Position numbers and translations under genes: made by a program | Notes under the pieces: model-generated | Told to the model about the DNA's origin: nothing | The model's database searches: none | The model's input: the letters and a program-made list of their open reading frames with translations, nothing else | DNA from: Streptomyces sp. TLI_105 | GTDB lineage: Bacteria; Actinomycetota; Actinomycetes; Streptomycetales; Streptomycetaceae | DNA: 64,000 nucleotides | NCBI RefSeq assembly: GCF_900105415.1 | Contig: NZ_FNSM01000001.1 | Location: 3,138,501 to 3,202,500 of the forward strand | Reading direction: 5' to 3' | Shown: in pieces, positions 1 through 64,000 of the stretch | Layout: every line of letters starts with the position of its first letter | How positions within the stretch are numbered: the stretch's first letter is position 1

Positions 1-711
1 GTGGGCGGGGGGCTCGTCGGTCACCAGGCGGGTGATGACGTCCGTCGGCACCGTCTGGAACATGGTGTCGGAGCCGAGCTTGGTGTGGTCGGCGAGGACC
101 ACGACCTCGGCCGCCGCCTGCACGAGCGCCCGGTCCACGCTCGCGGAGAGCATGTTGGACGTGGACAGGCCGCGCTCGGCGGTCAGACCGCTGCCGGAGA
201 GGAAGGCCCGGGAGACCCGGAGCCCCTGGAGCGACTGCTCGGCCCCGCTGCCCACGAGGGCGTAGTTGGAGCCGCGCAGAGTGCCCCCGGTCATGACGAC
301 CTCGACCCGGTTGGCGTGGGCGAGGGCCTGGGCGACGAGCAGGGAGTTGGTGACCACGGTCAGGCCGGGCACGCGGGCGAGCCGGCGGGCCAGCTCCTGC
401 GTGGTCGTCCCGGCGCCGACGACGATGGCCTCGCCCTCTTCGACGAGGCTCGCGGCGACGTCGGCGATGGCCGTCTTCTCCGCTGTGGCGAGATGGGATT
501 TCTGCGGGAAGCCGGATTCTCGCGTGAATCCGCCCGGCAACACCGCACCGCCGTGGCGGCGGTCGAGGAGTCCTTCTGCCTCAAGGGCCCGTACGTCTCT
601 CCGTACGGTCACTTCAGAGGTCTGGACGACGCGGGCGAGCTCGCGGAGCGACACGGCCCCATTGGCTCGCACCATTTCGAGGATCAACTGGCGACGTTCT
701 GCAGCGAACAC
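1..711 (-). CDS. DeoR/GlpR-family transcriptional regulator (C-terminus cut by window edge)
   Basis: The reading frame starts at GTG (711) and stays open for 237 codons to base 1, so the end lies outside the window. Residues about 1-55 form a DeoR-type winged helix-turn-helix, with the recognition segment around VSLRELARVVQTSEVTVRRD. The rest is the DeoR sensor fold that usually binds a phosphorylated sugar, with a VVGAGTTTQELARRL-type segment and a MTGGTLRG segment. No strong ribosome binding site precedes the GTG. Its neighbours are nucleoside-catabolism genes, so it is a candidate regulator of the palindrome-linked nucleoside regulon seen elsewhere in the window. That link is inference: no copy of the palindrome lies at its own promoter. 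Confidence 0.85.
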   Translation of the reverse strand, partial: MFAAERRQLILEMVRANGAVSLRELARVVQTSEVTVRRDVRALEAEGLLDRRHGGAVLPGGFTRESGFPQKSHLATAEKTAIADVAASLVEEGEAIVVGAGTTTQELARRLARVPGLTVVTNSLLVAQALAHANRVEVVMTGGTLRGSNYALVGSGAEQSLQGLRVSRAFLSGSGLTAERGLSTSNMLSASVDRALVQAAAEVVVLADHTKLGSDTMFQTVPTDVITRLVTDEPPAH

Positions 712-780
712 GAAACTGACAGTAACGTGACCGGCCGATAGTTTTCAGCACTATGCGCCGAATTGCAGAAGATGCGCACG

Positions 781-814
781 GACGGGGTCTCCAAGTGATA
801 TGGGAGACCCCGTC
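781..814 (-). terminator. Terminator of the lpdA-like gene
   Basis: A perfect 12-bp stem (GACGGGGTCTCC / GGAGACCCCGTC) with a 10-nt loop lies 87 bp past the stop of the leftward lpdA-like gene and upstream of the deoR-like start, so it separates the two transcripts. Confidence 0.75.
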
Positions 815-900
815 GTTGATCGTCGTATGCCCCGCCTTGCCGGGGGTTGTCCGAGTCGGCGAACCGTTCCCGCAGGCGGGGGCCCGCGCGGGGCGGGGCC

Positions 901-2340
901 TCAGGCCTCGCCGGTCGCCTTTCGGGTGTGCAACTGCCGTGCCACTTCCGCGATCGAGCCCGACAGGGAGGGGTACACGGTGAAAGCATTTGCGATCTGT
1001 TCGACCGTCAGATTGTTGTCGACCGCGATCGAGATCGGATGGATCAGTTCGCTCGCCTTCGGCGCGACGACGCAGCCGCCGACCACGATGCCGGTGCCCG
1101 GACGGCAGAAGATCTTCACGAAGCCGTCCCGGATGCCCTGCATCTTCGCGCGGGGGTTGCGCAGCAGCGGCAGCTTGACGACCTTGGCGTCGATCTTGCC
1201 CGCGTCCACGTCGGCCTGGGTGTAGCCGACGGTGGCGATCTCGGGGTCGGTGAAGACGTTCGAGGAGACCGTCTTCAGGTTGAGCGGGGCCACCGCGTCG
1301 CCGAGGAAGTGGTACATCGCGATCCGGCCCTGCATGGCGGCGACCGAGGCGAGCGCGAAGACGCCCGTGACGTCACCGGCCGCGTAGACGCCGGGGGCGG
1401 TCGTACGGGAGACCTTGTCGGTCCAGATGTGACCGGAGTCCTTCAGCTTGACCCCGGCCTCCTCCAGGCCCATGCCGGCCGAGTTCGGGATCGCGCCGAC
1501 CGCCATCAGGCAGTGGGTGCCGGAGATGACCCGGCCGTCGGAGAGGGTGACCTCCACCCGCTCGCCGACCCGCTTCGCGGACTCGGCGCGGGAGCGGGCC
1601 ATGACGTTCATGCCGCGGCGCCGGAAGACGTCCTCCAGGACGGCGGCGGCGTCCGGGTCCTCACCGGGCAGGACGCGGTCGCGGGAGGAGACGAGGGTGA
1701 CCCGGGAGCCGAGCGCCTGGTAGGCGCCGGCGAACTCGGCGCCGGTGACGCCGGAGCCGACCACGATGAGCTCCTCGGGGAGCTCCTTCAGGTCGTAGAC
1801 CTGGGTCCAGTTCAGGATGCGCTCGCCGTCCGGCTTGGCGTCGGGCACCTCGCGCGGGTGGCCGCCGGTCGCGATCAGCACCGCGTCGGCGGTCAGCGTC
1901 TCCTCGGTGCCGTCGGCGGCGGTGACGACCACCTGGCGGGAGCCGTCCATCGCCTGCCGCCCGTCCAGCCGGCCGCGGCCGCGCAGGACCCGGGCGCCGG
2001 CCCGGGTGACGGAGGCGGTGATGTCGTGGGACTGGGCGAGCGCGAGGCGCTTCACCCGGCGGTTCACCTTGCCGAGGTCCACGCCGACGACCCGGGCGGC
2101 CTGCTCGATGTGCGGGGTGTCGTCCGCGACGATGATGCCCAGCTCCTCGTAGGAGGAGTCGAAGGTGGTCATCACCTCGGCGGTGGCGATCAGGGTCTTG
2201 GAGGGGACGCAGTCGGTCAGGACGGAGGCGCCGCCGAGTCCGTCGGTGTCGACGACGGTCACCTCCGCGCCGAGTTGGGCGCCCACCAGGGCCGCCTCGT
2301 ATCCGCCGGGTCCGCCGCCGATGATCACGATCCGGGTCAC
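901..2340 (-). CDS. lpdA: NAD(P)H-quinone dehydrogenase, LpdA-like flavoprotein disulfide-reductase family
   Basis: The 479-residue protein has the full pyridine nucleotide-disulfide oxidoreductase layout: FAD-binding GGGPGG near residue 8, the NAD(P)-binding VGSGVTGAEFA segment near 180, the AAGDVTG motif, and the C-terminal dimerisation domain. The redox-active pair is broken. Where dihydrolipoamide dehydrogenase has two cysteines five apart, this protein has Ser39 and Cys44. The C-terminal His-Glu dyad is also replaced (VYPSLSGSIAEVARQL). These changes match mycobacterial LpdA, a quinone reductase, not a true lipoamide dehydrogenase. It starts at GTG (2340), just before FAD-binding strand 1. 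Two 23-bp direct repeats sit 56-108 bp upstream and may be operators. Confidence 0.85.
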   Translation of the reverse strand: MTRIVIIGGGPGGYEAALVGAQLGAEVTVVDTDGLGGASVLTDCVPSKTLIATAEVMTTFDSSYEELGIIVADDTPHIEQAARVVGVDLGKVNRRVKRLALAQSHDITASVTRAGARVLRGRGRLDGRQAMDGSRQVVVTAADGTEETLTADAVLIATGGHPREVPDAKPDGERILNWTQVYDLKELPEELIVVGSGVTGAEFAGAYQALGSRVTLVSSRDRVLPGEDPDAAAVLEDVFRRRGMNVMARSRAESAKRVGERVEVTLSDGRVISGTHCLMAVGAIPNSAGMGLEEAGVKLKDSGHIWTDKVSRTTAPGVYAAGDVTGVFALASVAAMQGRIAMYHFLGDAVAPLNLKTVSSNVFTDPEIATVGYTQADVDAGKIDAKVVKLPLLRNPRAKMQGIRDGFVKIFCRPGTGIVVGGCVVAPKASELIHPISIAVDNNLTVEQIANAFTVYPSLSGSIAEVARQLHTRKATGEA

Positions 2341-2395
2341 TGGGATCTACGCCTCGCGCTCTCGTTCTGCCGGGGAGTCCCCCCGCTGGGATGCA

Positions 2396-2448
2396 GTGCG
2401 TACGCCATTGTCCCGCACGCTTCAAGTGCGTAGCCCATTCTCCCGCAC
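2396..2448. promoter_or_regulatory. Paired 23-bp direct repeats upstream of lpdA-like gene
   Basis: Two near-identical 23-mers at 2396-2418 and 2426-2448 have the form GTGCGTA-nn-CCATT-n-TCCCGCAC. They start exactly 30 bp apart, close to three helical turns. Each copy is itself flanked by GTGCG and CGCAC, so each is a dyad. They lie in the 306-bp space between the divergent lpdA-like and cyclotransferase-like genes, in the position of an operator for the leftward gene. Apart from these repeats and a -10 box for the rightward gene I see nothing else in this space. Confidence 0.5.
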
Positions 2449-2633
2449 TCCCGGCGCGACCTCGCGCCGGGGCCTGCCGAAGGGGCGCACGAACGCCCGG
2501 ACGGCCCCGGGGGCGGGGTCCGGGGGGCGCGCTCCGGCGGTTCCGCACGGTCGCGCTCGGGGTCCCGCGCCGCCCGCGCCGGGCTCCGGACGATCCCCAC
2601 CTCGGGTTTCGTCGGGCATCCCGCCCCCTCCCG

Positions 2634-2639
2634 TACTCT
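2634..2639 (+). promoter_or_regulatory. -10 box of a probable leaderless promoter
   Basis: TACTCT stands 7 nt before the ATG at 2647 and there is no ribosome binding site between them, the spacing expected when transcription starts at the start codon. Confidence 0.45.
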
Positions 2640-2646
2640 CGGTCCC

Positions 2647-3084
2647 ATGTCGCTCTACGCCGCTTTCGCCGGCAACCTCGACGCGCGGCTGATGAGCCGC
2701 CGCGCACCGCACTCCCCGCTGCGCGGCACCGGCTGGCTGAACGGCTGGCGGCTCACCTTCGGCGGCGAGCAGATGGGCTGGGAGGGAGCGCTGGCCACGA
2801 TCGTGGAGGCCCCGCGCTCCCAGGTCTTCGTGGCGCTGTACGACATCGCGCCGATGGACGAGGACTCCATGGACCGGTGGGAGGGCGTGGGCCTCGACAT
2901 CTACCGGCGGATGCGGGTGCGGGTGCACACCCTGGACGGCGAGGAGCCCGCCTGGGTGTACGTCCTCAACGCGTACGAGGGCGGGCTGCCGTCCGCGCGG
3001 TACCTGGGCGAGGTCGCCGACGCGGCCGAGTCGGCGGGCGCGCCGCACGACTACGTGATGGAGTTGCGCAAGCGCCCCTGCTGA
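2647..3084 (+). CDS. Gamma-glutamylcyclotransferase-like protein
   Basis: The 145-residue product has the small GGCT/AIG2 fold signature: an N-terminal (Y/F)xGNL-type strand (AAFAGNL, residues 5-11), a glycine-rich turn, and a central acidic stretch (YDIAPMDEDSMDRWEG). Members of this fold cyclise gamma-glutamyl groups, but the exact substrate cannot be read from sequence. It stands alone between divergent lpdA and the downstream purine nucleoside phosphorylase gene. The start ATG lies 7 nt after a TACTCT box with no Shine-Dalgarno, so the mRNA may be leaderless. Confidence 0.75.
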   Translation: MSLYAAFAGNLDARLMSRRAPHSPLRGTGWLNGWRLTFGGEQMGWEGALATIVEAPRSQVFVALYDIAPMDEDSMDRWEGVGLDIYRRMRVRVHTLDGEEPAWVYVLNAYEGGLPSARYLGEVADAAESAGAPHDYVMELRKRPC

Positions 3085-3188
3085 GCCGGGCCGATCCCCG
3101 GCGGGCCTGTCGCTCCGTCCGGGCGACCGATTTCCGCCGTTCGTCGGAAACGACAAGACAACGATCGCATGTCCGTCAGCATCGTCAT

Positions 3189-3229
3189 CTACGCGCGTAG
3201 GAATTCTCCGGCTACGCTTCTGCGCGTAC
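3189..3229. promoter_or_regulatory. Nucleoside-regulon operator at purine nucleoside phosphorylase promoter
   Basis: The perfect palindrome CTACGCGCGTAG occupies 3189-3200. A second, looser dyad (CTACGC-n4-GCGCGTAC) occupies 3212-3229. A TACGCT -10-like box at 3213-3218 would place the -35 region on the first palindrome, so a bound protein would block polymerase. The same palindrome occurs upstream of deoC, add, deoA, the ABC ATPase gene and the BMP lipoprotein gene. Confidence 0.7.
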
Positions 3230-3281
3230 CAAATCCGTCCGGGGTTCCCCTCGGACCCCCCTCCCCGAGGCGAGAGAGTCA

Positions 3282-4085
3282 GTGAACGCAACTGCCACCC
3301 CGTACGAGGCCGCCGAGGCCGCTGCCGCACGTCTTCGCGAGCTGACCGGTGTCGAGAACCACGACGTCGCCCTGGTCATGGGCTCCGGCTGGGCGCCCGC
3401 CGTCGACGCCCTCGGCGCCCCCGAGGCCGAGTTCCCGGTGACCGAGCTCCCCGGCTTCCCGCCGCCGGCCGTCGAGGGCCACGGCGGCAAGGTCCGCTCG
3501 TACAAGATCGGTGAGAAGCGCGCGCTGGTCTTCCTCGGCCGCACCCACTTCTACGAGGGCCGGGGCGTCGCCTCCGTCGCCCACGGCGTCCGCACCGCCG
3601 TCGCCGCCGGCTGCAAGACCGTCGTCCTGACCAACGGCTGCGGCGGCCTCCGCGAGGGCATGCGCCCCGGCCAGCCGGTCCTCATCAGCGACCACATCAA
3701 CCTGACGGCCGCCTCCCCGATCGTCGGCGCGAACTTCGTCGACCTCACCGACCTGTACTCGCCGCGCCTGCGCGCGCTGTGCAAGGAGGTCGACGAGACG
3801 CTGGAGGAGGGCGTGTACGTCCAGTTCCCCGGCCCGCACTACGAGACCCCGGCCGAGATCAACATGGTCCGCGTCATGGGCGGCGACCTCGTCGGCATGT
3901 CCACCGTCCTGGAGGCCATCGCGGCCCGCGAGGCCGGCGCCGAGGTCCTCGGCATCTCCCTCGTCACCAACCTGGCGGCGGGGCTCTCGGGCGAGCCGCT
4001 GAACCACGAGGAGGTGCTCCAGGCGGGGCGCGACTCGGCGGCGCGGATGGGTGAGCTGCTGACGCGGGTCCTCGACCGGATCTGA
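3282..4085 (+). CDS. Purine-nucleoside phosphorylase
   Basis: This 267-residue trimeric-type PNP cleaves purine (deoxy)ribonucleosides with phosphate to free base and (deoxy)ribose-1-phosphate. Visible signatures are the phosphate loop VMGSGW (residues 27-32), GHGGKVRS with the conserved His, the NGCGGL loop, the [10 protein letters not shown] segment holding the base-binding Glu, MGGDLVGMS, and the TNLAAG loop holding the Asn that contacts the purine N7. It starts at GTG (3282) after a GAGGCGAGAGAG ribosome binding site. The phosphomutase gene follows on the same strand after a terminator. A CTACGCGCGTAG operator overlaps its promoter. Confidence 0.95.
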
Positions 4086-4106
4086 GTTCCTCCGGCGCTC
4101 CTCGCA

Positions 4107-4132
4107 CCGATCGGCCCCCTGGGGCCGATCGG
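4107..4132 (+). terminator. Terminator of purine nucleoside phosphorylase gene
   Basis: A 12-bp perfect stem (CCGATCGGCCCC / GGGGCCGATCGG) lies 22 bp past the stop codon. Confidence 0.7.
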
Positions 4133-4380
4133 GCTTCGGAGCGCTGCGGCGGCCTCCGACCGCCGGGTCGTCCGGCTCGCCGGGACCCGCTGCGCGGGGC
4201 TTCCTCCCCACCCCTCCCCCTACGCCTGGCGGCGTGGGGCCCCAGCGGGGCTGATCCCCAGCCCGTCCGACGTTCGAGGACACGGCCGCAGGCCGTACGG
4301 GGGGGGCTGGGGGCCTGCCCCCCCGTTTCGGGAAGGGGCGGGGTGGGGGAAGGCTCCGCACAGCGGCCACCGCACACCCC
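4133..4380. repeat. GC-rich dispersed intergenic repeat (Streptomyces type)
   Basis: The non-coding stretch between the PNP terminator and the mutase start holds runs and inverted segments such as CCGTCCGACGTTCGAGGAC, GGCCGCAGGCCGTACGG and GGGGGCCTGCCCCCC. It resembles the dispersed intergenic repeats I remember from many Streptomyces genomes. I see no gene in it. Its extent is approximate. Confidence 0.4.
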
Positions 4381-4438
4381 GCCGGCCCGCACCCGCCCGC
4401 CGCCCCTCCCGCCCGCATCCCCCGAAAGGCACACCACC

Positions 4439-6091
4439 GTGACGCAGGACGACCTCCTCGCCCGGGCCCAGGCGTGGCTCGCCGAGGACCCCGACCAGGA
4501 GACCCGCGACGAACTCGCCGCGCTCCTCGACCGCAACGCCACCGACGAGCTCACCACCCGCTTCAGCGGCACCCTGCAGTTCGGCACCGCCGGCCTCCGT
4601 GGTGAGCTCGGCGCCGGGCCCATGCGGATGAACCGCTCGGTCGTCATCCGGGCCGCCGCCGGCCTCGCCGCGTACCTGAAGGCGAAGGGCGAGACCGGCG
4701 GTCTCGTCGTCATCGGCTACGACGCCCGCTACAAGTCGGCCGACTTCGCCCGGGACACCGCCGCCGTGATGACGGGCGCCGGGCTGCGCGCCGCGCTGCT
4801 CCCCCGTCCGCTGCCGACGCCCGTCCTCGCGTACGCCATAAGGCACCTGGGCGCCGTCGCCGGCGTCGAGGTGACCGCGAGCCACAACCCGCCGCGCGAC
4901 AACGGCTACAAGGTCTACCTGGGCGACGGCTCGCAGATCGTGCCGCCGGCCGACGCGGAGATCGCCGCCGAGATCGCCGCGGTCCGCTCGCTGGACGACG
5001 TGCCGCGCCCCACCGAGGGCTGGGAGACCCTGGGCGACGAGGTCCTGAACGCCTACCTGGAGCGCACGGACGCCGTCCTGACCCCCGGCTCCCCCCGCAC
5101 CGCGCGGACCGTCTACACGGCCATGCACGGCGTCGGCAAGGAGGTCCTGACGGCCGCGTTCGGCCGTGCCGGCTTCCCGCCGCCCGCGCTCGTCGCCGAG
5201 CAGGCCGACCCGGATCCGGCCTTCCCGACGGTCGCCTTCCCGAACCCGGAGGAGCCGGGCGCCATGGACCTGGCCTTCGAGGCCGCCCGCGCCGTGGACC
5301 CCGACCTCGTGATCGCCAACGACCCCGACGCCGACCGCTGCGCCGTGGCCGTGCCGGACGCCTCAGTCGACGGCGGCTGGCGGATGCTCCGCGGCGACGA
5401 GGTGGGCGCGCTGCTCGCCGCGCACCTGGTGCACAAGGGCGCCACCGGCGTCTTCGCCGAGTCGATCGTGTCGTCCTCGCTGCTCGGCCGCATCGCCGAG
5501 GCGGCGGGCGTCGGCTACGAGGAGACGCTGACCGGCTTCAAGTGGATCGCCCGCGTCGACGGCCTGCGGTACGGCTACGAGGAGGCGCTCGGCTACTGCG
5601 TCGACCCGGAGGGCGTCCGCGACAAGGACGGCATCACGGCGGCGCTCCTCGTCACCGAGCTGGCCTCGGTCCTCAAGGAGCAGGGCCGGACGCTGACCGA
5701 CCTGCTCGACGACCTGGCGGTGGCGCACGGGCTGCACGCCACGGACCAGCTGTCGGTGCGGGTCGAGGACCTGGGGATCATCGCGAACGCGATGGCCGCG
5801 CTGCGCGAGCGGCCGCCGGTCTCCCTCGCCGGTCTGACGGTCGTCTCGGCCGAGGACCTGACGAAGGGCACGGAGTCGCTGCCGCCGACGGACGGGCTGC
5901 GCTACCACCTGGAGGGCGACTACAAGGCCCGGGTGATCGTCCGCCCGAGCGGCACCGAGCCCAAGCTCAAGTGCTACCTGGAGGTCGTCGTCCCGGTCGC
6001 CGACGCGAGCGAACTGGCGGCGGCCCGCGCGACGGGCGCGGAGCTGCTGGCCGCGATCAAGAGGGACCTGTCCGGGGCCGCCGGGCTGTAG
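4439..6091 (+). CDS. Phosphohexomutase-family enzyme, probable phosphopentomutase
   Basis: The 550-residue alpha-D-phosphohexomutase has all four active-site elements: the TASHNP phosphoserine loop (Ser near 151), the metal loop DPDADR near 295, the sugar-binding YEEALGY loop, and the phosphate-binding RPSGTEPK loop near 502. Its length matches the PGM2/PgcA branch, which includes phosphopentomutases, better than the roughly 450-residue ManB/GlmM type. It sits between purine nucleoside phosphorylase and deoC. Interconversion of (deoxy)ribose-1-phosphate and -5-phosphate is therefore the most economical role, and no separate deoB is visible. GTG (4439) is chosen because family homology starts there; the frame is open further upstream. 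No ideal ribosome binding site is seen. Confidence 0.85.
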   Translation: MTQDDLLARAQAWLAEDPDQETRDELAALLDRNATDELTTRFSGTLQFGTAGLRGELGAGPMRMNRSVVIRAAAGLAAYLKAKGETGGLVVIGYDARYKSADFARDTAAVMTGAGLRAALLPRPLPTPVLAYAIRHLGAVAGVEVTASHNPPRDNGYKVYLGDGSQIVPPADAEIAAEIAAVRSLDDVPRPTEGWETLGDEVLNAYLERTDAVLTPGSPRTARTVYTAMHGVGKEVLTAAFGRAGFPPPALVAEQADPDPAFPTVAFPNPEEPGAMDLAFEAARAVDPDLVIANDPDADRCAVAVPDASVDGGWRMLRGDEVGALLAAHLVHKGATGVFAESIVSSSLLGRIAEAAGVGYEETLTGFKWIARVDGLRYGYEEALGYCVDPEGVRDKDGITAALLVTELASVLKEQGRTLTDLLDDLAVAHGLHATDQLSVRVEDLGIIANAMAALRERPPVSLAGLTVVSAEDLTKGTESLPPTDGLRYHLEGDYKARVIVRPSGTEPKLKCYLEVVVPVADASELAAARATGAELLAAIKRDLSGAAGL

Positions 6092-6113
6092 GGCGCGGGG
6101 ACGCGGATACGCG

Positions 6114-6151
6114 GAAGGGCCGGTGCGGAAGCGATTCCGTACCGGCCCTTC
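6114..6151 (+). terminator. Terminator of the phosphomutase gene
   Basis: A 17-bp stem including one G-T pair, closed by a GCGA tetraloop, lies 22 bp after the stop. The outer arms are GAAGGGCCGGT and ACCGGCCCTTC. Confidence 0.8.
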
Positions 6152-6160
6152 GGCGTGTGC

Positions 6161-6318
6161 GGATCCAGGAGCTCGGAGTTCGGATCCTGGAGCCTGGATC
6201 CAGAAGCTTGGATCCAGAAGCTTGGATCCAGAAGCTTGGATCCAGAAGCTTGGATCCAAGAGGTTGGATCCAAGAGGTTGGATCCAAGAGGTTGGAGCTG
6301 GATCCAGGATCCAGCTCC
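6161..6318. repeat. 14-bp tandem repeat built on GGATCC and AAGCTT
   Basis: GGATCC occurs 11 times in this stretch. Eight copies fall at exactly 14-bp steps (6182, 6196, 6210, 6224, 6238, 6252, 6266, 6280). The central units are GGATCCAGAAGCTT (four times) followed by GGATCCAAGAGGTT (three times). The array is distinctly less GC-rich than its surroundings and fills the space between two convergent genes. Unit lengths are too short and spacer-free for a CRISPR array. Confidence 0.9.
6294..6318 (-). terminator. Perfect inverted repeat closing the 14-bp array, possible terminator
   Basis: GGAGCTGGATCC and GGATCCAGCTCC are perfect 12-bp arms around a single A, 12 bp past the stop of the leftward PH-domain gene. 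It may terminate that gene. Confidence 0.5.
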
Positions 6319-6329
6319 CGGCTCCCGGC

Positions 6330-7073
6330 TCAGCCCGTCGCGAGCAGGACCACGAGCAGCAGCAGCCCGGCCAGCGCGGGGCCGACGATCTCGTACGCCC
6401 AGCGCACCCGCGGCTCACCCTGCGCGCCCGGGGACGTGGCGTGCAGCTCGGCGAGCTCGCGCAGCTCGGCGACGGTCTTGTCGCTCGGCGCGATCCGGGA
6501 GGCGTTGTCCCGTACGTCGGCGGTGACGGAGGTACGGCCGTGCGGATCGTCCTGGGAGGCGCGGGCGGCGTTGCGGGCGGCCTTCTTCCGCTGGCGCAGC
6601 GAGACGGGGATCGCCCACAGCTGGTACTTGGCGCCCTCCTGCGTGAAGACCTCGCTGGAGTAGCCGGCGCGGACGTCGGCGACCGAGGCCCAGGGCAGCG
6701 TGATCGACCGGAACGGGTTGCGGATGCGGAGCCGGTCCTCGTTCACGTACACGGCGGGCCGGATCGTGAAGGCGGCGATCAGCGGGACGGCGAGGACGAG
6801 GCCCGCGAGCGCGAACCAGGGCGTGCGGCCCTCGCCGCGGGCCATCGCGTCCGCGGCGAACAGGGCCGCGAGGAGCAGCAGGAAGACCCCGCTCGCGACG
6901 CCGAGGGGCGACCGGTGGACCTTGTCGGCGGAGACGGGCGCGGCGGAGGCCTGCCCGCCGGAGGACTGTCCGCCGGGGGTCCGCCCGGGGGTCTGCCCCG
7001 CGGACGGCTGCTCGGGGGTCGACTCGCGGCTCGGCTCGTGGCTGGGCTCGGGGGTCGGCTCGGGGGTCGTCAT
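6330..7073 (-). CDS. PH-domain membrane protein
   Basis: The 247-residue protein starts with a Pro/Glu/Ser-rich cytoplasmic tail (1-50), followed by two membrane segments (about 57-76 and 86-104). A bacterial PH-like beta domain follows (about 105-160, VYVNEDRLRIRNPFRSITLPW), then a charged Lys/Arg/Ala region, and a last membrane segment at the C-terminal end (about 228-246). No enzymatic motif is present. Actinobacterial proteins of this type are unassigned. The divergent layout with the 14-bp repeat at its 3' end and the sortase gene upstream on the same strand suggests no obvious operon function. Confidence 0.75.
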   Translation of the reverse strand: MTTPEPTPEPSHEPSRESTPEQPSAGQTPGRTPGGQSSGGQASAAPVSADKVHRSPLGVASGVFLLLLAALFAADAMARGEGRTPWFALAGLVLAVPLIAAFTIRPAVYVNEDRLRIRNPFRSITLPWASVADVRAGYSSEVFTQEGAKYQLWAIPVSLRQRKKAARNAARASQDDPHGRTSVTADVRDNASRIAPSDKTVAELRELAELHATSPGAQGEPRVRWAYEIVGPALAGLLLLVVLLATG

Positions 7074-7107
7074 GCCGCCGATTGTGCCTCAGCGGGCGGG
7101 GTGGGGC

Positions 7108-7725
7108 TCAGGCGGCCCGCGCGGCCACCAGGTCCGCGTACACGATGATGTTGTCGGGCCGGTGGCCGTCGACCAGCTCCCCGCCGCAGGTGACGAGGCG
7201 CAGCTCGGGGCGGGTGGTGTTCCCGTACACCTTGGCCGTCGGGAAGGCGTCCTTGTCGACCTGCTCCAGCTCCCGGACCCGGAAGACGGCGGTCGTGCCG
7301 TCGGCGCGGGCCACGGTGATCTCGTCGCCGACCCGGACCCGGGAGACGTTCTTCAGGACGGCCGGGCCGCGCGCGGTGTCGAAGTGGCCGATGAGGACGG
7401 CGGGGCCGGTCTCCCCGGGCGTGACGCCCTTGTCGTACCAGCCGATCCGGTCGGCGTCCGCGACCGAGGGCACCTCGACGGTGCCGTCGGCGTTCAGGCC
7501 GAGGGAGAGGACGGAGCCGGCGTCGACCCCGGCGGCGGGCACCCGGACCCGGACGGGCAGCGAGCGTGCCATCGGCCGGACGGGGGCCGCGGTCGCCTTC
7601 GGGGCGGCGGCGGCCCGCGAGATGTGGGCGGGCGGGGTGGCGGCGGTCTCGCCACCGGCGGAGCAGCCGGTGAGCGCGGTGAGTGCGGCGACGAGGACGA
7701 GCGCGGTACGGGGGCGGCGGTTCAC
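7108..7725 (-). CDS. Class F sortase
   Basis: The 205-residue sortase has the catalytic triad of actinobacterial class F enzymes: His114 in LIGHFD, Cys180 in LRLVTCGG, and Arg189 in GHRPDN. The N-terminus carries a lipobox-like end (LTGC, Cys21), so the enzyme may be lipid-anchored, where many sortases have a membrane helix. Sortases of this class join sorted proteins to the wall, but their natural substrates in Streptomyces are poorly known. Directly upstream on the same strand is a secreted protein with a hydrophobic C-terminal anchor, a plausible partner. A strong hairpin lies 22 bp before the GTG start. Confidence 0.85.
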   Translation of the reverse strand: MNRRPRTALVLVAALTALTGCSAGGETAATPPAHISRAAAAPKATAAPVRPMARSLPVRVRVPAAGVDAGSVLSLGLNADGTVEVPSVADADRIGWYDKGVTPGETGPAVLIGHFDTARGPAVLKNVSRVRVGDEITVARADGTTAVFRVRELEQVDKDAFPTAKVYGNTTRPELRLVTCGGELVDGHRPDNIIVYADLVAARAA

Positions 7726-7747
7726 GGGACGGCTCCGGACGGGGTGT

Positions 7748-7780
7748 GGCCGGTCGCCGCGCGGGACGCGGCGACCGGCC
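7748..7780. other. Strong hairpin just upstream of the sortase start
   Basis: A perfect 14-bp stem (GGCCGGTCGCCGCG and complement) with a 5-nt loop lies between the secreted-protein gene and the sortase start. It could terminate read-through, or control sortase translation as a 5' leader element. Confidence 0.55.
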
Positions 7781-7858
7781 TGGGGCGTGGTGGTGCCTGC
7801 TCGGGTCAGGGGCAGGGGGCGGTACGGGGTCGGCAGCGGGCGGCTGGGGGTGAGCTTC

Positions 7859-7888
7859 GGGCCGTACGGGGTGCAGGACGTACGGCCC
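7859..7888 (-). terminator. Terminator of the secreted-protein gene
   Basis: The 10-bp perfect stem GGGCCGTACG / CGTACGGCCC lies 12 bp past the stop of the leftward secreted-protein gene. Confidence 0.65.
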
Positions 7889-7900
7889 GGCCCGTACGGC

Positions 7901-9049
7901 TCAGCCGCGGGCGCCGGCCGCCCGGCGGCGCAGGACGACGAAGCCGAGGCCCGCGGCGGCGAGCGAGGCCGCGCCCGCGCCGACCGCGATCAGCGCGGTG
8001 GAGTCGTCCTCGGTGGCGAACTCGGCGCCGGCCGCGACGCCGCCCTGGGGGATCACCGAGGTCTGGCCGGTGTTCGTGGCGGCGATGTTGCCGTTGCCGG
8101 CGGGGGTGCCCTTCTCACCGCAGCCCTTGGGGAGCTTCGGGAAGTCGCTCCAACGCTCCTTCGGCGTCTCGACGCTCTGGACGCGCTGGCCGAGGAGCGG
8201 GGTGAGGGTGTCCGCGCCCTTGATCCGGAGGCCGAAGGGGCTCAGGCCGGGGCGGTCGCGGTCGACGGCGTCCATGACCTGGCCGTCGGGGTCGATCATG
8301 ACCGCCGTCGGGCCCTTCTTCAGGTCGTTGGTGAGGACGATCCGCCAGCGCCTGCCGAAGTCCGCGGCGATGACCTCCCGGACGGTGCACTCGCCGGTCT
8401 TGACCGGTCCGGTCAGCTCGGGGACCGAGGCGGGGACCGAGGCGTCGAAGCACTCGACGGGCAGCCGGGTGAAGGCGTGCCAGGTGTAGGGGACGCCGCC
8501 CTGGGGGCGGTCGCCGAGGCCCGGGTAGCGGCTGTGGGCGTCCTGGATGGTGAGGCCGTAGCGGGCGTTGTCGGGGTGGTCGCGGTCCACGGTGGCGATG
8601 ACGGTGCCGTTCGCGTCCTTGAGGACGGCCTTCGGGCCCTTCTTCGCGTCGTGGGTGAGCGTCAGGGTCATGTCGTAGGGGCCGGCGGCGGCGATGACCC
8701 ACTCGGCGGTGCAGGGGCCGAGCATGACGGCCGGACCGGGCTTGGGGCCACGGGTCGCCGGGGCGGGGGCCTCCTCGGACGGCTTGGCGGAGGGCTTCGC
8801 CTCGGGCTTCGCGGTCGGCTCGGTGCCGGGCTTCGCCGGGGTCCCGGCGGCGGGGCCGGCCGCCGGGTCCGCGGGGGCCTCGGCGGACGGTTCGGCGGAC
8901 GGCTGCGCAGCGGACTTCGCATCGGTCACGGGGCTGACGGCGGTCGGGCCGTCGGCGGCGAAGGCCGCACCGGCGGCGAGGGCCGGGGCGGTGATCGCGA
9001 CACCCGCGACGAGGGCGGTGGCGATGGCGGTGCGAAGGGCGGTGCGCAT
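7901..9049 (-). CDS. Secreted protein with duplicated domain and C-terminal membrane anchor
   Basis: The 382-residue protein has a Sec signal peptide ending near residue 31 (ALAAGAAFAA) and a Pro/Ala/Lys/Glu-rich stalk (about 35-100). Two copies of a domain of about 90 residues follow, starting at GPCTAEWVIAA and GECTVREVIAA and both containing DAKKGP/DLKKGP and VDRD. The C-terminus is a hydrophobic helix followed by LRRR. This is the layout of a sortase substrate, but there is no clear LPxTG; the region before the helix reads ATNTGQTSVIPQGGVAAG. The class F sortase is encoded next on the same strand. I do not recognise the repeated domain. Confidence 0.7.
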   Translation of the reverse strand: MRTALRTAIATALVAGVAITAPALAAGAAFAADGPTAVSPVTDAKSAAQPSAEPSAEAPADPAAGPAAGTPAKPGTEPTAKPEAKPSAKPSEEAPAPATRGPKPGPAVMLGPCTAEWVIAAAGPYDMTLTLTHDAKKGPKAVLKDANGTVIATVDRDHPDNARYGLTIQDAHSRYPGLGDRPQGGVPYTWHAFTRLPVECFDASVPASVPELTGPVKTGECTVREVIAADFGRRWRIVLTNDLKKGPTAVMIDPDGQVMDAVDRDRPGLSPFGLRIKGADTLTPLLGQRVQSVETPKERWSDFPKLPKGCGEKGTPAGNGNIAATNTGQTSVIPQGGVAAGAEFATEDDSTALIAVGAGAASLAAAGLGFVVLRRRAAGARG

Positions 9050-9270
9050 AACGACTCCTGTGAGATCAGGCAGGTGGATGGGAGAGTCGCATGCCGCTTT
9101 TTCTCGGTCCGACTGTGTCCGGTGAGGTCTGGCTGGCTGCTGAACGAAAATCTATTGATCTTGTATTCGGGAGCCGTCCGCTCCGCGTCACAGCCGCGTG
9201 ACGGGCATCACCACGCCGGAGGACCCCCTGTGACCTCGGGCTCGATGAACGGGCTCCCCTGTACAGGTCG

Positions 9271-9289
9271 CTACGCGCGTAGATATGCT
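9271..9289 (+). promoter_or_regulatory. deoC promoter with nucleoside-regulon operator
   Basis: CTACGCGCGTAG at 9271-9282 is followed by a TATGCT -10 box at 9284-9289. The GTG of deoC starts 6 nt later, so the operator lies in the -35/-10 spacer and the message is probably leaderless. Confidence 0.7.
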
Positions 9290-9295
9290 CGACTG

Positions 9296-10261
9296 GTGAC
9301 CATGCCCACCACTGCACCCGCAGCTCTCGCATTCGCCGACGTGACCGCGTCCGACAGTGCGCTGCGCCGCTTCCTCCACGGGCTGCCCGGCGTCGACGCC
9401 GTCGGCCTGGAGGCGCGCGCCGCGTCCCTCGGCACCCGCTCGATCAAGACCACGGCCAAGGCGTACGCCATCGACCTGGCCATCTCCATGATCGACCTGA
9501 CGACGCTCGAAGGCGCGGACACCCCGGGCAAGGTCCGGGCGCTCGCCGCCAAGGCCGTCAACCCCGATCCGACCGACCGCACGACCCCGAAGACCGCCGC
9601 CGTCTGCGTCTACCCCGACATGGTGGCCACCGCCAAGGCCGCCGTCGCGGGCTCGGGCGTCAAGGTCGCCTCGGTCGCCACCGCCTTCCCGGCCGGGCGC
9701 GCCGCGCTCCCCGTGAAGCTGGCCGACACCGCCGACGCCATCGCCGCCGGCGCCGACGAGATCGACATGGTCATCGACCGTGGCGCCTTCCTCGCCGGCC
9801 GGTACATGGAGGTGTACGAGCAGATCGCCGCCATCAAGGCCGAGTGCGGCGACCGCGCCCGCCTCAAGGTGATCTTCGAGACCGGCGAGCTCTCCACGTA
9901 CGACAACATCCGCCGCGCCTCCTGGCTCGGCATGATGGCGGGCGCGGACTTCATCAAGACCTCGACCGGCAAGGTCGCGGTCAACGCCACCCCGGCGAAC
10001 ACCCTCCTCATGCTGGAGGCGGTGCGCGACTTCCGCGCCCAGACCGGCGTGCAGATCGGCGTGAAGCCGGCCGGCGGCATCCGCAACACCAAGGAAGCGA
10101 TCAAGTTCCTGGTTCTCGTCAACGAGACCGTGGGCGAGGACTGGCTGGACAACCACTGGTTCCGCTTCGGCGCTTCCAGCCTGCTCAACGACCTGCTGAT
10201 GCAGCGCCAGAAGCTGGCGACCGGCCGTTACTCCGGCCCCGATTACGTGACGGTGGACTGA
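9296..10261 (+). CDS. deoC: Deoxyribose-phosphate aldolase
   Basis: DeoC splits 2-deoxyribose-5-phosphate into glyceraldehyde-3-phosphate and acetaldehyde. The 321-residue sequence shows VASVATAFPAG, ADEIDMVID, the KVIFETGEL segment, the Schiff-base lysine in DFIKTSTGK, and VGIKPAGG-like VGVKPAGGIR (here IGVKPAGGIR). GTG (9296) is preferred because it lies 6 nt after the -10 box; an in-frame ATG at 9302 is the alternative. Two aldehyde dehydrogenase genes follow within 5 nt, which places acetaldehyde removal next to its production. Confidence 0.93.
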   Translation: MTMPTTAPAALAFADVTASDSALRRFLHGLPGVDAVGLEARAASLGTRSIKTTAKAYAIDLAISMIDLTTLEGADTPGKVRALAAKAVNPDPTDRTTPKTAAVCVYPDMVATAKAAVAGSGVKVASVATAFPAGRAALPVKLADTADAIAAGADEIDMVIDRGAFLAGRYMEVYEQIAAIKAECGDRARLKVIFETGELSTYDNIRRASWLGMMAGADFIKTSTGKVAVNATPANTLLMLEAVRDFRAQTGVQIGVKPAGGIRNTKEAIKFLVLVNETVGEDWLDNHWFRFGASSLLNDLLMQRQKLATGRYSGPDYVTVD

Positions 10262-10266
10262 TCAAC

Positions 10267-11703
10267 ATGGCATCTGCATTCGAGTACGCACCGGCACCGG
10301 AGTCGCGCTCGGTCGTCGACATCGCGCCGAGCTACGGCCTGTTCATCGACGGCGAGTTCGTCGAAGCCGCCGACGGCAAGGTCTTCAAGACCGTCTCCCC
10401 CTCCACCGAGGAGGTGCTCTCCGAGGTCGCCCAGGCGGGCGCCGAGGACGTGGACCGCGCGGTGAGGGCGGCGCGCAAGGCCTTCGAGAAGTGGTCGGCG
10501 CTGCCCGGCTCCGAGCGCGCCAAGTACCTCTTCCGGATCGCCCGGATCATCCAGGAGCGCAGCCGCGAGCTGGCCGTCCTGGAGACCCTGGACAACGGCA
10601 AGCCGATCAAGGAGACCCGCGACGCGGACCTCCCGCTGGTCGCCGCGCACTTCTTCTACTACGCGGGCTGGGCCGACAAGCTCGACCACGCGGGCTACGG
10701 CGCGAACCCGCGCCCGCTGGGCGTGGCCGGCCAGGTCATCCCGTGGAACTTCCCGCTGCTGATGCTGGCGTGGAAGATCGCCCCGGCGCTCGCGACCGGC
10801 AACACGGTCGTGCTCAAGCCGGCCGAGACGACCCCGCTCTCCGCCCTGTTCTTCGCGGACATCTGCCGCCAGGCCGGGCTGCCGAAGGGCGTCGTCAACA
10901 TCCTTCCCGGGTACGGGGAGACGGGCGCGGCCCTCGTCGGGCACCCGGACGTGAACAAGGTCGCCTTCACCGGTTCGACCGCCGTCGGCAAGGCCATCGC
11001 GCGCTCGGTCGCCGGCACGGACAAGAAGGTGACCCTGGAGCTGGGCGGCAAGGGCGCCAACATCGTCTTCGACGACGCCCCCATCGACCAGGCCGTCGAG
11101 GGCATCGTCAACGGCATCTTCTTCAACCAGGGCCAGGTCTGCTGCGCGGGCTCGCGCCTCCTCGTCCAGGAGTCGATCCAGGACGAGCTGCTCGACAGCC
11201 TCAAGCGCCGTCTGTCGACGCTCCGCCTCGGCGACCCGCTCGACAAGAACACCGACATCGGCGCGATCAACTCGTCCGAGCAGCTGGCCCGCATCACCTC
11301 GCTGGTGGATGAGGGCGAGGCGGAGGGCGCCGAGCGCTGGACCGCCGCGTGCGAGCTCCCGTCGGCCGGCTACTGGTTCGCCCCGACGCTCTTCACGAAC
11401 GTCACACAGGCGCACCGGATCGCCCGCGACGAGATCTTCGGCCCGGTCCTGTCGGTGCTGTCCTTCCGTACGCCCGACGAGGCCGTCGCCAAGGCCAACA
11501 ACAGCCAGTACGGCCTGTCGGCCGGCATCTGGACGGAGAAGGGCTCCCGCATCCTCGCGGTCGCCAACAAGCTCCGGGCCGGTGTCGTCTGGGCCAACAC
11601 GTTCAACAAGTTCGACCCGACCTCGCCCTTCGGCGGCTACAAGGAGTCGGGCTTCGGCCGCGAGGGCGGCCGCCACGGTCTGGAGGCCTACCTCGATGTC
11701 TGA
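10267..11703 (+). CDS. Aldehyde dehydrogenase (full length)
   Basis: The 478-residue NAD(P)-dependent ALDH has PWNFPLLM in the cofactor domain, the FTGST coenzyme turn, the LELGGKGANIVF segment with the general-base Glu, and the catalytic Cys in FNQGQVCCAGSRL. The C-terminal PFGGYKESGFGRE motif is intact. It starts 5 nt after the deoC stop with no good ribosome binding site, so it is probably translationally coupled. Given the neighbour, acetaldehyde from DeoC is the likely substrate (inference). Confidence 0.9.
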   Translation: MASAFEYAPAPESRSVVDIAPSYGLFIDGEFVEAADGKVFKTVSPSTEEVLSEVAQAGAEDVDRAVRAARKAFEKWSALPGSERAKYLFRIARIIQERSRELAVLETLDNGKPIKETRDADLPLVAAHFFYYAGWADKLDHAGYGANPRPLGVAGQVIPWNFPLLMLAWKIAPALATGNTVVLKPAETTPLSALFFADICRQAGLPKGVVNILPGYGETGAALVGHPDVNKVAFTGSTAVGKAIARSVAGTDKKVTLELGGKGANIVFDDAPIDQAVEGIVNGIFFNQGQVCCAGSRLLVQESIQDELLDSLKRRLSTLRLGDPLDKNTDIGAINSSEQLARITSLVDEGEAEGAERWTAACELPSAGYWFAPTLFTNVTQAHRIARDEIFGPVLSVLSFRTPDEAVAKANNSQYGLSAGIWTEKGSRILAVANKLRAGVVWANTFNKFDPTSPFGGYKESGFGREGGRHGLEAYLDV

Positions 11704-12589
11704 TGTGACGCGCCTCAGTGTCTTCAAGACCTACAAGCTGTACGTCGGGGGCAAGTTCCCCCGCTCCGAGAGCGGCCGGGTGTACGAGGTGACGGACTCC
11801 AAGGGCAAGTGGCTGGCGAACGCGCCGCTCTCCTCCCGCAAGGACGCCCGTGACGCGGTCGTCGCCGCGCGCAAGGCCTTCGGCGGCTGGGCGGGCGCCA
11901 CCGCGTACAACCGCGGCCAGATCCTCTACCGCGTCGCCGAGATGCTGGAGGGGCGCAAGGGCCAGTTCGTGCACGAGGTCGCGCACGCGGAGGGCCTGTC
12001 CAAGAACAAGGCGGCCGAGGTCGTCGAGGCGGCCATCGACCGCTGGGTCTGGTACGCGGGCTGGACCGACAAGATCGCCCAGGTCGTGGGCGGCGCGAAC
12101 CCGGTCGCGGGCCCGTACTTCAACCTGTCGACCCCGGAGCCGACGGGCGTCGTGACGGTCGTGGCCCCGCAGGACTCGTCCTTCCTCGGCCTGGTCTCGG
12201 TGATCGCCCCGGTGATCGCGACGGGCAACACGGCCGTCGTCATCGCCAGCGAGAAGGCCCCGCTCCCGGCGCTCTCGCTGGGCGAGGTCCTGGCCACCTC
12301 CGACCTCCCCGGCGGCGTGGTCAACATCCTCTCCGGCAAGGCCTCCGAGATGGGCCCGCACCTCGCGGCCCACCAGGACGTCAACGCCATCGACCTGACG
12401 GGCGCGACCGAGGGCGACCTGGCCCGCGACCTGGAGATCGCGGCGGCGGACAACCTGAAGCGCGTCCTGCGCCCCCGCACCGAGGACTTCACCGAGTCCC
12501 CCGGCACGGACCGCATGACCGCCTTCCTGGAGACGAAGACGGTCTGGCACCCCACGGGTTCGCTGGGCGCGAGCGGCTCCTCGTACTAG
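11696..12589 (+). CDS. Half-length aldehyde dehydrogenase paralogue lacking the catalytic cysteine
   Basis: The 297-residue protein overlaps the upstream ALDH by 8 nt. It has the N-terminal ALDH fold (KLYVGGKFPRSESGR, AGWTDKIAQVVGG, VVAPQDSSFLG) and the coenzyme-turn equivalent DLTGATEG. It ends shortly after, so the usual LELGGK glutamate and the catalytic cysteine domain are missing. The C-terminus is unique (FLETKTVWHPTGSLGASGSSY). Codon use is normal and no frameshift is apparent, so it looks like a maintained gene. It may be a partner subunit of the full-length enzyme (inference). Confidence 0.85.
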   Translation: MSDVTRLSVFKTYKLYVGGKFPRSESGRVYEVTDSKGKWLANAPLSSRKDARDAVVAARKAFGGWAGATAYNRGQILYRVAEMLEGRKGQFVHEVAHAEGLSKNKAAEVVEAAIDRWVWYAGWTDKIAQVVGGANPVAGPYFNLSTPEPTGVVTVVAPQDSSFLGLVSVIAPVIATGNTAVVIASEKAPLPALSLGEVLATSDLPGGVVNILSGKASEMGPHLAAHQDVNAIDLTGATEGDLARDLEIAAADNLKRVLRPRTEDFTESPGTDRMTAFLETKTVWHPTGSLGASGSSY

Positions 12590-12625
12590 CGAGCGGCTCC
12601 TCGTACCGGCCGGCACCGGTGGAGG

Positions 12626-12663
12626 ACGGCCCCCGGGCAGCAGCACTGCCCGGGGGCCGTTCT
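12626..12663 (+). terminator. Terminator of the deoC-ALDH operon
   Basis: A perfect 15-bp stem (ACGGCCCCCGGGCAG and complement) with loop CAGCA is followed by TTCT, 37 bp after the last stop. Confidence 0.85.
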
Positions 12664-12779
12664 CCGTTCCCCTCCCCACGGGTCTTGCCCCGCCGCCCAG
12701 GCCGATCGCAAGATCCAGTGGTGATCCTTCGTGGCGGGGACAGGAGCGGAGGAGACGTGAGCGGAGGGGCCGGTACGTC

Positions 12780-14099
12780 ATGGGGGCACTGATCAAGGGA
12801 GGCAACGCCTTCGTCCCCACCGTGCCGCTGCGCATGGCCGTGCGCGGCGCCGTCGACGTCGCGGCACTGCTGCTGACGGAGCGGGGCCGGGTCCGGGGGG
12901 ACGCGGACATCGTGTTCCACGGCGCCCCGGTCCACCCGTCGGGCGCCGTGCGGCTCGTCGGCGGCGAGGAGGGCGCGGTGTGGCTGGAGACCGGGCTCAC
13001 GGCGGTCGAGGAGGACGTCTCCCGCGTCCTCGTGGTCGTGTCGACGGAGAACGGCGCGCTGCGGGACGTGGACGGGCTGTCCGTGGAGGCGTTCGCGCCG
13101 GACGGCTCCTCGGTCGCGCGCTACGACACGACCGACGCCGGCGGCGAGACCGCGATGGTGCTCGCGGAGCTGTACCGGCGCGCGGGCGGCTGGAAGTTCC
13201 GCGCGGTGGGCCAGGGCTACCTGAACGGCCTCGAAGGCCTGGCGGTGGACCACGGGGTGGACGTGGCGGAGGAACCCCCGGCGAAGCCCCTGCCCCCGGA
13301 GCCCCAGGACCCAGAACCCCGGACACCAGAACCCCGGTCCCCGGAGGTCCGGGCCCCGGAGGTCCGGGCCCCGGAGGTCCCGTTCCGGCTCCCGACGGCT
13401 CCGGCCCCGGCTCCGTACTCCTCCCCCACACCGGTGCCGGACTGGACGTTCGGCGGCTTCTTCGAGCCGCACACGCGCAGCGGCCCGGGCAACGACGTGA
13501 TCACCGTGAAGGACCTCCCGCCCGGCCCGGTCGTGGTCGAACTCGCCGTCGACGGCGACGGGTACACGGGGCTGTGGCCGCTCGACCGGCTCAACAAGCA
13601 GGGGAGCAGCCTCGTCAACAGCACGCAGGAGAACTTCCGGGGCCGCCTGCTCGTCTCCGTACCGGAGAACGGACGGCTTCGGCTGAAACTGCGGGCGGAC
13701 GGCCCCTGGGAGATGCGGGTCCTGCCGCTGGCGGCCGCCCGGCGCCTGACCGAGGACCGGCTGGAGTGCGAGGGTCCGGACGTCCTGCTGCACACCGGGG
13801 GAACGGCCGATGCCGTCTTCCGCTACAAGGGCGACGACAACTTCATCGTCTACGTCTACGAACTGGCGGAGCACGACGACCCCACCAGCCTCCCGAGCCC
13901 CGGGAGTTCCGCCGTCAACGAGATCGGCCGGCGCCGGGAGACCGTCCCGCTGCCCGAGGGCCCCGTCATCGTCCACCTCATGCGGGCGGACGGGCCGTGG
14001 CACGCGCGCCTGAAGGAGGTACGGCCACACAGCGGCGTCCCCGGCAAGGCGCCCGAGCCCCGCAGGGCACAGGGCCGGCTCCGGTGGGGCAGGCGCTGA
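12780..14099 (+). CDS. TerD-domain protein with proline-rich linker and beta-rich C-terminal domains
   Basis: Residues about 1-165 form a TerD domain (GALIKGGNAFVPT..., DGSSVARYD...). A Pro/Glu/Arg linker with repeats of PEVRAPEVRAPE type follows (about 175-215). The remainder, about 220 residues, holds two related segments that each end in RADGPW (EMRVLPL and HARLKEV). TerD proteins bind calcium and belong to tellurium-resistance/stress systems. The C-terminal part resembles no family I can name. ATG (12780) is the first start consistent with the TerD N-terminus. It is a single gene between a terminator and a convergent small gene. Confidence 0.8.
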   Translation: MGALIKGGNAFVPTVPLRMAVRGAVDVAALLLTERGRVRGDADIVFHGAPVHPSGAVRLVGGEEGAVWLETGLTAVEEDVSRVLVVVSTENGALRDVDGLSVEAFAPDGSSVARYDTTDAGGETAMVLAELYRRAGGWKFRAVGQGYLNGLEGLAVDHGVDVAEEPPAKPLPPEPQDPEPRTPEPRSPEVRAPEVRAPEVPFRLPTAPAPAPYSSPTPVPDWTFGGFFEPHTRSGPGNDVITVKDLPPGPVVVELAVDGDGYTGLWPLDRLNKQGSSLVNSTQENFRGRLLVSVPENGRLRLKLRADGPWEMRVLPLAAARRLTEDRLECEGPDVLLHTGGTADAVFRYKGDDNFIVYVYELAEHDDPTSLPSPGSSAVNEIGRRRETVPLPEGPVIVHLMRADGPWHARLKEVRPHSGVPGKAPEPRRAQGRLRWGRR

Positions 14100-14123
14100 A
14101 CCTCCGCGCGCCTCGTCGCCGTC

Positions 14124-14522
14124 CTACGGCAGCAGCCCCTGGGTCACGCCACCGACCAGCGGCAGATCGGCGACCGCGCCGCCCTTCGTGACGTGGTCGG
14201 TGACCAGGTTCGTGCCGACCGGCTTGAAGTCGGCGACCTGCGTGCCGAGGCCGTTGTCGAGCGGGTCGACGCCGGTGTTGGCCAGCGGGTCGAGCTGAAG
14301 CCGGGTCAGCGGGCCCACCCCGTGGGTGACGCCGTCCAGCGCGCCCGCCCCGGCCGCGCCGGCGTCCGTCCGGCTCAACGAGTCGAGGGGCAGCGGGACC
14401 GGCGCGGCGGCCTGCGCCCCGGCACCCGCGCCGATCATCGCGGCGCCCGCCGCCGTGACGGTGAGACCGGCCTTGAGCAGGGCGCTGCGGCGGGGGGTCC
14501 GGGGGGCTGCGTGACGCGCCAT
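14124..14522 (-). CDS. Small secreted protein
   Basis: The 132-residue product has an Arg-rich N-terminus and hydrophobic core (LLKAGLTVTAAGAAMIGAGAGAQA), a typical Sec signal. A mature part rich in Leu, Gly, Asp and Pro follows and begins AAPVPLPLDSL. No catalytic motif is visible. A second small secreted protein (21339-21704) has the same start of mature chain (AAPSLPLDADAL) and composition, so the two may belong to one loose family. The start is supported by GGAAGGA 6 nt upstream. Function unknown. Confidence 0.75.
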   Translation of the reverse strand: MARHAAPRTPRRSALLKAGLTVTAAGAAMIGAGAGAQAAAPVPLPLDSLSRTDAGAAGAGALDGVTHGVGPLTRLQLDPLANTGVDPLDNGLGTQVADFKPVGTNLVTDHVTKGGAVADLPLVGGVTQGLLP

Positions 14523-14640
14523 GGAGATCCTTCCAAGGGGTGAGCGAGCGGGCACCGACAGTAGTCGAGGTGTGATGCTCGATACCAACGGCCTTCCTCG
14601 GTGGTCCCCTGTACGGGGGAATGCCTCACACTGGTGTTCC

Positions 14641-15270
14641 GTGAGTTCCCAACCGATCCCGATCCGGGTCGTCCTGCTCGCGGGCCCCTCCGGCTCCGGC
14701 AAGTCGTCCCTCGCCGCCCTCGCCGGCCTCCCGGTCCTGCGCCTCGACGACTTCTACAAGGACGGCGACGACCCGTCGCTCCCGCTCGTCGACGGCAGTA
14801 CGGACATCGACTGGGACTCCCCACGGTCCTGGGACGCGGACGCCGCCGTCGCCGCGATCGTCGAGCTGTGCCGTACGGGACGGACCGACGTCCCCGTGTA
14901 CGACATCGCCACCAGCTCCCGGGTGGACCACGAGCTGCTCGACATCGCACGGACCCCGCTCTTCGTGGCGGAGGGCATCTTCGCGGCCGAGATCGTGACC
15001 CGCTGCCGCGAACTGGACGTCCTCGCGGACGCGCTGTGCCTGCGCGGCCGCCCCTCGACGACCTTCCGCCGCCGGCTCCTGCGCGACCTCCGCGAGGGCC
15101 GCAAGTCCGTCCCGTTCCTGCTGCGTCGCGGCTGGCGCCTGATGCGCGCCGAGCGCGCGATCGTCGCCCGCCAGACCGCCCTGGGCGCGCACCCCTGCGC
15201 GAAGCCGGAGGCGCTGGGTCGGCTGGCGGCAGCGGCGGCGGGCCGCCACCGCACTCCGGCGCCGAACTGA
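14641..15270 (+). CDS. Uridine kinase-like P-loop kinase
   Basis: The 209-residue protein has a Walker A motif GPSGSGKSS at residues 15-23, the LRLDDFYKDGDDPSLP segment typical of uridine/cytidine kinases, and a DIDWDSPRSWD segment. It would phosphorylate a pyrimidine nucleoside, or a related small molecule, using ATP. No copy of the nucleoside palindrome is seen at its promoter, so it may not belong to the catabolic regulon. GTG (14641) directly precedes the first beta strand. Confidence 0.8.
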   Translation: MSSQPIPIRVVLLAGPSGSGKSSLAALAGLPVLRLDDFYKDGDDPSLPLVDGSTDIDWDSPRSWDADAAVAAIVELCRTGRTDVPVYDIATSSRVDHELLDIARTPLFVAEGIFAAEIVTRCRELDVLADALCLRGRPSTTFRRRLLRDLREGRKSVPFLLRRGWRLMRAERAIVARQTALGAHPCAKPEALGRLAAAAAGRHRTPAPN

Positions 15271-15289
15271 CCGCCCCGTCCCCCGTGTG

Positions 15290-15665
15290 GGGCCCGCGCC
15301 TGGTGGGGCGGTGCCCCCGCCCGTGTGGGCGGCGCCCGCTGTGCAGTGCCCTTCCCGCCACCCCCGTGTGGGCAATCGTCCCGCTGGGGCGAGGGGGTCC
15401 CCCCTGCTCGAGCGAAGCCGAGAGCTTGGGGGAGGGTGGGCACACGGGACGGCGCCCTCAGCGGCGCCCCCGCGTTCCGCGCCTGGACCCGCACCACGTG
15501 GTGCGGCGCGCATCCGGTGCGGGTTCAGGCGCGGGAGCCTCGGGCGCCGGCAAGGGGCGCCGTTCCGTTGTGCCCACCCGTTCCGCCCCAGCGGAACGAC
15601 TGCCCACAACGGGGGTGGGCAGGGCACTGCTCCAGTCGGCGCGCCCACAACGGGGGCGGGGCGCG
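15290..15665. repeat. Large imperfect palindrome, copy 1
   Basis: The non-coding stretch reads as one long imperfect inverted repeat centred near GCACCACGTGGTGC (15491-15504). Matching arm pairs include GCGCCTGGACCCGCACC / GGTGCGGGTTCAGGCGC, GGTGGGCACACGGGACGGCG with its complement near 15555-15585, GTGGGCAATCGTCCCGCTGG near 15368 with its complement near 15580-15607, and outer arms around GTGCAGTGCCC. Bases 15366-15457 recur almost exactly at 19858-19950. No gene is seen. Confidence 0.75.
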
Positions 15666-15670
15666 ACATG

Positions 15671-15720
15671 ACGACGCGGGTGGTACGAGCCCCCCGGCTC
15701 GTACCACCCGCGTCGTGTTT
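15671..15720. terminator. Bidirectional terminator between uridine kinase-like gene and sigQ
   Basis: A perfect 21-bp stem (arm ACGACGCGGGTGGTACGAGC plus C, and complement) with a 4-nt loop is followed by GTTT on the + strand. It serves both the rightward kinase gene and leftward sigQ. Confidence 0.8.
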
Positions 15721-15796
15721 CCCCGTACCCCCGTACGGTCCCCCCGTACGCCCACAGACCGCCGTATCCCCCGTCGGCCCGAGGCTCCCCCGACCT

Positions 15797-16519
15797 TCAG
15801 GCCACCAGCTCGCCGAAGGACTCCTCCTCGTCACGGCCGAAGCTCAGCACCTCGTCCTCGCGCAGTCGCCGCAGCGAGCGCCAGATGCTCGACTTCACCG
15901 TGCCGACACTGATGTCCAGGATCTCCGCGATCTCCGGATCGGTCCGGCCCTCGTAGTAGCGCAGCACCAGCATCGTCCGCTGGAGCTCGGGCAGGCGGGC
16001 CAGGGCCTGCCACAGGACCGCGCGCAGCTCGGTGCCCCGCATGGCGTCCGTCTCGCCGACCGTCTCCGGCAGCTCCTCGGTCGGGTACTCGTTGAGCTTG
16101 CGCCGGCGCCAGGCGCTGATGTGCAGGTTGGTCATGGTGCGACGCAGGTACCCGCCGACGGCGGCCTTGTCGCTGATCCGGTCCCAGGCGCGGTACGTGG
16201 AGAACAGCGCGCTCTGGAGCAGGTCCTCGGCCTCGAATCGGTCACCGGTGAGGTGGTAGGCGGTGGCGTACAGGGAGGCACGTCGCTCCTGGACGTAAGC
16301 CGTGAACTCGGCTTCCGAACAGCCGGAGCGCTCCCCCGTGACCTCCCCGTACGCCGCTCCCCCGTCAGCAACGGCCACCATGTACGGCGCCTTGCGCTGA
16401 CGCCCGACGCTGCGAACGCACCCCCGCCCGTTCACACCGCCGGACTTCTCCGTGCTCCGCACGACGTCGTGGAGACGCGTGACAACTGCGCTTGAGGTGG
16501 TGCTGTGCAGTGCGTTCAT
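15797..16519 (-). CDS. sigQ: RNA polymerase sigma factor SigQ
   Basis: This 240-residue ECF/SigE-like sigma factor has region 2 at about residues 75-145 (LYATAYHLTGDRFEAEDLLQ, RTMTNLHISAWRRR) and region 4 at about 165-225 (LPELQRTMLVLRYYEGRTDPEIAEILDISVGTVKSSIWR). It has a long N-terminal extension. It is divergent from afsQ1, exactly as in S. coelicolor, where sigQ is an AfsQ1 target. An AfsQ1 box lies in the shared promoter space. The ATG at 16519 gives an N-terminus (MNALHSTTSSAVV) that is plausible but not fixed by an ideal ribosome binding site. Confidence 0.9.
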   Translation of the reverse strand: MNALHSTTSSAVVTRLHDVVRSTEKSGGVNGRGCVRSVGRQRKAPYMVAVADGGAAYGEVTGERSGCSEAEFTAYVQERRASLYATAYHLTGDRFEAEDLLQSALFSTYRAWDRISDKAAVGGYLRRTMTNLHISAWRRRKLNEYPTEELPETVGETDAMRGTELRAVLWQALARLPELQRTMLVLRYYEGRTDPEIAEILDISVGTVKSSIWRSLRRLREDEVLSFGRDEEESFGELVA

Positions 16520-16604
16520 CTCGCGCCCCCCGTCGGTTGGAGTGTGTTTCGGTCCGTGTGCCAAGAAGCTTGCCCCCCGGACTTCATGGCGTTGTCCGCC
16601 GACT

Positions 16605-16620
16605 GTCACAGCCGTGTCAC
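16605..16620. promoter_or_regulatory. AfsQ1 binding site between sigQ and afsQ1
   Basis: GTCAC-agccgt-GTCAC is an exact match to the established AfsQ1 consensus, two GTnAC repeats separated by 6 nt. It lies in the 168-bp divergent sigQ/afsQ1 space and could act on both promoters. Confidence 0.8.
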
Positions 16621-16687
16621 AGGGAACGAGACGGAAGCGAGTCCTGGAGCGGTCGATCTCGGACGGCCCATACGACAGAATGACGCC

Positions 16688-17365
16688 GTGCCTTTTCTGC
16701 TGCTGATCGAGGACGACGACGCCATCCGCACGGCCCTCGAACTCTCCCTGTCCCGGCAGGGCCACCGGGTGGCCACCGCCGCGACGGGCGAGGACGGTCT
16801 CCAGCTGCTGCGTGAGCAGCGGCCCGACCTGGTCGTGCTCGACGTCATGCTGCCCGGCATCGACGGCTTCGAGGTCTGCCGGCGGATCCGCCGGACCGAC
16901 CAGCTGCCGATCATCCTGCTGACCGCGCGCAGCGACGACATCGACGTGGTCGTCGGGCTCGAGTCCGGCGCCGACGACTACGTCGTGAAGCCGGTGCAGG
17001 GGCGGGTGCTGGACGCCCGCATCCGGGCCGTGCTGCGGCGCGGGGAGCGCGAGTCGACGGACTCGGCGACGTACGGCTCGCTGGTGATCGACCGTTCGGC
17101 GATGACGGTCACCAAGAACGGCGAGGACCTCCAGCTCACCCCGACCGAGCTGCGGCTGCTCCTGGAGCTGAGCCGGCGGCCCGGACAGGCGCTGTCCCGC
17201 CAGCAGTTGCTGCGGCTCGTGTGGGAGCACGACTACCTGGGCGACTCGCGGCTCGTCGACGCCTGTGTGCAGCGGCTGCGCGCCAAGGTGGAGGACGTGC
17301 CGTCCTCGCCGACCCTGATCCGTACGGTGCGCGGCGTCGGCTACCGGCTGGACGTCCCTGCGTGA
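16688..17365 (+). CDS. afsQ1: Two-component response regulator AfsQ1
   Basis: The 225-residue OmpR/PhoB-type regulator has a receiver domain (1-115) with acidic pocket EDD at 8-10, phosphoacceptor Asp52 (VVLDVMLPG) and conserved Lys in VVKPV. It also has a winged-helix DNA-binding domain (about 130-223, TPTELRLLLEL...VWEHDYLGDSRLVDACVQRLR). Length and organisation equal AfsQ1, which in S. coelicolor controls antibiotic production and nitrogen/glutamate-related genes. GTG (16688) gives the family N-terminus. It overlaps afsQ2 by 4 nt. Confidence 0.95.
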   Translation: MPFLLLIEDDDAIRTALELSLSRQGHRVATAATGEDGLQLLREQRPDLVVLDVMLPGIDGFEVCRRIRRTDQLPIILLTARSDDIDVVVGLESGADDYVVKPVQGRVLDARIRAVLRRGERESTDSATYGSLVIDRSAMTVTKNGEDLQLTPTELRLLLELSRRPGQALSRQQLLRLVWEHDYLGDSRLVDACVQRLRAKVEDVPSSPTLIRTVRGVGYRLDVPA

Positions 17366-18894
17366 GCAAGGGGATCTACGCGCGGCTGCGGCTCTCGAGC
17401 CTGCGGCTCCGGCTCGTCGTCGTCTTCGCCCTCGTCGCGCTCACCGCGGCCGTCGCCGCCTCCGGCATCGCGTACTGGCTCAACCGCGAGGCGGTGCTGA
17501 CCCGTACCCAGGACGGGGCGCTGAACGACTTCCGGCAGGAGATGCAGAACCGTACGGCGACGCTGCCGCTCCGGCCCACCCAGGACGACCTGCGGCGGAC
17601 CGCCGAGCAGATGGCGTCCGGCAGCGCCGCGGACTACCAGGTGCTGCTGCTCGGCGAGCGGGACGCGGGCAAGCCGATCGTGGGCGCCTCGGACCCGGAC
17701 GACTTCACCCTGGCCGACGTGCCGCGCTCGCTGCGGGAGGCCGTGGACACGAAGCGGCCGGTGACGGACGCCAACCCGTATCCGTACCACCTGTTCTGGC
17801 AGCGTACGGAGCGGAACGGGACGCCGTACCTGGTCGGCGGGACGCGGATCGACGGCGGCGGGCCCGCCGGGTACATGTTCAAGTCGCTGGCCGCGGAGAA
17901 GGCCGATCTGAACTCGCTCGCCTGGTCGTTGGGGATCGCCACCGCGCTCGCGGTGGCCGGCTCGGTGCTGCTCGCGCAGGTCGCGGCGACGACCGTGCTG
18001 CGCCCGGTGCACCGGTTGGGCGAGGCGGCCCGGCAGCTCGGCGAGGGCAAGCTCGACACCCGTCTTCGGGTCTCCGGCGCGGACGAACTGGCCGATCTCT
18101 CCCGTACGTTCAACAGTGCGGCCGAGTCGCTGCAGAAGAAGGTCGCGGACATGAGCGCGCGGGAGGAGTCCTCGCGGCGTTTCGTGGCGGACATGTCGCA
18201 CGAGCTGCGGACCCCGCTGACCGCGCTGACGGCCGTCACCGAGGTCCTGGAGGACGAGCAGGACTCCCTGGACCCGATGATCGCCCCGGCGGTGGCCCTC
18301 GTGGTGAGCGAGACCCGACGCCTCAACGACCTGGTGGAGAACCTGATGGAGGTGACCCGCTTCGACGCGGGCACCGCGCGGCTCGTCCTCGACGACGTGG
18401 ACATCGCGGACCAGATCACCGCGTGCATCGACGCGCGGGCCTGGCTGGACGCGGTGGAGCTCGACGCGGAGCGCGGGATCGTGGCGCCGCTCGACCCGCG
18501 GCGCCTCGACGTGATCCTGGCGAACCTCATCGGGAACGCGCTCAAGCACGGCGGTTCCCCGGTGCGGGTCTCGGTCCGCACGGAGGAGGACGAGCTGGTC
18601 ATCGCGGTACGGGACCACGGCCCCGGCATCCCGGAAGAAGTACTGCCGCACGTCTTCGACCGCTTCTACAAGGCGAGCGCGTCCCGGCCGCGGTCCGAGG
18701 GCAGCGGGCTCGGTCTGTCGATCGCCATGGAGAACGCGCTGATCCACGGCGGCTCGATCACGGCGTCGAACTCGGTCGGCGAGGACGGGAAGGTCGACGG
18801 CGCGGTGTTCGTGCTGCGGCTGCCGCTGGACGCCTCGGGGATCACGCGCGAGGTGCAGACCCGCAGCAGCCAGGGCGAGGTGGAGGAAGCGTGA
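17362..18894 (+). CDS. afsQ2: Two-component sensor histidine kinase AfsQ2
   Basis: The 510-residue membrane kinase has a transmembrane helix at about 17-39, an extracytoplasmic sensor region (about 40-185), and a second helix near 190-212. A HAMP domain (VLRPVHRLGEAARQLGEG) follows, then a dimerisation/phosphoacceptor domain with His280 in FVADMSHELRTPLT, and an ATPase domain with N box NLIGNALKHG, G1 DHGPGIP and G2 GSGLGLS. GTG start and 4-nt overlaps with both afsQ1 and afsQ3 show translational coupling. Confidence 0.95.
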   Translation: MSKGIYARLRLSSLRLRLVVVFALVALTAAVAASGIAYWLNREAVLTRTQDGALNDFRQEMQNRTATLPLRPTQDDLRRTAEQMASGSAADYQVLLLGERDAGKPIVGASDPDDFTLADVPRSLREAVDTKRPVTDANPYPYHLFWQRTERNGTPYLVGGTRIDGGGPAGYMFKSLAAEKADLNSLAWSLGIATALAVAGSVLLAQVAATTVLRPVHRLGEAARQLGEGKLDTRLRVSGADELADLSRTFNSAAESLQKKVADMSAREESSRRFVADMSHELRTPLTALTAVTEVLEDEQDSLDPMIAPAVALVVSETRRLNDLVENLMEVTRFDAGTARLVLDDVDIADQITACIDARAWLDAVELDAERGIVAPLDPRRLDVILANLIGNALKHGGSPVRVSVRTEEDELVIAVRDHGPGIPEEVLPHVFDRFYKASASRPRSEGSGLGLSIAMENALIHGGSITASNSVGEDGKVDGAVFVLRLPLDASGITREVQTRSSQGEVEEA

Positions 18895-19502
18895 GGCGTC
18901 GCGTCTTTGTCCTGGCGGCCGCGCTCACGGCGCTGGTCACCGGCTGCGGGATCCGGACCACGTCGGTCCCGGTGGACGCGGGCGCCGCCCCCTCCCGGGT
19001 GCCGTGCAGCGTGACCGAGGACGGTACGACGGAGGCGGCGGCGCAGGGCGTGCCGGTCCGGGTGTTCCTGGTCTGCGGCTCCCAGCTGGAGGCGGTGGAC
19101 CGCCGGTCGCCGCTGCCGGAGGAGAAGGCGGGCGGCGATCCGGTGCGGACCGCCGGGCGGCTGCTCGCGCAGCTGCTCGCCGAGCCCTCGGAGAGCGAGC
19201 GGCAGGCCGGCTTCACGACCGAGGTGCGCGGGCCGCTGACCGTGGGCGGCGGGCGCCGGGGCGACCCGGCGGCCACGCTGCGGCTGAGCCGCCAGCCGGA
19301 GGACCTGGCGCCGACGGCGCTGTCGCAGCTCGTCTGCACCTTCGCGGAGAGCTCCGCGGGCGCGGGCGGCCACACGGTGCTGCTGGGCGGGCCGGGTGCG
19401 TACGCGCCGAAGCGGTACCGCTGCACGACGGAACTCCGCGAACGCCCGGACTCCACCCCACCGACGGCCCCGCCCCCGAGCCCGAGCCCGACGACGCCCT
19501 GA
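18891..19502 (+). CDS. afsQ3: AfsQ3-type lipoprotein of the AfsQ system
   Basis: The 203-residue lipoprotein has a signal peptide with lipobox LVTGC (Cys19) and a basic start MRRR. The mature part has two conserved Cys-containing strands (VPCSVT, FLVCGSQL) and a GerMN-like feel, but I cannot place it firmly in that family. The C-terminus is Pro-rich. It is translationally coupled to afsQ2 (4-nt overlap) and would sit on the outer face of the membrane, a position suited to modulating the sensor kinase (inference). Confidence 0.85.
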   Translation: MRRRVFVLAAALTALVTGCGIRTTSVPVDAGAAPSRVPCSVTEDGTTEAAAQGVPVRVFLVCGSQLEAVDRRSPLPEEKAGGDPVRTAGRLLAQLLAEPSESERQAGFTTEVRGPLTVGGGRRGDPAATLRLSRQPEDLAPTALSQLVCTFAESSAGAGGHTVLLGGPGAYAPKRYRCTTELRERPDSTPPTAPPPSPSPTTP

Positions 19503-19620
19503 CCCCGCCGCGGGCGCGCCCGGCCAGTACCCCGCACCCCACTGGGCGACGCCTCCCCGCCACGCGGGCCGCGGCCCGGCAGAGGCGGTGCCCCGCCGTC
19601 GGACGCGTGCCGTCCTGCCG

Positions 19621-19857
19621 GGCGGCGCCCCCGCCGTGTGGGCCGCGCCCGCCGGGCCGGCACCCCCGCCGTGTGGGCCGCGCTTGGCGGGACGATGCCC
19701 ACCCACCGCCGTGCGGGCCGCGCCCGGCGGGCCGACGCCCACCGCCGTGCGGGCCCCACCCATCGGGCCGGCACCCCGCCCGGTACGGGCTACGGCCGCC
19801 GGGCCGACGCCCCCGCCGCCGTGCGGGCTGCGCCCGCCGGGGCGGCACCCACCCGCC
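19621..19857. repeat. Imperfect minisatellite, about six units of 35-40 bp
   Basis: After afsQ3 the motif CCGCCGTGTGGGCCGCGCCC plus GCCGGGCCGGCAC repeats about six times with drift (GTGCGGGCC, GGTACGGGCTACGG, GTGCGGGCTGCG), then runs into the large palindrome. No gene is seen from 19503 to 20390. Confidence 0.65.
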
Positions 19858-20215
19858 GTGTGGGCAATCGTCCCGCTGGGGCGAGGGGGGTCCCCCCTGC
19901 TCGAGCGAAGCCGAGAGCTTGGGGGAGGGTGGGCACACGGGACGGCGCCCCTTGCCGGGCCCAGGCTTCCGCGCCTGGACCCGCACCCGGCGTGCGGCGC
20001 CGTCGTGGGGTTGTGCCCACCCGTTCCGCCCCGCGGAACGCCTGCCCACAACCGGGGCCGGAGGTATGCAGCCCCCTGCGGGCGAAGGCCGCGCCCGGCC
20101 CGGCGGGCGCGGCCCGCAACGGGCGAGCGCCCGCGACCCGGCGCCGCCCACAACCGGCAAAGACCACACCCCCGCGCGGCACGGGTGCCGCCCGCGACGG
20201 GCGAAGGCCGCGACC
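19858..20215. repeat. Large imperfect palindrome, copy 2
   Basis: 19858-19950 repeats 15366-15457 with a single-base indel, including the CTGCTCGAGCGAAGCCGAGA core. The right half (about 19985-20215) contains inverted counterparts (CCCGTTCCGCCCCGCGGAAC, GCCTGCCCACAACCGG, CGGCGGGCGCGGCCCGCAAC). Both copies point the same way and flank the sigQ-afsQ1-afsQ2-afsQ3 locus. Confidence 0.7.
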
Positions 20216-20241
20216 CGGCGCGGGGTCGGGCGAGCGGTGGG

Positions 20242-20350
20242 TGCGGGGCGTCCCCGGGCGGCGGCGGGAGGCGGGGGCGCGGGGCGTCCCCAGGCGGCGG
20301 GAGGTGGGGCGCGGCGCGTCCCCGGGCGGCGGCGGGAGGTGGGGGCGTCG
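20242..20350. repeat. Three GC-rich tandem units of about 34-36 bp
   Basis: GCGGGGCGTCCCCGGGCGGC plus GGCGGGAGGCGGG recurs three times with small changes immediately before the VanZ gene. Confidence 0.6.
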
Positions 20351-20390
20351 CGGCGGAACCGATTCCGCTGTTCGGGGCGTCTTGGGGGGC

Positions 20391-20972
20391 GTGCAGCGTC
20401 AAGGTTCGGGCGGCAGTGCCGCCGTGGTCGTACGCGTGGCGGGGTTCGTCCTCCTCCTCGCGCATCTGCTGCTCGTCGCCTGGGTCAGTCTGCGGCCACG
20501 GGACGTGGCCTGGGTGACCGCGCCGAACACGATCCCGCTGCACGGCCTGCGCACCGTTCTCGCGCTCGGCGGGACCGAGGCGGCCCGGCTGATCGGCGAG
20601 GGCCTGCTGCTCCTGGCCCCGCTCGGGGTGCTGCTCCCGATGGCCGACGGACGGCTCCATGTCTCCGGGTGGGCCTCCCTGACCCGTACGACCGCCGCGG
20701 GCGCGCTGGTGTCGCTGGCCGTGGAGCTGCTGCAGACCGCGGTGCCGGGTCAGGTGGTGGACGTGGACTCGGTCCTCCTGAACACCGCGGGGGTCGCGCT
20801 GGCGCACCTCCTGGTGGTCCCGGCCGGCCGGATCCGGCTGCGCCGCAGGTGGGAGGCGGGGAGGTCGCCCTCCTCCGCAGGGAGCACCCCGGGCGGAGGC
20901 GCCGCCCTGCTGCGGGACGAGGCCCCTCAGGGTGCGACCCCGACGATTTCCAGGGTCCCGATCGCCCCGTAG
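20391..20972 (+). CDS. VanZ-family membrane protein
   Basis: The 193-residue protein has four membrane helices (about 12-32, 65-85, 92-112, 125-145) and the VanZ signature: TIPLHGLR, EGLLLLAPLGVLLP, and the ELLQTAVPGQVVDVDSVLLN motif. The C-terminal 45 residues are hydrophilic. VanZ-like proteins are associated with envelope-targeting antibiotics, but most streptomycete members are uncharacterised. GTG (20391) follows a run of G that can serve as ribosome binding site. The reading frame is open far upstream through repeats, so this start rests on where family homology begins. Confidence 0.8.
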   Translation: MQRQGSGGSAAVVVRVAGFVLLLAHLLLVAWVSLRPRDVAWVTAPNTIPLHGLRTVLALGGTEAARLIGEGLLLLAPLGVLLPMADGRLHVSGWASLTRTTAAGALVSLAVELLQTAVPGQVVDVDSVLLNTAGVALAHLLVVPAGRIRLRRRWEAGRSPSSAGSTPGGGAALLRDEAPQGATPTISRVPIAP

Positions 20973-21062
20973 GCCGACGCCTCGTCCCCCTGTCCGGCAG
21001 GAGTATGGAGTCATCGGGAGCCCGGAGAAGCGGCTCCCGCACCGACTCCGAAGGAGCCCACC

Positions 21063-21263
21063 ATGGCCGCACTGACCCGCCCCCGTGACGGACGCGTGCT
21101 CGGCGGAGTGTGCGCGGCGCTGGCCCGGCGCTTCGGCACCTCCGCGACGACGATGCGTCTGATCTTCCTGGCCTCGTGCCTGCTGCCGGGCCCGCAGTTC
21201 CTGATCTACCTGGGCCTGTGGATCTTCCTGCCGGCGGAGAAGACCGCGAGCACGGCCTGGTAG
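21063..21263 (+). CDS. PspC-domain small membrane protein
   Basis: The 66-residue protein is a single PspC domain: LTRPRDGRVLGGVCAALARRFG, then TTMRLIFLASCLLPGP, then LIYLGLWIFLPAE with one clear membrane helix. It starts at ATG after AAGGAGCCCACC. Members take part in phage-shock/membrane-stress responses. It is followed by a very strong terminator. Confidence 0.88.
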   Translation: MAALTRPRDGRVLGGVCAALARRFGTSATTMRLIFLASCLLPGPQFLIYLGLWIFLPAEKTASTAW

Positions 21264-21274
21264 CCGTCGCACGA

Positions 21275-21327
21275 ACACGCCGAAGGGGCGCGCACCCGGA
21301 TCCCGGGTGCGCGCCCCTTCGGCGTGT
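21275..21327. terminator. Exceptionally long perfect bidirectional terminator
   Basis: A 25-bp perfect stem (outer arm ACACGCCGAAGGGGCGCGCA) with a 3-nt loop ATC lies between the convergent pspC-like and small secreted-protein genes. Confidence 0.9.
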
Positions 21328-21338
21328 GGGGGCCGGGG

Positions 21339-21704
21339 TCAGCCGAGCGGGAGACCGTTGAGCGGGAGGCCACCGAGGAGGCCGCCGAGCGGGGTGGCGC
21401 CGAGGGCACCGGTCGCGGCACCGAGCGGAGCGTTCTGGGTGGCCTGGCCCGCGGCGGCCGGGAGGGTCTTCACGCCCTGGTCCACTCCCTGGCCGAGGGC
21501 GCCCTGGCCGGCACCGAGGGACTCGGTGGCGCCGTCGGGGAGCGTGGTGAGGCCGTCACCGAGCGGGACGGCCTGGGTCACCGTGCCCAGCGCGTCGGCG
21601 TCGAGCGGCAGGGACGGTGCTGCGGAGGCCGTGCCGGCGGCGGCAGCGGCGAAAGCGGCACCGAGAGCGGCGACACCGAGCTTCTTGGCGGCAGACTGCT
21701 TCAT
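21339..21704 (-). CDS. Small secreted Ala/Gly/Leu-rich protein
   Basis: The 121-residue product has a Sec signal peptide (KKLGVAALGAAFAAAAAGTASA) and a mature chain beginning AAPSLPLDADAL. The chain is rich in Gly, Ala, Leu and Gln and ends in repeated GLLGGLPLNGLPLG. There are no cysteines and no enzymatic motif. The composition suggests a surface-active or structural secreted protein, but it is not a chaplin (no chaplin domain). The start is supported by AAGGAAGA upstream of ATG. Compare the protein at 14124-14522. Confidence 0.75.
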   Translation of the reverse strand: MKQSAAKKLGVAALGAAFAAAAAGTASAAPSLPLDADALGTVTQAVPLGDGLTTLPDGATESLGAGQGALGQGVDQGVKTLPAAAGQATQNAPLGAATGALGATPLGGLLGGLPLNGLPLG

Positions 21705-21822
21705 CAGAAAATCTTCCTTAAAGGAATCCGGGGGCTTCGAGGAAAGCCGGGAGGGGAAATCCTGGGAATCGAGAGCGGCTCTGCAACCTAACCAGCGAAC
21801 GTCGCCTTCGCAAACACCGGAA

Positions 21823-21853
21823 AGCGGCCGGGTGTCGTCTCGCCCCGGCCGCT
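21823..21853 (-). terminator. Terminator of adenosine deaminase gene
   Basis: Stem AGCGGCCGGG / CCCGGCCGCT lies 25 bp past the stop of add. Confidence 0.6.
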
Positions 21854-21877
21854 CCCGCCCCCTTCGCGGGACGTTTT

Positions 21878-23032
21878 TCAGTCCGTCGTACGGGAAGACT
21901 CGCTGGTCGTGGCGGTCTGCTGGAACAGCCATTCGGACTTCAGCTCGGCATACCCGGGCTTGATCACCTCGTTGATCATGGCGAGTCGTTCATCGAAAGG
22001 AATGAACGCTGATTTCATCGCATTGACCGTGAACCACTGCATGTCGTCGAGTGTGTAGTCGAATGCGTCGATCAGCAGCTCGAATTCCCGGCTCATGCTC
22101 GTCCCGCTCATCAGCCGGTTGTCGGTGTTGACCGTGGCCCGGAAGTGGAGCCTGCGGAGCAGCCCGATGGGGTGCTCGGCGAACGAGGCGGCGGCGCCGG
22201 TCTGGAGGTTGGAGGAGGGGCACATCTCCAGCGGGACGCGCTTGTCGCGGACGTAGGCCGCGAGGCGGCCGAGGCGGACGGAGCCGTCGTCGGCGACCTC
22301 GATGTCGTCGATGATCCGGACGCCGTGGCCGAGCCGGTCGGCGCCGCACCACTGGAGCGCCTGCCAGATGGAGGGCAGCCCGAAGGCCTCGCCGGCGTGG
22401 ATCGTGAAGTGGTTGTTCTCCCGCTTGAGGTACTCGAAGGCGTCGAGGTGCCGGGTGGGCGGGTAGCCGGCCTCGGCGCCCGCGATGTCGAAGCCGACGA
22501 CGCCGGAGTCGCGGTACCGGTTGGCGAGTTCGGCGATCTCCAGGGCGCGGGCGGCGTGCCGCATGGCGGTCAGGAGGGCGCCGACCCGGATGCGGTGGCC
22601 GGCGGCCCTGGCCCGCCGCTCGCCCTCGCGGAAGCCTTCGTTGACGGCCTCCACGACCTCTTCGAGGGTGAGTCCGCCCTCCAGGTGCTGCTCGGGGGCG
22701 TACCGCACCTCGGCGTACACGACGCCGTCCTCGGCGAGGTCGGCGGCGCATTCGGCGGCGACGCGGAAGAGGGCGTCCCGGGTCTGCATGACGGCGCAGG
22801 TGTGCGCGAAGGTCTCCAGGTACCGCTCCAGGGAGCCGGAGTCGGCGGCTTCGCGGAACCAGATGCCGAGCTTGTCGGGCTCCGTCTCGGGGAGCTGCTC
22901 GTAGCCCTGCTCCCGGGCGAGTTCGATGATCGTGCCGGGGCGCAGTCCGCCGTCGAGGTGGTCGTGGAGCAGCACCTTCGGGGCACGGCGGATCTGGTCC
23001 GCGGTGGGGACGTTGGGGGTCTGGCTCGTCAT
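21878..23032 (-). CDS. add: Adenosine deaminase
   Basis: The 384-residue zinc enzyme converts (deoxy)adenosine to (deoxy)inosine. The zinc ligands and catalytic residues are visible: LLHDHLDGG near residue 20, HAGEAFG with the catalytic Glu, LGHGVRI, and [11 protein letters not shown] with the metal-binding Asp. The ATG (23032) lies 6 nt after a TACAGT box, which itself lies 4 nt after a CTACGCGCGTAG palindrome, so the gene is probably leaderless and controlled by the nucleoside-regulon repressor. The C-terminus ends in a Ser/Thr-rich tail. Confidence 0.95.
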
Positions 23033-23038
23033 CTTCGC

Positions 23039-23060
23039 ACTGTAGCCCCTACGCGCGTAG
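23039..23060 (-). promoter_or_regulatory. add promoter with nucleoside-regulon operator
   Basis: Reading leftward, CTACGCGCGTAG (23060-23049) precedes GGGC and the -10 box TACAGT (23044-23039), then 6 nt and the ATG. The layout is the same as at deoC. Confidence 0.75.
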
Positions 23061-23164
23061 AACACCCCGCGTGGCGCCCGTTTTCTTGTGGCGGGGCGAA
23101 GGGGCGCCGTGCCGGGCGTCGCGGCCCCGGCCCTGATCCGCCGGACAGGCCCTAGCCTGCCCGC

Positions 23165-23944
23165 ATGACCTCGACCTCGACCACGGCCGCGTCCGAACTC
23201 CCGCGCGTGCACCGCTTCCTGTCCGACTTCCACCGCCGTCAGGCGGCCCGTACCGTCGACTTCCCGGGCGCCTTCGCGGTGCTCGACGACGCCTACCGGC
23301 ACTCCCGGGGCAACAACCACGTGCTCGTCGACGGGGCCGTGGACCCGGAGGCGCTGCCCGGGTACGCGGAGGAGGCGCTCGGCCATCTCCCGTACCGCTT
23401 CTCCTACGTCCTCGACGAGACGGTCGCCGCGGCCTGCCGGGCACCGATGGAGCGGGCCGGGTACCGGCACGCCACCACGATGATCATGGCGCACACCGGC
23501 CCGGTGCCCGAGCACGGCGGGGCGCGGGAGGTCGACTTCGACGAGCTGCGCGAGCCGGTGACCGCCTCCTGGCCGCGATTCGCCCCGGAGGCGCCGCCGG
23601 AGCACATCCGCGACCTGGTGGAGCGGCGGGTGGCGCGCCGGCGCGGCGCCGACGACGTGCGGTTCTTCGCCGCGCGCACCCCGGCGGGCGAGGTGGCCGC
23701 GTGGGCCGACCTCTACATGGACCCGGCGAGCGGCATGGCGCAGATCGAGGACCTGGTCACCGTGGAGGCCCACCTCGGGCAGGGGTACGCCGGGAAGGTC
23801 CTGGACACGGCGCTGCGCGTGGCCGCCGACGCGGGCTGCTCGACCCGCTTCCTCACCGCCTTCGCGGACGACTGGCCGCGCCACTGGTACGGCCGGAAGG
23901 GCTTCACGGCCATCGGCTCGGTGGCCCGCTTCGAACGGGTCTGA
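23165..23944 (+). CDS. GNAT-family acetyltransferase
   Basis: In this 259-residue protein the C-terminal half carries the GNAT core: AAWADLYMD strand, [26 protein letters not shown] (the acetyl-CoA-binding loop Q/RxxGxG/A as GQGYAG), and a final beta strand [13 protein letters not shown]. The N-terminal half is a second, degenerate GNAT-like or specific domain. The substrate is unknown. ATG lies 6 nt after TAGCCT (23153-23158), which suggests a leaderless transcript. Confidence 0.82.
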
Positions 23945-24035
23945 CGCGCACGGCCGTTCGAGCCCGGCACGACGATACGTAACAGTGACCGCGCGTACGG
24001 CTGGCGTACACCTCCGCTTCTGAGACTGTTCTGTC

Positions 24036-24812
24036 ATGGCGCTCTTCGCACTCGTGGGGCCGCCCGAAGCACGGAGACCCCGGCTCGGACGGCCTGTTGG
24101 AGGTTCCCGCACGTCGGCGGCGGTGGGTGGCGTGGTGCTGCTCCTGCCGGACGGTGAGCCGGTGTCGGCGCGGCGGGCCTCCGCGCGGGCGCACGCGGCG
24201 ATGCTTCCGCTGGGGCGCGGTCTGGCCCGGGCGGGGCGGTCCGAGGAGCTCGCCGCGCACGTGGTGCGCTACCGGGCGCGCGGCTGGAACGGGGCCGATG
24301 CGAACCTCGTGGCGGACGCCTCCTGGGCGGTCGCGGAGGCGGTACGGCGCTACGGCGACGTCCCGGTCTGCCTCGTCGGTCACGGGATGGGGGCGCGGGC
24401 GGCACTGCGGGCGGCCGGGCATCCCGCGGTCGCCGCGGTGCTCGCGCTCGCGCCGTGGCTGCCGGAGGACGACGTGGCGGCGGAGCCGGAGCCGGTGCGG
24501 CAGCTGGTGGGGCGCAGGGTGCTGCTCGTGCACGGCACGAACGACGCGCGGACGGACCCGGAGCTGTCGTTCCGGTTCGCCGAGCGGGCGAAGAAGGCGA
24601 ACCGGGACACCTGCCGCTTCGAGGTGCACTCGGACGGCCACGCGCTGCGCCAGTACGCGGCCGAGGTCCGGGCCCTGGCCGCGGACTTCGCGCTGGGCGC
24701 CCTCTTCGGCCGGCCGGTCGCCCGGCCGGTGACCGACGCGATGGCGGCTCCCCCGCCGCTCGGCCTGCGGATGCCGCTGGCAGCCGGGTTCGGGGGTTCA
24801 CGCCGGAGGTGA
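24036..24812 (+). CDS. Alpha/beta-hydrolase-fold protein with altered nucleophile
   Basis: The 258-residue protein has the fold's strand-turn motifs: VVLLLPDGE, the nucleophile elbow [13 protein letters not shown] near residue 115, [14 protein letters not shown] with the acid, and DGHALR with the histidine. The usual Ser of GHSMG is Gly here, so standard serine hydrolysis is not possible unless another residue takes over. It is encoded next to the LysR gene, 27 bp apart and convergent. Function unknown. Confidence 0.75.
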
Positions 24813-24839
24813 GGGCCCAGGGGCGTCGCCAGGAGGAGC

Positions 24840-25754
24840 TCACGCCGGAGGTGACGGCTCCTTCGGAAGCAGGTGGCCGCGCCTGCTCAGCAGGAACTTC
24901 TTGAAGGCGGCCACCGGGGCCGTGTCCGGATGGCCGTCGAGCCAGGCCACGCCGATCTCGCGGACCGCCCGCGGCGCGGTGACGGTGAGTTCCACGACGC
25001 CGGGACGGGGGACGGCGGGCGGCGGCAGCAGGGCGACGCCGAGGCCGGCGGCGACGAGGCCGCGCAGGGTCTCGGCCTCCTCGCCCTCGAAGGCGACCCG
25101 GGGCTTGAAGCCTGCCTCCGCGCACAGGTCGTCGGTGATGCGGCGGAGCCCGTATCCCGGCTCCAGGGTCACGAAGGTCTCGTCCGCGGCCTCGGCGAGG
25201 CGCACCCGCTTGCGGCCGGCGAGCCGGTGGTCGTCCGGGACGACGAGCCGCAGCCGCTGCTCGTCGAGGCGCCGGGCGACCAGGTCGGGGGCGTCGGGCA
25301 CGGGCGAGGTCAGGCAGAGGTCGAGGTCGCCGGCCCGCAGCCGTTCGATCATGGCCTCGCCGTAGTTCTGGACGAGGGTGAAGCGGATCCTCGGGTGGTC
25401 GACGCGGAAGGCGCGGATGAGGCCGGGGACGGTCTCGGAGCCCATGGTGTGCAGGAAGCCGAAGGCGACGCGTCCGGCGGTCGGGTCGGCGTCGGCCCGT
25501 ACGGTGTCGGCGGCCCGTTCCACCTCGGCGAGGGCCCGCTCGGCGGCGGTGAGGAAGCGGCGGCCTGCCGGGGTGAGGGAGACCGTGCGGCCGCGCCGGG
25601 CGAAGAGGGTGACGCCGAGGTCCTGTTCGAGCCGGACCATGGCCCGCGAGAGCGTCGACTGCGGCACGCCCATCTCGGCGGCGGCGCGGGTCACGTGCTC
25701 GTGCCGGGCGACGGCGGCGAAGTACGCGAGCCGCGGCGCCAGCAGGTGTCCCAT
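24840..25754 (-). CDS. LysR-family transcriptional regulator
   Basis: The 304-residue regulator has an N-terminal winged helix (APRLAYFAAVARHEHVTRAA, VPQSTLSRAMVRLEQDLG) and a LysR substrate-binding domain (about 90-295). ATG (25754) is supported by GAAGAAGA. It is divergent from an MFS exporter gene, a classic regulator-target pair, with a dyad in the shared promoter. It probably senses a substrate of that exporter. Confidence 0.88.
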   Translation of the reverse strand: MGHLLAPRLAYFAAVARHEHVTRAAAEMGVPQSTLSRAMVRLEQDLGVTLFARRGRTVSLTPAGRRFLTAAERALAEVERAADTVRADADPTAGRVAFGFLHTMGSETVPGLIRAFRVDHPRIRFTLVQNYGEAMIERLRAGDLDLCLTSPVPDAPDLVARRLDEQRLRLVVPDDHRLAGRKRVRLAEAADETFVTLEPGYGLRRITDDLCAEAGFKPRVAFEGEEAETLRGLVAAGLGVALLPPPAVPRPGVVELTVTAPRAVREIGVAWLDGHPDTAPVAAFKKFLLSRRGHLLPKEPSPPA

Positions 25755-25802
25755 GTCTTCTTCGTTACTGTTCGGTGACAGGCGAGGCTGTGACCTGTAC
25801 TC

Positions 25803-25867
25803 ATGCACCATGGGAACGATTACAGCAGTTCCGTGCATTGGACGCATGAAACGGACCGGCCTACGTT
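25803..25867. promoter_or_regulatory. LysR/MFS divergent control region
   Basis: Nested dyads ATGCAC (25803-25808) ... GTGCAT (25833-25838) and GGAAC (25813-25817) ... GTTCC (25828-25832) form a candidate LysR site. A promoter for the MFS gene follows: TTGGAC (25838-25843), 18-bp spacer, TACGTT (25862-25867), with the ATG 6 nt later. Confidence 0.6.
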
Positions 25868-25873
25868 CGTGAC

Positions 25874-27130
25874 ATGCCTTCCGCCAGTACCAAGGCGGCC
25901 GCCACCACCGCGTCCGCCGACACCCGCCTCGCCCCCGGCACCCCCGGCCACCGCCGGATGAGCCTCGCGCTCTTCGCCGCCGGACTGGCCACCTTCGCCC
26001 TCCTCTACTCCACGCAGGCCCTCCTTCCGGCCATCTCGGCCGAGTTCGGCGCCACCGCCTCCGCCGCCTCCTGGACGGTCTCCGCCGCCACCGGCGCCCT
26101 CGCCCTCTGCGTCCTGCCGCTCAGCGCCCTCTCGGAGCGCTTCGGGCGGCGCGCGATGATGACGGCCTCCCTCTCGATCGCGGTCGCCGTGGCGCTCCTG
26201 GTGCCGCTCGCCCCGAACCTGGAGTCGCTGATCGCGCTCCGCGCCGTCCAGGGCGCCGCGCTGGCCAGCCTCCCGGCCTCCGCGATGGCGTACCTCGCCG
26301 AGGAGGTGCGGCCCAGGGCGCTGATCGCCGCGATCGGCCTCTTCGTGGCGGGCAACTCGATCGGCGGCATGAGCGGACGGCTCGTGACCGGCTGGGTCTC
26401 CCAGCTGTGGGGCTGGCGCGCCGGTCTGGCCGCCGTCGGCCTGACCTCCCTGGTCTGCGCGCTCGCCTTCCGGGCGCTGCTCCCGAAGGCCCGGCACTTC
26501 ACCCCCGGCACGCTGAACCCGAAGGCACTGGCCCGGACCGTCCGGGGCCACCTCTCCGACCCGCTGCTCATGCGCCTGTACGTGATCGGCGCCCTGTTCA
26601 TGACGGTCTTCGGCGCCGTGTACACGGTGATCGGCTACCGCCTGGTGGAGGCCCCGTTCTCGCTGCCGCAGGGCGTGATCGGCTCGATCTTCCTGATCTA
26701 CCTGGTCGGCACGGTCTCCTCGGCGGCCGCCGGGAAGCTCGTCGGGCGGCTCGGCCGGCGCGGGGCGCTGTACCTGGCGGTGTCGACGACGGCGGCGGGC
26801 CTGCTGTTCTCGCTCTCGGACTCCCTCGCCCTGGTCCTCGTGGGCCTGGTCCTGATCACGGCCGGTTTCTTCGCGGGCCACGCGGTCGCCTCCTCCTCGG
26901 TGAGCCGCACGGCGAAGGCGGGTCGCGCGCAGGCCTCGGCGTTGTACCAGTCCGCGTACTACCTGGGCAGCAGCGCGGGCGGCACGCTCGGTGCGATCGC
27001 CTTCCACGCGGGCGGCTGGGCGGGTACGGTCCTGATCGGCCTGGTCGCGGTCCTCGGGGTCGTCTCGGTCACCCTGTACGGCTCGCACAGCGCGCGCGTC
27101 GAGGCGCGGCGGCTGCACCTGGCGGCGTAG
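25874..27130 (+). CDS. MFS transporter (YnfM/CynX-like exporter)
   Basis: The 418-residue protein has 12 predicted membrane helices and the MFS motif A loop (LSERFGRRAMM) between helices 2 and 3. A second GRLGRRGALY loop lies after helix 8. The N-terminal 30 residues are Ala/Thr-rich and cytoplasmic. It probably exports a small molecule or drug; the substrate is unknown. It is divergent from lysR and expressed from a probable leaderless promoter. Confidence 0.87.
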   Translation: MPSASTKAAATTASADTRLAPGTPGHRRMSLALFAAGLATFALLYSTQALLPAISAEFGATASAASWTVSAATGALALCVLPLSALSERFGRRAMMTASLSIAVAVALLVPLAPNLESLIALRAVQGAALASLPASAMAYLAEEVRPRALIAAIGLFVAGNSIGGMSGRLVTGWVSQLWGWRAGLAAVGLTSLVCALAFRALLPKARHFTPGTLNPKALARTVRGHLSDPLLMRLYVIGALFMTVFGAVYTVIGYRLVEAPFSLPQGVIGSIFLIYLVGTVSSAAAGKLVGRLGRRGALYLAVSTTAAGLLFSLSDSLALVLVGLVLITAGFFAGHAVASSSVSRTAKAGRAQASALYQSAYYLGSSAGGTLGAIAFHAGGWAGTVLIGLVAVLGVVSVTLYGSHSARVEARRLHLAA

Positions 27131-27234
27131 GAACCGGCCACCGCTGCCCGTCGGGGACTCCCCAAGCCGGGCCGCAACCGTCACACTCCCCCGTACGTCC
27201 TCGAATGCAGGGACTCTAGGGGGAGTTGACGATC

Positions 27235-27942
27235 ATGAAACGAATCGCGCGGCTCATGGGAAGAAGGGCGGGCATCGCCGCCGGCATCACGTCACTCGTG
27301 GTGCCGATGACGATCGCGCTCGGTACGGCCCCGGCGCAGGCGGCGTCCTGCAACGTGACGACGGGGCCGTACCAGAAGCAGGTGGAGAAGTTCCTCGGAC
27401 GGCCGGTCGACGGGCGCCAGTCGCTCGCCGACTGTCAGGCCACCCAGGCCTTCCAGCGCAAGCACGGCATCACCCCGACCATGGGGTACGCCGGGCCGGT
27501 CACGTGGCGCACCATGAACACGATGCTCCAGCAGAGGGCGGCGGGCACCAACCCCAACCGCTCGGGCGCCTGCCCGACCAACAAGGGCCGGATCGCCTGC
27601 GTCGACCTGACCCGCCAGCTCAGCTGGATCCAGGACGGCGCGCGCCTCAAGTACGGGCCGGTGCCGGTCCGCACGGGCAAGGACGGCACCGAGACCCGTA
27701 CCGGCGCCAAGAAGATCTACTGGCGGAACATCAACCACTGGTCGACGCTCTACCACGTCTCCATGCCGTACTCGCAGTTCTTCGACGGCGGCCAGGCCTT
27801 CCACTCGACCACCAAGTCCATGTGGAACCCGCCGGGTTCCGGCGGCTGCGTCAACATGCGGCCGGCGGACGCGAAGGCGTACTGGAACCTGCTCAGGAAC
27901 GGCGACGACGTGTTCGTCTACGGACGCAAGCCGGGAACCTGA
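27235..27942 (+). CDS. L,D-transpeptidase with peptidoglycan-binding domain
   Basis: The 235-residue exported protein has a signal peptide ending APAQAA (about 35), then a peptidoglycan-binding_1 domain (YQKQVEKFLGRPVDGRQSLADCQATQAFQRKHGI). The C-terminal YkuD domain has His in FHSTTKSMW and the catalytic Cys205 in GSGGCVNM. It forms 3-3 crosslinks or modifies wall peptides. ATG (27235) is chosen over the in-frame TTG 9 nt upstream because the AGGGGGAG ribosome binding site is 9 nt before the ATG. Confidence 0.88.
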   Translation: MKRIARLMGRRAGIAAGITSLVVPMTIALGTAPAQAASCNVTTGPYQKQVEKFLGRPVDGRQSLADCQATQAFQRKHGITPTMGYAGPVTWRTMNTMLQQRAAGTNPNRSGACPTNKGRIACVDLTRQLSWIQDGARLKYGPVPVRTGKDGTETRTGAKKIYWRNINHWSTLYHVSMPYSQFFDGGQAFHSTTKSMWNPPGSGGCVNMRPADAKAYWNLLRNGDDVFVYGRKPGT

Positions 27943-27975
27943 CCCCGGCTGTCAGTCGGCTGCGGTAGCTTCCCT

Positions 27976-28004
27976 CTCACCGGCACCGAACGGGTGCCGG
28001 TGAG
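27976..28004 (+). terminator. Terminator of L,D-transpeptidase gene
   Basis: A 12-bp perfect stem CTCACCGGCACC / GGTGCCGGTGAG with a 5-nt loop lies in the leader of the following sigma-factor gene, so that gene needs a promoter at or after this point, or partial read-through. Confidence 0.65.
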
Positions 28005-28026
28005 GGGTGAGTGGGGTGTGGACCCG

Positions 28027-28998
28027 ATGAGCGACGCCGCGACCGCGACGACCGACGATCTCGACAAGTACCGCAGGGAGCTGACCGGTTACTGCTACCG
28101 GATGCTCGGATCCTCCTTCGAGGCGGAGGACGCGGTGCAGGACACGATGGTCCGCGCCTGGAAGGCCATCGGGTCCTTCGAGGGCCGCTCCTCGCTGCGG
28201 TCCTGGCTGTACCGGATCGCCACCAACGTCTGCCTGGACGCGCTGAACGCCGGCAACCGGAGGGCACGGCCGATGGACCTGACCTCCCCGACGCCGGTGG
28301 CGCAGGCGCAGCTCGTCAAGCAGCCGGAGATCACCTGGCTGGAGCCCGTCCCCGACGGACGGGTCCTGCCGTCGGTCGGCGACCCCGCGGAGGCGGCCGT
28401 CTCCCGCGAGACCGTACGGCTCGCCTTCGTGGCCGCGCTCCAGCACCTGCCGCCCAAGCAGCGGGCCGTGCTCATCCTGCGCGAGGTCCTCGCGTGGAAG
28501 GCGAGCGAGGTCGCCGAGCTCCTCGACACCTCCGTCGCCTCCGTCAACAGCGCCCTCCAGCGGGCCCGCGCGACCCTCGCCGAGCAGGCGCCGGCCGCCT
28601 CCGACCCGGCGAACCCGCTGGACGAGGAGCAGCAGGCTCTCCTGGAGCGCTATGTCGCGGCCTTCGAGGGCTACGACATGAAGGCGCTGACGGCGCTCCT
28701 CCACGAGGACGCGACGATGTCCATGCCGCCGTACGACCTGTGGCTCCAGGGTCACGACGACATCGTCGGCTGGATGCTGGGCGTCGGCGACGTGTGCCGG
28801 GGCTCGAAGCTGGTCGCGACCGTGGCGAACGGCTCGCCGGCCTTCGCCCACTACCACCCGGACCCCGAGGGCGGCTACAGCCCGTGGGCGCTGATCGTCC
28901 TGGAGCTGCGGGACGGCAAGGTCGCCGGGATGGACTTCTTCCTGGACACGGAGCGCTGGTTCCCGCTCTTCGACCTGCCGGCGCGGCTAGAGGCCTAG
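28027..28998 (+). CDS. SigG-like RNA polymerase sigma factor with SnoaL-like C-terminal domain
   Basis: The 323-residue ECF-type factor has region 2 (about 12-85, [23 protein letters not shown]) and region 4 (about 140-200, [47 protein letters not shown]). A long NTF2/SnoaL-like C-terminal domain follows (about 215-323, [30 protein letters not shown]). This matches mycobacterial SigG architecture. The C-terminal domain takes the place of an anti-sigma factor in similar families. ATG (28027) is used; GTG at 28018 is an alternative. The 3' end overlaps the convergent STAS gene by 12 nt. Confidence 0.87.
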
Positions 28999-29295
28999 CG
29001 TCTCCGACAGGCCGGTGAGGCGGAGCAGGGCCCGCAGTTCGGGCCCTGCTCCCTCGAAGCGGAGGTGGTGACCTCGCCGCCGGGCGGTGAGCTTCAGCCG
29101 GGCGAGGGCGTCGACGGCGGCGAGGCCGGCCGGTGCGAGGCCGCCGATCTCGCAGACGACGGCGGTCGGCTCGGCGGCGTCGAGCAGGGCGCAGAGCCGC
29201 CCGACGTCGTCGGGCGTGGGCGGCCCGGAGAGCCGCAGTTCGAGGGCGCGAGAGGTGTCCACGACAGGGAGACCGGCGGGGCGCCCGTAACTCAT
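28987..29295 (-). CDS. STAS-domain protein (anti-sigma factor antagonist-like)
   Basis: The 102-residue single STAS domain ([52 protein letters not shown]) lacks the usual phosphorylatable Ser in the DxSG motif; GLAPAG takes that position. It may act as a scaffold or regulatory partner. It overlaps the SigG-like gene tail-to-tail by 12 nt. The start region (ATGAGTTACGGGCGCCC) is echoed twice upstream as 17-bp repeats. Confidence 0.7.
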
Positions 29296-29348
29296 CGGAC
29301 GGGGTCGCGGCGCGGTGCCCGTGACTCAGCGGTGCCCGTGACTCATCG
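29281..29348. repeat. 17-bp repeats copying the start of the STAS gene
   Basis: GGTGCCCGTGACTCA occurs at 29314-29328 and again 17 bp later (29331-29345), and a diverged copy (GCGCCCGTAACTCA) at 29281-29294 contains the STAS start codon. Read leftward, the outer copy has an in-frame ATG at 29346 but meets TGA six codons on. Confidence 0.55.
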
Positions 29349-29387
29349 GCTTCCGGGGCCCGACCACCGGATCGCTAGGCTCGGGCC

Positions 29388-30047
29388 ATGACTCATGATC
29401 GCGTCGAACTGGTGATCTTCGACTGTGACGGTGTTCTGGTGGACAGCGAGCGGATCTACTGCCGGGTGGACCGGGAGGTGTTCGCGAGGCTCGGTGCCGA
29501 GTTCTCGGAGGCCGAGGTGGTCGAGCACTTCGTCGGCTCCCCGACCGAGATCTGGACGGCGCTGGTCGAGGAGCGGCGCGGCGAGCCGCTGCCCGTGGAC
29601 TGGCACGAGCCGTTCCGGCCGCTGTACGAGGAGGCGCTGGACGCGGAGCTCACGGTCGTCGAGGGCGTGACGGCCGTCCTGGACGCCCTGGAGGTGCCGT
29701 ACTGCCTGGCCTCCAACGGCAGCCACGGCTCGATCCGGCGCAACCTGACCCGTACGGGCCTGCTCGACCGGTTCGAGGGCCGGATCTTCAGCGCCCGTGA
29801 CGTCGCCCGCGGCAAACCCGCCCCGGACCTCTTCCTGCACGCCGCCGCCACGATGGGCGTCCCGCCGGAGCGCTGCGCCGTCGTCGAGGACAGCCCGTAC
29901 GGCGTCCGGGCCGCCCGTGCGGCCGGCATGCGCGCCTTCGGCTACTGCGGGGGCCTGACCCGCGCGGACCGTCTCATGGGCGAGCGGACGGTCGTCTTCG
30001 ACGACATGCGCGAGCTGCCGGCCCTGCTGACGGGGGCCCGGCGATGA
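29388..30047 (+). CDS. HAD-superfamily phosphatase/phosphomutase
   Basis: The 219-residue HAD-IA protein has motif I FDCDGVLVDSE (Asp nucleophile at about 11), motif II LASNGSH, a conserved Lys in RGKPAPD, and motif IV VVEDSPYGVRAA. The cap is helical, as in beta-phosphoglucomutase and phosphoglycolate phosphatase. The substrate is unknown. ATG lies 6 nt after TAGGCT (29376-29381), a probable leaderless start. Its stop overlaps the next gene by 4 nt, so the two are co-translated. Confidence 0.85.
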   Translation: MTHDRVELVIFDCDGVLVDSERIYCRVDREVFARLGAEFSEAEVVEHFVGSPTEIWTALVEERRGEPLPVDWHEPFRPLYEEALDAELTVVEGVTAVLDALEVPYCLASNGSHGSIRRNLTRTGLLDRFEGRIFSARDVARGKPAPDLFLHAAATMGVPPERCAVVEDSPYGVRAARAAGMRAFGYCGGLTRADRLMGERTVVFDDMRELPALLTGARR

Positions 30048-31123
30048 CCGACTGGTCCCGGCTCTTCCACGCGTACGGGACGGCGACGGACACCGCGGAG
30101 GTCCTCGCCGGTCCCCTGGCGGCGGCCGGCGACCACCTGTGGTCGGCGATCCTGCACCAGGGCTCGGTCTGGCCGGCGACCCCGCCGGTGCTGCGGGCGG
30201 TGGCGGCGCGGCTGCCGGAAGCCCCGGTCCTCGGTCTGTCCTTCGTACGGGACGTGGCCTCGGCGGTACGCATGGGATCCGACGTCGAGGAACTCCGTGC
30301 GCGGGTCGCGGCTGCCCCGACGGAGGCGTGGATCCTCGCGTACGCCGCCGCCGACGAGGACGACCAGGTGGACCGGTGGGGCGACGAGACCGGTGACCTG
30401 GTCCTCGCGGGAGCGGCCCTGGACTGCTGGGACCTGCTTCCGGAGCTCGTGGTCCCGGTCGCGGAGTTCCTGGAGGACCCGGACGAGCAGGTGCGGGCGC
30501 ACGCGTGGGCGGCGGTCACCGCCCTCCTGGCCCACCCGGACGCGGCGGACCGGGCGCCCGGGCTGCTGCCCCGCCTCGCGCGTCTCGCCGCGGCGGCGGA
30601 GTCCGTGGAGGAACGCGCCTCGCTGGTCATGGACCTGGGAGGTCTCGGCGGCGACGCCGGGCCCTTCCTCGTGGACCCGAGTCCGCTGGTGCGGTGTGCC
30701 GCGGCGATGACCCCTCCCCTGAGGGACGACCCGGCGGCGCACGAGGAGCTGCTGCGGATGGCGGTGACGCCGACCGGGTTCGACGCCCTGACGGGCCTCC
30801 CCCGGTTCGGGGGCGAGCCGCCCCGCTGGACCCTGATCTCGGTGCTGTGCGACCGGGTGCGGGACTTCTCCCGGCTGTACGAGGCGTCCCTCGCGGCCCT
30901 GCCCCAGGCCTTCCGCCTCGCCCCCTGCCCGGACCTGGGCCCTTATCTGAAGGTCGCGTTCCCGGCGGGGTGGCCGGACGGTCCGACGGAGGAGCAGCGG
31001 GGTCTCGCACGGGAGGTGGCGGCCCGGGAGGAGCTGTGGGGCCCGATCAACGGCAACCGTCGCATCACCCTCGGCGGTCTCGGGCTGCCGAACGACCGGG
31101 AGGCGTGGCGGGCGCTCGGCTGA
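30044..31123 (+). CDS. HEAT-repeat-like hypothetical protein
   Basis: The 359-residue cytoplasmic protein is rich in Leu, Ala, Asp and Glu and contains helical repeats reminiscent of HEAT units (LLPELVVPVAEFLEDPDEQVRAHAWAAVTALLAHP; RAPGLLPRLARLAAAAESVEERASLVMDLGGLG). Such scaffolds bind proteins. No catalytic motif is present. It is translationally coupled to the HAD gene by an ATGA overlap. Function unknown. Confidence 0.7.
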   Translation: MTDWSRLFHAYGTATDTAEVLAGPLAAAGDHLWSAILHQGSVWPATPPVLRAVAARLPEAPVLGLSFVRDVASAVRMGSDVEELRARVAAAPTEAWILAYAAADEDDQVDRWGDETGDLVLAGAALDCWDLLPELVVPVAEFLEDPDEQVRAHAWAAVTALLAHPDAADRAPGLLPRLARLAAAAESVEERASLVMDLGGLGGDAGPFLVDPSPLVRCAAAMTPPLRDDPAAHEELLRMAVTPTGFDALTGLPRFGGEPPRWTLISVLCDRVRDFSRLYEASLAALPQAFRLAPCPDLGPYLKVAFPAGWPDGPTEEQRGLAREVAAREELWGPINGNRRITLGGLGLPNDREAWRALG

Positions 31124-31141
31124 GGACGGGGCGCGGCATGC

Positions 31142-31177
31142 CGGACGGGGCCGGTGGTGGTCCACCGGCCCCGTCCG
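31142..31177. terminator. Bidirectional terminator between HEAT-like gene and deoA
   Basis: A perfect 16-bp stem (CGGACGGGGCCGGTGG and complement) with a 4-nt loop TGGT lies between the convergent gene ends. Confidence 0.85.
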
Positions 31178-31201
31178 TCCGGGGGCGTCGCAGGCGGATG
31201 C

Positions 31202-32479
31202 CTACGCGATGCGGTCCAGCACGATCGGGTTCGGGGTGAACGCCGTGCCCTCCGGCTCGATGTCCCACGCCCCCGACAGGGACTTCAGGGCGTAGTCGAA
31301 CTTCTCCGGGGTGTCCGTGTGGAGGGTCAGCAGCGGCTGGCCCGCCGTCACCGTGTCGCCCGGCTTGGCGTGGAGCTCGACGCCGGCACCCGCCTGCACC
31401 GGGTCCTCCTTGCGGGCGCGGCCCGCGCCCAGGCGCCAGGCGGCGATGCCGATGTCGTACGCGTCGAGGCGGGTGAGGACACCGGTCGACGGGGCCGTGA
31501 CGACGTGCTGCTCGCGGGCGACCGGGAGGGTCGCGTCGGGGTCGCCGCCCTGGGCCGCGATCATCCGGCGCCAGACGTCCATCGCCGAGCCGTCCCGGAG
31601 GGCCTTCGCCGGGTCGGCGTCCTTGATGCCGGCGGCGGCCAGCATCTCGGCCGCGAGGGCGATCGTCAGGTCGACGACGTCCTTCGGGCCGCCGCCCGCG
31701 AGGACCTCGACCGACTCGCGGACCTCCAGGGCGTTGCCGGCGGTGAGGCCGAGCGGGGTGGACATGTCGGTGAGCAGTGCGACGGTCTTCACGCCGCTGT
31801 CGGTGCCGAGACCGACCATCGTCCGCGCCAGCTCGCGCGCGTCCTCGATGTTCTTCATGAAGGCGCCGGTGCCGACCTTGACGTCCAGGACGAGCGAGCC
31901 GGTGCCCTCGGCGATCTTCTTCGACATGATCGAGGAGGCGATCAGCGGGATGGCCTCGACCGTGCCGGTGACGTCGCGGAGCGCGTAGAGCTTCTTGTCC
32001 GCCGGGGCCAGGCCGTCGCCCGCCGCGCAGATGACCGCGCCCGTGGTGTCGAGGACGTGCAGCATCTCCTCGTTGGAGAGCAGCGCGCGCCAGCCGGGGA
32101 TGGACTCCAGCTTGTCGAGCGTGCCGCCGGTGTGGCCGAGGCCGCGGCCGGAGAGCTGCGGCACGGCCGCGCCGCAGGCCGCGACGAGCGGGGCGAGCGG
32201 AAGGGTGATCTTGTCGCCGACGCCGCCGGTGGAGTGCTTGTCGGCGGTCGGGCGGGAGAGCGCGTCGAAGTTCATGCGCTCGCCGGACGCGATCATGGCG
32301 GCGGTCCAGCGGGCGATCTCCGTGCGGTTCATGCCGTTCAGCAGGATGGCCATGGCCAGGGCGGACATCTGCTCGTCGGCGACCGCACCGCGGGTGTACG
32401 CGTCGATGACCCAGTCGATCTGCTCGGGGCTCAGCTCGCCCTTGTCCCGCTTGGTGCGGATGACGGAGATGACGTCCAT
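31202..32479 (-). CDS. deoA: Thymidine phosphorylase
   Basis: The 425-residue enzyme cleaves thymidine or deoxyuridine with phosphate to base and deoxyribose-1-phosphate. The family signature KHSTGGVGDKITLPLAPL is present near residue 75, with GRGLGHTGGTLDKLES and a glycosyltransferase-family phosphate site. The C-terminal PYNP domain is also present (LGAGRARKEDPVQAGAGVELHAKPGD). ATG (32479) is preferred because AAAGAGGC precedes it; an upstream frame extension lacks support. A variant of the nucleoside palindrome lies 15 nt upstream of the start, although the gene is also last in the transporter-cdd operon. Confidence 0.95.
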   Translation of the reverse strand: MDVISVIRTKRDKGELSPEQIDWVIDAYTRGAVADEQMSALAMAILLNGMNRTEIARWTAAMIASGERMNFDALSRPTADKHSTGGVGDKITLPLAPLVAACGAAVPQLSGRGLGHTGGTLDKLESIPGWRALLSNEEMLHVLDTTGAVICAAGDGLAPADKKLYALRDVTGTVEAIPLIASSIMSKKIAEGTGSLVLDVKVGTGAFMKNIEDARELARTMVGLGTDSGVKTVALLTDMSTPLGLTAGNALEVRESVEVLAGGGPKDVVDLTIALAAEMLAAAGIKDADPAKALRDGSAMDVWRRMIAAQGGDPDATLPVAREQHVVTAPSTGVLTRLDAYDIGIAAWRLGAGRARKEDPVQAGAGVELHAKPGDTVTAGQPLLTLHTDTPEKFDYALKSLSGAWDIEPEGTAFTPNPIVLDRIA

Positions 32480-32493
32480 GGTGGTGCCTCTTT

Positions 32494-32505
32494 CTACGCG
32501 CATAG
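32494..32505. promoter_or_regulatory. Nucleoside-regulon operator upstream of deoA
   Basis: CTACGCGCATAG, one mismatch from the palindrome, lies between cdd and deoA, directly before the deoA ribosome binding site. It suggests an internal, separately controlled promoter for deoA. Confidence 0.65.
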
Positions 32506-32560
32506 AGGGGGGAAAGGGGAGCGACCCTTCCCATCGTGCCGGAAGGGCCGCTCCGAGGTG

Positions 32561-32965
32561 TTACTTGGCGAGGTGGTCCGGGCCGAAGGCCTGCGGGAGC
32601 ATCTCCGCCAGGGTCAGGAACCCGGCCGGGGTCTCCAGGACGAGCTCGGGGCCCCCGAACTCGTACAGGAGCTGCCGGCAGCGCCCGCACGGGACCAGGG
32701 ACTCGCCCCGGCCGTCCACGCACACGAAGTGCGTCAGACGCCCGCCGCCGGTCGCCTGGAGCTGCGAGACGAGCCCGCACTCGGCGCACAGGCCGAGGCC
32801 GAAGGAGGCGTTCTCCACGTTGCAGCCGGAGATCACCCGCCCGTCGTCCACGAGGGCCGCCGCGCCGACCGGGTAGCCCGAGTACGGGGCGTACGCGTGG
32901 GACATCGCCTCGCGGGCGGTCTCCCGCAGGAGGTCCCAGTCGGGCTCCGGGAGGGCGGGCGTCAC
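32561..32965 (-). CDS. cdd: Cytidine deaminase
   Basis: The 134-residue tetrameric-type enzyme has the catalytic/zinc segments NVENASFGLGLCAECG (Cys and Glu) and VPCGRCRQLLYEF (two zinc cysteines). It also has YSGYPVGAAALVDDG of the substrate pocket. It converts (deoxy)cytidine to (deoxy)uridine, feeding DeoA. GTG start overlaps the upstream permease stop by 4 nt (GTGA), so translation is coupled. Confidence 0.95.
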   Translation of the reverse strand: MTPALPEPDWDLLRETAREAMSHAYAPYSGYPVGAAALVDDGRVISGCNVENASFGLGLCAECGLVSQLQATGGGRLTHFVCVDGRGESLVPCGRCRQLLYEFGGPELVLETPAGFLTLAEMLPQAFGPDHLAK

Positions 32966-34224
32966 TTGCCCTCGCCCTTGCGGTACGGCAGGCCGTCCGC
33001 CTTCGGCATCCGCAGGCGCTGCGCCGAGAGGGCCAGCACGAGCAGGGTGGTGATGTACGGGGCGGCGTCGACGAACTGGCTCGGGACCTCGTCGGTGAGC
33101 ACGTACCAGAGGAAGAAGCCGACGGCGAAGACCGCGCCGATCGCGGCCACCACCCACTTCTTCTTGTACATCTGCCACAGCGCGGCGATCACCAGGAGCA
33201 GCGCGACGAGCAGCAGCAGCGCGTGGACGTTCTCGGCGCCGCCGCGCAGCTTGAGGCTGTCGGTGAAGCCGAAGAGGCCGGCGCCCATGGCCATGCCGCC
33301 GGGCATCCAGTTGCCGAAGATCATCGCGGCGAGACCGATGTAACCGCGGCCGCCGGTCTGGCCCTCCTGGTAGATGCCGGTGGAGACGATCGCCAGGAAG
33401 GCGCCGCCGAGGCCGGCCAGGCCGCCGGAGACGACGACGGCGATGTACTTGTACTTGTAGACGTTGACGCCGAGGGACTCGGCGGCGACCGGGTTCTCAC
33501 CGCAGGAGCGGAGCCGCAGGCCGAAGGCCGTGCGCCAGAGCACCCACCAGGTGGCCGGGATGAGCAGGGCGGCCACGATCGTCAGCAGCGACAGGTGGGT
33601 GACCAGGCCGCCGAGGATGCCGGCGATGTCCGAGATCAGGAACCAGTGCTTCTGCTGGAGGTCGATCAGCCAGTCGGAGAGTCCCGGGATGGTGATGTCG
33701 GTGATCTGGTCGATGCGCGGGGACTGCTTGGAGGAGCCGCCCTCGGCCTTGTCGAAGGTGAAGTTCGACAGGTACTGGGTGAAGCCGACCGCCAGGATGT
33801 TGACGGCCACACCGGAGACGATGTGGTTCACGTTGAACGTGACGGTGATGATCGCGTGCAGCAGACCGCCGATCGCGCCGCCGAGGATGCCGACGACGAC
33901 ACCCGTCCACGGGCCCCACTGGTAGCCGGCCCAGGCGCCGAACCAGGTGCCGAGGACCATCATGCCTTCGAGGCCGATGTTGACGACGCCCGCGCGCTCG
34001 GACCACAGACCGCCGAGACCGGCCATGGCGATCGGCACGGCGAGCTGGAGCGCGCCGGAGACCTGGCCGACGGAGGTGAGGTCGTCGGCCCCGGAGACGA
34101 CGCGGACGAGCGAGAAGAGGACGATGCCGGCCGCGACGATCAGCAGGATCCAGGGCCAGGTCAGCTTGCGGCGTCCGGCCTTCTTGGGCGCGGCGCTCGG
34201 CTTGGCAACGGTGCCGGTGCTCAT
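32962..34224 (-). CDS. Nucleoside ABC transporter permease (BmpA-type system)
   Basis: The 420-residue BPD_transp_2-family membrane protein has about 10 helices and the family loop ERAGVVNIGLEGMMVLG near residue 77. It also has SCGENPVAAESLGVNVYKYK, the conserved cytoplasmic coupling region. The short N-terminal tail is Lys/Ala-rich. It pairs with the permease encoded just upstream (ATGA overlap). Proteins of this family import nucleosides, simple sugars or branched amino acids; the adjacent cdd and deoA make nucleosides the clear substrate. Confidence 0.9.
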   Translation of the reverse strand: MSTGTVAKPSAAPKKAGRRKLTWPWILLIVAAGIVLFSLVRVVSGADDLTSVGQVSGALQLAVPIAMAGLGGLWSERAGVVNIGLEGMMVLGTWFGAWAGYQWGPWTGVVVGILGGAIGGLLHAIITVTFNVNHIVSGVAVNILAVGFTQYLSNFTFDKAEGGSSKQSPRIDQITDITIPGLSDWLIDLQQKHWFLISDIAGILGGLVTHLSLLTIVAALLIPATWWVLWRTAFGLRLRSCGENPVAAESLGVNVYKYKYIAVVVSGGLAGLGGAFLAIVSTGIYQEGQTGGRGYIGLAAMIFGNWMPGGMAMGAGLFGFTDSLKLRGGAENVHALLLLVALLLVIAALWQMYKKKWVVAAIGAVFAVGFFLWYVLTDEVPSQFVDAAPYITTLLVLALSAQRLRMPKADGLPYRKGEGK

Positions 34225-35336
34225 GCCGCCACCTCCTTGTCGGTCTTGATGGCGCCGCCGGCGGCGAGCTCCTCGCCGACCTTCTGCTGCTGGCGGCGGA
34301 GGCCGTAACGGCGGACGAGCTCGTAGGAGACGACCACGGCGATCACGATGATGCCCTTCATGATCTCGGTGATCTCCTTCGGGTAGCCCGCGATGTCGAG
34401 GCTCGAGGACGCCTTCTCCAGGAACGCGAAGAGCAGGGCTGCGAACAGGATGCCGACCGGGTGGTTGCGGCCGAGCAGGGCGACGGTGATGGCGGTGAAG
34501 CCGACGCCGACAGGGAAGGCCAGGCTGTACGTGTGCGTCTCGCCGAGCAGGATCGGCATGCCGGCCAGACCGGCGAGGGCACCCGAGATCAGCATCGCGG
34601 TGAGGATCATCTTCTTGGCGTCGACGCCGCTGGCCCGGGCCGCGGACTCGCTCTCGCCGGTGGCGCGGAGGTCGAAGCCGAACTTGGTGCGGTTGAGGAC
34701 GAACCAGTAGACGACACCCAGGGCGAAGGCCACGAAGGTGAAGCCGTAGATCTGGCCGCCCTCGCCCATGTCGATGCCGGGGAACCAGCCGGACTCTGCG
34801 ATCTGACCGGTGGTGAGGTCGTTGGAGCCCGCGGGCTGGACGCCGAAGTTCTTCGGCAGGATCAGCCAGGCCACCAGGGAGGTGGTGATGGCGTTCAACA
34901 TGATCGTGGAGACGACCTCGGAGACGCCACGGGTGGTCTTCAGGATGCCCGCGATGCCGGCCCAGAAGGCACCGGTCACCATCGCGACGAGCACGATGAG
35001 CAGGATGTGCAGCGGACCGGGCAGGTCCACGGCGGCGCCGACCAGCGCCGACAGCATCGCGGCGAGGCGGTACTGCCCGTCGACGCCGATGTTGAAGAGG
35101 TTCATCCGGAAGCCGATGGCCACGGCCAGGGCCGCGAGATAGAGGGTTCCGGTGTAGTTGACGATGAGGACCTGGACGTCGGAGTACCCGGCGTTGTCGA
35201 TCATCAGCCGGATCGGCTCGATCGGGTCCAGGCCCGTCGCGAGCAGCACCAGAACGGTGAGCACGAAGGAGGTGACCAGAGCGAGCACGGGGCCGGCGGC
35301 CCCGATGATCAGCTTGTCCTTGTCGATCTTCATCAT
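34221..35336 (-). CDS. Nucleoside ABC transporter permease (first of pair)
   Basis: The 371-residue BPD_transp_2 permease has the RMNLFNIGVDGQYRLAAMLSA loop in the position equivalent to the second permease's GVVNIGLEGMM motif. It has about 8-9 helices and a cytoplasmic loop with RATGESESAARASGVDAKK. Its start overlaps the ATPase stop (ATGA), and its stop overlaps the next permease, so the three are translated as a coupled set. Confidence 0.9.
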   Translation of the reverse strand: MMKIDKDKLIIGAAGPVLALVTSFVLTVLVLLATGLDPIEPIRLMIDNAGYSDVQVLIVNYTGTLYLAALAVAIGFRMNLFNIGVDGQYRLAAMLSALVGAAVDLPGPLHILLIVLVAMVTGAFWAGIAGILKTTRGVSEVVSTIMLNAITTSLVAWLILPKNFGVQPAGSNDLTTGQIAESGWFPGIDMGEGGQIYGFTFVAFALGVVYWFVLNRTKFGFDLRATGESESAARASGVDAKKMILTAMLISGALAGLAGMPILLGETHTYSLAFPVGVGFTAITVALLGRNHPVGILFAALLFAFLEKASSSLDIAGYPKEITEIMKGIIVIAVVVSYELVRRYGLRRQQQKVGEELAAGGAIKTDKEVAA

Positions 35337-36970
35337 CGGGCGTCACCGTCTTCGGACTGCTCTTCGGTGCCTTCGAGGCGGCCGGTGGCTGCGCCTGTCA
35401 TGGCGGAGCCCAGCTGCTCGGGCGTGATGGTGGCGGGGTCGGCGTCGGCGACCAGCTTGCCGCGGTACATGACCCGGAGCGTGTCGGACAGGCCGATCAG
35501 CTCGTCGAGGTCGGCGGAGATCAGCAGCACCGCGAGGCCCGCGCGGCGGGCGTCCCGGATCGCGTCCCAGATCTGCGCCTGCGCGCCGACGTCCACACCG
35601 CGGGTGGGGTGGGCGGCGATCAGGAACTTCGGGTTGTGGCTCATCTCGCGGCCGACGATCAGCTTCTGCTGGTTGCCGCCGGAGAGGGAGGACGCGGTGA
35701 CGTCGATGCCGGGGGTGCGGACGTCGTACTCGCGCACGATCCGCTCGGTGTCCTTGCGGGCGGCCTTCGGGTCGAGGATGCCGCGCTTGGAGTTGGGGGC
35801 CTCGGTGACGTGGCCGAGGATGCGGTTCTCCCAGAGGGGGGCCTCCAGGAGCAGGCCGTGGCGGTGGCGGTCCTCGGGGATGTAGCCGATGCCGCCCTCG
35901 CGGCGCCTGCGCACGGAGACCTTGGAGATGTCCTCGCCGTCGAGGGTGATGACGCCCGCGTCGGGGGCGGACATGCCCATCAGGGCCTCGATGAGCTCGG
36001 TCTGGCCGTTGCCCTCGACACCGGCGATGCCGAGGATCTCGCCCTTGTGGATGGTGAGCGAGATGTCGTCGAGGAGCTTGCGGCCCGCGCCGATCTCCTG
36101 GAGGGTGACCGCGCCGGACGGGTCCGGCGGGGCGGCGGTGGTGAGCGGGGCGGCCGCGGCGGCGCCGGCCTCGGTCAGGGTCAGGCCCTCGACCTGGAGC
36201 ATCGGGACGTCCGTGACCGTCGACTCGCGGGTCTCCGGCGAGGGCAGCTCGCTGCCGACCATCAGCTCGGCGAGCTGCTTGGTGGTGGCGGTCTTCGGGT
36301 CGGCGGTGCCGACCGTGGTGCCCCGGCGGATGACGGTGATGTCGTCGGCGACCTTCAGGACCTCGCCCAGCTTGTGCGAGATGAAGATGACGGTGAGGCC
36401 CTCGGACTTGAGCTCGCGCAGGTTGTCGAAGAGCGCGTCGACCTCCTGCGGGACCAGGACGGCGGTCGGCTCGTCGAGGATGAGGATCTTCGCGCCGCGG
36501 TAGAGGACCTTGAGGATCTCCACGCGCTGCCGCTCGGCGACGCCGAGGTCCTCGACGAGCGCGTCGGGGCGGACCCCGAGGCCGTACGCGTCGGAGATCT
36601 CCTTGATCTTCCTCCGCGCCTTGGCGCCGATGCCGTAGAGCTTCTCGCCGCCGAGGACGACGTTCTCCAGGACGGTGAGGTTGTCGGCGAGCATGAAGTG
36701 CTGGTGCACCATGCCGATGCCGCGGGCGATGGCGTCACCGGGGGTGGAGAAGGTGACCTGCTCGCCGTCGACCGCGATGGTGCCCTCGTCCGGCTTCTGC
36801 ATGCCGTAGAGGATCTTCATGAGGGTCGACTTGCCGGCACCGTTCTCGCCGATGAGGGCGTGCACGGTGCCCTTGCGGACCGTGATGGCGATGTCCTTGT
36901 TGGCGACGACGCCGGGGAAACGCTTGGTGATGCCGTGCAGTTCTACGGCAGGGGGGCTGGACGCGTTGAT
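35333..36970 (-). CDS. Nucleoside ABC transporter ATPase, probable non-canonical ATC start
   Basis: The 545-residue double ATPase has an N-terminal half with Walker A GENGAGKST, Q-loop and signature LGVAERQRVEI, and Walker B LILDEPT. Its C-terminal half has a degenerate Walker A GVEGNGQTE, signature LSGGNQQKL and Walker B FLIAAHPTRG. The family N-terminus (AVELHGITKRFPGVVAN) lies upstream of the first ATG/GTG/TTG in frame (GTG, 36865), which would cut away the strand before Walker A. The frame stays open to an ATC at 36970 placed 8 nt after a perfect AAGGAG. I take ATC as start by inference. Confidence 0.8.
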   Translation of the reverse strand: MNASSPPAVELHGITKRFPGVVANKDIAITVRKGTVHALIGENGAGKSTLMKILYGMQKPDEGTIAVDGEQVTFSTPGDAIARGIGMVHQHFMLADNLTVLENVVLGGEKLYGIGAKARRKIKEISDAYGLGVRPDALVEDLGVAERQRVEILKVLYRGAKILILDEPTAVLVPQEVDALFDNLRELKSEGLTVIFISHKLGEVLKVADDITVIRRGTTVGTADPKTATTKQLAELMVGSELPSPETRESTVTDVPMLQVEGLTLTEAGAAAAAPLTTAAPPDPSGAVTLQEIGAGRKLLDDISLTIHKGEILGIAGVEGNGQTELIEALMGMSAPDAGVITLDGEDISKVSVRRRREGGIGYIPEDRHRHGLLLEAPLWENRILGHVTEAPNSKRGILDPKAARKDTERIVREYDVRTPGIDVTASSLSGGNQQKLIVGREMSHNPKFLIAAHPTRGVDVGAQAQIWDAIRDARRAGLAVLLISADLDELIGLSDTLRVMYRGKLVADADPATITPEQLGSAMTGAATGRLEGTEEQSEDGDAR

Positions 36971-37023
36971 GACGCACTCTCCTTGGCCGGAAGGAGTGGG
37001 AGCGGGGAGGGCAGGGCGGGGCG

Positions 37024-37058
37024 AAGTTATCGTGCCAGGGAGACATCTACACGCGTAG
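37024..37058 (-). promoter_or_regulatory. ABC transporter promoter with nucleoside-regulon operator
   Basis: CTACACGCGTAG (37047-37058) differs by one base from the palindrome. It overlaps the -35 position of a promoter with TAACTT (leftward, 37029-37024) as -10 box. Confidence 0.6.
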
Positions 37059-37097
37059 CGCTGCCGAAAAATGAAAACCCGTACGGGAATGGGGCCG

Positions 37098-37138
37098 GGG
37101 CCCGGGATCCGGTGGGGCTGCCACCGGACGCCGGGCCC
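37098..37138 (-). terminator. Hairpin between BMP lipoprotein gene and ATPase gene
   Basis: A two-part stem (GGGCCCGG + CCGGTGG with CCACCGG + CCGGGCCC) lies 27 bp past the lipoprotein stop. It may limit read-through so that the binding protein is made in excess of the transporter. Confidence 0.65.
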
Positions 37139-37164
37139 TGGCTCAGGTCGTGACCTGGGTGTCC

Positions 37165-38229
37165 TTACGGAGTGGTCTTGACCGTGATCTTGCCGTCGAC
37201 GATCTCCTTCTTCGCCTTGTCCACCGCGGCGATGAGGTCCGTCATCTTCGTGTACGCCGGGTTGGAGTCGGCCAGGCCGACGCCGTTGGCGGCGAGGCCG
37301 TAACGGATCTCACCGGCCTGCGGCTTGCCGTCCTTGACCGACTTGATCACGTTGAAGACCGAGCCGGAGACGTCCTTGGTGACCGAGGTCAGGATGTGGT
37401 CCTTGTACGCCGCCAGACCCGCCTGCTTGTACTGGTCGGAGTCGACGCCGATGGCCCACTTGCCCGCGGTGGCGGTGGCCTCGATGGCGCCGGCGCCGGC
37501 GAGACCGGCGGCGGCGTAGATCACGTCGGCGCCCTTGTCGAGCTGGCCCTGCGCGGCGGCCTTGCCGAGGTCGGGCTTCGAGAAGCCGTCGAAGTTCGGC
37601 GGCTGGGTCAGGTACTGGGTGAGCACCTTCGCCTTGGGGTTGGTGTCCTTGACGCCCTGAGTGAAGCCCGCCTCGAACTTCTTGATCAGCGGGACCTCGA
37701 CGCCGCCGATGAAGCCGACCGTGCCGGACTTGGACGCCTTGGCGGCGGCGACGCCGGCCAGGTAGGAGCCCTGCTCCTCGTTGAAGACGAGGTTGGCGAT
37801 GTTCGGGCCGGTCTTCGACGTGTCGTCGATGAGGCCGAAGGTGGTCTTCGGGAAGGACTTGGCGACCTTCTCGATGGCCGGGGCGTAGGAGAAGCCGACG
37901 CCGATGACCGGGTTGTTCCCGGCGCGGGCCAGCGAGGTGAGGCGCGCGACCTTGTCGGCGTCGCTCTCGCCCTGCGACGGCTCGGCCTCGGAGCCCTTGA
38001 CGCCGAGCTCGGCCTCGGCCTTCTTCAGGCCGGCGTAGGCGGCGTCGTTGAACGACTGGTCGCCACGGCCGCCGATGTCGTACGCGAGGGCGGCCTTGAG
38101 GGCGCCCGACGCCGAGGACGAGCTGGAGCTCGAACCCGAGTCGTTGGACGACTTGCCACACGCGGTGACGGACAGGGCGAGCGCCGCGGAGGCGATGCCC
38201 ACGGTCGTGATCCTGGTGATCCGGCGCAA
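37165..38229 (-). CDS. BMP-family nucleoside-binding lipoprotein
   Basis: The 354-residue substrate-binding protein of PnrA/BmpA type has a lipoprotein signal with lipobox LSVTAC, a Ser-rich linker, then the BMP domain: ALAYDIGGRGDQSFNDAAYAGLKKAE, NPVIGVGFSYAPAI, GTVGFIGG, GADVIYAAAG, VGVDSDQ (here IGVDSDQYKQAG). It delivers nucleosides to the permease pair encoded downstream. It starts at TTG (38229), 8 nt after a GAAGGGA ribosome binding site; no ATG or GTG lies in frame upstream within a sensible distance. Confidence 0.92.
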   Translation of the reverse strand: MRRITRITTVGIASAALALSVTACGKSSNDSGSSSSSSSASGALKAALAYDIGGRGDQSFNDAAYAGLKKAEAELGVKGSEAEPSQGESDADKVARLTSLARAGNNPVIGVGFSYAPAIEKVAKSFPKTTFGLIDDTSKTGPNIANLVFNEEQGSYLAGVAAAKASKSGTVGFIGGVEVPLIKKFEAGFTQGVKDTNPKAKVLTQYLTQPPNFDGFSKPDLGKAAAQGQLDKGADVIYAAAGLAGAGAIEATATAGKWAIGVDSDQYKQAGLAAYKDHILTSVTKDVSGSVFNVIKSVKDGKPQAGEIRYGLAANGVGLADSNPAYTKMTDLIAAVDKAKKEIVDGKITVKTTP

Positions 38230-38291
38230 GAGGAGGGTCCCTTCAAGACTGACCGAAAGCGCCTCTTCCGGCGCTGGTTTCGCGGCGATCG

Positions 38292-38303
38292 TAACGCGCG
38301 TAG
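38292..38303. promoter_or_regulatory. Nucleoside-regulon operator at BMP lipoprotein promoter
   Basis: TAACGCGCGTAG matches 10 of 12 palindrome positions. Read leftward it runs into TACGAT, a good -10 box, so operator and promoter overlap. Confidence 0.55.
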
Positions 38304-38536
38304 ATGTCAGTTAAAGACCCGTTCATGAGTCGTTATCGGATCGTCGCGAACCGGCCAGCCGAGGCTACCGGGGGCGTTCGGCCCGGTACCGCCGGTTATA
38401 CCGCCGGGGACGGGCGCCCGAACAGGGGTCGGGAGGCGACACGCGGCGCGCTGGGCCGGCCGGGGGACAGCGGGGGGCCGGACGGATGACCGGGCGAACG
38501 ACCGGGCCGATGACCGGGCGGACCGGCTGCCCGCCC

Positions 38537-38602
38537 GGTGCGCCTCCCCCGCCGTCCGGCCGGAAATCCCGGTGCGTCTCCCCCGCCGTACGGCCGGAAA
38601 TC
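38537..38602. repeat. 32-bp direct repeat at the 3' end of the amidohydrolase gene
   Basis: Bases 38537-38568 and 38571-38602 match at 30 of 32 positions (pattern GGTGCG-n-CTCCCCCGCCGT, then CGGCCGGAAATC). The second copy reaches into the amidohydrolase stop codon. The wider space 38230-38600 holds the BMP gene leader, its operator and GC-rich short repeats but no gene. Confidence 0.6.
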
Positions 38603-39821
38603 AGTGCTGGGGCGCGGCGTCGAGGAGGGCGGCGGCCGTGAAGAGCTCCACGCCGGACTCGATGCACCGCTCGTCCACGTCGAAGTCGCCGGCGTGCAGG
38701 TCGCGGACCCGGGTGTCGCCGGGGGTGCGGACGCCGAGGCGGGCCATGGCGCCGGGGACGTGCTCCAGGTACCAGGAGAAGTCCTCGCCGCCGAGGCTCT
38801 GCTCGGTGTCCTCGATCGCGTACGGTCCGCGCCGGGCCGTCATGGCGTCGTGGAGCAGCTCGGCGACGGCCGGGTCGTTGACGACCGGGGGGACGCCGCG
38901 GACGTAGGTGACGGTCGACTTGGCCCGGTGCAGGGTCGCGACCTCGTCGATCGCGGCGTGGACCAGGTCGGGAGCCTCGCGCCAGGTGGGGAGGTCGAGG
39001 CAGCGGACGGTGCCGGAGAGCTCGGCGTGCTGCGGGATGACGTTGGGGGCGTGGCCGGCCTCGATGCGGCCCCAGGTGACGGAGAGGCCCGAGCGGGCGT
39101 CGACGCGGCGGGCGAGGACGGCGGGGACGTCGGTGGCGACCCGGGCGGCGGCGGTGACGAGGTCGGTGGTGAGGTGCGGGCGGGCGGTGTGGCCGCCGGG
39201 GCCGTCGAGGGTGATCTCCAGGCGGTCGCAGGCGGAGGTGATGGGGCCCGCCCGGAGCCCGATCTTCCCGGCGTCGACCCGGGGGTCGCAGTGGACGGCG
39301 ATGATCCGGCCGACGCCGTCCAGGATCCCGGCCTCGACGGCGTCGGCGGCGCCGCCGGGCAGGACCTCCTCGGCGGGCTGGAAGATGAGCCGCACGGCGT
39401 TCGGCAGGAGGCCCTGGCGGTCGAGGTCGGCGAGGACGAGGCCGGCGCCGAGGACGGTGGTGGTGTGGACGTCGTGTCCGCAGGCGTGGGCGCGGTTGGC
39501 CACGGTGGAGCGGTAGGCGACGGTCTTGACGTCGGGGATGGGCAGGGCGTCGAGGTCGGCGCGGATCGCGAGCATGGACCGGCCGACGGCCCGGCTGCCG
39601 ATGTCACAGGAGAGCCCGGTGCCACCCGGCAGGACCTTCGGCGCGAGGCCGGCCGCCTCCAGGCGGGCCTTGAGCGCGGCGGTCGTACGGAACTCCTGGT
39701 TCCCGAGCTCGGGGTGCATGTGCAAGTCCCTGCGGAAGGCGACGAGTTCGGCGCGCAGGGGTTCGGACAGCGTTCCGGGCAGGGTGACGGAGCCTGGCTC
39801 ACGGGACTTCAACTGGTTCAC
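38601..39821 (-). CDS. M20-family amidohydrolase
   Basis: The 406-residue metallo-amidohydrolase (AbgB/hippurate hydrolase/IAA-amino-acid hydrolase type) has FRRDLHMHPELG at about 30-41, ACGHDVHTT with metal ligands, FQPAEEVLPGGA, the dimerisation lid (GPGGHTARPH), and LGGEDFSWYL near the end. It cleaves an N-acyl amino acid or similar amide. GTG (39821) gives a complete N-terminus. It lies upstream of the nucleoside operon on the same strand but is separated from it by 371 bp; no functional link is evident. Confidence 0.88.
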   Translation of the reverse strand: MNQLKSREPGSVTLPGTLSEPLRAELVAFRRDLHMHPELGNQEFRTTAALKARLEAAGLAPKVLPGGTGLSCDIGSRAVGRSMLAIRADLDALPIPDVKTVAYRSTVANRAHACGHDVHTTTVLGAGLVLADLDRQGLLPNAVRLIFQPAEEVLPGGAADAVEAGILDGVGRIIAVHCDPRVDAGKIGLRAGPITSACDRLEITLDGPGGHTARPHLTTDLVTAAARVATDVPAVLARRVDARSGLSVTWGRIEAGHAPNVIPQHAELSGTVRCLDLPTWREAPDLVHAAIDEVATLHRAKSTVTYVRGVPPVVNDPAVAELLHDAMTARRGPYAIEDTEQSLGGEDFSWYLEHVPGAMARLGVRTPGDTRVRDLHAGDFDVDERCIESGVELFTAAALLDAAPQH

Positions 39822-39937
39822 CCTTTGAAGGGTAGGCCCGCAGAGAGGTCAACTGCCCGTTGATCACGAGAATTTCAGCCCCTTAGGGGAAAGAATCTCG
39901 GTTTCCCAGGTATGAACCTCACTCCCAGTGGGTACGC

Positions 39938-41041
39938 TCAGCCGAATTCGAGCCGGTCCGTGTGATGCGTCACACGTGTGGTGAGCCGGTCGACCTCATG
40001 GGCCGCGGTGCCCGCCACGCCCGCCAGGAAACCCTGCGCGCGCGGTGAGGCGGTCGCCCGCAGCCACTCGGGCGCTATCTCCACGACGGCGACCTTCACC
40101 CCCGTGCCGGCGAGGGCCAGCGGCAGGGTGTGCACGACCGTGGACGGGAAGCTGACGACCGTACGGCCGATGGGGCCGCGCCGGGCGATCAGTTCCAGGG
40201 GCAGGTCGGGCCGGACCACTTGGAGGCCCGTGTCGACCGCGATCCGGTGCAGTTTCTCGGCGCTCTCCCTGCGGTGGGCGAAGTAGCGGGTGGCTCCGTG
40301 CGTGCGGGCCAGCTCGTCCACCACGCGCGCGTAGTGGTCGGCGTCGACGACGCCCGTCTCGACCAGCGAGGTGCCGACCAGGTCCGCGCCGCCGGTGAGC
40401 AGCGGCGGTCCGAAGGCGTGCCGGGTCCAGGCGTACGCGTTCTCGGTGACCGTGACGCCCGGCGGGGCCTCCACGGGCAGCGAGGTGAAGATCTCGACCG
40501 TACGGCTGCCGGAGGGGGCGAGCCGCCGCCGGGCGAGGGTCGTGACCGGGGCGAGGACCAGCTCGCGGGGGCCCAGGCTGCCCTTGCGGTGCCAGCGCAC
40601 CAGGCGCTCGCCGCGGCCGAGCTGGGCGGCGAACTCCATGGTCGCGGTGCCGTCGTCGACCACCGTCAGGTGCCGGGGGGCGAAGAGGGTCAGGAGCAGC
40701 TGGACGTACCGGGAGAACGGGTCCCCGATGATCACCCGCTCCGCCGCGCGCAGCGGCCGGGCGAGCTCGCGCAGGGTGCGGACGAGCGAGCCCCGGCCGC
40801 CGCGGGCCTCCTGCCAGTGGACGGTGAGGCCCTGGTCGCGGGCCAGCTGCGCCATCCGGCGCAGCTGGCCCCGCGACATGGGGTCGGTCGGCGACAGGAC
40901 GACGACCGTGAGGGGTGGGGCGGCGTCCGCCGGTCCACCGGTCGAGGGGGCCGTGCGGCCCCCGAGGCTCTGCGTGTGCGCCCACTCCAGGACGTTCAGA
41001 AGCTGGACCGGGCTCTCGACGAACGCCAGCTGCCCGGTCAT
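39938..41041 (-). CDS. Polysialyltransferase-family protein (GT52-like)
   Basis: The 367-residue protein resembles bacterial alpha-2,8-polysialyltransferase-like proteins: QLAFVESPVQLLNVLEW at the start, IIGDPFSRYVQLLLT, VVDDGTAT, and late VVSFPSTVVHTLPL. It is the last gene of a leftward operon with NeuB and the CMP-sugar synthetase and overlaps neuB by 4 nt. It probably transfers a nonulosonic acid from its CMP form to a growing polymer or acceptor at the inner face of the membrane. Acceptor unknown. Confidence 0.75.
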   Translation of the reverse strand: MTGQLAFVESPVQLLNVLEWAHTQSLGGRTAPSTGGPADAAPPLTVVVLSPTDPMSRGQLRRMAQLARDQGLTVHWQEARGGRGSLVRTLRELARPLRAAERVIIGDPFSRYVQLLLTLFAPRHLTVVDDGTATMEFAAQLGRGERLVRWHRKGSLGPRELVLAPVTTLARRRLAPSGSRTVEIFTSLPVEAPPGVTVTENAYAWTRHAFGPPLLTGGADLVGTSLVETGVVDADHYARVVDELARTHGATRYFAHRRESAEKLHRIAVDTGLQVVRPDLPLELIARRGPIGRTVVSFPSTVVHTLPLALAGTGVKVAVVEIAPEWLRATASPRAQGFLAGVAGTAAHEVDRLTTRVTHHTDRLEFG

Positions 41042-41931
41042 GCGGCGACGGTGCCCTGGACCCGGCGGAGCTTCTTCATCGGGCCGAGCTCCGACTCGTA
41101 CACCTTCTTCACGCCGTCGCCGAGCGCGGCCTCGATGGTGCGGATGTCGCGGACCAGGCGCTGGAGGCCCTGCGGCTCGACGGAGGCGGCCTGGTCGGAG
41201 CCCCACATGGCGCGGTCGAGGGTGATGTGGCGCTCGACGAAGGCGGCGCCGAGGGCCACGGCGGCCAGCGTGGTCTGGAGGCCGGTCTCGTGGCCGGAGT
41301 AGCCGATCGGGACGTTCGGGTACTCCTCCTGGAGCGTCTGGATGACGCGGAGGTTGAGCTCCTCGGCCTTGGCCGGGTAGGTCGAGGTGGCGTGGCAGAG
41401 CAGGATGTTGTCGCTGCCGAGGACCTCGACGGCGTGCCGGATCTGCTTCGGCGTCGACATGCCGGTGGAGAGGATGACCGTGCGGCCGGTGGCGCGCAGC
41501 TCGCGCAGCAGCTCGTCGTCGGTGAGGGAGGCGGAGGCGACCTTGTGGGCGGGGACGTCGAACTTCTCCAGGAAGGCGACGGCCTCGGTGTCCCACGGGG
41601 AGGCGAACCAGTCGATCCCCTTCTCCTTGCAGTACTCGTCGATCTTGCGGTACTCGTCCTCGCCGAACTCCACGCGGTGGCGGTAGTCGATGTACGTCAT
41701 CCGGCCCCAGGGGGTGTCGCGCTCGATGTCCCACTGGTCGCGCGGGGTGCAGATCTCCGGGGTGCGCTTCTGGAACTTGACGGCGTCGCAGCCGGCCTCG
41801 GCGGCCACGTCGATCAGCTTGAAGGCGTTGTCGAGGTCGCCGTTGTGGTTGATGCCGATCTCGCCGCAGACGTAGACGGAGTGGCCCGGGCCGGCGGTCT
41901 TGGTGCCGAGGGTGCGCAGACGGGTGCTCAT
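41038..41931 (-). CDS. neuB: Nonulosonic acid synthase NeuB without SAF domain
   Basis: The 297-residue aldolase-type synthase condenses phosphoenolpyruvate with a mannose or N-acetylmannosamine derivative. It shows CGEIGINHNGDLDNAFKLI, AVKFQKRTP, ASPWDTEAV, LSTGMST, HATSTYPA and GYSGHETG. Typical bacterial NeuB is about 345 residues with a C-terminal antifreeze-like (SAF) lid. This protein stops at the barrel, so the lid is absent or supplied in another way. ATG is supported by AAGGAAC. Confidence 0.88.
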   Translation of the reverse strand: MSTRLRTLGTKTAGPGHSVYVCGEIGINHNGDLDNAFKLIDVAAEAGCDAVKFQKRTPEICTPRDQWDIERDTPWGRMTYIDYRHRVEFGEDEYRKIDEYCKEKGIDWFASPWDTEAVAFLEKFDVPAHKVASASLTDDELLRELRATGRTVILSTGMSTPKQIRHAVEVLGSDNILLCHATSTYPAKAEELNLRVIQTLQEEYPNVPIGYSGHETGLQTTLAAVALGAAFVERHITLDRAMWGSDQAASVEPQGLQRLVRDIRTIEAALGDGVKKVYESELGPMKKLRRVQGTVAA

Positions 41932-41940
41932 GACGGTTCC

Positions 41941-43134
41941 TTACGGGTTGGGCGAGTTGGGGGTGTCGAGCTCGGGTCCGAGGAGCCAGGCGGCGATCTC
42001 GCGGATCGCTCCGGCGCCGCCCGGGGTGACGGTGACCGCGCGGGCGGCGGCCCGTACGGAGTCGTGGGCGCTGCTCACCGCGACGGGCCAGCCGACGAGG
42101 TGGAAGCAGGGAAGGTCGTTGACGTCGTTGCCGGCGTAGAGGACGCGCTGCGGGTCGATGCCCTCGGCCTCGCACCACTCCTTGAGGGCCCGGTCCTTGC
42201 GGTCGATGCCGTGCAGGACGGGGATCTTGAGCTTGCGGGCGCGGGCCGCGACGACGGCGTTCTGCTCGGTGGAGAGGATGAGGACGGGCAGTCCGGCGCG
42301 GCGCAGGGCCGCGATGCCGAGGCCGTCGCCGCGGTGCGCGGAGACGAACTCGCGCCCCTCGGCGTCGAGGTGGACCCGGTCGTCGGTCTGGGTGCCGTCG
42401 AAGTCGAGGACGACGGCGTCGACGTCGGCGAAGCCGGGCGTGACGGGCTCGTCGAGGAGCGGCGCGAGGGCCTTGGCGCGGGCGAGGTCGTGCGGGTCGT
42501 CGATCTCCAGGACCCGGGCGGGGTCGGTGACGACGAGCGCGGTGCGGCCGAAGAAGCGGTGCCCGTGGGTGCGGAAGCCGGCCGCGTCCATCGCGTAGAC
42601 GGCGCCGGTCTCCAGGTACTCGGCCTCGCGGTCCTGGCGGCGCGGGCGGTGCGCCTTGTCGTGGTTGACGCCGGTCGCGCCGTCGGGGGTCTCGCGCCAG
42701 AGGAAGCCGTGGGTCGGGGCGGCCGTGAAGGCGGTGTCGGCGGCGCCCGAGGTGATGCGCTCGGCGGTCTCGGCGACCTCGGCGGAGGTGAGGAAGGGGC
42801 TCGTGCACTGGACGAGGAGGACCACGTCGGCCGGGCGGCCGTGGACGGCCTCGAAGGCGTCCATGGCGTGCAGGACCGCGGCCTCGCTGGTGGCCGTGTC
42901 GCCGGCGATCTCGGCGGGCCGCCGGACGGCCTCGGCCCCGGCGGTGCGGGCCGAGGCCGCGATGGCCTCGTCGTCGGTGGAGACCACGACGTGCGTGACG
43001 GTGCGGGCGCCGAGGCAGGCGTGGACGGCGCGGGCCACCAGGGGGACCCCGGCCACCGGGGCGAGGTTCTTGGCGGGCACGCCCTTGGAGCCGCCCCGGG
43101 CGGGGATGACGGCGAGCACGGTCGGGGACGACAT
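41941..43134 (-). CDS. neuA: CMP-nonulosonate synthetase fused to KdsC-like HAD phosphatase
   Basis: The 397-residue fusion has an N-terminal cytidylyltransferase domain (1-225) with the nucleotide motif VIPARGGSKGVPAKN, the STDDEAIA segment and LLVQCTSPF. The C-terminal HAD domain (about 235-385) resembles KdsC phosphatases: VLDFDGTQTDD with both aspartates, LSTEQN, and AGNDVNDLPC. The HAD aspartates are retained, so it could remove the phosphate from a 9- or 8-phosphorylated product of NeuB before activation. Start overlaps the upstream gene (TGATG). Confidence 0.85.
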   Translation of the reverse strand: MSSPTVLAVIPARGGSKGVPAKNLAPVAGVPLVARAVHACLGARTVTHVVVSTDDEAIAASARTAGAEAVRRPAEIAGDTATSEAAVLHAMDAFEAVHGRPADVVLLVQCTSPFLTSAEVAETAERITSGAADTAFTAAPTHGFLWRETPDGATGVNHDKAHRPRRQDREAEYLETGAVYAMDAAGFRTHGHRFFGRTALVVTDPARVLEIDDPHDLARAKALAPLLDEPVTPGFADVDAVVLDFDGTQTDDRVHLDAEGREFVSAHRGDGLGIAALRRAGLPVLILSTEQNAVVAARARKLKIPVLHGIDRKDRALKEWCEAEGIDPQRVLYAGNDVNDLPCFHLVGWPVAVSSAHDSVRAAARAVTVTPGGAGAIREIAAWLLGPELDTPNSPNP

Positions 43135-44423
43135 CAGAGTTCTCCCAGGCGGCGGATGACGGGGGCGACGCGCTGCACGCCGTGGCGGTACGCGCCCCGC
43201 GCGGCCTCCCGGACGATCCGGCGCAGCCCGCTCTCGCGGGGCTCGGGCGCGGTGACGTCCAGGCGGTGGCGGGCGAGGATCCCGGGCAGGTAGCCGGGGG
43301 CCGTCTCCGCGGTGTAGTAGGGGGTGATCGGGGGCGGCGCGGGAAGCGCGAGGAGCTCGGCGACGCGGTCGCGGGCGGCGTCGAAGGCCTCCTCGTACGA
43401 CCCGTCGGACGCGACGCCCTGCCGGGCGAGCCAGGTCTCGTCGGGTGTCGGCACGTCCCCCTTGTCGAGCCGGTCGAAGGAGGTCAGCAGGCCGGAGCCG
43501 ACGAAGTGGTGGTTGCCGAGCGCCTCGCGGACCCCGAGGTCGGTGAGGATCGCGGTGGGGATCCGGCGGTGGAGCGCTTCGAGCGCGGCCGTGGAGGAGA
43601 CGGTGACCAGCAGGTCGGTGCGGTCGAGGACCTCGCCCATGTGTCCGTACACGAGCCGGAAGTTGTCCGGCGGGTCGAGCTCGCGCACCAGCTTCTGGAA
43701 CGGGAACTCCTCCAGGTGCGTGGTGTGTTCACCCGGCTTGGAGCGGAGCTTGAGGAGCACCTCGCGCCCCGGGTGGAGGCGGGCGTGCGAGATCAACCGC
43801 CGCAGCACATAGGCCCGTTCGGCCCGGGTCGCGGGCACGGAGGGCTGGGCGGCGAAGACCAGCGTGTCGCGACCGGCCTCGGGGGCGTGCGGGACGCCGC
43901 CCAGGAAGGGCAGCGCGGCCTCGACGACGGATTCGGCGCCGGCGCCCACCCCCTCGTAGACGGCGCGGAAACGCTCGGCGTCGTGCCGGGAGTTGGCGAG
44001 GACCACGTCGGCGCCGTGGCGCAGCAGCAGGCCGTCGGTCAGCTTCTCGTAGACGACGCCGACGTAGCCGGTGACGATCACCGGACGCCGCTCCAGGGAG
44101 AGGTCGGCCAGTCCCTGCAGGACGGCCCGGACGGTGCCGCCGACCAGGGCGAGCACGAGGACGTCGAATCCCTCGCCGCGCGCCTCCGCGTCCCGTATCG
44201 CGCGCAGGAAGTCCGCGCCCGTCACCTCGCGCGGGGCGGCCTCGGACACCCCGGTCTCGGCGAGCTGGCGCGCGGTGGGCGTGGCCCGTCCGCGCAGGAC
44301 GAATCCGGTGGGTTCGGCGGTCGCCGTGGTGATGCGGCGCGCGGTGAGGGCGCCCCATTTCCACCGGGTGTCGGAGTCGGCGAGTACGGCGACCCGTACC
44401 GCTTCTCTGGTACTTGCTGGCAC
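43134..44423 (-). CDS. Glycosyltransferase-like protein of the nonulosonate cluster (DUF6716-type)
   Basis: This 429-residue protein, probably GT-B-like, contains RVAVLADSDTRWKWG at the N-terminus, VYEKLTDGLLLRHGADVVLANSRHDAERF, LLKLRSKPGEHTTH and TDLLVTVSSTAALEAL. I know the family only as an uncharacterised actinobacterial group (DUF6716) found with polysialyltransferase-like genes. It heads the leftward operon. GTG (44423) lies 7 nt after TAGCGT, so the operon is probably leaderless. Confidence 0.7.
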   Translation of the reverse strand: MPASTREAVRVAVLADSDTRWKWGALTARRITTATAEPTGFVLRGRATPTARQLAETGVSEAAPREVTGADFLRAIRDAEARGEGFDVLVLALVGGTVRAVLQGLADLSLERRPVIVTGYVGVVYEKLTDGLLLRHGADVVLANSRHDAERFRAVYEGVGAGAESVVEAALPFLGGVPHAPEAGRDTLVFAAQPSVPATRAERAYVLRRLISHARLHPGREVLLKLRSKPGEHTTHLEEFPFQKLVRELDPPDNFRLVYGHMGEVLDRTDLLVTVSSTAALEALHRRIPTAILTDLGVREALGNHHFVGSGLLTSFDRLDKGDVPTPDETWLARQGVASDGSYEEAFDAARDRVAELLALPAPPPITPYYTAETAPGYLPGILARHRLDVTAPEPRESGLRRIVREAARGAYRHGVQRVAPVIRRLGEL

Positions 44424-44642
44424 GTCGAGGACGCTAGAAGGGCATTCCGCTTTTCGGCCCAACTGAGTCACAACAAACGGTGAACAGAGCCTCTCCGCCC
44501 GCTGAAGCGGGTCGATATTCGGACGCGGGAAGGCCGATTTCCCTTGCGGGGAAAGGCGGTTAATCGGCCCGCCGCTTGGTGTTCACCGAAAGGCCGCCCG
44601 CCGGTCGGTGGGAATGCCGGGGCGACGCCTAGCGTCGGCCGC
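44424..44642. promoter_or_regulatory. Divergent promoter pair of the nonulosonate cluster
   Basis: Both directions carry TAGCGT 7 nt before a GTG start (leftward box 44436-44431, rightward box 44630-44635) and a GGAATGCC element upstream of it. The twin layout suggests one sigma factor or regulator for both arms. Confidence 0.55.
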
Positions 44643-45707
44643 GTGGTCAAGCTCTCCGTCGTCGTGCCGTTCTTCAACGTGCAGACATACGCCCCCGACA
44701 CCCTCACGAGCCTGCGGGCCAACGCCCGCGAGGACTTCGAGTTCCTCCTCGTCGACGACTGCTCGACCGACGGGACTCCCGAGCTCCTCGAACGGGCCGT
44801 GCGCGAGATCCCGGGTGCCGTCCTGATCAGGCACGAGCACAACGAGGGCCTCGCCACGGCCCGGAACACCGGCCTCGACGCCGCCCGCGGCGAGTACATC
44901 GCCTTCCTCGACGGGGACGACTGGCTCGCCCCCGGCTACTACGGCCGGCTCGTCGCCGCCGCCGAGTCGCTGCGCTGCGACTTCCTGCGCACCGACCACG
45001 TCACGGTCACCGGCCGCAACCGCGCGGTGCGCCGGGCGCCGGTACCCCGGCGCGGCGAGGTGCTGCGCCCCCGGGACGCGATCCTGCCGGCGCACCGGAC
45101 GACCTCGGTCGACTACCCGTACGCCTGGGCCGGGATCTACCACCGGCGGCTCCTGGACCGGGGCCTGCTGCACTTCCCGCACGGGCTGCGGACCGCCGAG
45201 GACCGGCCGTGGATCTGGAAACTCCACCGCGAGGCGGAATCGTTCGCCGCGATCGGGGAACTCGGCGTGTTCTACCGGCGCGGGGTGGCGACCTCGCTCA
45301 CCCAGATCGGCGACGTCCGGCAATTGGATTTCATCCGTGCTTTCGATCAGGTGATCGAGGAAACGGCGAAGGATTCGGACGCGGACCTTCTTCTTCCCAA
45401 GGCCGTCCGTACGTATTGCGCGGTGATTTCCCATCACATCGGGTCGATCGAAAGGTTCGAACCCGAGGTGGCGCGTCAGCTGAAGGCGATGAGCGCGGGC
45501 GCGCTGCGGCGGATGCCGCAGGGGGTCCTCGACGAGGCCCTGACCTCGATGGGCGGGGACCGCGCGACGCTGCTGCGCCGACTGCGCAGGCGCCGGCCCG
45601 CACCACCGCCGACGGGCCCGGACCGCGAGCCGGTGGCCGGCACGGGTACGGGCTCGGGCTCCGGCTCGGCGGCCGGCTCCGGCGATTCGGCGGAGGTGGC
45701 CGCGTGA
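44643..45707 (+). CDS. Family 2 glycosyltransferase (GT-A)
   Basis: The 354-residue GT2 enzyme has the N-terminal LSVVVPFFNVQTYAPDTLTSL, DDCSTDGTPE nucleotide-binding part, ARNTGLDAARGEYIAFLDGDDWL with the DxD metal motif, and the RTAEDRPWIWK acceptor motif with the catalytic ED. The last 40 residues are a Gly/Ser/Ala low-complexity tail. It probably adds the sugar that alternates with, or primes, the nonulosonate polymer (inference). It overlaps the next gene by 4 nt. Confidence 0.87.
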   Translation: MVKLSVVVPFFNVQTYAPDTLTSLRANAREDFEFLLVDDCSTDGTPELLERAVREIPGAVLIRHEHNEGLATARNTGLDAARGEYIAFLDGDDWLAPGYYGRLVAAAESLRCDFLRTDHVTVTGRNRAVRRAPVPRRGEVLRPRDAILPAHRTTSVDYPYAWAGIYHRRLLDRGLLHFPHGLRTAEDRPWIWKLHREAESFAAIGELGVFYRRGVATSLTQIGDVRQLDFIRAFDQVIEETAKDSDADLLLPKAVRTYCAVISHHIGSIERFEPEVARQLKAMSAGALRRMPQGVLDEALTSMGGDRATLLRRLRRRRPAPPPTGPDREPVAGTGTGSGSGSAAGSGDSAEVAA

Positions 45708-47020
45708 GCGCCCGCCGGACCACCCAGATCTTCTGCGCCTCCACGCTCTACGGCGCCGTGACGCTCGCCGCGGCGCTCGACAGCGGCTGCTTCGGCCCCG
45801 CCGACCGCCGGATCCTCCTCGTCACCAACAACGCGGCCGTGCCGGAGACGACCCCCGCCCTGGACGAGGCCGAGGGCTTCGGGCGACTGCGCGGCCGCTT
45901 CGACTCCGTCCTGTCCTGGAACGAGACGATCTCCCCGCTCCACCCGGCCGGCTGGACCCCGCGCGCGAGCGATCTCCCGCTCCTCCAGCGCCATCTGAAC
46001 AAGCTCTGGGACCTCGGCGACGACCGCGTCGAACTCGCCCTCGAATCGCTCCAGGTCACGCCCGCGCTCGCCATCGCCCAGCTGCTCCCCGAGGCACCGA
46101 TCACGGTGTACGCGGACGGTCTGATGAGCTACGGCCCGACCCGCAACAAGATCGACCCGCTCATCGGCGGCCGCGTGGGCCGGCTGCTGCACCTGGACCT
46201 CGTCCCCGGGCTCGCGCCGCTGCTGCTCGCCGAGTTCGGGGCGGTGCCGGAGGCGGTGCCGACGGAGGCGTTCACGAAGGTCGTCGAGGAGCTGGCGGGG
46301 ACCCCCGCCGGTTCGCAGGAGGGCCCCGCGCTGCTCCTCGGCCAGTACCTGGCCGCGCTGAACCTGCTGACCGCCGCCGAGGAGGAGGAGCTACACCTGC
46401 GGATGGTCCGGGGCGCGATCGCCCGCGGCCACCGGCGGCTCGTCTTCAAGCCGCACCCGACGGCCCCGGACGCCTGGTCGCGGGCCCTCGTGGAGGCGGC
46501 GGAGGAGCTCGGCGCCGAACTGACCGTCGAGGACCGGCCGGTGCTCGCCGAGGTGCTCTACCGCGAGCTGCGGCCCGCGCTCGTCGTCGGCTGCTTCTCC
46601 ACGGCGCTGCTCACGGCGGCGACCTTCTACGGGATACGGGCCGCCCGGGTCGGCACGCGCCCCCTCCTGGAGCGGCTCACCCCGTTCCAGAACAGCAACC
46701 GGATCCCGCTCACGGTCGTCGACGCGGTCGTCCCGCCCCTGGAGGAGGGGGACGGCGGCGACGCCGAGGTCGGTACGGAGCAGCTGAACGACCTGGTCGC
46801 GGCGGTCGGCTTCGCGATGCAGCCGAAGATACGTCCGGAGCTGCGGGAACCGGCGGTACGGCACCTCTCGGGCCCGCTCGCCGAGCGCACCCGGCACCAC
46901 TTCACCCGGCGCCGCCTCACCGTCCTGGACCTGCCGGGCGGCCTGCCGATCCCCCGCCACCCGAAGGTCCGCCGGCTCGCGCGCCGCGCGCTGCGGCTGC
47001 GCAAGGCGCTGAAGCGGTAG
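45704..47020 (+). CDS. Polysialyltransferase-family protein (second copy in window)
   Basis: The 438-residue member of the bacterial polysialyltransferase (A2,8-polyST) family has FCASTLYGAVTLAAAL, ITVYADGLMSYGP, the conserved FKPHPTAP motif (HP motif for CMP-sugar binding) and VVGCFSTALLTAATFYG (serine motif). The C-terminus is Arg/Leu-rich and may bind the membrane. The motifs are clearer here than in the copy at 39938, so this is the better candidate for the chain-forming enzyme. Confidence 0.85.
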   Translation: MSARRTTQIFCASTLYGAVTLAAALDSGCFGPADRRILLVTNNAAVPETTPALDEAEGFGRLRGRFDSVLSWNETISPLHPAGWTPRASDLPLLQRHLNKLWDLGDDRVELALESLQVTPALAIAQLLPEAPITVYADGLMSYGPTRNKIDPLIGGRVGRLLHLDLVPGLAPLLLAEFGAVPEAVPTEAFTKVVEELAGTPAGSQEGPALLLGQYLAALNLLTAAEEEELHLRMVRGAIARGHRRLVFKPHPTAPDAWSRALVEAAEELGAELTVEDRPVLAEVLYRELRPALVVGCFSTALLTAATFYGIRAARVGTRPLLERLTPFQNSNRIPLTVVDAVVPPLEEGDGGDAEVGTEQLNDLVAAVGFAMQPKIRPELREPAVRHLSGPLAERTRHHFTRRRLTVLDLPGGLPIPRHPKVRRLARRALRLRKALKR

Positions 47021-47036
47021 CGGGGCGGGAAAGACC

Positions 47037-47068
47037 GGGCCCGGGACCCGTGCGGGGGTCCCGGGCCC
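47037..47068. terminator. Bidirectional terminator between polysialyltransferase-like and merR genes
   Basis: A perfect 13-bp stem GGGCCCGGGACCC / GGGTCCCGGGCCC with a 6-nt loop sits between two convergent genes. Confidence 0.8.
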
Positions 47069-47086
47069 CGAGCCGTACGGCCCCGC

Positions 47087-47908
47087 TCAGGCGCGGACGA
47101 TCGCCTCCTGGATCTCCGTCACCCACTGGGACCGGTCCTCCGGGCACTCCAGGTACAGCTCGCGGGCGTAGTGCTGCGACCGGTAGCCGTTGGTCTCGAT
47201 CCAGCGGGCGAGGGTCTGCGCCGTCGGCAGGATGCTGTCCATCGAGCCCCGGTGGACGACGGTCGCCGCCTCCTCGATGCCGGGCAGGTCGTGCACCTCG
47301 ACGCCCTCCACGACCGTTCCCTCGGGGACGGTCATCCCGGCGTGCACGAGGACCGAACCGTCGCCCCTGCCCGCGTCCTCGTAGTACGCGATCCCCGGGC
47401 CGAAGCCGCTGAGGCCGGCCGCTTCGAGGCGGCCGCACAGCTCCTCGTACAGCGGCCCGATGACCGGGGAGATGTCGTGCGGGCCGAAGCTCGCGGCGAC
47501 CGCGCTCAGCTCGGCGACCCGGACGGCGGGGATCTTCTTGACGACGACGTCCTGCGTGGACATGCGTCCCTCGCTCTCGATGGCTCGGAGCCTCGCACCG
47601 ACCTGGGCGAGCCGGGCCCGCGCCGCCTCCAGGGCCGCTTCCAGCTCGGCCTGGCGCAGGCGCAGCATCCCCCGCAGCTCCTCCGCGCCGAACTCGTCCC
47701 GGAGGATCGCCCCCACCTGTTCGAGGGTGAAGCCGAGGTCCTTGAGCGCGATGACGCGGTTGAGCGGGGCGAGCTGGTCCGCCGAGTAGAAGCGGTAGCC
47801 GCTGTGCGGGTCGACGTGGGCGGGGCGCAGCAGTCCGATGGCGTCGTAGTGGCGCAGCATCCGGACCGACACCCGCCCGTGCCGGGCGAAGTCTCCGATG
47901 GCAAACAT
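47087..47908 (-). CDS. MerR-family regulator with GyrI-like ligand-binding domain
   Basis: The 273-residue regulator has a MerR winged helix (FAIGDFARHGRVSVRMLRHYDAIGLLRP), a coiled-coil dimer helix (about 75-115, LRQAELEAALEAARARLAQVGARL) and a GyrI/BmrR-type effector domain. Such regulators sense hydrophobic drugs or cations. Its own promoter has a 17-bp palindrome in a 19-bp spacer, the hallmark of MerR control, and overlaps the end of the lysE-type gene upstream. Confidence 0.88.
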   Translation of the reverse strand: MFAIGDFARHGRVSVRMLRHYDAIGLLRPAHVDPHSGYRFYSADQLAPLNRVIALKDLGFTLEQVGAILRDEFGAEELRGMLRLRQAELEAALEAARARLAQVGARLRAIESEGRMSTQDVVVKKIPAVRVAELSAVAASFGPHDISPVIGPLYEELCGRLEAAGLSGFGPGIAYYEDAGRGDGSVLVHAGMTVPEGTVVEGVEVHDLPGIEEAATVVHRGSMDSILPTAQTLARWIETNGYRSQHYARELYLECPEDRSQWVTEIQEAIVRA

Positions 47909-47927
47909 GACGCCCCCTACGGAACGG

Positions 47928-47949
47928 CCTCACACGGTGTGAGGGTCAA
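47928..47949 (-). promoter_or_regulatory. MerR-type operator-promoter
   Basis: Reading leftward: TTGACC (-35, 47949-47944) overlaps the palindrome CCTCACACCGTGTGAGG (47944-47928), which fills a 19-nt spacer before TTCCGT. An over-long spacer with a central dyad is typical of MerR-activated promoters, so the gene is probably autoregulated. Confidence 0.65.
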
Positions 47950-48599
47950 GCACCGGCCGCGGAGAGCTTCGCGGCGAAGCCGAGGAAGAGGGCACCGGCG
48001 GCGGTGGTGGCGCCCGCGGAGAGGCGCCTGCGGCGCCGGAACGCGGCGGCGAGCCGGGTGCCGCCGAATATCAGGGTCGTCAGGTAGAGGAAGCTGCCGA
48101 GCTGGAGCAGGGTGCCGAGGACCAGGAAGGAGAGCGCCGGGTAGGCGTAGGACGGGTCCACGAACTGCACGAAGAAGGAGATCAGGAAGAGGATCGCCTT
48201 CGGGTTGAAGAGGCTGATGATCAGCGCGCGGCGGTACGGGCGCTCGGACGGTCCGGCGTCCGGCTCGGCGGCGGACTCGGCGACGGTCTCGTGCCGGGTG
48301 CGCCACATGGCCAGGGCGGCCCGCAGCATGCCGATCGCCATCCAGGTCAGATAGCCGGCGCCCGCGTACTTCACGATCATGAAGAGGAGCGGGGTGGTCT
48401 GGAGCAGCGAGGCGGCACCGAGGGCGGCCAGCGTCATCAGGACGGCGTCGCCGGTGAACACCCCGGCGGCGGCTTTGTACCCGGTCCGGGTGCCCTTGCG
48501 GGCGGCGACGGACAGCACGTACAGCGAGTTCGGCCCCGGCAGGAGGATGATGAGGACGAGCCCGGCGAGATAGGTCGGTAGATCGGTGACACCCAGCAT
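47946..48599 (-). CDS. LysE-family amino acid exporter
   Basis: The 217-residue LysE/RhtB-type membrane protein has six helices and the family start YLAGLVLIILLPGPNSLYVL, GYKAAAGVFTGD, and RALIISLFNPKAILFLISF. A hydrophilic loop at about 110-130 separates helices 3 and 4. It exports amino acids or related solutes. The ATG (48599) lies directly after a 13-bp perfect hairpin with no ribosome binding site in between. Confidence 0.85.
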   Translation of the reverse strand: MLGVTDLPTYLAGLVLIILLPGPNSLYVLSVAARKGTRTGYKAAAGVFTGDAVLMTLAALGAASLLQTTPLLFMIVKYAGAGYLTWMAIGMLRAALAMWRTRHETVAESAAEPDAGPSERPYRRALIISLFNPKAILFLISFFVQFVDPSYAYPALSFLVLGTLLQLGSFLYLTTLIFGGTRLAAAFRRRRRLSAGATTAAGALFLGFAAKLSAAGA

Positions 48600-48600
48600 G

Positions 48601-48636
48601 AAGCGGAGTGTCGCACACCGGTACGACACTCCGCTT
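48601..48636 (-). promoter_or_regulatory. Perfect hairpin between mutase and lysE genes
   Basis: 13-bp arms AAGCGGAGTGTCG / CGACACTCCGCTT with a 10-nt loop end one base before the lysE start codon and 24 bp after the mutase stop. It may be the mutase terminator, an operator for lysE (a TTGAAA-17-TACCGG promoter overlaps it), or both. Confidence 0.6.
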
Positions 48637-48659
48637 TGAGTTTCAACGGGTGGAATCGG

Positions 48660-50240
<1,581 letters not shown>

Positions 50241-50391
50241 GTCCTGTGCCTCCCGATGGACCCGTGGCCCGGGCCTGCCGCCCGGGCCTGTCGTTCCCTC
50301 CCCACAGGATGCGCGGTTCGTGGCCCGAGTGCGCAACCACACGCGCGCGGGAAGCATCCCTACGTACACACGACACACCTCGGGGGAAACG

Positions 50392-51246
50392 ATGAAGCGG
50401 TCTTCGTCCGTCATACGCAGAGTGATCCTGGCGGCCGCGGCGGTGGCACTCGCCGCCGGCTGCACACCGGACGCCGTCGGCACGGGTACGGGTACGGCGC
50501 CCGCGCCCACCTCGGCCGCGCCCAGTGCCGCTCCCACCACGGACGACAAGCCACCGTCCCCCTCCGCCTCCGCCACCTCCCCCTCCGCCACGCCCTCGAC
50601 CGGGAAGCCCACGTCGAAGCCCCTCATGGACGACGGGGACGAGAACGAGCAGGTGCGCGAGCTCCAGGCGCGGCTGCGGCAGCTCGACTTCTTCGACCGG
50701 GCCCCCACCGGCTTCTACGGGACGATGACGGCGGCCTCGGTCAGGAAGCTCCAGGCGCGCCGGGGGCTGCCGGAGACGGGCACGGTCGACGCGACGACCT
50801 GGCAGCAGCTGCTCTCCGTCACCCGGAAGCCGACCGCCGACGAGCTGAAGCCGTCGACGACGAACAAGCTGGACACCCCGGACCCGCGGTGCATGACCGG
50901 CCGGGTGCTGTGCATCAGCAAGGAGAGCCGCACCCTCGCCTGGATGATCGACGGCAAGGTCGTCTCCTCGATGGACGTCCGCTTCGGCTCGGAGAACACG
51001 CCGACCCGCGAGGGCCTCTTCAAGGTCGAGTGGAAGGCGAAGGACTGGACGTCGACGATCTACCACACGCCCATGCCGTACGCGATGTTCTTCAGCCGCG
51101 GCCAGGCCGTGCACTACTCGGCGGACTTCGCGGCCCGCGGCTACGCCGGGGCCTCGCACGGCTGCGTCAACGTCCGGGACCGGGTCAAGCTCTCCGCCCT
51201 CTTCGACCAGGTGAAGGTCGGCGACAAGGTCGTCGTCCACTGGTAG
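50392..51246 (+). CDS. Lipoprotein L,D-transpeptidase with peptidoglycan-binding domain
   Basis: The 284-residue lipoprotein has lipobox LAAGC, a Pro/Ser/Thr/Ala-rich linker (about 25-80), a peptidoglycan-binding_1 domain ([20 protein letters not shown]...[19 protein letters not shown]) and a YkuD domain with HYSADF and catalytic Cys258 in [10 protein letters not shown]. It acts on peptidoglycan outside the membrane. It is a second such enzyme in the window; the one at 27235 is secreted and not lipid-anchored. ATG is preceded by GGGGGAAACG. Confidence 0.9.
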
Positions 51247-51265
51247 GGGCCGCGGGAGAGGAAGG

Positions 51266-51304
51266 GGCGCGGGTGGGACCGGGGGAACGTGTCCCACCCG
51301 CGCC
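51266..51304 (+). terminator. Terminator of lipoprotein L,D-transpeptidase gene
   Basis: A perfect 14-bp stem GGCGCGGGTGGGAC / GTCCCACCCGCGCC with an 11-nt loop lies 19 bp past the stop. Confidence 0.75.
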
Positions 51305-51399
51305 AGGTGCGCGGAGCCGTAGGTACGGGGGGAACCCCGGCTCTCTGCGCGGCCGATGACCAGTCGGCACTTCTTACTGCGCCGGCGGGCCGAGAAGTG

Positions 51400-52506
51400 T
51401 TACACCCCGAGCGGAAGGCGTGTCTCGGCGGTGATTCCCACGGGCAGCGCGGCGGTGACTCCGGTGTCGAGGCGGACGCCTCCGTTCTGGTTCCCGGTGC
51501 CGCCGCGCTGGTCGCCGCTTCCGCCGGCGCTCGCGGAGCCGCTGCCGGATCCGCCCTTGGAGCCGTCCTTCGAGCCGTCCTTGCGGTCGGAGTCGTCGTC
51601 GGAGTCGTCCTTGCCGTCGCCCTTGGAGCCGTTCCCGGCGGAGTCCTGGCCCGTGCCCTCGGAGGTGCCGGTGTCGCCGGAGAGGATCCGGTCGCAGTAG
51701 ACGCGCAGGGTGTCGCCGTGGCGCAGGGTGTTCAGAAGCTGCTGCCGGCCGGCGGCGTCGAGCTTTCCCGTCCGGTACTGGCGGCAGGCCTGGAGGGCCT
51801 TCTCGCGGGCGTTCGCCGAGCCGTTGCCGGCCGCGTCGCCGCCGCCTCCGGACGTCCTGCCCGGCGTCGGGGTGCCGGGGGCCGGGGTGACCGTGCCGTG
51901 TCCGTCCGGGACGCGGGGAGTGGGGGCGGTGGACCCGGAGTCGGCCGAGGGGGACGAGCCGGGCGTGGGGTCGCCGCCTTCGCCCGGTTCCGTCGGGGGC
52001 GTCTCGGGGTCCTGGCGTATGCCGGGCTCCTCGGAGACGAGCGGGTCCGTCGTCTCCCCCGCCGAGACGGAGCTGGCGGGCGCGGGACCGATCAGCGGCA
52101 GCACGCCCGTGCCGGCGGCGACGGCGACGCCGCCGACCGTGACGGCGGCGACCGCGGCGGCCAGTCCGTACCGTACGGAACGTCCCCAGCGGCGCGCCGG
52201 GGCGGTCACGGGCGCGAGCCGTATCCGGCCGAGTTCGGCGGCGGCGGTGCGGTCGGCGCGTGCGGAGGCGCCGGCGGCCGCGGCCCGCTCGGCGGTGGCC
52301 TTGCGGAAGGCGGCGAGCGCCGCCGCCTCGCCCGGCAGTTCGGTGCGCGCGGCCGACGGGACGGCCGGGACACGGGCCGTGCCGAGGGCCTCGGCGAGGC
52401 GCTCGGCCTCGGCGCGCGCACGGTCGTCGACGGCCTCGACCGGCTCACCGCGGAGCAGCCGCTCCGCGGCCTCCTGATCGAGCCACTGGTACCGCTCGTC
52501 GGCCAT
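51400..52506 (-). CDS. Putative anti-sigma membrane protein with low-complexity extracellular tail
   Basis: The 368-residue protein has an N-terminal cytoplasmic part (1-105, Ala/Arg/Glu-rich), one membrane helix near 112-135 (YGLAAAVAAVTVGGVAVAAGTG), and a long extracellular Pro/Thr/Ser/Gly region. That region contains a short conserved island (EKALQACRQYRTGKLDAAGRQQL) and an Asp/Lys/Ser-rich run. It overlaps the upstream ECF sigma gene (TGATG), the usual arrangement of a membrane anti-sigma factor. No zinc-type anti-sigma motif is seen. ATG (52506) is chosen for its spacing to AAGGAC. Confidence 0.7.
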   Translation of the reverse strand: MADERYQWLDQEAAERLLRGEPVEAVDDRARAEAERLAEALGTARVPAVPSAARTELPGEAAALAAFRKATAERAAAAGASARADRTAAAELGRIRLAPVTAPARRWGRSVRYGLAAAVAAVTVGGVAVAAGTGVLPLIGPAPASSVSAGETTDPLVSEEPGIRQDPETPPTEPGEGGDPTPGSSPSADSGSTAPTPRVPDGHGTVTPAPGTPTPGRTSGGGGDAAGNGSANAREKALQACRQYRTGKLDAAGRQQLLNTLRHGDTLRVYCDRILSGDTGTSEGTGQDSAGNGSKGDGKDDSDDDSDRKDGSKDGSKGGSGSGSASAGGSGDQRGGTGNQNGGVRLDTGVTAALPVGITAETRLPLGV

Positions 52507-53186
52507 CACATGTCCTTCTGCGTACGCGGACGTGATTGCGTCACACCGCCGGGGGCCACGGGCCCCGGTGCGCGGCCGCGTTGCGGAGGGACGCCGTCCA
52601 GGGGGACGACGGTTCCCGGACCGTCGCCCTGCCCGCCGTCGGCCCCGAGGAGTTCGGCGAGCTTCTTGAGTCCCCGGTGCGCGGCGGTGCGCACGGCGCC
52701 GGGGCGTTTGCCCAGGGTGTCGGCGGCGCTCTTGGCGTCGAGGCCGACGACGACGCGCAGGACGACGGCCTCGGCCTGGTCCTGCGGGAGCTGGGCGATC
52801 AGCTGCATGGTGTCGCCGGTGGAGAGGGCCTCCAGGGCCTCGCCGGCCGTGTCGGAGTCGGCGGGCTTGTCGGCGAGTTCGGTCTCGTCGGCGCCCACGG
52901 CGGGGCGGCGGCCGCGCATCCGGACGTGGTCGAGGGCGCGGTTGCGGGCGATCCGGGCCGCCCAGCCGCGGAACCGGTCCGCGTCGCCGTCGAAGCGGTC
53001 GAGGTCGCGGGCTATCTGGAGCCAGGCCTCGGAGGCGACGTCCTCGGCGTCCGCGTCGCCCACCAGTGTGCGTATGTAGCCGAGCAACCGGGGATGCACG
53101 GCGCGGTACACAGTACGGAAGGCGTCCTCGTCCCCGTCCTGCGCAGCGAGCACCGCGGCCGTCAGCTCCGCGTCGTCCCCCAGCAC
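52506..53186 (-). CDS. ECF-type RNA polymerase sigma factor
   Basis: The 226-residue factor has region 2 (about 20-95: FRTVYRAVHPRLLGYIRTLVGDADAEDVASEAWLQI, RIARNRALDHVR) and region 4 (about 130-185: LIAQLPQDQAEAVVLRVVVGLDAKSAADTLGKRPGAVRTAAHRGLKKL). The Pro/Gly-rich C-terminal tail is unusual. It is translationally coupled to the membrane protein that probably restrains it. GTG (53186) is the best available start, though the ribosome binding site is poorly placed. Confidence 0.88.
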   Translation of the reverse strand: MLGDDAELTAAVLAAQDGDEDAFRTVYRAVHPRLLGYIRTLVGDADAEDVASEAWLQIARDLDRFDGDADRFRGWAARIARNRALDHVRMRGRRPAVGADETELADKPADSDTAGEALEALSTGDTMQLIAQLPQDQAEAVVLRVVVGLDAKSAADTLGKRPGAVRTAAHRGLKKLAELLGADGGQGDGPGTVVPLDGVPPQRGRAPGPVAPGGVTQSRPRTQKDM

Positions 53187-53389
53187 TCCCCTAAACCCTG
53201 TTCGTCGGTAGCGTGGTCGCGCCCCGCGTCATCGCGGCTGGTCATCACCGCCACGCCGGCTCGCGCACCTGCACGCTACGTGGTGCCGCGGTGTCCCGTC
53301 CACGCGGTCCGGGGTCTTTGTGCAACTTGCAACCTCTGGGCGCCCCGAGAGGGTGTGACAGAAAACGCACGCCCGGCGCTGATAGGAGT

Positions 53390-53460
53390 ACGGAGCCGTG
53401 CTGCGGCTCCGTGGACGACGACCGGGGCCTCTCCTGTGGGGGGTGGCGGCCCCGGTCGTC
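53390..53460 (+). ncRNA. Tandem hairpins, candidate small RNA 3' end
   Basis: Two adjacent stem-loops, ACGGAGCCG/CGGCTCCGT (53390-53412) and a 13-bp GACGACCGGGGCC/GGCCCCGGTCGTC (53417-53460), are followed by TCCCTTTTCCCTCCTT. No + strand protein gene ends here, because upstream genes run leftward. They may therefore close a short + strand RNA starting in 53187-53390. A GTGACA...TGATAG pair upstream is a possible promoter. A 57-codon GTG frame overlaps but lies on the hairpins. Confidence 0.35.
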
Positions 53461-53579
53461 TCCCTTTTCCCTCCTTGCTTCTCACTCTTTCGCGCGACCT
53501 TTCGCCTCCCGGGGCGCAGTACGCCCTTCGGGTGTCAACCTAAGGTTGCCTCGCGGCGAATCCAATGGTCATGAACGTC

Positions 53580-53612
53580 CTGCCCGCCCTCCTGGAGCAC
53601 GAGGGCGGGCAG
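53580..53612 (-). terminator. Hairpin downstream of the leftward hypothetical gene
   Basis: A perfect 12-bp stem CTGCCCGCCCTC / GAGGGCGGGCAG with a 9-nt loop lies 104 bp past the stop of the gene at 53716. The 529 bp from 53187 to 53715 hold this hairpin, the tandem hairpins to its left and no convincing gene. Confidence 0.5.
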
Positions 53613-53715
53613 GGCGCGCTGAGCGGGCTCGGCCCGGACCAGGCCACGGCGGAGCGGGCGATCGCCGAGACGATCGCCCCGGTCGCGGTCCAGGCGTCGG
53701 GGGTCCGAGTGGCGG

Positions 53716-54276
53716 TCAGGCGGTACGGGCCCGGCGGGAGACCACCGCGCGCAGCACACGGCCGCCCTCGACGGAGAGTTCGCGCGCCCGGCGCAGGCCG
53801 GTCGGGCCGTGGGCGGCCGTTTCGAGGACGGCCAGCTGACGGCGGAGCTCCCCGGCGAGCAGCGGGCCCGCGCCGTCCGCGTCCCCGGCCCGGCAGCGCT
53901 CGACGAGCCCCTCGGGCACTTCGGCCGCGTCGTACCGCCCGTGCAGGGCGAGCGCCGCGGCGGAGCAGTCGCCGGCCCAGGCGCGCAGGGCCTCGGCGGT
54001 CCAGGCCGCCGGGGCCTCGGCGAGCATGCGGCGTACGGCCTCGGCGTCCTCCGTACCGTCGACGTCGAGGTCGACGCGGGCCTTGGCGACGGCCTCGCCC
54101 CACGCGCCTCCGTCGCCGCGCGCGACGGCCGCCCACACGGGGCGCAGGGCGTCGGCCCGGTCGGGGGCGAGCAGCGGCAGACAGCGGTCGAGGCAGGCGA
54201 GTCCGGCCGCGGCCAGCCCTCGCTCGTCGGCCCCGTCGATCAGTTCCAGCAGGCTCCGGCCGTTCCCCGACGTCAT
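53716..54276 (-). CDS. Hypothetical Ala/Arg/Leu-rich cytoplasmic protein
   Basis: The 186-residue protein is predicted to be almost entirely helical, without signal peptide or membrane segment. It has GADERGLAAAGLACLDRCLPLLAPDRADALRPVW and a C-terminal basic stretch (ELSVEGGRVLRAVVSRRARTA). Third-position GC supports coding on this strand. I do not recognise the family and see no functional clue in the flanking genes. Confidence 0.65.
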   Translation of the reverse strand: MTSGNGRSLLELIDGADERGLAAAGLACLDRCLPLLAPDRADALRPVWAAVARGDGGAWGEAVAKARVDLDVDGTEDAEAVRRMLAEAPAAWTAEALRAWAGDCSAAALALHGRYDAAEVPEGLVERCRAGDADGAGPLLAGELRRQLAVLETAAHGPTGLRRARELSVEGGRVLRAVVSRRARTA

Positions 54277-54303
54277 GGACGCCTCCTCGCCACCCGATGC
54301 GGA

Positions 54304-54324
54304 CGCAGTACTTCCACTACTGCG
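54304..54324 (-). terminator. Short hairpin between DUF4328-type gene and hypothetical gene
   Basis: CGCAGTA-7 nt-TACTGCG lies 19 bp past the stop of the leftward DUF4328-type gene; a weak terminator or part of the next promoter. Confidence 0.4.
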
Positions 54325-54342
54325 CCGGGGGGCGCTTTTTCG

Positions 54343-54975
54343 TCACTGCGCGGCCGGAATCATGCCAGTGGCCTTGGCGTGCTGCATAGAGGTCAGACGC
54401 CGGACGAGGAGGACGGCGAGGACGGCGGCGGCGACGTTGAGGCCGTAGCCCACCAGGGACCAGGCCGTCGCGGTGTCATAGGCCTCGACGGTTTCGGCGT
54501 TCTTGTACAGCCGCCCGGCGATCGAGTCCGTGACGTTGCCGACGACGAAGCACACCCACCAGCTGTTGAGCAGCGTCAGCTCCCCCTTGGCGTCGGGGGC
54601 GTACGGTGCCCAGCGACTGGCCCGCCAGATGTCGGCCGCGATCACCCGCGGGATCCAGAGGTTGCCGATCGGCACGAACCAGCCGCCGATCGCCCAGCCG
54701 GGCTTCCGGCCCTGCAGATCACCGGCCCAGACCTCGGCGTTGTTCCGCAGCCGGTGGAACCAGACGATGAAGACGACGATGGTCGCCAGGTGCACCAGGC
54801 CCGCCGTGGCGTAGGCCCCGTCGACCGGCCCGACCGCGAAGTCGGAGTAGTACGGGTCGTCGGCCACCAGATCGTGGCCTTCGATCCCGGCGAGCAGGAC
54901 GTCGAAGAAGATGTTGCCCGCGAGCAGGGCCACGACGGCCCGCGAGAGGCCGATCGGGTTCTTGAGCGTGCGCAT
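54343..54975 (-). CDS. DUF4328-type membrane protein
   Basis: The 210-residue protein has four to five membrane helices: about 10-30, 55-78, 100-120, 135-155 and 175-195. The DUF4328 features are visible: FIVWFHRLRNNAEVW, KPGWAIGGWFVPIGNLWIPRVIAADIWRAS and LLNSWWVCFVVGN. Function unknown. ATG (54975) is preferred over an upstream in-frame start because the first helix begins just after it. Confidence 0.78.
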   Translation of the reverse strand: MRTLKNPIGLSRAVVALLAGNIFFDVLLAGIEGHDLVADDPYYSDFAVGPVDGAYATAGLVHLATIVVFIVWFHRLRNNAEVWAGDLQGRKPGWAIGGWFVPIGNLWIPRVIAADIWRASRWAPYAPDAKGELTLLNSWWVCFVVGNVTDSIAGRLYKNAETVEAYDTATAWSLVGYGLNVAAAVLAVLLVRRLTSMQHAKATGMIPAAQ

Positions 54976-55069
54976 GTGGTGGGTTCCCCCCAAAGGAACA
55001 CGCGGCGCCCACTCGGCCGCCGCCGGGGGAACGTACGCGATCCGGACCGATCGCGTCCACGACAAAAGA

Positions 55070-56704
55070 TCAGCGCACCTTCGACGCCAGCGCCTTGAAC
55101 TGCGCCCAGGTCGGCGCCGGTGGCCTGGGGTCCCAGACCTTCTGGGCCAGGGCCGCGAGCGGCAGGCGGATGCCGTCCGCCACCTGGGCCGGTGTCTGCG
55201 CCCGTGACAGGTCGCACCAGACCGCGAGCCGGCCGCCGAGGATCTGGGGGTCGTACCGCGCCGGCACGGGGGTGGAGCCGCGCAGGACGCGGGGGGTCCA
55301 CTGCTCGTAGATCCGGCGGCCGGTGGGGTACGGGAACTTATTGGGCTCGCCCAGGATGTAGTAGAGGTAGTCGTCGTTGAGGTTGACCAGCTTGCGGCCC
55401 GCGCTCAGGTACGAGACGGGCAGCCGGGCGCCGATCTCGCGGCCCGTCCAGTACTCGACCTCGAGGTCCTTGTCCGGGCCCACCACCCCGCCCGTGAAGA
55501 AGCCGTCGTTCCAGGCCTTGAGGGTCTTGCCGGTGGGCCGGACGACGGCCGCGCGGTCGTTGAGCCAGCCGGTGGCGAGGTCCTGGACGCGGCCGGAGGG
55601 CCCGTACTTCGCGACCGCGGCCCGCGCCAGCTTCGGGTAGCTCGCCTCCGGGTTCTTGGACATCAGGGCGACGTACTCGTCGCCGCCGAGGTGCCAGTAC
55701 GCCCCGGGGAAGAGCCCGGTGTACTCGCGCAGCAGCTCGTCGACGATCTTCGCCGCCTCCGGGTTCGAGATGTCGACGGTCCCGCGCGGGGTCCGGCCGC
55801 TCGCGCTGACGAGCTGGAGGCCGGGGTGGGCGGCGATGACGGCGCCGAGGTGTCCCGGCGAGTCGATCTCGGGGATCACCGTGACGTGGCGGCTCGCGGC
55901 GAGGGCGAGGATCCGGCGGACCTCGGCCTTGGTGAGGTGCTCGGCCGAGACGACCTCGGGGTGGCCGGCGGACTCGATCCGGAAGCCCTGGTCGTCGGAG
56001 AAGTGCAGCCCGAGCTGGTTGAGCTTCAGGTCGCCCATCTCGCGGATGCGGTCCTCGATCCAGGCGGCGGTGAAGTGCTTGCGGGCGATGTCGAGCATGA
56101 GTCCGCGCTGCGGCTTCGCGGGCCGGTCGGTGACGGTCCCCTCGGGCATGGCGCCGGTGGCCTTCACCGACTGCTTGAGGGTGCGGGTGCCGTAGAAGAC
56201 CCCGGCCTCGTCGGGGCCTGCGATCCGGACGCGGCCGCCCGTGACCGTCAGGGTGTACGACTCGGGGGCGCCCGTCCCGCCGAGGGCCAGTTCGACGTCC
56301 CCGGGCGCGGCCGCGGCGGCGCCGCGGTACGGGATGCCGAGCTCCCCGGCGAGCAGCCGCCCCTCGTCGGCGAGGGCCCCGCTGTTGGCGGCGAGGACGA
56401 CCCCGCCCGTGGGTGCGGGCTTCCAGCCGGGGCCGCGGGCGGCCTCGTGGGCGCGGACGGCGGGGACGGTGCGGGGCGCGGTGGAGAGGGGGTGGTTCTT
56501 CGTGGGGGTGGGGGTGGGCGTCGGCTTGGGGCCGGGCGGCGCGGCGCTCGTGGGTGCGGCGCTCGCGGACGCGCCCGTGGCGGCCGGGCCGGAGGGCGGA
56601 CCGGCCGGAGAACCGTTCGAGCAGGCCGCCACGGTGGCCAGCGCCACCGCGGTCGTCAGAAGGGCGGGGGCCCGACGAGGCCCTCGGAGGGAGTACCGCA
56701 TCAT
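55070..56704 (-). CDS. GH20 beta-N-acetylhexosaminidase lipoprotein
   Basis: The 544-residue extracellular enzyme has lipobox VAAC, a Pro/Thr/Ala linker (about 30-75), a GH20 N-terminal domain (about 90-190) and the catalytic barrel. The barrel shows RGLMLDIARKHF, LKLNQLGLHFSDDQGFRIES, IPEIDSPGH, and the catalytic Asp-Glu pair in WHLGGDEYV. It removes terminal GlcNAc/GalNAc, for example from chitin oligomers. GGAGGA precedes the first of two consecutive ATGs. No DasR site (ACTGGTCTAGACCAGT-like) is visible in its promoter. Confidence 0.9.
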   Translation of the reverse strand: MMRYSLRGPRRAPALLTTAVALATVAACSNGSPAGPPSGPAATGASASAAPTSAAPPGPKPTPTPTPTKNHPLSTAPRTVPAVRAHEAARGPGWKPAPTGGVVLAANSGALADEGRLLAGELGIPYRGAAAAAPGDVELALGGTGAPESYTLTVTGGRVRIAGPDEAGVFYGTRTLKQSVKATGAMPEGTVTDRPAKPQRGLMLDIARKHFTAAWIEDRIREMGDLKLNQLGLHFSDDQGFRIESAGHPEVVSAEHLTKAEVRRILALAASRHVTVIPEIDSPGHLGAVIAAHPGLQLVSASGRTPRGTVDISNPEAAKIVDELLREYTGLFPGAYWHLGGDEYVALMSKNPEASYPKLARAAVAKYGPSGRVQDLATGWLNDRAAVVRPTGKTLKAWNDGFFTGGVVGPDKDLEVEYWTGREIGARLPVSYLSAGRKLVNLNDDYLYYILGEPNKFPYPTGRRIYEQWTPRVLRGSTPVPARYDPQILGGRLAVWCDLSRAQTPAQVADGIRLPLAALAQKVWDPRPPAPTWAQFKALASKVR

Positions 56705-56836
56705 TCGGAATCCTCCCCCAAGGACGAGGGTCCGACCAGTCGGCGGGGCGGAAGCCGATCGTCCATCATCTGTTCCGAAACCCTCCCTTCCGGGTGAAAA
56801 TCGCGCATCCGTCGGACACTTCCCTCTTCCCGTCGA

Positions 56837-56842
56837 TAACGT
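56837..56842 (+). promoter_or_regulatory. -10 box of the OHCU-decarboxylase-like gene
   Basis: TAACGT is the only good -10 match in the divergent space. It puts the transcript start near 56849, downstream of possible GTG/TTG starts and upstream of the CTG chosen. Confidence 0.35.
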
Positions 56843-56886
56843 TGAGTCACGTCCACCCCACCCGTCCCGGAGTACCGGAGTCCACG

Positions 56887-57459
56887 CTGACCAGCGACAC
56901 CCACGCCCCCTGCCGGAAGCCGGGCGCCGCGGACACCCCTGCCATACCTGCCCAGCAGACCCGTTCCCGGCACACCGGCGGTCTCGTCGGCTTCAACGCG
57001 GCCTCGCCCGCCGAGGCGGTGGCGCTGCTGCTGTCCTGCTGCCACAGCACGCGCTGGGCCGAACGGGTGGCGGCCCACCGCCCGTACCCGACCGTGGACG
57101 CCCTGCTCGCCGCCGCCGACGAGGCCGGGTACGACCTCTCCCGCGCCGATCTCGACGAGGCCCTGGCCGCCGAGTCCTCCACGCCGCCCCATCCGGACGC
57201 CCCTCCGGCCGCCCGGACCGCGCTGCGGGCCGCTCACGCCGCGTACGAGAACAATTTCGGACACGCGTTCGTGATCAGCCTCGACGGAGTGCGCCCCGGG
57301 GAGCGGCTCGACCAGCTACTGGCCGGTATCCGGTCACGTCTCGGCAACGAAGCGGAGGAGGAGCGGGTGGTCGCCGCCGACGAGCTCCGCCGCCTCGCCC
57401 GCGCCCGACTGGCCTTCCGGGTGACCCAGGGGCTCACACCGCGACACTCCGGGCCGTGA
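56887..57459 (+). CDS. OHCU-decarboxylase-like protein (start uncertain, possibly CTG)
   Basis: The 190-residue protein has the fold signature of 2-oxo-4-hydroxy-4-carboxy-5-ureidoimidazoline decarboxylase (uric acid pathway): FNAASPAEAVALLLSCCHSTRWAERVAAHRPYPTVDALLAAADEA, and AYENNFGHAFVISLDG...RLGNEAEEERVVAADELRRLARARL. The catalytic HPRIG-type segment is not clear, so activity is doubtful. No ATG lies in frame. CTG (56887) has GGAG 6-7 nt upstream and lies downstream of the likely transcript start; in-frame GTG (56794) and TTG (56842) are alternatives. No uricase genes are nearby. Confidence 0.65.
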   Translation: MTSDTHAPCRKPGAADTPAIPAQQTRSRHTGGLVGFNAASPAEAVALLLSCCHSTRWAERVAAHRPYPTVDALLAAADEAGYDLSRADLDEALAAESSTPPHPDAPPAARTALRAAHAAYENNFGHAFVISLDGVRPGERLDQLLAGIRSRLGNEAEEERVVAADELRRLARARLAFRVTQGLTPRHSGP

Positions 57460-57559
57460 TTTCGTCCGCAATGCGGTGATTCCACCCTGTGCGATAGCCC
57501 GTCCGTGCCTGTTTGATCACACCGATGGACCCCGGGCGAGCGAACCGACAAGTCGTCGC

Positions 57560-57565
57560 TACGAT
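57560..57565 (+). promoter_or_regulatory. Possible -10 box of the sdh operon
   Basis: TACGAT about 87 nt before the sdhC start fits a -10 box; the -35 region is weak. The leader that follows is GC-rich and can form stems (CCGGGGCCGG, GAAGCCGGCCGACCCC). Confidence 0.35.
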
Positions 57566-57651
57566 GACCGGGGCCGGTGGACCGTACCCGGCCGGGTCAG
57601 ACCGACAGAGAAGCCGGCCGACCCCGATCCCCGCTCCCGGAGGGTTTTTCC

Positions 57652-58032
57652 GTGCCGGCTGGAACGCTGTACCGCGGCCGGGAAGGAATGTGGAGCTGGG
57701 TGGCTCATCGAGTCACCGGCGTCCTCATCTTCTTCTTCCTGTTCGTACACGTGCTGGACACCGCTCTCGTCCGCGTCTCCCCCGAGGCGTACGACGAGGT
57801 CGTCGCGACCTACAAGACGCCGATCGTCGCTCTCCTCGAGTACGGCCTCGTCGCTGCCATCCTCTTCCACGCGCTGAACGGCCTGCGGGTCATCGCCGTG
57901 GACTTCTGGTCCAAGGGCCCGCGCTACCAGAAGCAGATGCTCTGGACCGTCGTGGGCATCTGGGTCGTGCTGATGGCGGGCTCCCTGTACCCCGTCCTCG
58001 GCCACGCCGCACGTGAACTGTTCGGGAGCTGA
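57652..58032 (+). CDS. sdhC: Succinate dehydrogenase cytochrome b556 subunit
   Basis: The 126-residue membrane subunit has three helices and the SdhC signature start LYRGREGMWSWVAHRVTGVLIFFFLFVHVLDTAL, with His residues for heme and the quinone site, plus LFHALNGLRVIAVDFW. GTG (57652) follows a strong CCGGAGGG site at 8 nt. It is the first gene of sdhCDAB. Confidence 0.93.
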   Translation: MPAGTLYRGREGMWSWVAHRVTGVLIFFFLFVHVLDTALVRVSPEAYDEVVATYKTPIVALLEYGLVAAILFHALNGLRVIAVDFWSKGPRYQKQMLWTVVGIWVVLMAGSLYPVLGHAARELFGS

Positions 58033-58040
58033 CGCCAGAC

Positions 58041-58517
58041 ATGTCGACTGACACCACCTCCGCGATCGGACCCGTCGAGGGCGGCGCGCGCTACGACGCG
58101 GACAACCCCGCGCCGTACATCGAGGCCCCCCGCAAGCGCACGGGCAAGACCCCGCGCGCGACCCGCGGCAACTTCGAGATGGCCGCATGGCTCTTCATGC
58201 GCCTCTCCGGCGTGGTCCTCGTCGTCCTGGTCCTCGGCCACCTGCTGATCCAGCTCTTCCTGGACGGCGGCGTCACCAAGATCGGCTTCGCCTTCGTGGC
58301 CGGCCGCTGGGCGTCCCCGTTCTGGCAGGTCTGGGACCTGCTGATGCTCTGGCTCGCCATGCTGCACGGCGCCAACGGTCTCCGCACGGTCATCAACGAC
58401 TACGCGGAGCGGGCCAACACGCGCCTGTGGCTCAAGGGCCTGCTGTACACCGCCACGGTGTTCACCATCCTTCTGGGCACGCTGGTGATCTTCACCTTCG
58501 ACCCGAACATCCGCTAG
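58041..58517 (+). CDS. sdhD: Succinate dehydrogenase hydrophobic membrane anchor subunit
   Basis: The 158-residue protein has three helices after a 45-residue cytoplasmic tail. The conserved RLSGVVLVVLVLGHLLIQLF and MLHGANGLRTVINDYAER segments supply heme/quinone-site residues. The 8-bp gap to sdhC and 25-bp gap to sdhA indicate one transcript. Confidence 0.93.
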   Translation: MSTDTTSAIGPVEGGARYDADNPAPYIEAPRKRTGKTPRATRGNFEMAAWLFMRLSGVVLVVLVLGHLLIQLFLDGGVTKIGFAFVAGRWASPFWQVWDLLMLWLAMLHGANGLRTVINDYAERANTRLWLKGLLYTATVFTILLGTLVIFTFDPNIR

Positions 58518-58542
58518 GCACGGGGCTGAGGTAATCCACGTC

Positions 58543-60297
58543 ATGAAGATCCACAAGTACGACACCGTCATCGTCGGCGCCGGCGGCGCCGGCATGCGCG
58601 CCGCCATCGAGGCGACGAAGCGCAGCCGCACCGCCGTGCTGACGAAGCTCTACCCCACCCGCTCCCACACGGGCGCCGCGCAGGGCGGCATGGCCGCCGC
58701 GCTGGCGAACGTGGAGGAGGACAACTGGGAGTGGCACACCTTCGACACGGTCAAGGGCGGTGACTACCTGGTCGACCAGGACGCCGCCGAGATCCTGGCG
58801 AAGGAGGCCATCGACGCCGTCCTCGACCTGGAGAAGATGGGCCTGCCGTTCAACCGCACCCCGAACGGCACCATCGACCAGCGCCGCTTCGGCGGTCACT
58901 CCCGCAACCACGGCGAGGCCCCGGTCCGCCGGTCCTGCTACGCCGCGGACCGCACCGGCCACATGATCCTCCAGACGCTGTACCAGAACTGCGTCAAGGA
59001 GGGCGTGGAGTTCTTCAACGAGTTCTACGTCCTGGACCAGCTCCTGGTCGAGGAGGACGGCGTCAAGAAGTCGGCCGGTGTGGTCGCGTACGAGCTCGCC
59101 ACCGGCGAGATCCACGTGTTCCAGGCCAAGTCCGTCATCTACGCCTCCGGCGGCACCGGCAAGTTCTTCAAGGTGACCTCCAACGCGCACACCCTGACCG
59201 GTGACGGCCAGGCCGCCTGCTACCGCCGCGGCCTGCCCCTGGAGGACATGGAGTTCTTCCAGTTCCACCCGACGGGCATCTGGCGCATGGGCATCCTGCT
59301 GACGGAGGGCGCCCGCGGTGAGGGCGGCATCCTCCGCAACAAGGACGGCGAGCGCTTCATGGAGAAGTACGCGCCGGTCATGAAGGACCTCGCGTCCCGT
59401 GACGTCGTCTCCCGCTCCATCTACACGGAGATCCGTGAGGGCCGTGGCTGCGGTCCCGAGGGCGACCACGTCTACCTGGACCTGACGCACCTCCCGCCGG
59501 AGCAGCTCGACGCCAAGCTCCCGGACATCACCGAGTTCGCCCGTACGTACCTCGGCATCGAGCCGTACACGGACCCGATCCCGATCCAGCCCACCGCGCA
59601 CTACGCCATGGGCGGCATCCCGACCAACGTCGAGGGTGAGGTCCTCTCGGACAACACCACCGTCGTCCCGGGCCTGTACGCGGCCGGCGAGGTCGCCTGC
59701 GTGTCGGTGCACGGCGCCAACCGCCTCGGCACCAACTCGCTGCTCGACATCAACGTCTTCGGCAAGCGCTCCGGCATCGCCGCCGCCGAGTACTCCGCCA
59801 AGCACGACTTCGTCGAGCTGCCGGAGGCCCCCGAGGCCTTCGTCGTCGCCCAGATCGAGAAGCTCCGCAACTCCACGGGCAACGAGCGGGTCGCCGACCT
59901 GCGCCGTGAGCTCCAGGAGACGATGGACGCCAACGTGATGGTGTTCCGCACGGAGCAGACCATCAAGACGGCCGTCGAGAAGATCGCCGAGCTGCGCGAG
60001 CGCTACGAGAACGTGTCCATCCAGGACAAGGGCAAGCGCTTCAACACGGACCTCCTGGAGGCCATCGAGCTGGGCAACCTGCTCGAACTGGCCGAGGTCA
60101 TGGCCGTCTCGGCCCTGGCGCGCAAGGAGTCCCGCGGCGGTCACTACCGCGAGGACTACCCGAACCGCGACGACGTCAACTTCATGCGCCACACCATGGC
60201 GTACCGCGAGGTCGGCGAGGACGGCTCCGAGACCGTCCGTCTCGACTACAAGCCGGTCGTCCAGACCCGCTACCAGCCGATGGAGCGTAAGTACTGA
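58543..60297 (+). CDS. sdhA: Succinate dehydrogenase flavoprotein subunit
   Basis: This 584-residue subunit oxidises succinate to fumarate in the TCA cycle and electron transport. Features are GAGGAGMRAA (FAD), TRSHTGAAQGG with His42 for covalent FAD, FGGHSRNHGEA, FFQFHPTG, LTEGARGEGG with the catalytic Arg, AHYAMGG and HGANRLGTNSLLD. The start ATG has GGCTGAGGTAATCC upstream. The stop overlaps the sdhB start by one base (TGATG). Confidence 0.97.
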   Translation: MKIHKYDTVIVGAGGAGMRAAIEATKRSRTAVLTKLYPTRSHTGAAQGGMAAALANVEEDNWEWHTFDTVKGGDYLVDQDAAEILAKEAIDAVLDLEKMGLPFNRTPNGTIDQRRFGGHSRNHGEAPVRRSCYAADRTGHMILQTLYQNCVKEGVEFFNEFYVLDQLLVEEDGVKKSAGVVAYELATGEIHVFQAKSVIYASGGTGKFFKVTSNAHTLTGDGQAACYRRGLPLEDMEFFQFHPTGIWRMGILLTEGARGEGGILRNKDGERFMEKYAPVMKDLASRDVVSRSIYTEIREGRGCGPEGDHVYLDLTHLPPEQLDAKLPDITEFARTYLGIEPYTDPIPIQPTAHYAMGGIPTNVEGEVLSDNTTVVPGLYAAGEVACVSVHGANRLGTNSLLDINVFGKRSGIAAAEYSAKHDFVELPEAPEAFVVAQIEKLRNSTGNERVADLRRELQETMDANVMVFRTEQTIKTAVEKIAELRERYENVSIQDKGKRFNTDLLEAIELGNLLELAEVMAVSALARKESRGGHYREDYPNRDDVNFMRHTMAYREVGEDGSETVRLDYKPVVQTRYQPMERKY

Positions 60298-61055
60298 TGG
60301 CTACCCCCGTACTGGACAAGGTCGAGGCGGACTCCGCCGCCTCCCCGTACATCACGGTCACGATGCGGATCCGCCGCTTCAACCCCGAGGTGTCGGACGC
60401 CGCGGTCTGGGAGGACTTCCAGATCGAGATCGACCCGAAGGAGCGTGTGCTCGACGCCCTCCACAAGATCAAGTGGGACGTCGACGGCACGCTGACCTTC
60501 CGTCGCTCGTGCGCGCACGGCATCTGCGGCTCGGACGCGATGCGGATCAACGGCAAGAACAGGCTCGCCTGCAAGACGCTGATCAAGGACATCAACCCCG
60601 AGAAGCCGATCACGGTCGAGGCCATCAAGGGCCTGACGGTCCTGAAGGACCTGGTCGTGGACATGGAGCCGTTCTTCCAGGCGTACCGGGACGTCATGCC
60701 GTTCCTGGTCACCAAGGGGAACGAGCCGACGCGCGAGCGCCTGCAGTCCGCCGAGGACCGCGAGCGCTTCGACGACACCACCAAGTGCATCCTGTGCGCC
60801 GCGTGCACGTCGTCCTGCCCGGTCTTCTGGAACGACGGCCAGTACTTCGGTCCGGCCGCGATCGTCAACGCGCACCGCTTCATCTTCGACTCGCGTGACG
60901 AGGCGGGCGAGCAGCGCCTGGAGATCCTCAACGACAAGGACGGCGTGTGGCGCTGCCGCACGACGTTCAACTGCACGGACGCGTGCCCGCGTGGCATCGA
61001 GGTCACGAAGGCCATCCAGGAAGTGAAGCGCGCGCTGATCACGCGTCGCTTCTGA
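60297..61055 (+). CDS. sdhB: Succinate dehydrogenase iron-sulfur subunit
   Basis: The 252-residue subunit has the N-terminal [2Fe-2S] ligands in RRSCAHGICGSDAM and NRLACKT. The C-terminal ligands CILCAACTSSCP and CRTTFNCTDACPRGI hold the 4Fe-4S and 3Fe-4S clusters. It passes electrons from SdhA to the membrane quinone. Last gene of the operon, followed by a T-tailed hairpin. Confidence 0.97.
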   Translation: MATPVLDKVEADSAASPYITVTMRIRRFNPEVSDAAVWEDFQIEIDPKERVLDALHKIKWDVDGTLTFRRSCAHGICGSDAMRINGKNRLACKTLIKDINPEKPITVEAIKGLTVLKDLVVDMEPFFQAYRDVMPFLVTKGNEPTRERLQSAEDRERFDDTTKCILCAACTSSCPVFWNDGQYFGPAAIVNAHRFIFDSRDEAGEQRLEILNDKDGVWRCRTTFNCTDACPRGIEVTKAIQEVKRALITRRF

Positions 61056-61073
61056 CGCCCTGTTCGGCCGGGG

Positions 61074-61114
61074 AGCCCGCTTCTGTACGCTGCGGCGTGC
61101 AGGAGCGGGCTTTC
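61074..61114 (+). terminator. Terminator of sdhCDAB
   Basis: Stem AGCCCGCTTCTG / CAGGAGCGGGCT followed by TTCCC, 18 bp past the sdhB stop. Confidence 0.75.
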
Positions 61115-61155
61115 CCATTGCCGGGCTTTTCCAACGCACAGAGAATCGGGGACTG

Positions 61156-61698
61156 ATGAGCGAGCCGAACCCATACGCGGACGGTGAGTACAAGTGGGGT
61201 CCGGGGCAGCAGGGCGGGACGCCCGGGAGCCCGGCGTACGGATATCCGCAGGACGCGACGCCCGGGTACGGGTACCCGCAGACGCCGCCGCCCTACCAGC
61301 CGACCCTGCCGGGTGGCGTGCCGGTGCCGCCGCAGCACGGGCCCGCGGGCGGGGGCGCGCCGGTGCTGAGCCTCGGTGACATCACCGTGGTCGGCGACCA
61401 GATCATCACGCCGGCCGGCAACATGCCGCTCAAGGGCGCCGTGTGGAACGCGATGGACATGTCGCGGACCGAGGAGAAGATGCCCACCGTGGCGATCGTC
61501 CTCGCCGTGATCTTCTTCCTCTTCTGCCTGCTCGGCCTGCTGTTCCTGCTGATGAAGGAGAAGAGCACGACGGGCTTCATCCAGGTCACGGTGACCAGCG
61601 GCGGGCGCCACCACTCGACGATGATCCCGGCGACGGGCCCGGACACGTTCCACTGGGTCATGGGGCAGCTGAACTACGCGCGCTCGCTGAGCGTGTGA
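61156..61698 (+). CDS. Membrane protein with Gly/Pro/Tyr-rich N-terminus
   Basis: The 180-residue protein starts with a disordered cytoplasmic tail of about 70 residues with repeats YGYPQ/PGYGYPQTPPPYQP. A compact segment (LSLGDITVVGDQIITPAGNMPL) follows, then one membrane helix at about 108-132 (VAIVLAVIFFLFCLLGLLFLLM). The C-terminal part is a short domain (GFIQVTVTSGGRHHSTMIPATGPDTFHWVMGQLNYARSL). I do not know the family well. Its position after sdhB is probably independent, given the terminator. Confidence 0.7.
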   Translation: MSEPNPYADGEYKWGPGQQGGTPGSPAYGYPQDATPGYGYPQTPPPYQPTLPGGVPVPPQHGPAGGGAPVLSLGDITVVGDQIITPAGNMPLKGAVWNAMDMSRTEEKMPTVAIVLAVIFFLFCLLGLLFLLMKEKSTTGFIQVTVTSGGRHHSTMIPATGPDTFHWVMGQLNYARSLSV

Positions 61699-61707
61699 CG
61701 CGCGGCG

Positions 61708-62004
61708 TCAGCCCCCGACGAGCGGGACGAGTCTGAGGAACACGACCTCGGTCTCCGGGTCCACCGTCACCGTCTCGTCGAGCTCCTCGACCTGACGGTC
61801 GCCCACCAGGACCAGGAAGCCGTTACGCCCGAAGGCCTCGACGGCCCGGGCGAAGGCCTCTTCGTGAGAGGCGTGGGCCGTCTCGTGCTCGACCCTGCGG
61901 CGGATCAGCTCCCGCAGGGTGAGCCGTTCTTCCGTGACGGGCAGGCGGGGGCCGGCCGTGCGGCCCCCCGTGGTCGTCTCGTCGACGAAGGTCACCGTTC
62001 CCAT
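61708..62004 (-). CDS. Small conserved hypothetical protein
   Basis: The 98-residue cytoplasmic protein has LPVTEERLTLRELIRRRVEHETAHASHEEAFARAVEAFGRNGFLVLVGDRQVEELDE and an acidic-to-hydrophobic C-terminus. It ends 9 bp from the convergent membrane-protein gene. I see no catalytic motif. ATG (62004) is preferred to an upstream in-frame ATG because of family-like N-terminus length; evidence for the start is weak. Confidence 0.6.
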   Translation of the reverse strand: MGTVTFVDETTTGGRTAGPRLPVTEERLTLRELIRRRVEHETAHASHEEAFARAVEAFGRNGFLVLVGDRQVEELDETVTVDPETEVVFLRLVPLVGG

Positions 62005-62091
62005 GCCGGGGAGCGTACGGGCCGGCACTGACAGGGCCCGGCCGCCGACGGGCTCAGGCGTGCCGGACGAGCACAGGCATGCCGGACGGGC

Positions 62092-62655
62092 TCAGGCGTG
62101 CCAGGACTGGGCGGTGCCGCCCGCCTCCGCCTCGACCATGATCCGGCGCAGCATGCCGTTGAGCAGGTCGCGTTCCTCCGGGGTGAGGACGCCGAGCAGC
62201 CGGTACTCCTCGTGGCCGAGGACGTCCATCGCGCCGAGCCAGGTCTCGCGGCCGGAGGCGGTGAGTTCGACGACGACCCGGCGGCGGTCGGTCGTGGACT
62301 GGGTGCGGCGGACGAAGCCGCGCTTCTCCAGGGCGTCGAGGCGCCCGGAGACGGAGGCGGGGGCCAGGTCGAGGTCCTGGGCGAGCTCGGAGGGGGCGGC
62401 GCTGCCGCCGCGCCCCGCGAGCTTGTGGAGGGTGTCGAACTCGTGGCGTTCCAGGTCGAAGTCGACGAGGGACTGCTCCCTGACCCGGCGCAGGTGGACC
62501 GAGAGTTTCTTCATCCGGGTGACCGCGCCTTCGACGACGGGGTCGAGGCCGGGCAGGACGGGCTGCCAGCGCTCGACGTGCCCGTCGGTCCAGTCGCGCG
62601 GTGCGTGGGGTGCGCGGGATTCGCGGGGGGCACGCGGTTCCTCGGGGTGTGCCAT
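62092..62655 (-). CDS. MarR-family transcriptional regulator
   Basis: The 187-residue regulator has a winged helix at about 60-145 (FDTLHKLAGRGGSAAPSELAQDLDLAPASVSGRLDALEKRGFVRRTQSTTDRRRVVVELT) flanked by dimerisation helices. The N-terminal 35 residues are Arg/Pro/Ala-rich. ATG lies 6 nt after TACGAT (leftward, 62667-62662), a leaderless layout. It is divergent from an MFS transporter; a large dyad lies in the 85-bp shared promoter. Confidence 0.9.
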   Translation of the reverse strand: MAHPEEPRAPRESRAPHAPRDWTDGHVERWQPVLPGLDPVVEGAVTRMKKLSVHLRRVREQSLVDFDLERHEFDTLHKLAGRGGSAAPSELAQDLDLAPASVSGRLDALEKRGFVRRTQSTTDRRRVVVELTASGRETWLGAMDVLGHEEYRLLGVLTPEERDLLNGMLRRIMVEAEAGGTAQSWHA

Positions 62656-62694
62656 GGGGTGATCGTACGTCGGCGGGGCGCCGTTCTCCCCGGA

Positions 62695-62733
62695 AGTATT
62701 TCGTTGACGAATTATTCGGCACCGAAATACTCT
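62695..62733. promoter_or_regulatory. MarR operator and MFS promoter
   Basis: Perfect arms AGTATTTCG (62695-62703) and CGAAATACT (62723-62731) enclose two smaller dyads, TTCGT-TG-ACGAA and TTCGG-CA-CCGAA. The MFS promoter TTGACG (62704-62709), 18-nt spacer, TACTCT (62728-62733) is buried inside, with the ATG 7 nt later. A bound MarR dimer pair would occlude it. Confidence 0.75.
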
Positions 62734-62740
62734 GCGGTCC

Positions 62741-63964
62741 ATGTCCGCTGCCCCCGTGCGTCCCGTCACGCCCCCAGCCGTCCCCCACCCCCTGCGCACC
62801 CGCCCCTTCCGCCTCCTCTTCACCGGCCGTGCCCTCTCCCTCCTCGGCGACGCCGCCATCCCCGCCGCCCTCGCCCTCGCCGTCCTGGAGGCCACCGGCT
62901 CCACCTCGGCGCTCGCCCTGGTCCTCGGCTGCGCGATGGTCCCCAAACTGCTCCTGCTGCCCCTGGGAGGCGTCGCCGGGGACCGCTTCGACGCCCGCAC
63001 GGTCGCGCTCACCACGGACCTCGTACGCTGCGCCACCCAGCTCCTCGTCGGCGTCCAGCTCCTCGGCGGCGCCCCCAGCCTCGCCGTCCTCGCGGTCGCC
63101 GAGGCCCTCGGCGGCGCCGCCGGAGCCTTCGCCATGCCGACCGGCTCGCCGCTCGTGAAGGGCACGGTGCCGGAGGAGGCCCTGCACCGGGCCAACGCCG
63201 CGATGGGCGTCGCCCAGAGCGCCACCCGCCTCGCGGGACCCGCGCTCGCCGGCACCCTGGTCCTGACCGTCGGCCCCGGCTGGGCGTTCGTCCTGGACGC
63301 GGCCACCTTCGCCGTCAGCGCCCTGCTCCTGACCGCCGTACGGGTGAAGCGGGTCCCGGTCCCGCGCCGCTCGCTCCGCGCAGACCTCGCCGAGGGCTGG
63401 CAGGAGGTCCGCTCCCGGGACTGGTACTGGACCAGCCTCATCGGCCACAGCGCCTGGAACGGCGCCGCCGCCGTCCTGATGACCCTCGGCCCCGCCATCG
63501 CCGTGGACCGGCTCGGCGGCGGCACCACCTGGGTCGTCCTCCTCCAGGTCGGCGCCGTCGGCTTCCTCCTCGGGACGCTGCTCGCCGACCGGGCCCGCCC
63601 CCGGCGCCCGGTCCTGACCGCGAACCTCGGCCTCGCCACGTACGCGCTGCCGCTGGTGCTGCTCGCCCTCGCCGCGCCCGCGCCGGTGACGATCGCGGCG
63701 TACGGGCTCGCGCAGGCGGGGCTCGGCTTCCTCTCGCCCGTCTGGCAGACCGCCGTCCAGCGCGCGGTGCCCGCCCACGCGCTCGCCCGGGTCACCTCGT
63801 ACGACTGGCTGCTCTCGCTCGCCGCGATGCCCCTGGGGTACGCCCTCGCCCCGCTCGCCGCCTCGGCCTGGGGCCCTCAGGTCCCGCTCCTCGCCGCCGC
63901 GGTGGCGGTGGGCGGCTGCTGCGCGGGGACGGCGCTGGTGCCGGGGGTGAGGCGGTTCAGGTAG
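62741..63964 (+). CDS. MFS transporter (enterobactin/multidrug exporter-like)
   Basis: The 407-residue protein has 12 predicted membrane helices, FRLLFTGRALSLLGDAAIPAALALAVLE at helix 1, a GVAGDRFDARTVALTTDL motif A-like loop, and LADRARPRRPVLTANLGLA after helix 8. Such proteins export siderophores or drugs; the substrate is unknown. It is divergent from and presumably repressed by the MarR protein. The ATG follows a strong leaderless-type promoter. Confidence 0.88.
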   Translation: MSAAPVRPVTPPAVPHPLRTRPFRLLFTGRALSLLGDAAIPAALALAVLEATGSTSALALVLGCAMVPKLLLLPLGGVAGDRFDARTVALTTDLVRCATQLLVGVQLLGGAPSLAVLAVAEALGGAAGAFAMPTGSPLVKGTVPEEALHRANAAMGVAQSATRLAGPALAGTLVLTVGPGWAFVLDAATFAVSALLLTAVRVKRVPVPRRSLRADLAEGWQEVRSRDWYWTSLIGHSAWNGAAAVLMTLGPAIAVDRLGGGTTWVVLLQVGAVGFLLGTLLADRARPRRPVLTANLGLATYALPLVLLALAAPAPVTIAAYGLAQAGLGFLSPVWQTAVQRAVPAHALARVTSYDWLLSLAAMPLGYALAPLAASAWGPQVPLLAAAVAVGGCCAGTALVPGVRRFR

Positions 63965-63983
63965 GGCTGTCAGTGGGGTCCTC

Positions 63984-64000
63984 TACCGTCGGGAGCATGG
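63984..64000 (+). other. Promoter and first codon of a gene running off the window
   Basis: TACCGT (63984-63989), 7 nt, then ATG (63997-63999) repeats the leaderless layout seen elsewhere. Only one codon is inside the window, so nothing can be said of the product. Confidence 0.35.

What the first reader, a model, noticed from the sequence alone, without database searches (positions are those of the whole stretch)
3189..38303. A 12-bp palindrome marks a nucleoside uptake and catabolism regulon spread over 35 kb
CTACGCGCGTAG occurs exactly at 3189 (purine nucleoside phosphorylase), 9271 (deoC) and 23049 (add). It occurs with 1-2 changes at 32494 (deoA), 37047 (ABC ATPase) and 38292 (BMP lipoprotein). 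All six sites lie at promoters of nucleoside genes and none of the other intergenic regions I scanned has one. At deoC and add it sits in the -35/-10 spacer; at the other promoters it overlaps the -35 or -10 box. This fits a repressor released by a nucleoside or a phosphorylated deoxyribose. The DeoR-family protein at the window edge is the nearest candidate regulator but its own promoter lacks the site.
Basis: partly seen in the sequence, partly recalled or inferred. Interest (0 to 1): 0.85.

Follow-up and report, generated by a model that had tools for sequence, protein, structure and literature searches.

The report
Shared switch for nucleic-acid scavenging genes
A short mirror-image DNA word marks the promoters of genes with which Streptomyces and its relatives take up and break down nucleosides; the same or a one-letter-off word marks several nucleotidase, nuclease, base-permease and purine genes elsewhere in the chromosome, so an unidentified regulator probably controls scavenging of nucleic acids as a unit.

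Summary
The 8.9 Mb genome has exactly three exact copies of CTACGCGCGTAG, all in this window; about 0.0025 were expected per 64 kb. Each of 295 same-genus genomes sampled has 2-6 copies. In 20 genomes of 14 genera, 77 of 77 PNP, deoC, add and BMP-lipoprotein promoters carry it with at most 2 mismatches (neighbouring genes 2 of 170; reversed control 1 of 77), while the flanks have diverged. The site lies on or just before the apparent -10 box at varying distance, which fits a repressor that blocks RNA polymerase. The regulator is not identified. The DeoR-family protein occurs in 17 of 17 family genomes searched, but its promoter lacks the site, some homologues elsewhere sit beside sugar transporters, and it scores as AgaR/GlpR-like. 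A MarR candidate was excluded by distribution. No expression or binding data were available.

The parts
3189..3200 (.). operator, exact, upstream of PNP; 12 nt before a -10-like TACGCT
   Evidence: 20 of 20 orthologous promoters keep it (16 exact, 3 with 1 mismatch, 1 with 2); a TANNNT box follows by 10-13 nt in 16 of 20
9271..9282 (.). operator, exact, upstream of deoC; one base before -10-like TATGCT (9284-9289)
   Evidence: 20 of 20 orthologous promoters (12 exact, 8 with 1 mismatch); the ATATGCT that follows is present in 19 of 20 (all but G678)
23049..23060 (.). operator, exact, upstream of add; 4 nt before -10-like TACAGT, which is 6 nt from the ATG (probably leaderless)
   Evidence: 19 of 19 orthologous promoters (18 exact, 1 with 1 mismatch); G672 had no add match in the stretch fetched
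32494..32505 (.). operator, 1 mismatch, between cdd and deoA, 14 nt before the deoA ATG
   Evidence: <=2 mismatches in 7 of 18 genomes, so weakly conserved
37047..37058 (.). operator, 1 mismatch, between BMP lipoprotein and ABC ATPase genes
   Evidence: <=1 mismatch in 9 of 18 genomes
38292..38303 (.). operator, 2 mismatches, upstream of BMP lipoprotein; the changed half overlaps a -10-like box
   Evidence: 18 of 18 genomes keep a site with 1-2 mismatches; 16 of 18 read CTACGCGCGTTA towards the gene
3282..4085 (+). purine-nucleoside phosphorylase
   Evidence: PF01048; TIGR01698 above cut-off
9302..10261 (+). deoC, deoxyribose-phosphate aldolase (start by eye; 9341-10261 was scanned)
   Evidence: TIGR00126 above cut-off, PF01791
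21878..23032 (-). add, adenosine deaminase
   Evidence: NF006847 above cut-off, PF00962
31202..32479 (-). deoA, thymidine/pyrimidine-nucleoside phosphorylase (31202-32503 was scanned)
   Evidence: PF00591, PF07831, PF02885
32561..32965 (-). cdd, cytidine deaminase
   Evidence: PF00383
32962..34224 (-). ABC permease of the nucleoside operon
   Evidence: PF02653
34221..35336 (-). second ABC permease
   Evidence: position and orthologues; no HMM run
35333..36865 (-). ABC ATPase (true start lies further upstream)
   Evidence: PF00005, two stretches
37165..38202 (-). BMP/PnrA-type nucleoside-binding lipoprotein
   Evidence: PF02608 (on 37165-38229)
1..711 (-). DeoR-family regulator, runs off the left edge (full gene L046:7749-8711); possible but unproven binder
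   Evidence: PF08220 + PF00455; NCBIfam best AgaR and GlpR, below their cut-offs; its promoter lacks the operator

Best explanation
tCTACGCGCGTAGa is the operator of one dimeric transcription factor, conserved throughout the Streptomycetaceae, that controls scavenging of nucleic acids: nucleases and nucleotidases that look secreted, nucleoside and base uptake, nucleoside phosphorolysis and deamination, deoxyribose-phosphate cleavage, pyrimidine-base breakdown and, at purSQL, purine synthesis. The factor most likely represses by sitting on the promoter and is released when a nucleoside, base or derived sugar phosphate builds up. Shown by sequence: the operator, its conservation and its target list. 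Inferred: that the binder is one protein, repression, and release by ligand. Unknown: which protein and which ligand.
For: Three exact copies in 8.9 Mb, all here; 295 of 295 same-genus genomes with 2-6 copies; 100 of 101 family genomes, 16 of 17 genera; outside the genus 10 of 268 genomes of the class sample. 77 of 77 core promoters against 1 of 77 for the reversed control; 119 palindromes of permuted half-site average 2.0, maximum 13; neighbouring genes 2 of 170. Core identity 0.95-0.99, 5' flanks 0.31-0.36. One site per genome in 76 family genomes: 70 at PNP, deoC, add, add-like or ABC genes, 2 at a 5'-nucleotidase, 1 at purS, 3 unassigned; 0 of 10 loci outside the family match the query genes. 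Sixteen-base pattern with <=3 mismatches: 19 sites against 2 for the control. Unlinked conserved sites; lysozyme: 13 of 14 loci that have it, 0 of 10 that lack it. Distance to the -10-like box runs from overlap to about 12 nt, all inside the polymerase footprint.
Against: No binding, expression or mutant data. No regulator gene carries the site in a way that singles it out. Counts with one mismatch are not clearly above the control in any of four genomes and are below it in three (own 23/19, G013 25/33, G247 23/28, G036 23/30), so weak single sites may be chance. Of 19 exact out-of-cluster sites examined, 8 have no nucleotide link I can name. -10 boxes are read by eye, and 4 of 20 PNP promoters show none at 7-15 nt; the consensus promoter scan found none at deoC.
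Confidence: 0.8

Rival explanations
1. The DeoR-family protein at the window edge (orthologue of SCO4920, name recalled) binds the operator and is released by a deoxyribose or ribose phosphate.
For: Orthologue in 17 of 17 family genomes searched and in 0 of 7 genomes of the two other families of the order (E <= 1e-50); within about 3.5 kb of PNP in 11 of the 13 non-genus clusters fetched, 7-8 kb in G674 and G677; its sensor domain family binds sugar phosphates (recalled).
Against: Own promoter lacks the site in 20 of 20 genomes (best 3-5 mismatches) and shows other conserved sequence. Homologues with the same SEVTVRRD helix in other families sit beside sugar-type ABC transporter genes (read by eye) in three of five loci annotated; none of nine such loci has a site with <=1 mismatch. 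Best NCBIfam models are AgaR and GlpR (187.6, 178.1 bits, below cut-off); the E. coli DeoR model gets 74.
Confidence: 0.22
2. The factor is an activator rather than a repressor.
For: At add no conserved -35 box is seen (by eye).
Against: The distance from operator to -10-like box varies from overlap (BMP) through 1 (deoC) and 4 (add) to about 12 nt (PNP); class II or MerR-type activation needs fixed placement (established knowledge).
Confidence: 0.17
3. The palindrome works in RNA as a hairpin or attenuator.
For: A perfect palindrome can fold; at deoA it may lie in the leader.
Against: At add and deoC it precedes the -10-like box of apparently leaderless genes, so it would not be transcribed from those promoters (inference). 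No folding was run.
Confidence: 0.02
4. Chance or simple common descent without function.
For: With 1-2 mismatches the site is frequent.
Against: Diverged flanks around a near-invariant core, 77 of 77 promoters, and sites at unlinked genes of the same pathway.
Confidence: 0.01

Closest known systems
E. coli DeoR/CytR nucleoside regulons (recalled)
   Same: One operator shared by deoC, deoA, nucleoside phosphorylase and transport genes.
   Different: Different operator; here the set also covers nucleotidases and nucleases that look secreted, base permeases, purSQL and a dihydropyrimidinase operon; no CytR or DeoR orthologue has been tied to it (CytR was not searched for).
NupR of Bacillus thuringiensis (GntR/HutC; PMC9430930, abstract start seen in the listing)
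   Same: Regulator of nucleoside uptake in a Gram-positive bacterium.
   Different: Described there mainly for nucleoside transport; operator not compared here.
S. coelicolor XdhR (PMC6627660, passages seen)
   Same: Purine-linked repressor in Streptomyces.
   Different: Targets described in those passages are xdhABC and actII genes, ligand ppGpp (weaker GTP); none of the present targets is named there.
E. coli PurR (LacI family; PMC10912719, passages seen)
   Same: Palindromic operator with repression of purine genes; the present operator has a central CpG as LacI-family operators often do (recalled).
   Different: Here catabolic and salvage genes dominate; family of the binder unknown.

Membership tests
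DeoR-type nucleoside regulon | shared operator at deoC, deoA, phosphorylase and uptake genes | tested here: met
   (deoA only 7 of 18)
DeoR-type nucleoside regulon | the nearby DeoR-family protein is an orthologue of E. coli DeoR | tested here: not met
   PRK10681 (DeoR) 74 bits against cut-off 244; AgaR 187.6 (cut-off 260), GlpR 178.1 (cut-off 300), also below cut-off
DeoR-type nucleoside regulon | operator resembles TGTTAGAATTCTAACA (recalled) | tested here: not met
   by eye, consensus: little more than the TA steps coincide
DeoR-type nucleoside regulon | release by deoxyribose-5-phosphate | not testable with these tools
   needs binding assays
MarR-type autoregulated system | the regulator gene next to a site is present wherever the operator is | tested here: not met
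   no close orthologue in G670, G671, G673, G683 (matches 35-43% identical), which keep the operator
LacI-family operator | even palindrome with central CpG | tested here: met
   weak, many families share this
LacI-family operator | a LacI-family protein binds it | not tested
   no candidate protein identified

The most novel reading that the evidence does not exclude
A previously undescribed family-wide regulator runs a dedicated programme for eating the nucleic acids of dead cells: a secreted lysozyme opens cells, secreted nucleases and nucleotidases make nucleosides, and uptake, salvage and catabolism follow, all behind one operator and together with purSQL, so that purine synthesis and scavenging answer to one signal.
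Probability: 0.4. Interest if true: 0.78.

Novelty: new variant of a known kind. Interest (0 to 1): 0.62.

Why it matters
It gives the Streptomycetaceae a defined candidate regulon for nucleic-acid and nucleotide scavenging, with predicted members from extracellular enzymes to central metabolism. Purine and ppGpp pools are linked to development and antibiotic onset in Streptomyces (PMC6627660, passages), so a regulator joining purSQL to salvage would be a practical handle. The operator is short, near-invariant and present in hundreds of species, so the missing regulator can be sought directly by affinity purification.

Tried and rejected
MarR regulator beside the GH25 lysozyme as binder: rejected on distribution; the site there goes with the lysozyme (13 of 14 loci with it, 0 of 10 without). 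TetR gene beside DeoR: found in 8 of 24 neighbouring loci, so not a general candidate. G378, a non-family genome with three exact sites: the two read in detail, 32 kb apart, are not at nucleoside genes, and the third (L048) has no match to the query genes. The rpoB-start site (4 of 4 genomes): flanks equally conserved, so not counted. Literature: search and passage searches gave no report of the operator; the 12-mer occurs in two papers on DNA or protein-DNA structure by title (listing only). SCO4920 appears in the passages seen only in a network-module table and a regulator list of an expression study.

Not done: no structure prediction, no homologous-protein search, no RNA-family search, no folding.

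Full report
Observation. Counting sites with up to two mismatches gives no excess over shuffles (6 against 4.75; 32 of 100 shuffles reach 6), and allowing one mismatch genome-wide gives 23 against 19 for the reversed control. The exact word is different: about 0.0025 expected per 64 kb, three found, and these are the only three in 8,876,291 bases; the reversed control has none.

Conservation. All 295 same-genus genomes sampled (own included) have 2-6 exact copies; the control has 0-4. In the family 100 of 101 genomes and 16 of 17 genera have at least one; the exception, G678, keeps 1-2-mismatch versions before add, deoC and PNP. In a class sample 28 of 28 same-genus genomes and 10 of 268 others have one; in the order 3 of 15 genomes of two other families. 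Of the 119, 112 lie before an adenosine deaminase and 3 before PNP; the other 4 are the three MAGs and one stretch that ends 47 bases after the site begins (a first look at 80 is). The pattern was chosen to fit add, so this tests taxonomy more than target range.

Promoter test. In 20 genomes of 14 genera I took 300 bases before and 30 bases after each gene start. PNP 20 of 20, deoC 20 of 20, add 19 of 19 and BMP 18 of 18 have a site with at most two mismatches; nine neighbouring genes have 2 of 170. Missing from these counts are genes with no match in the stretch fetched (add in G672; BMP in G677 and G678). The reversed motif scores 1 of 77, and all 119 other palindromes made by permuting the half-site average 2.0 with a maximum of 13. 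Mean pairwise identity is 0.95-0.99 in the core and 0.31-0.36 in the 25 bases before it. The consensus is tCTACGCGCGTAGa. Internal sites are weaker: ATPase 9 of 18, deoA 7 of 18.

Wider regulon. The first-listed exact site in 76 family genomes (one locus each) falls at PNP, deoC, add, add-like or the ABC operon in 70, before a 5'-nucleotidase in 2, before purS in 1, and is unassigned in 3. Five of the 70 are an adenosine deaminase paralogue 59-63% identical to add; where both positions are listed (G292, G591, and L326 from G067) it lies far from, or on another contig than, the main group of sites. Of 10 loci outside the family none matches the query genes; I read the neighbours of three of them, and one (L096) lies inside an IMP-dehydrogenase-like coding sequence. 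I examined 19 exact sites outside the cluster: 11 and 8 of 12 fetched because they stood apart in the lists (the other 4 proved to be add or the ABC operon). Eleven are nucleotide-related (6 second add, 2 5'-nucleotidase, 2 purS, 1 ExeM/NucH-like nuclease) and 8 are not, or not nameable (one of these precedes a phytase-like protein).

In four genomes I read 76 loci with one-mismatch sites outside the cluster (own loci also). Conserved among them: Xan_ur permease 4 of 4 genomes, 5'-nucleotidase 4 of 4, purS 4 of 4 with different substitutions, CpdB-like 3 of 4, beta-ureidopropionase-like operon 3 of 4, GmrSD_C (HNH-like) protein with a signal-like start 3 of 4, GH25 lysozyme 3 of 4, cytosine/purine permease 2 of 4. 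Names come from HMM scans of one copy each and by eye for the rest. An ExeM/NucH-like nuclease has a one-mismatch site in G013 and a two-mismatch site in the own genome. The remaining loci include coding-sequence hits, the rpoB start (4 of 4) and unrelated genes. The beta-ureidopropionase-like gene scores best as N-carbamoylputrescine amidase, below cut-off; it is followed by a class-III aminotransferase and a dihydropyrimidinase (TIGR02033 above cut-off). Nuclease names rest on sub-cut-off NCBIfam hits and PF07510. That these enzymes are secreted is read from signal-like N-termini, not tested. The lysozyme site was tested in the 24 best loci of its neighbouring MarR gene (of 30 returned): 14 have the lysozyme and 13 of these a one-mismatch site before it; the 10 without it have none.

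Mechanism. At deoC the -10-like TATGCT follows the operator by one base in 19 of 20; at add a TANNNT-like box usually follows by four, with the ATG about six bases later; at PNP a TANNNT box follows by 10-13 bases in 16 of 20; at BMP it overlaps the altered half-site (read by eye). Such variable placement inside the polymerase footprint argues for repression by occlusion. This is inference; the consensus promoter scan found no match at deoC.

Regulator. The DeoR-family gene at the edge is on the minus strand (full gene L046:7749-8711). Its presence matches the operator within the order (17 of 17 against 0 of 7), but its promoter has no site, some relatives elsewhere sit beside sugar transporters, and by profile it is closer to AgaR and GlpR. 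I put it at about one in five. The MarR candidate is excluded. The regulator remains open.

Identity.

Noticed in passing
window 1-711 and L153, L155, L158: DeoR-family homologues (57-68% identical over the aligned part) in other families sit beside sugar-type ABC transporter genes with GATCG elements nearby, suggesting a different operator for this protein group.
   Followed up: partly
L042, L066, L100, L113, L116, L326: A second adenosine deaminase (59-63% identical to add) carries the exact operator at its start in several genomes.
   Followed up: yes
L225:1501-1526: In G013 the CpdB-like gene has two one-mismatch operator copies two bases apart.
   Followed up: no
L010, L236, L244, L271: GTACGCGCGTAG (or its reverse complement) overlaps the rpoB start in 4 of 4 genomes, with equally conserved flanks.
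   Followed up: no
L124, L126, L164-L180 upstream of deoR: The promoter of the DeoR-family gene has its own partly conserved element around GAACAACTTCTGTTA, perhaps autoregulatory.
   Followed up: no
window 39938-43134: By eye, genes resembling N-acetylneuraminate synthase, a cytidylyltransferase and a polysialyltransferase-like protein, just beyond the nucleoside operon; no HMM run.
   Followed up: no
L325:1501: An exact operator 220 bases before a phytase-like protein (PF13449).
   Followed up: no
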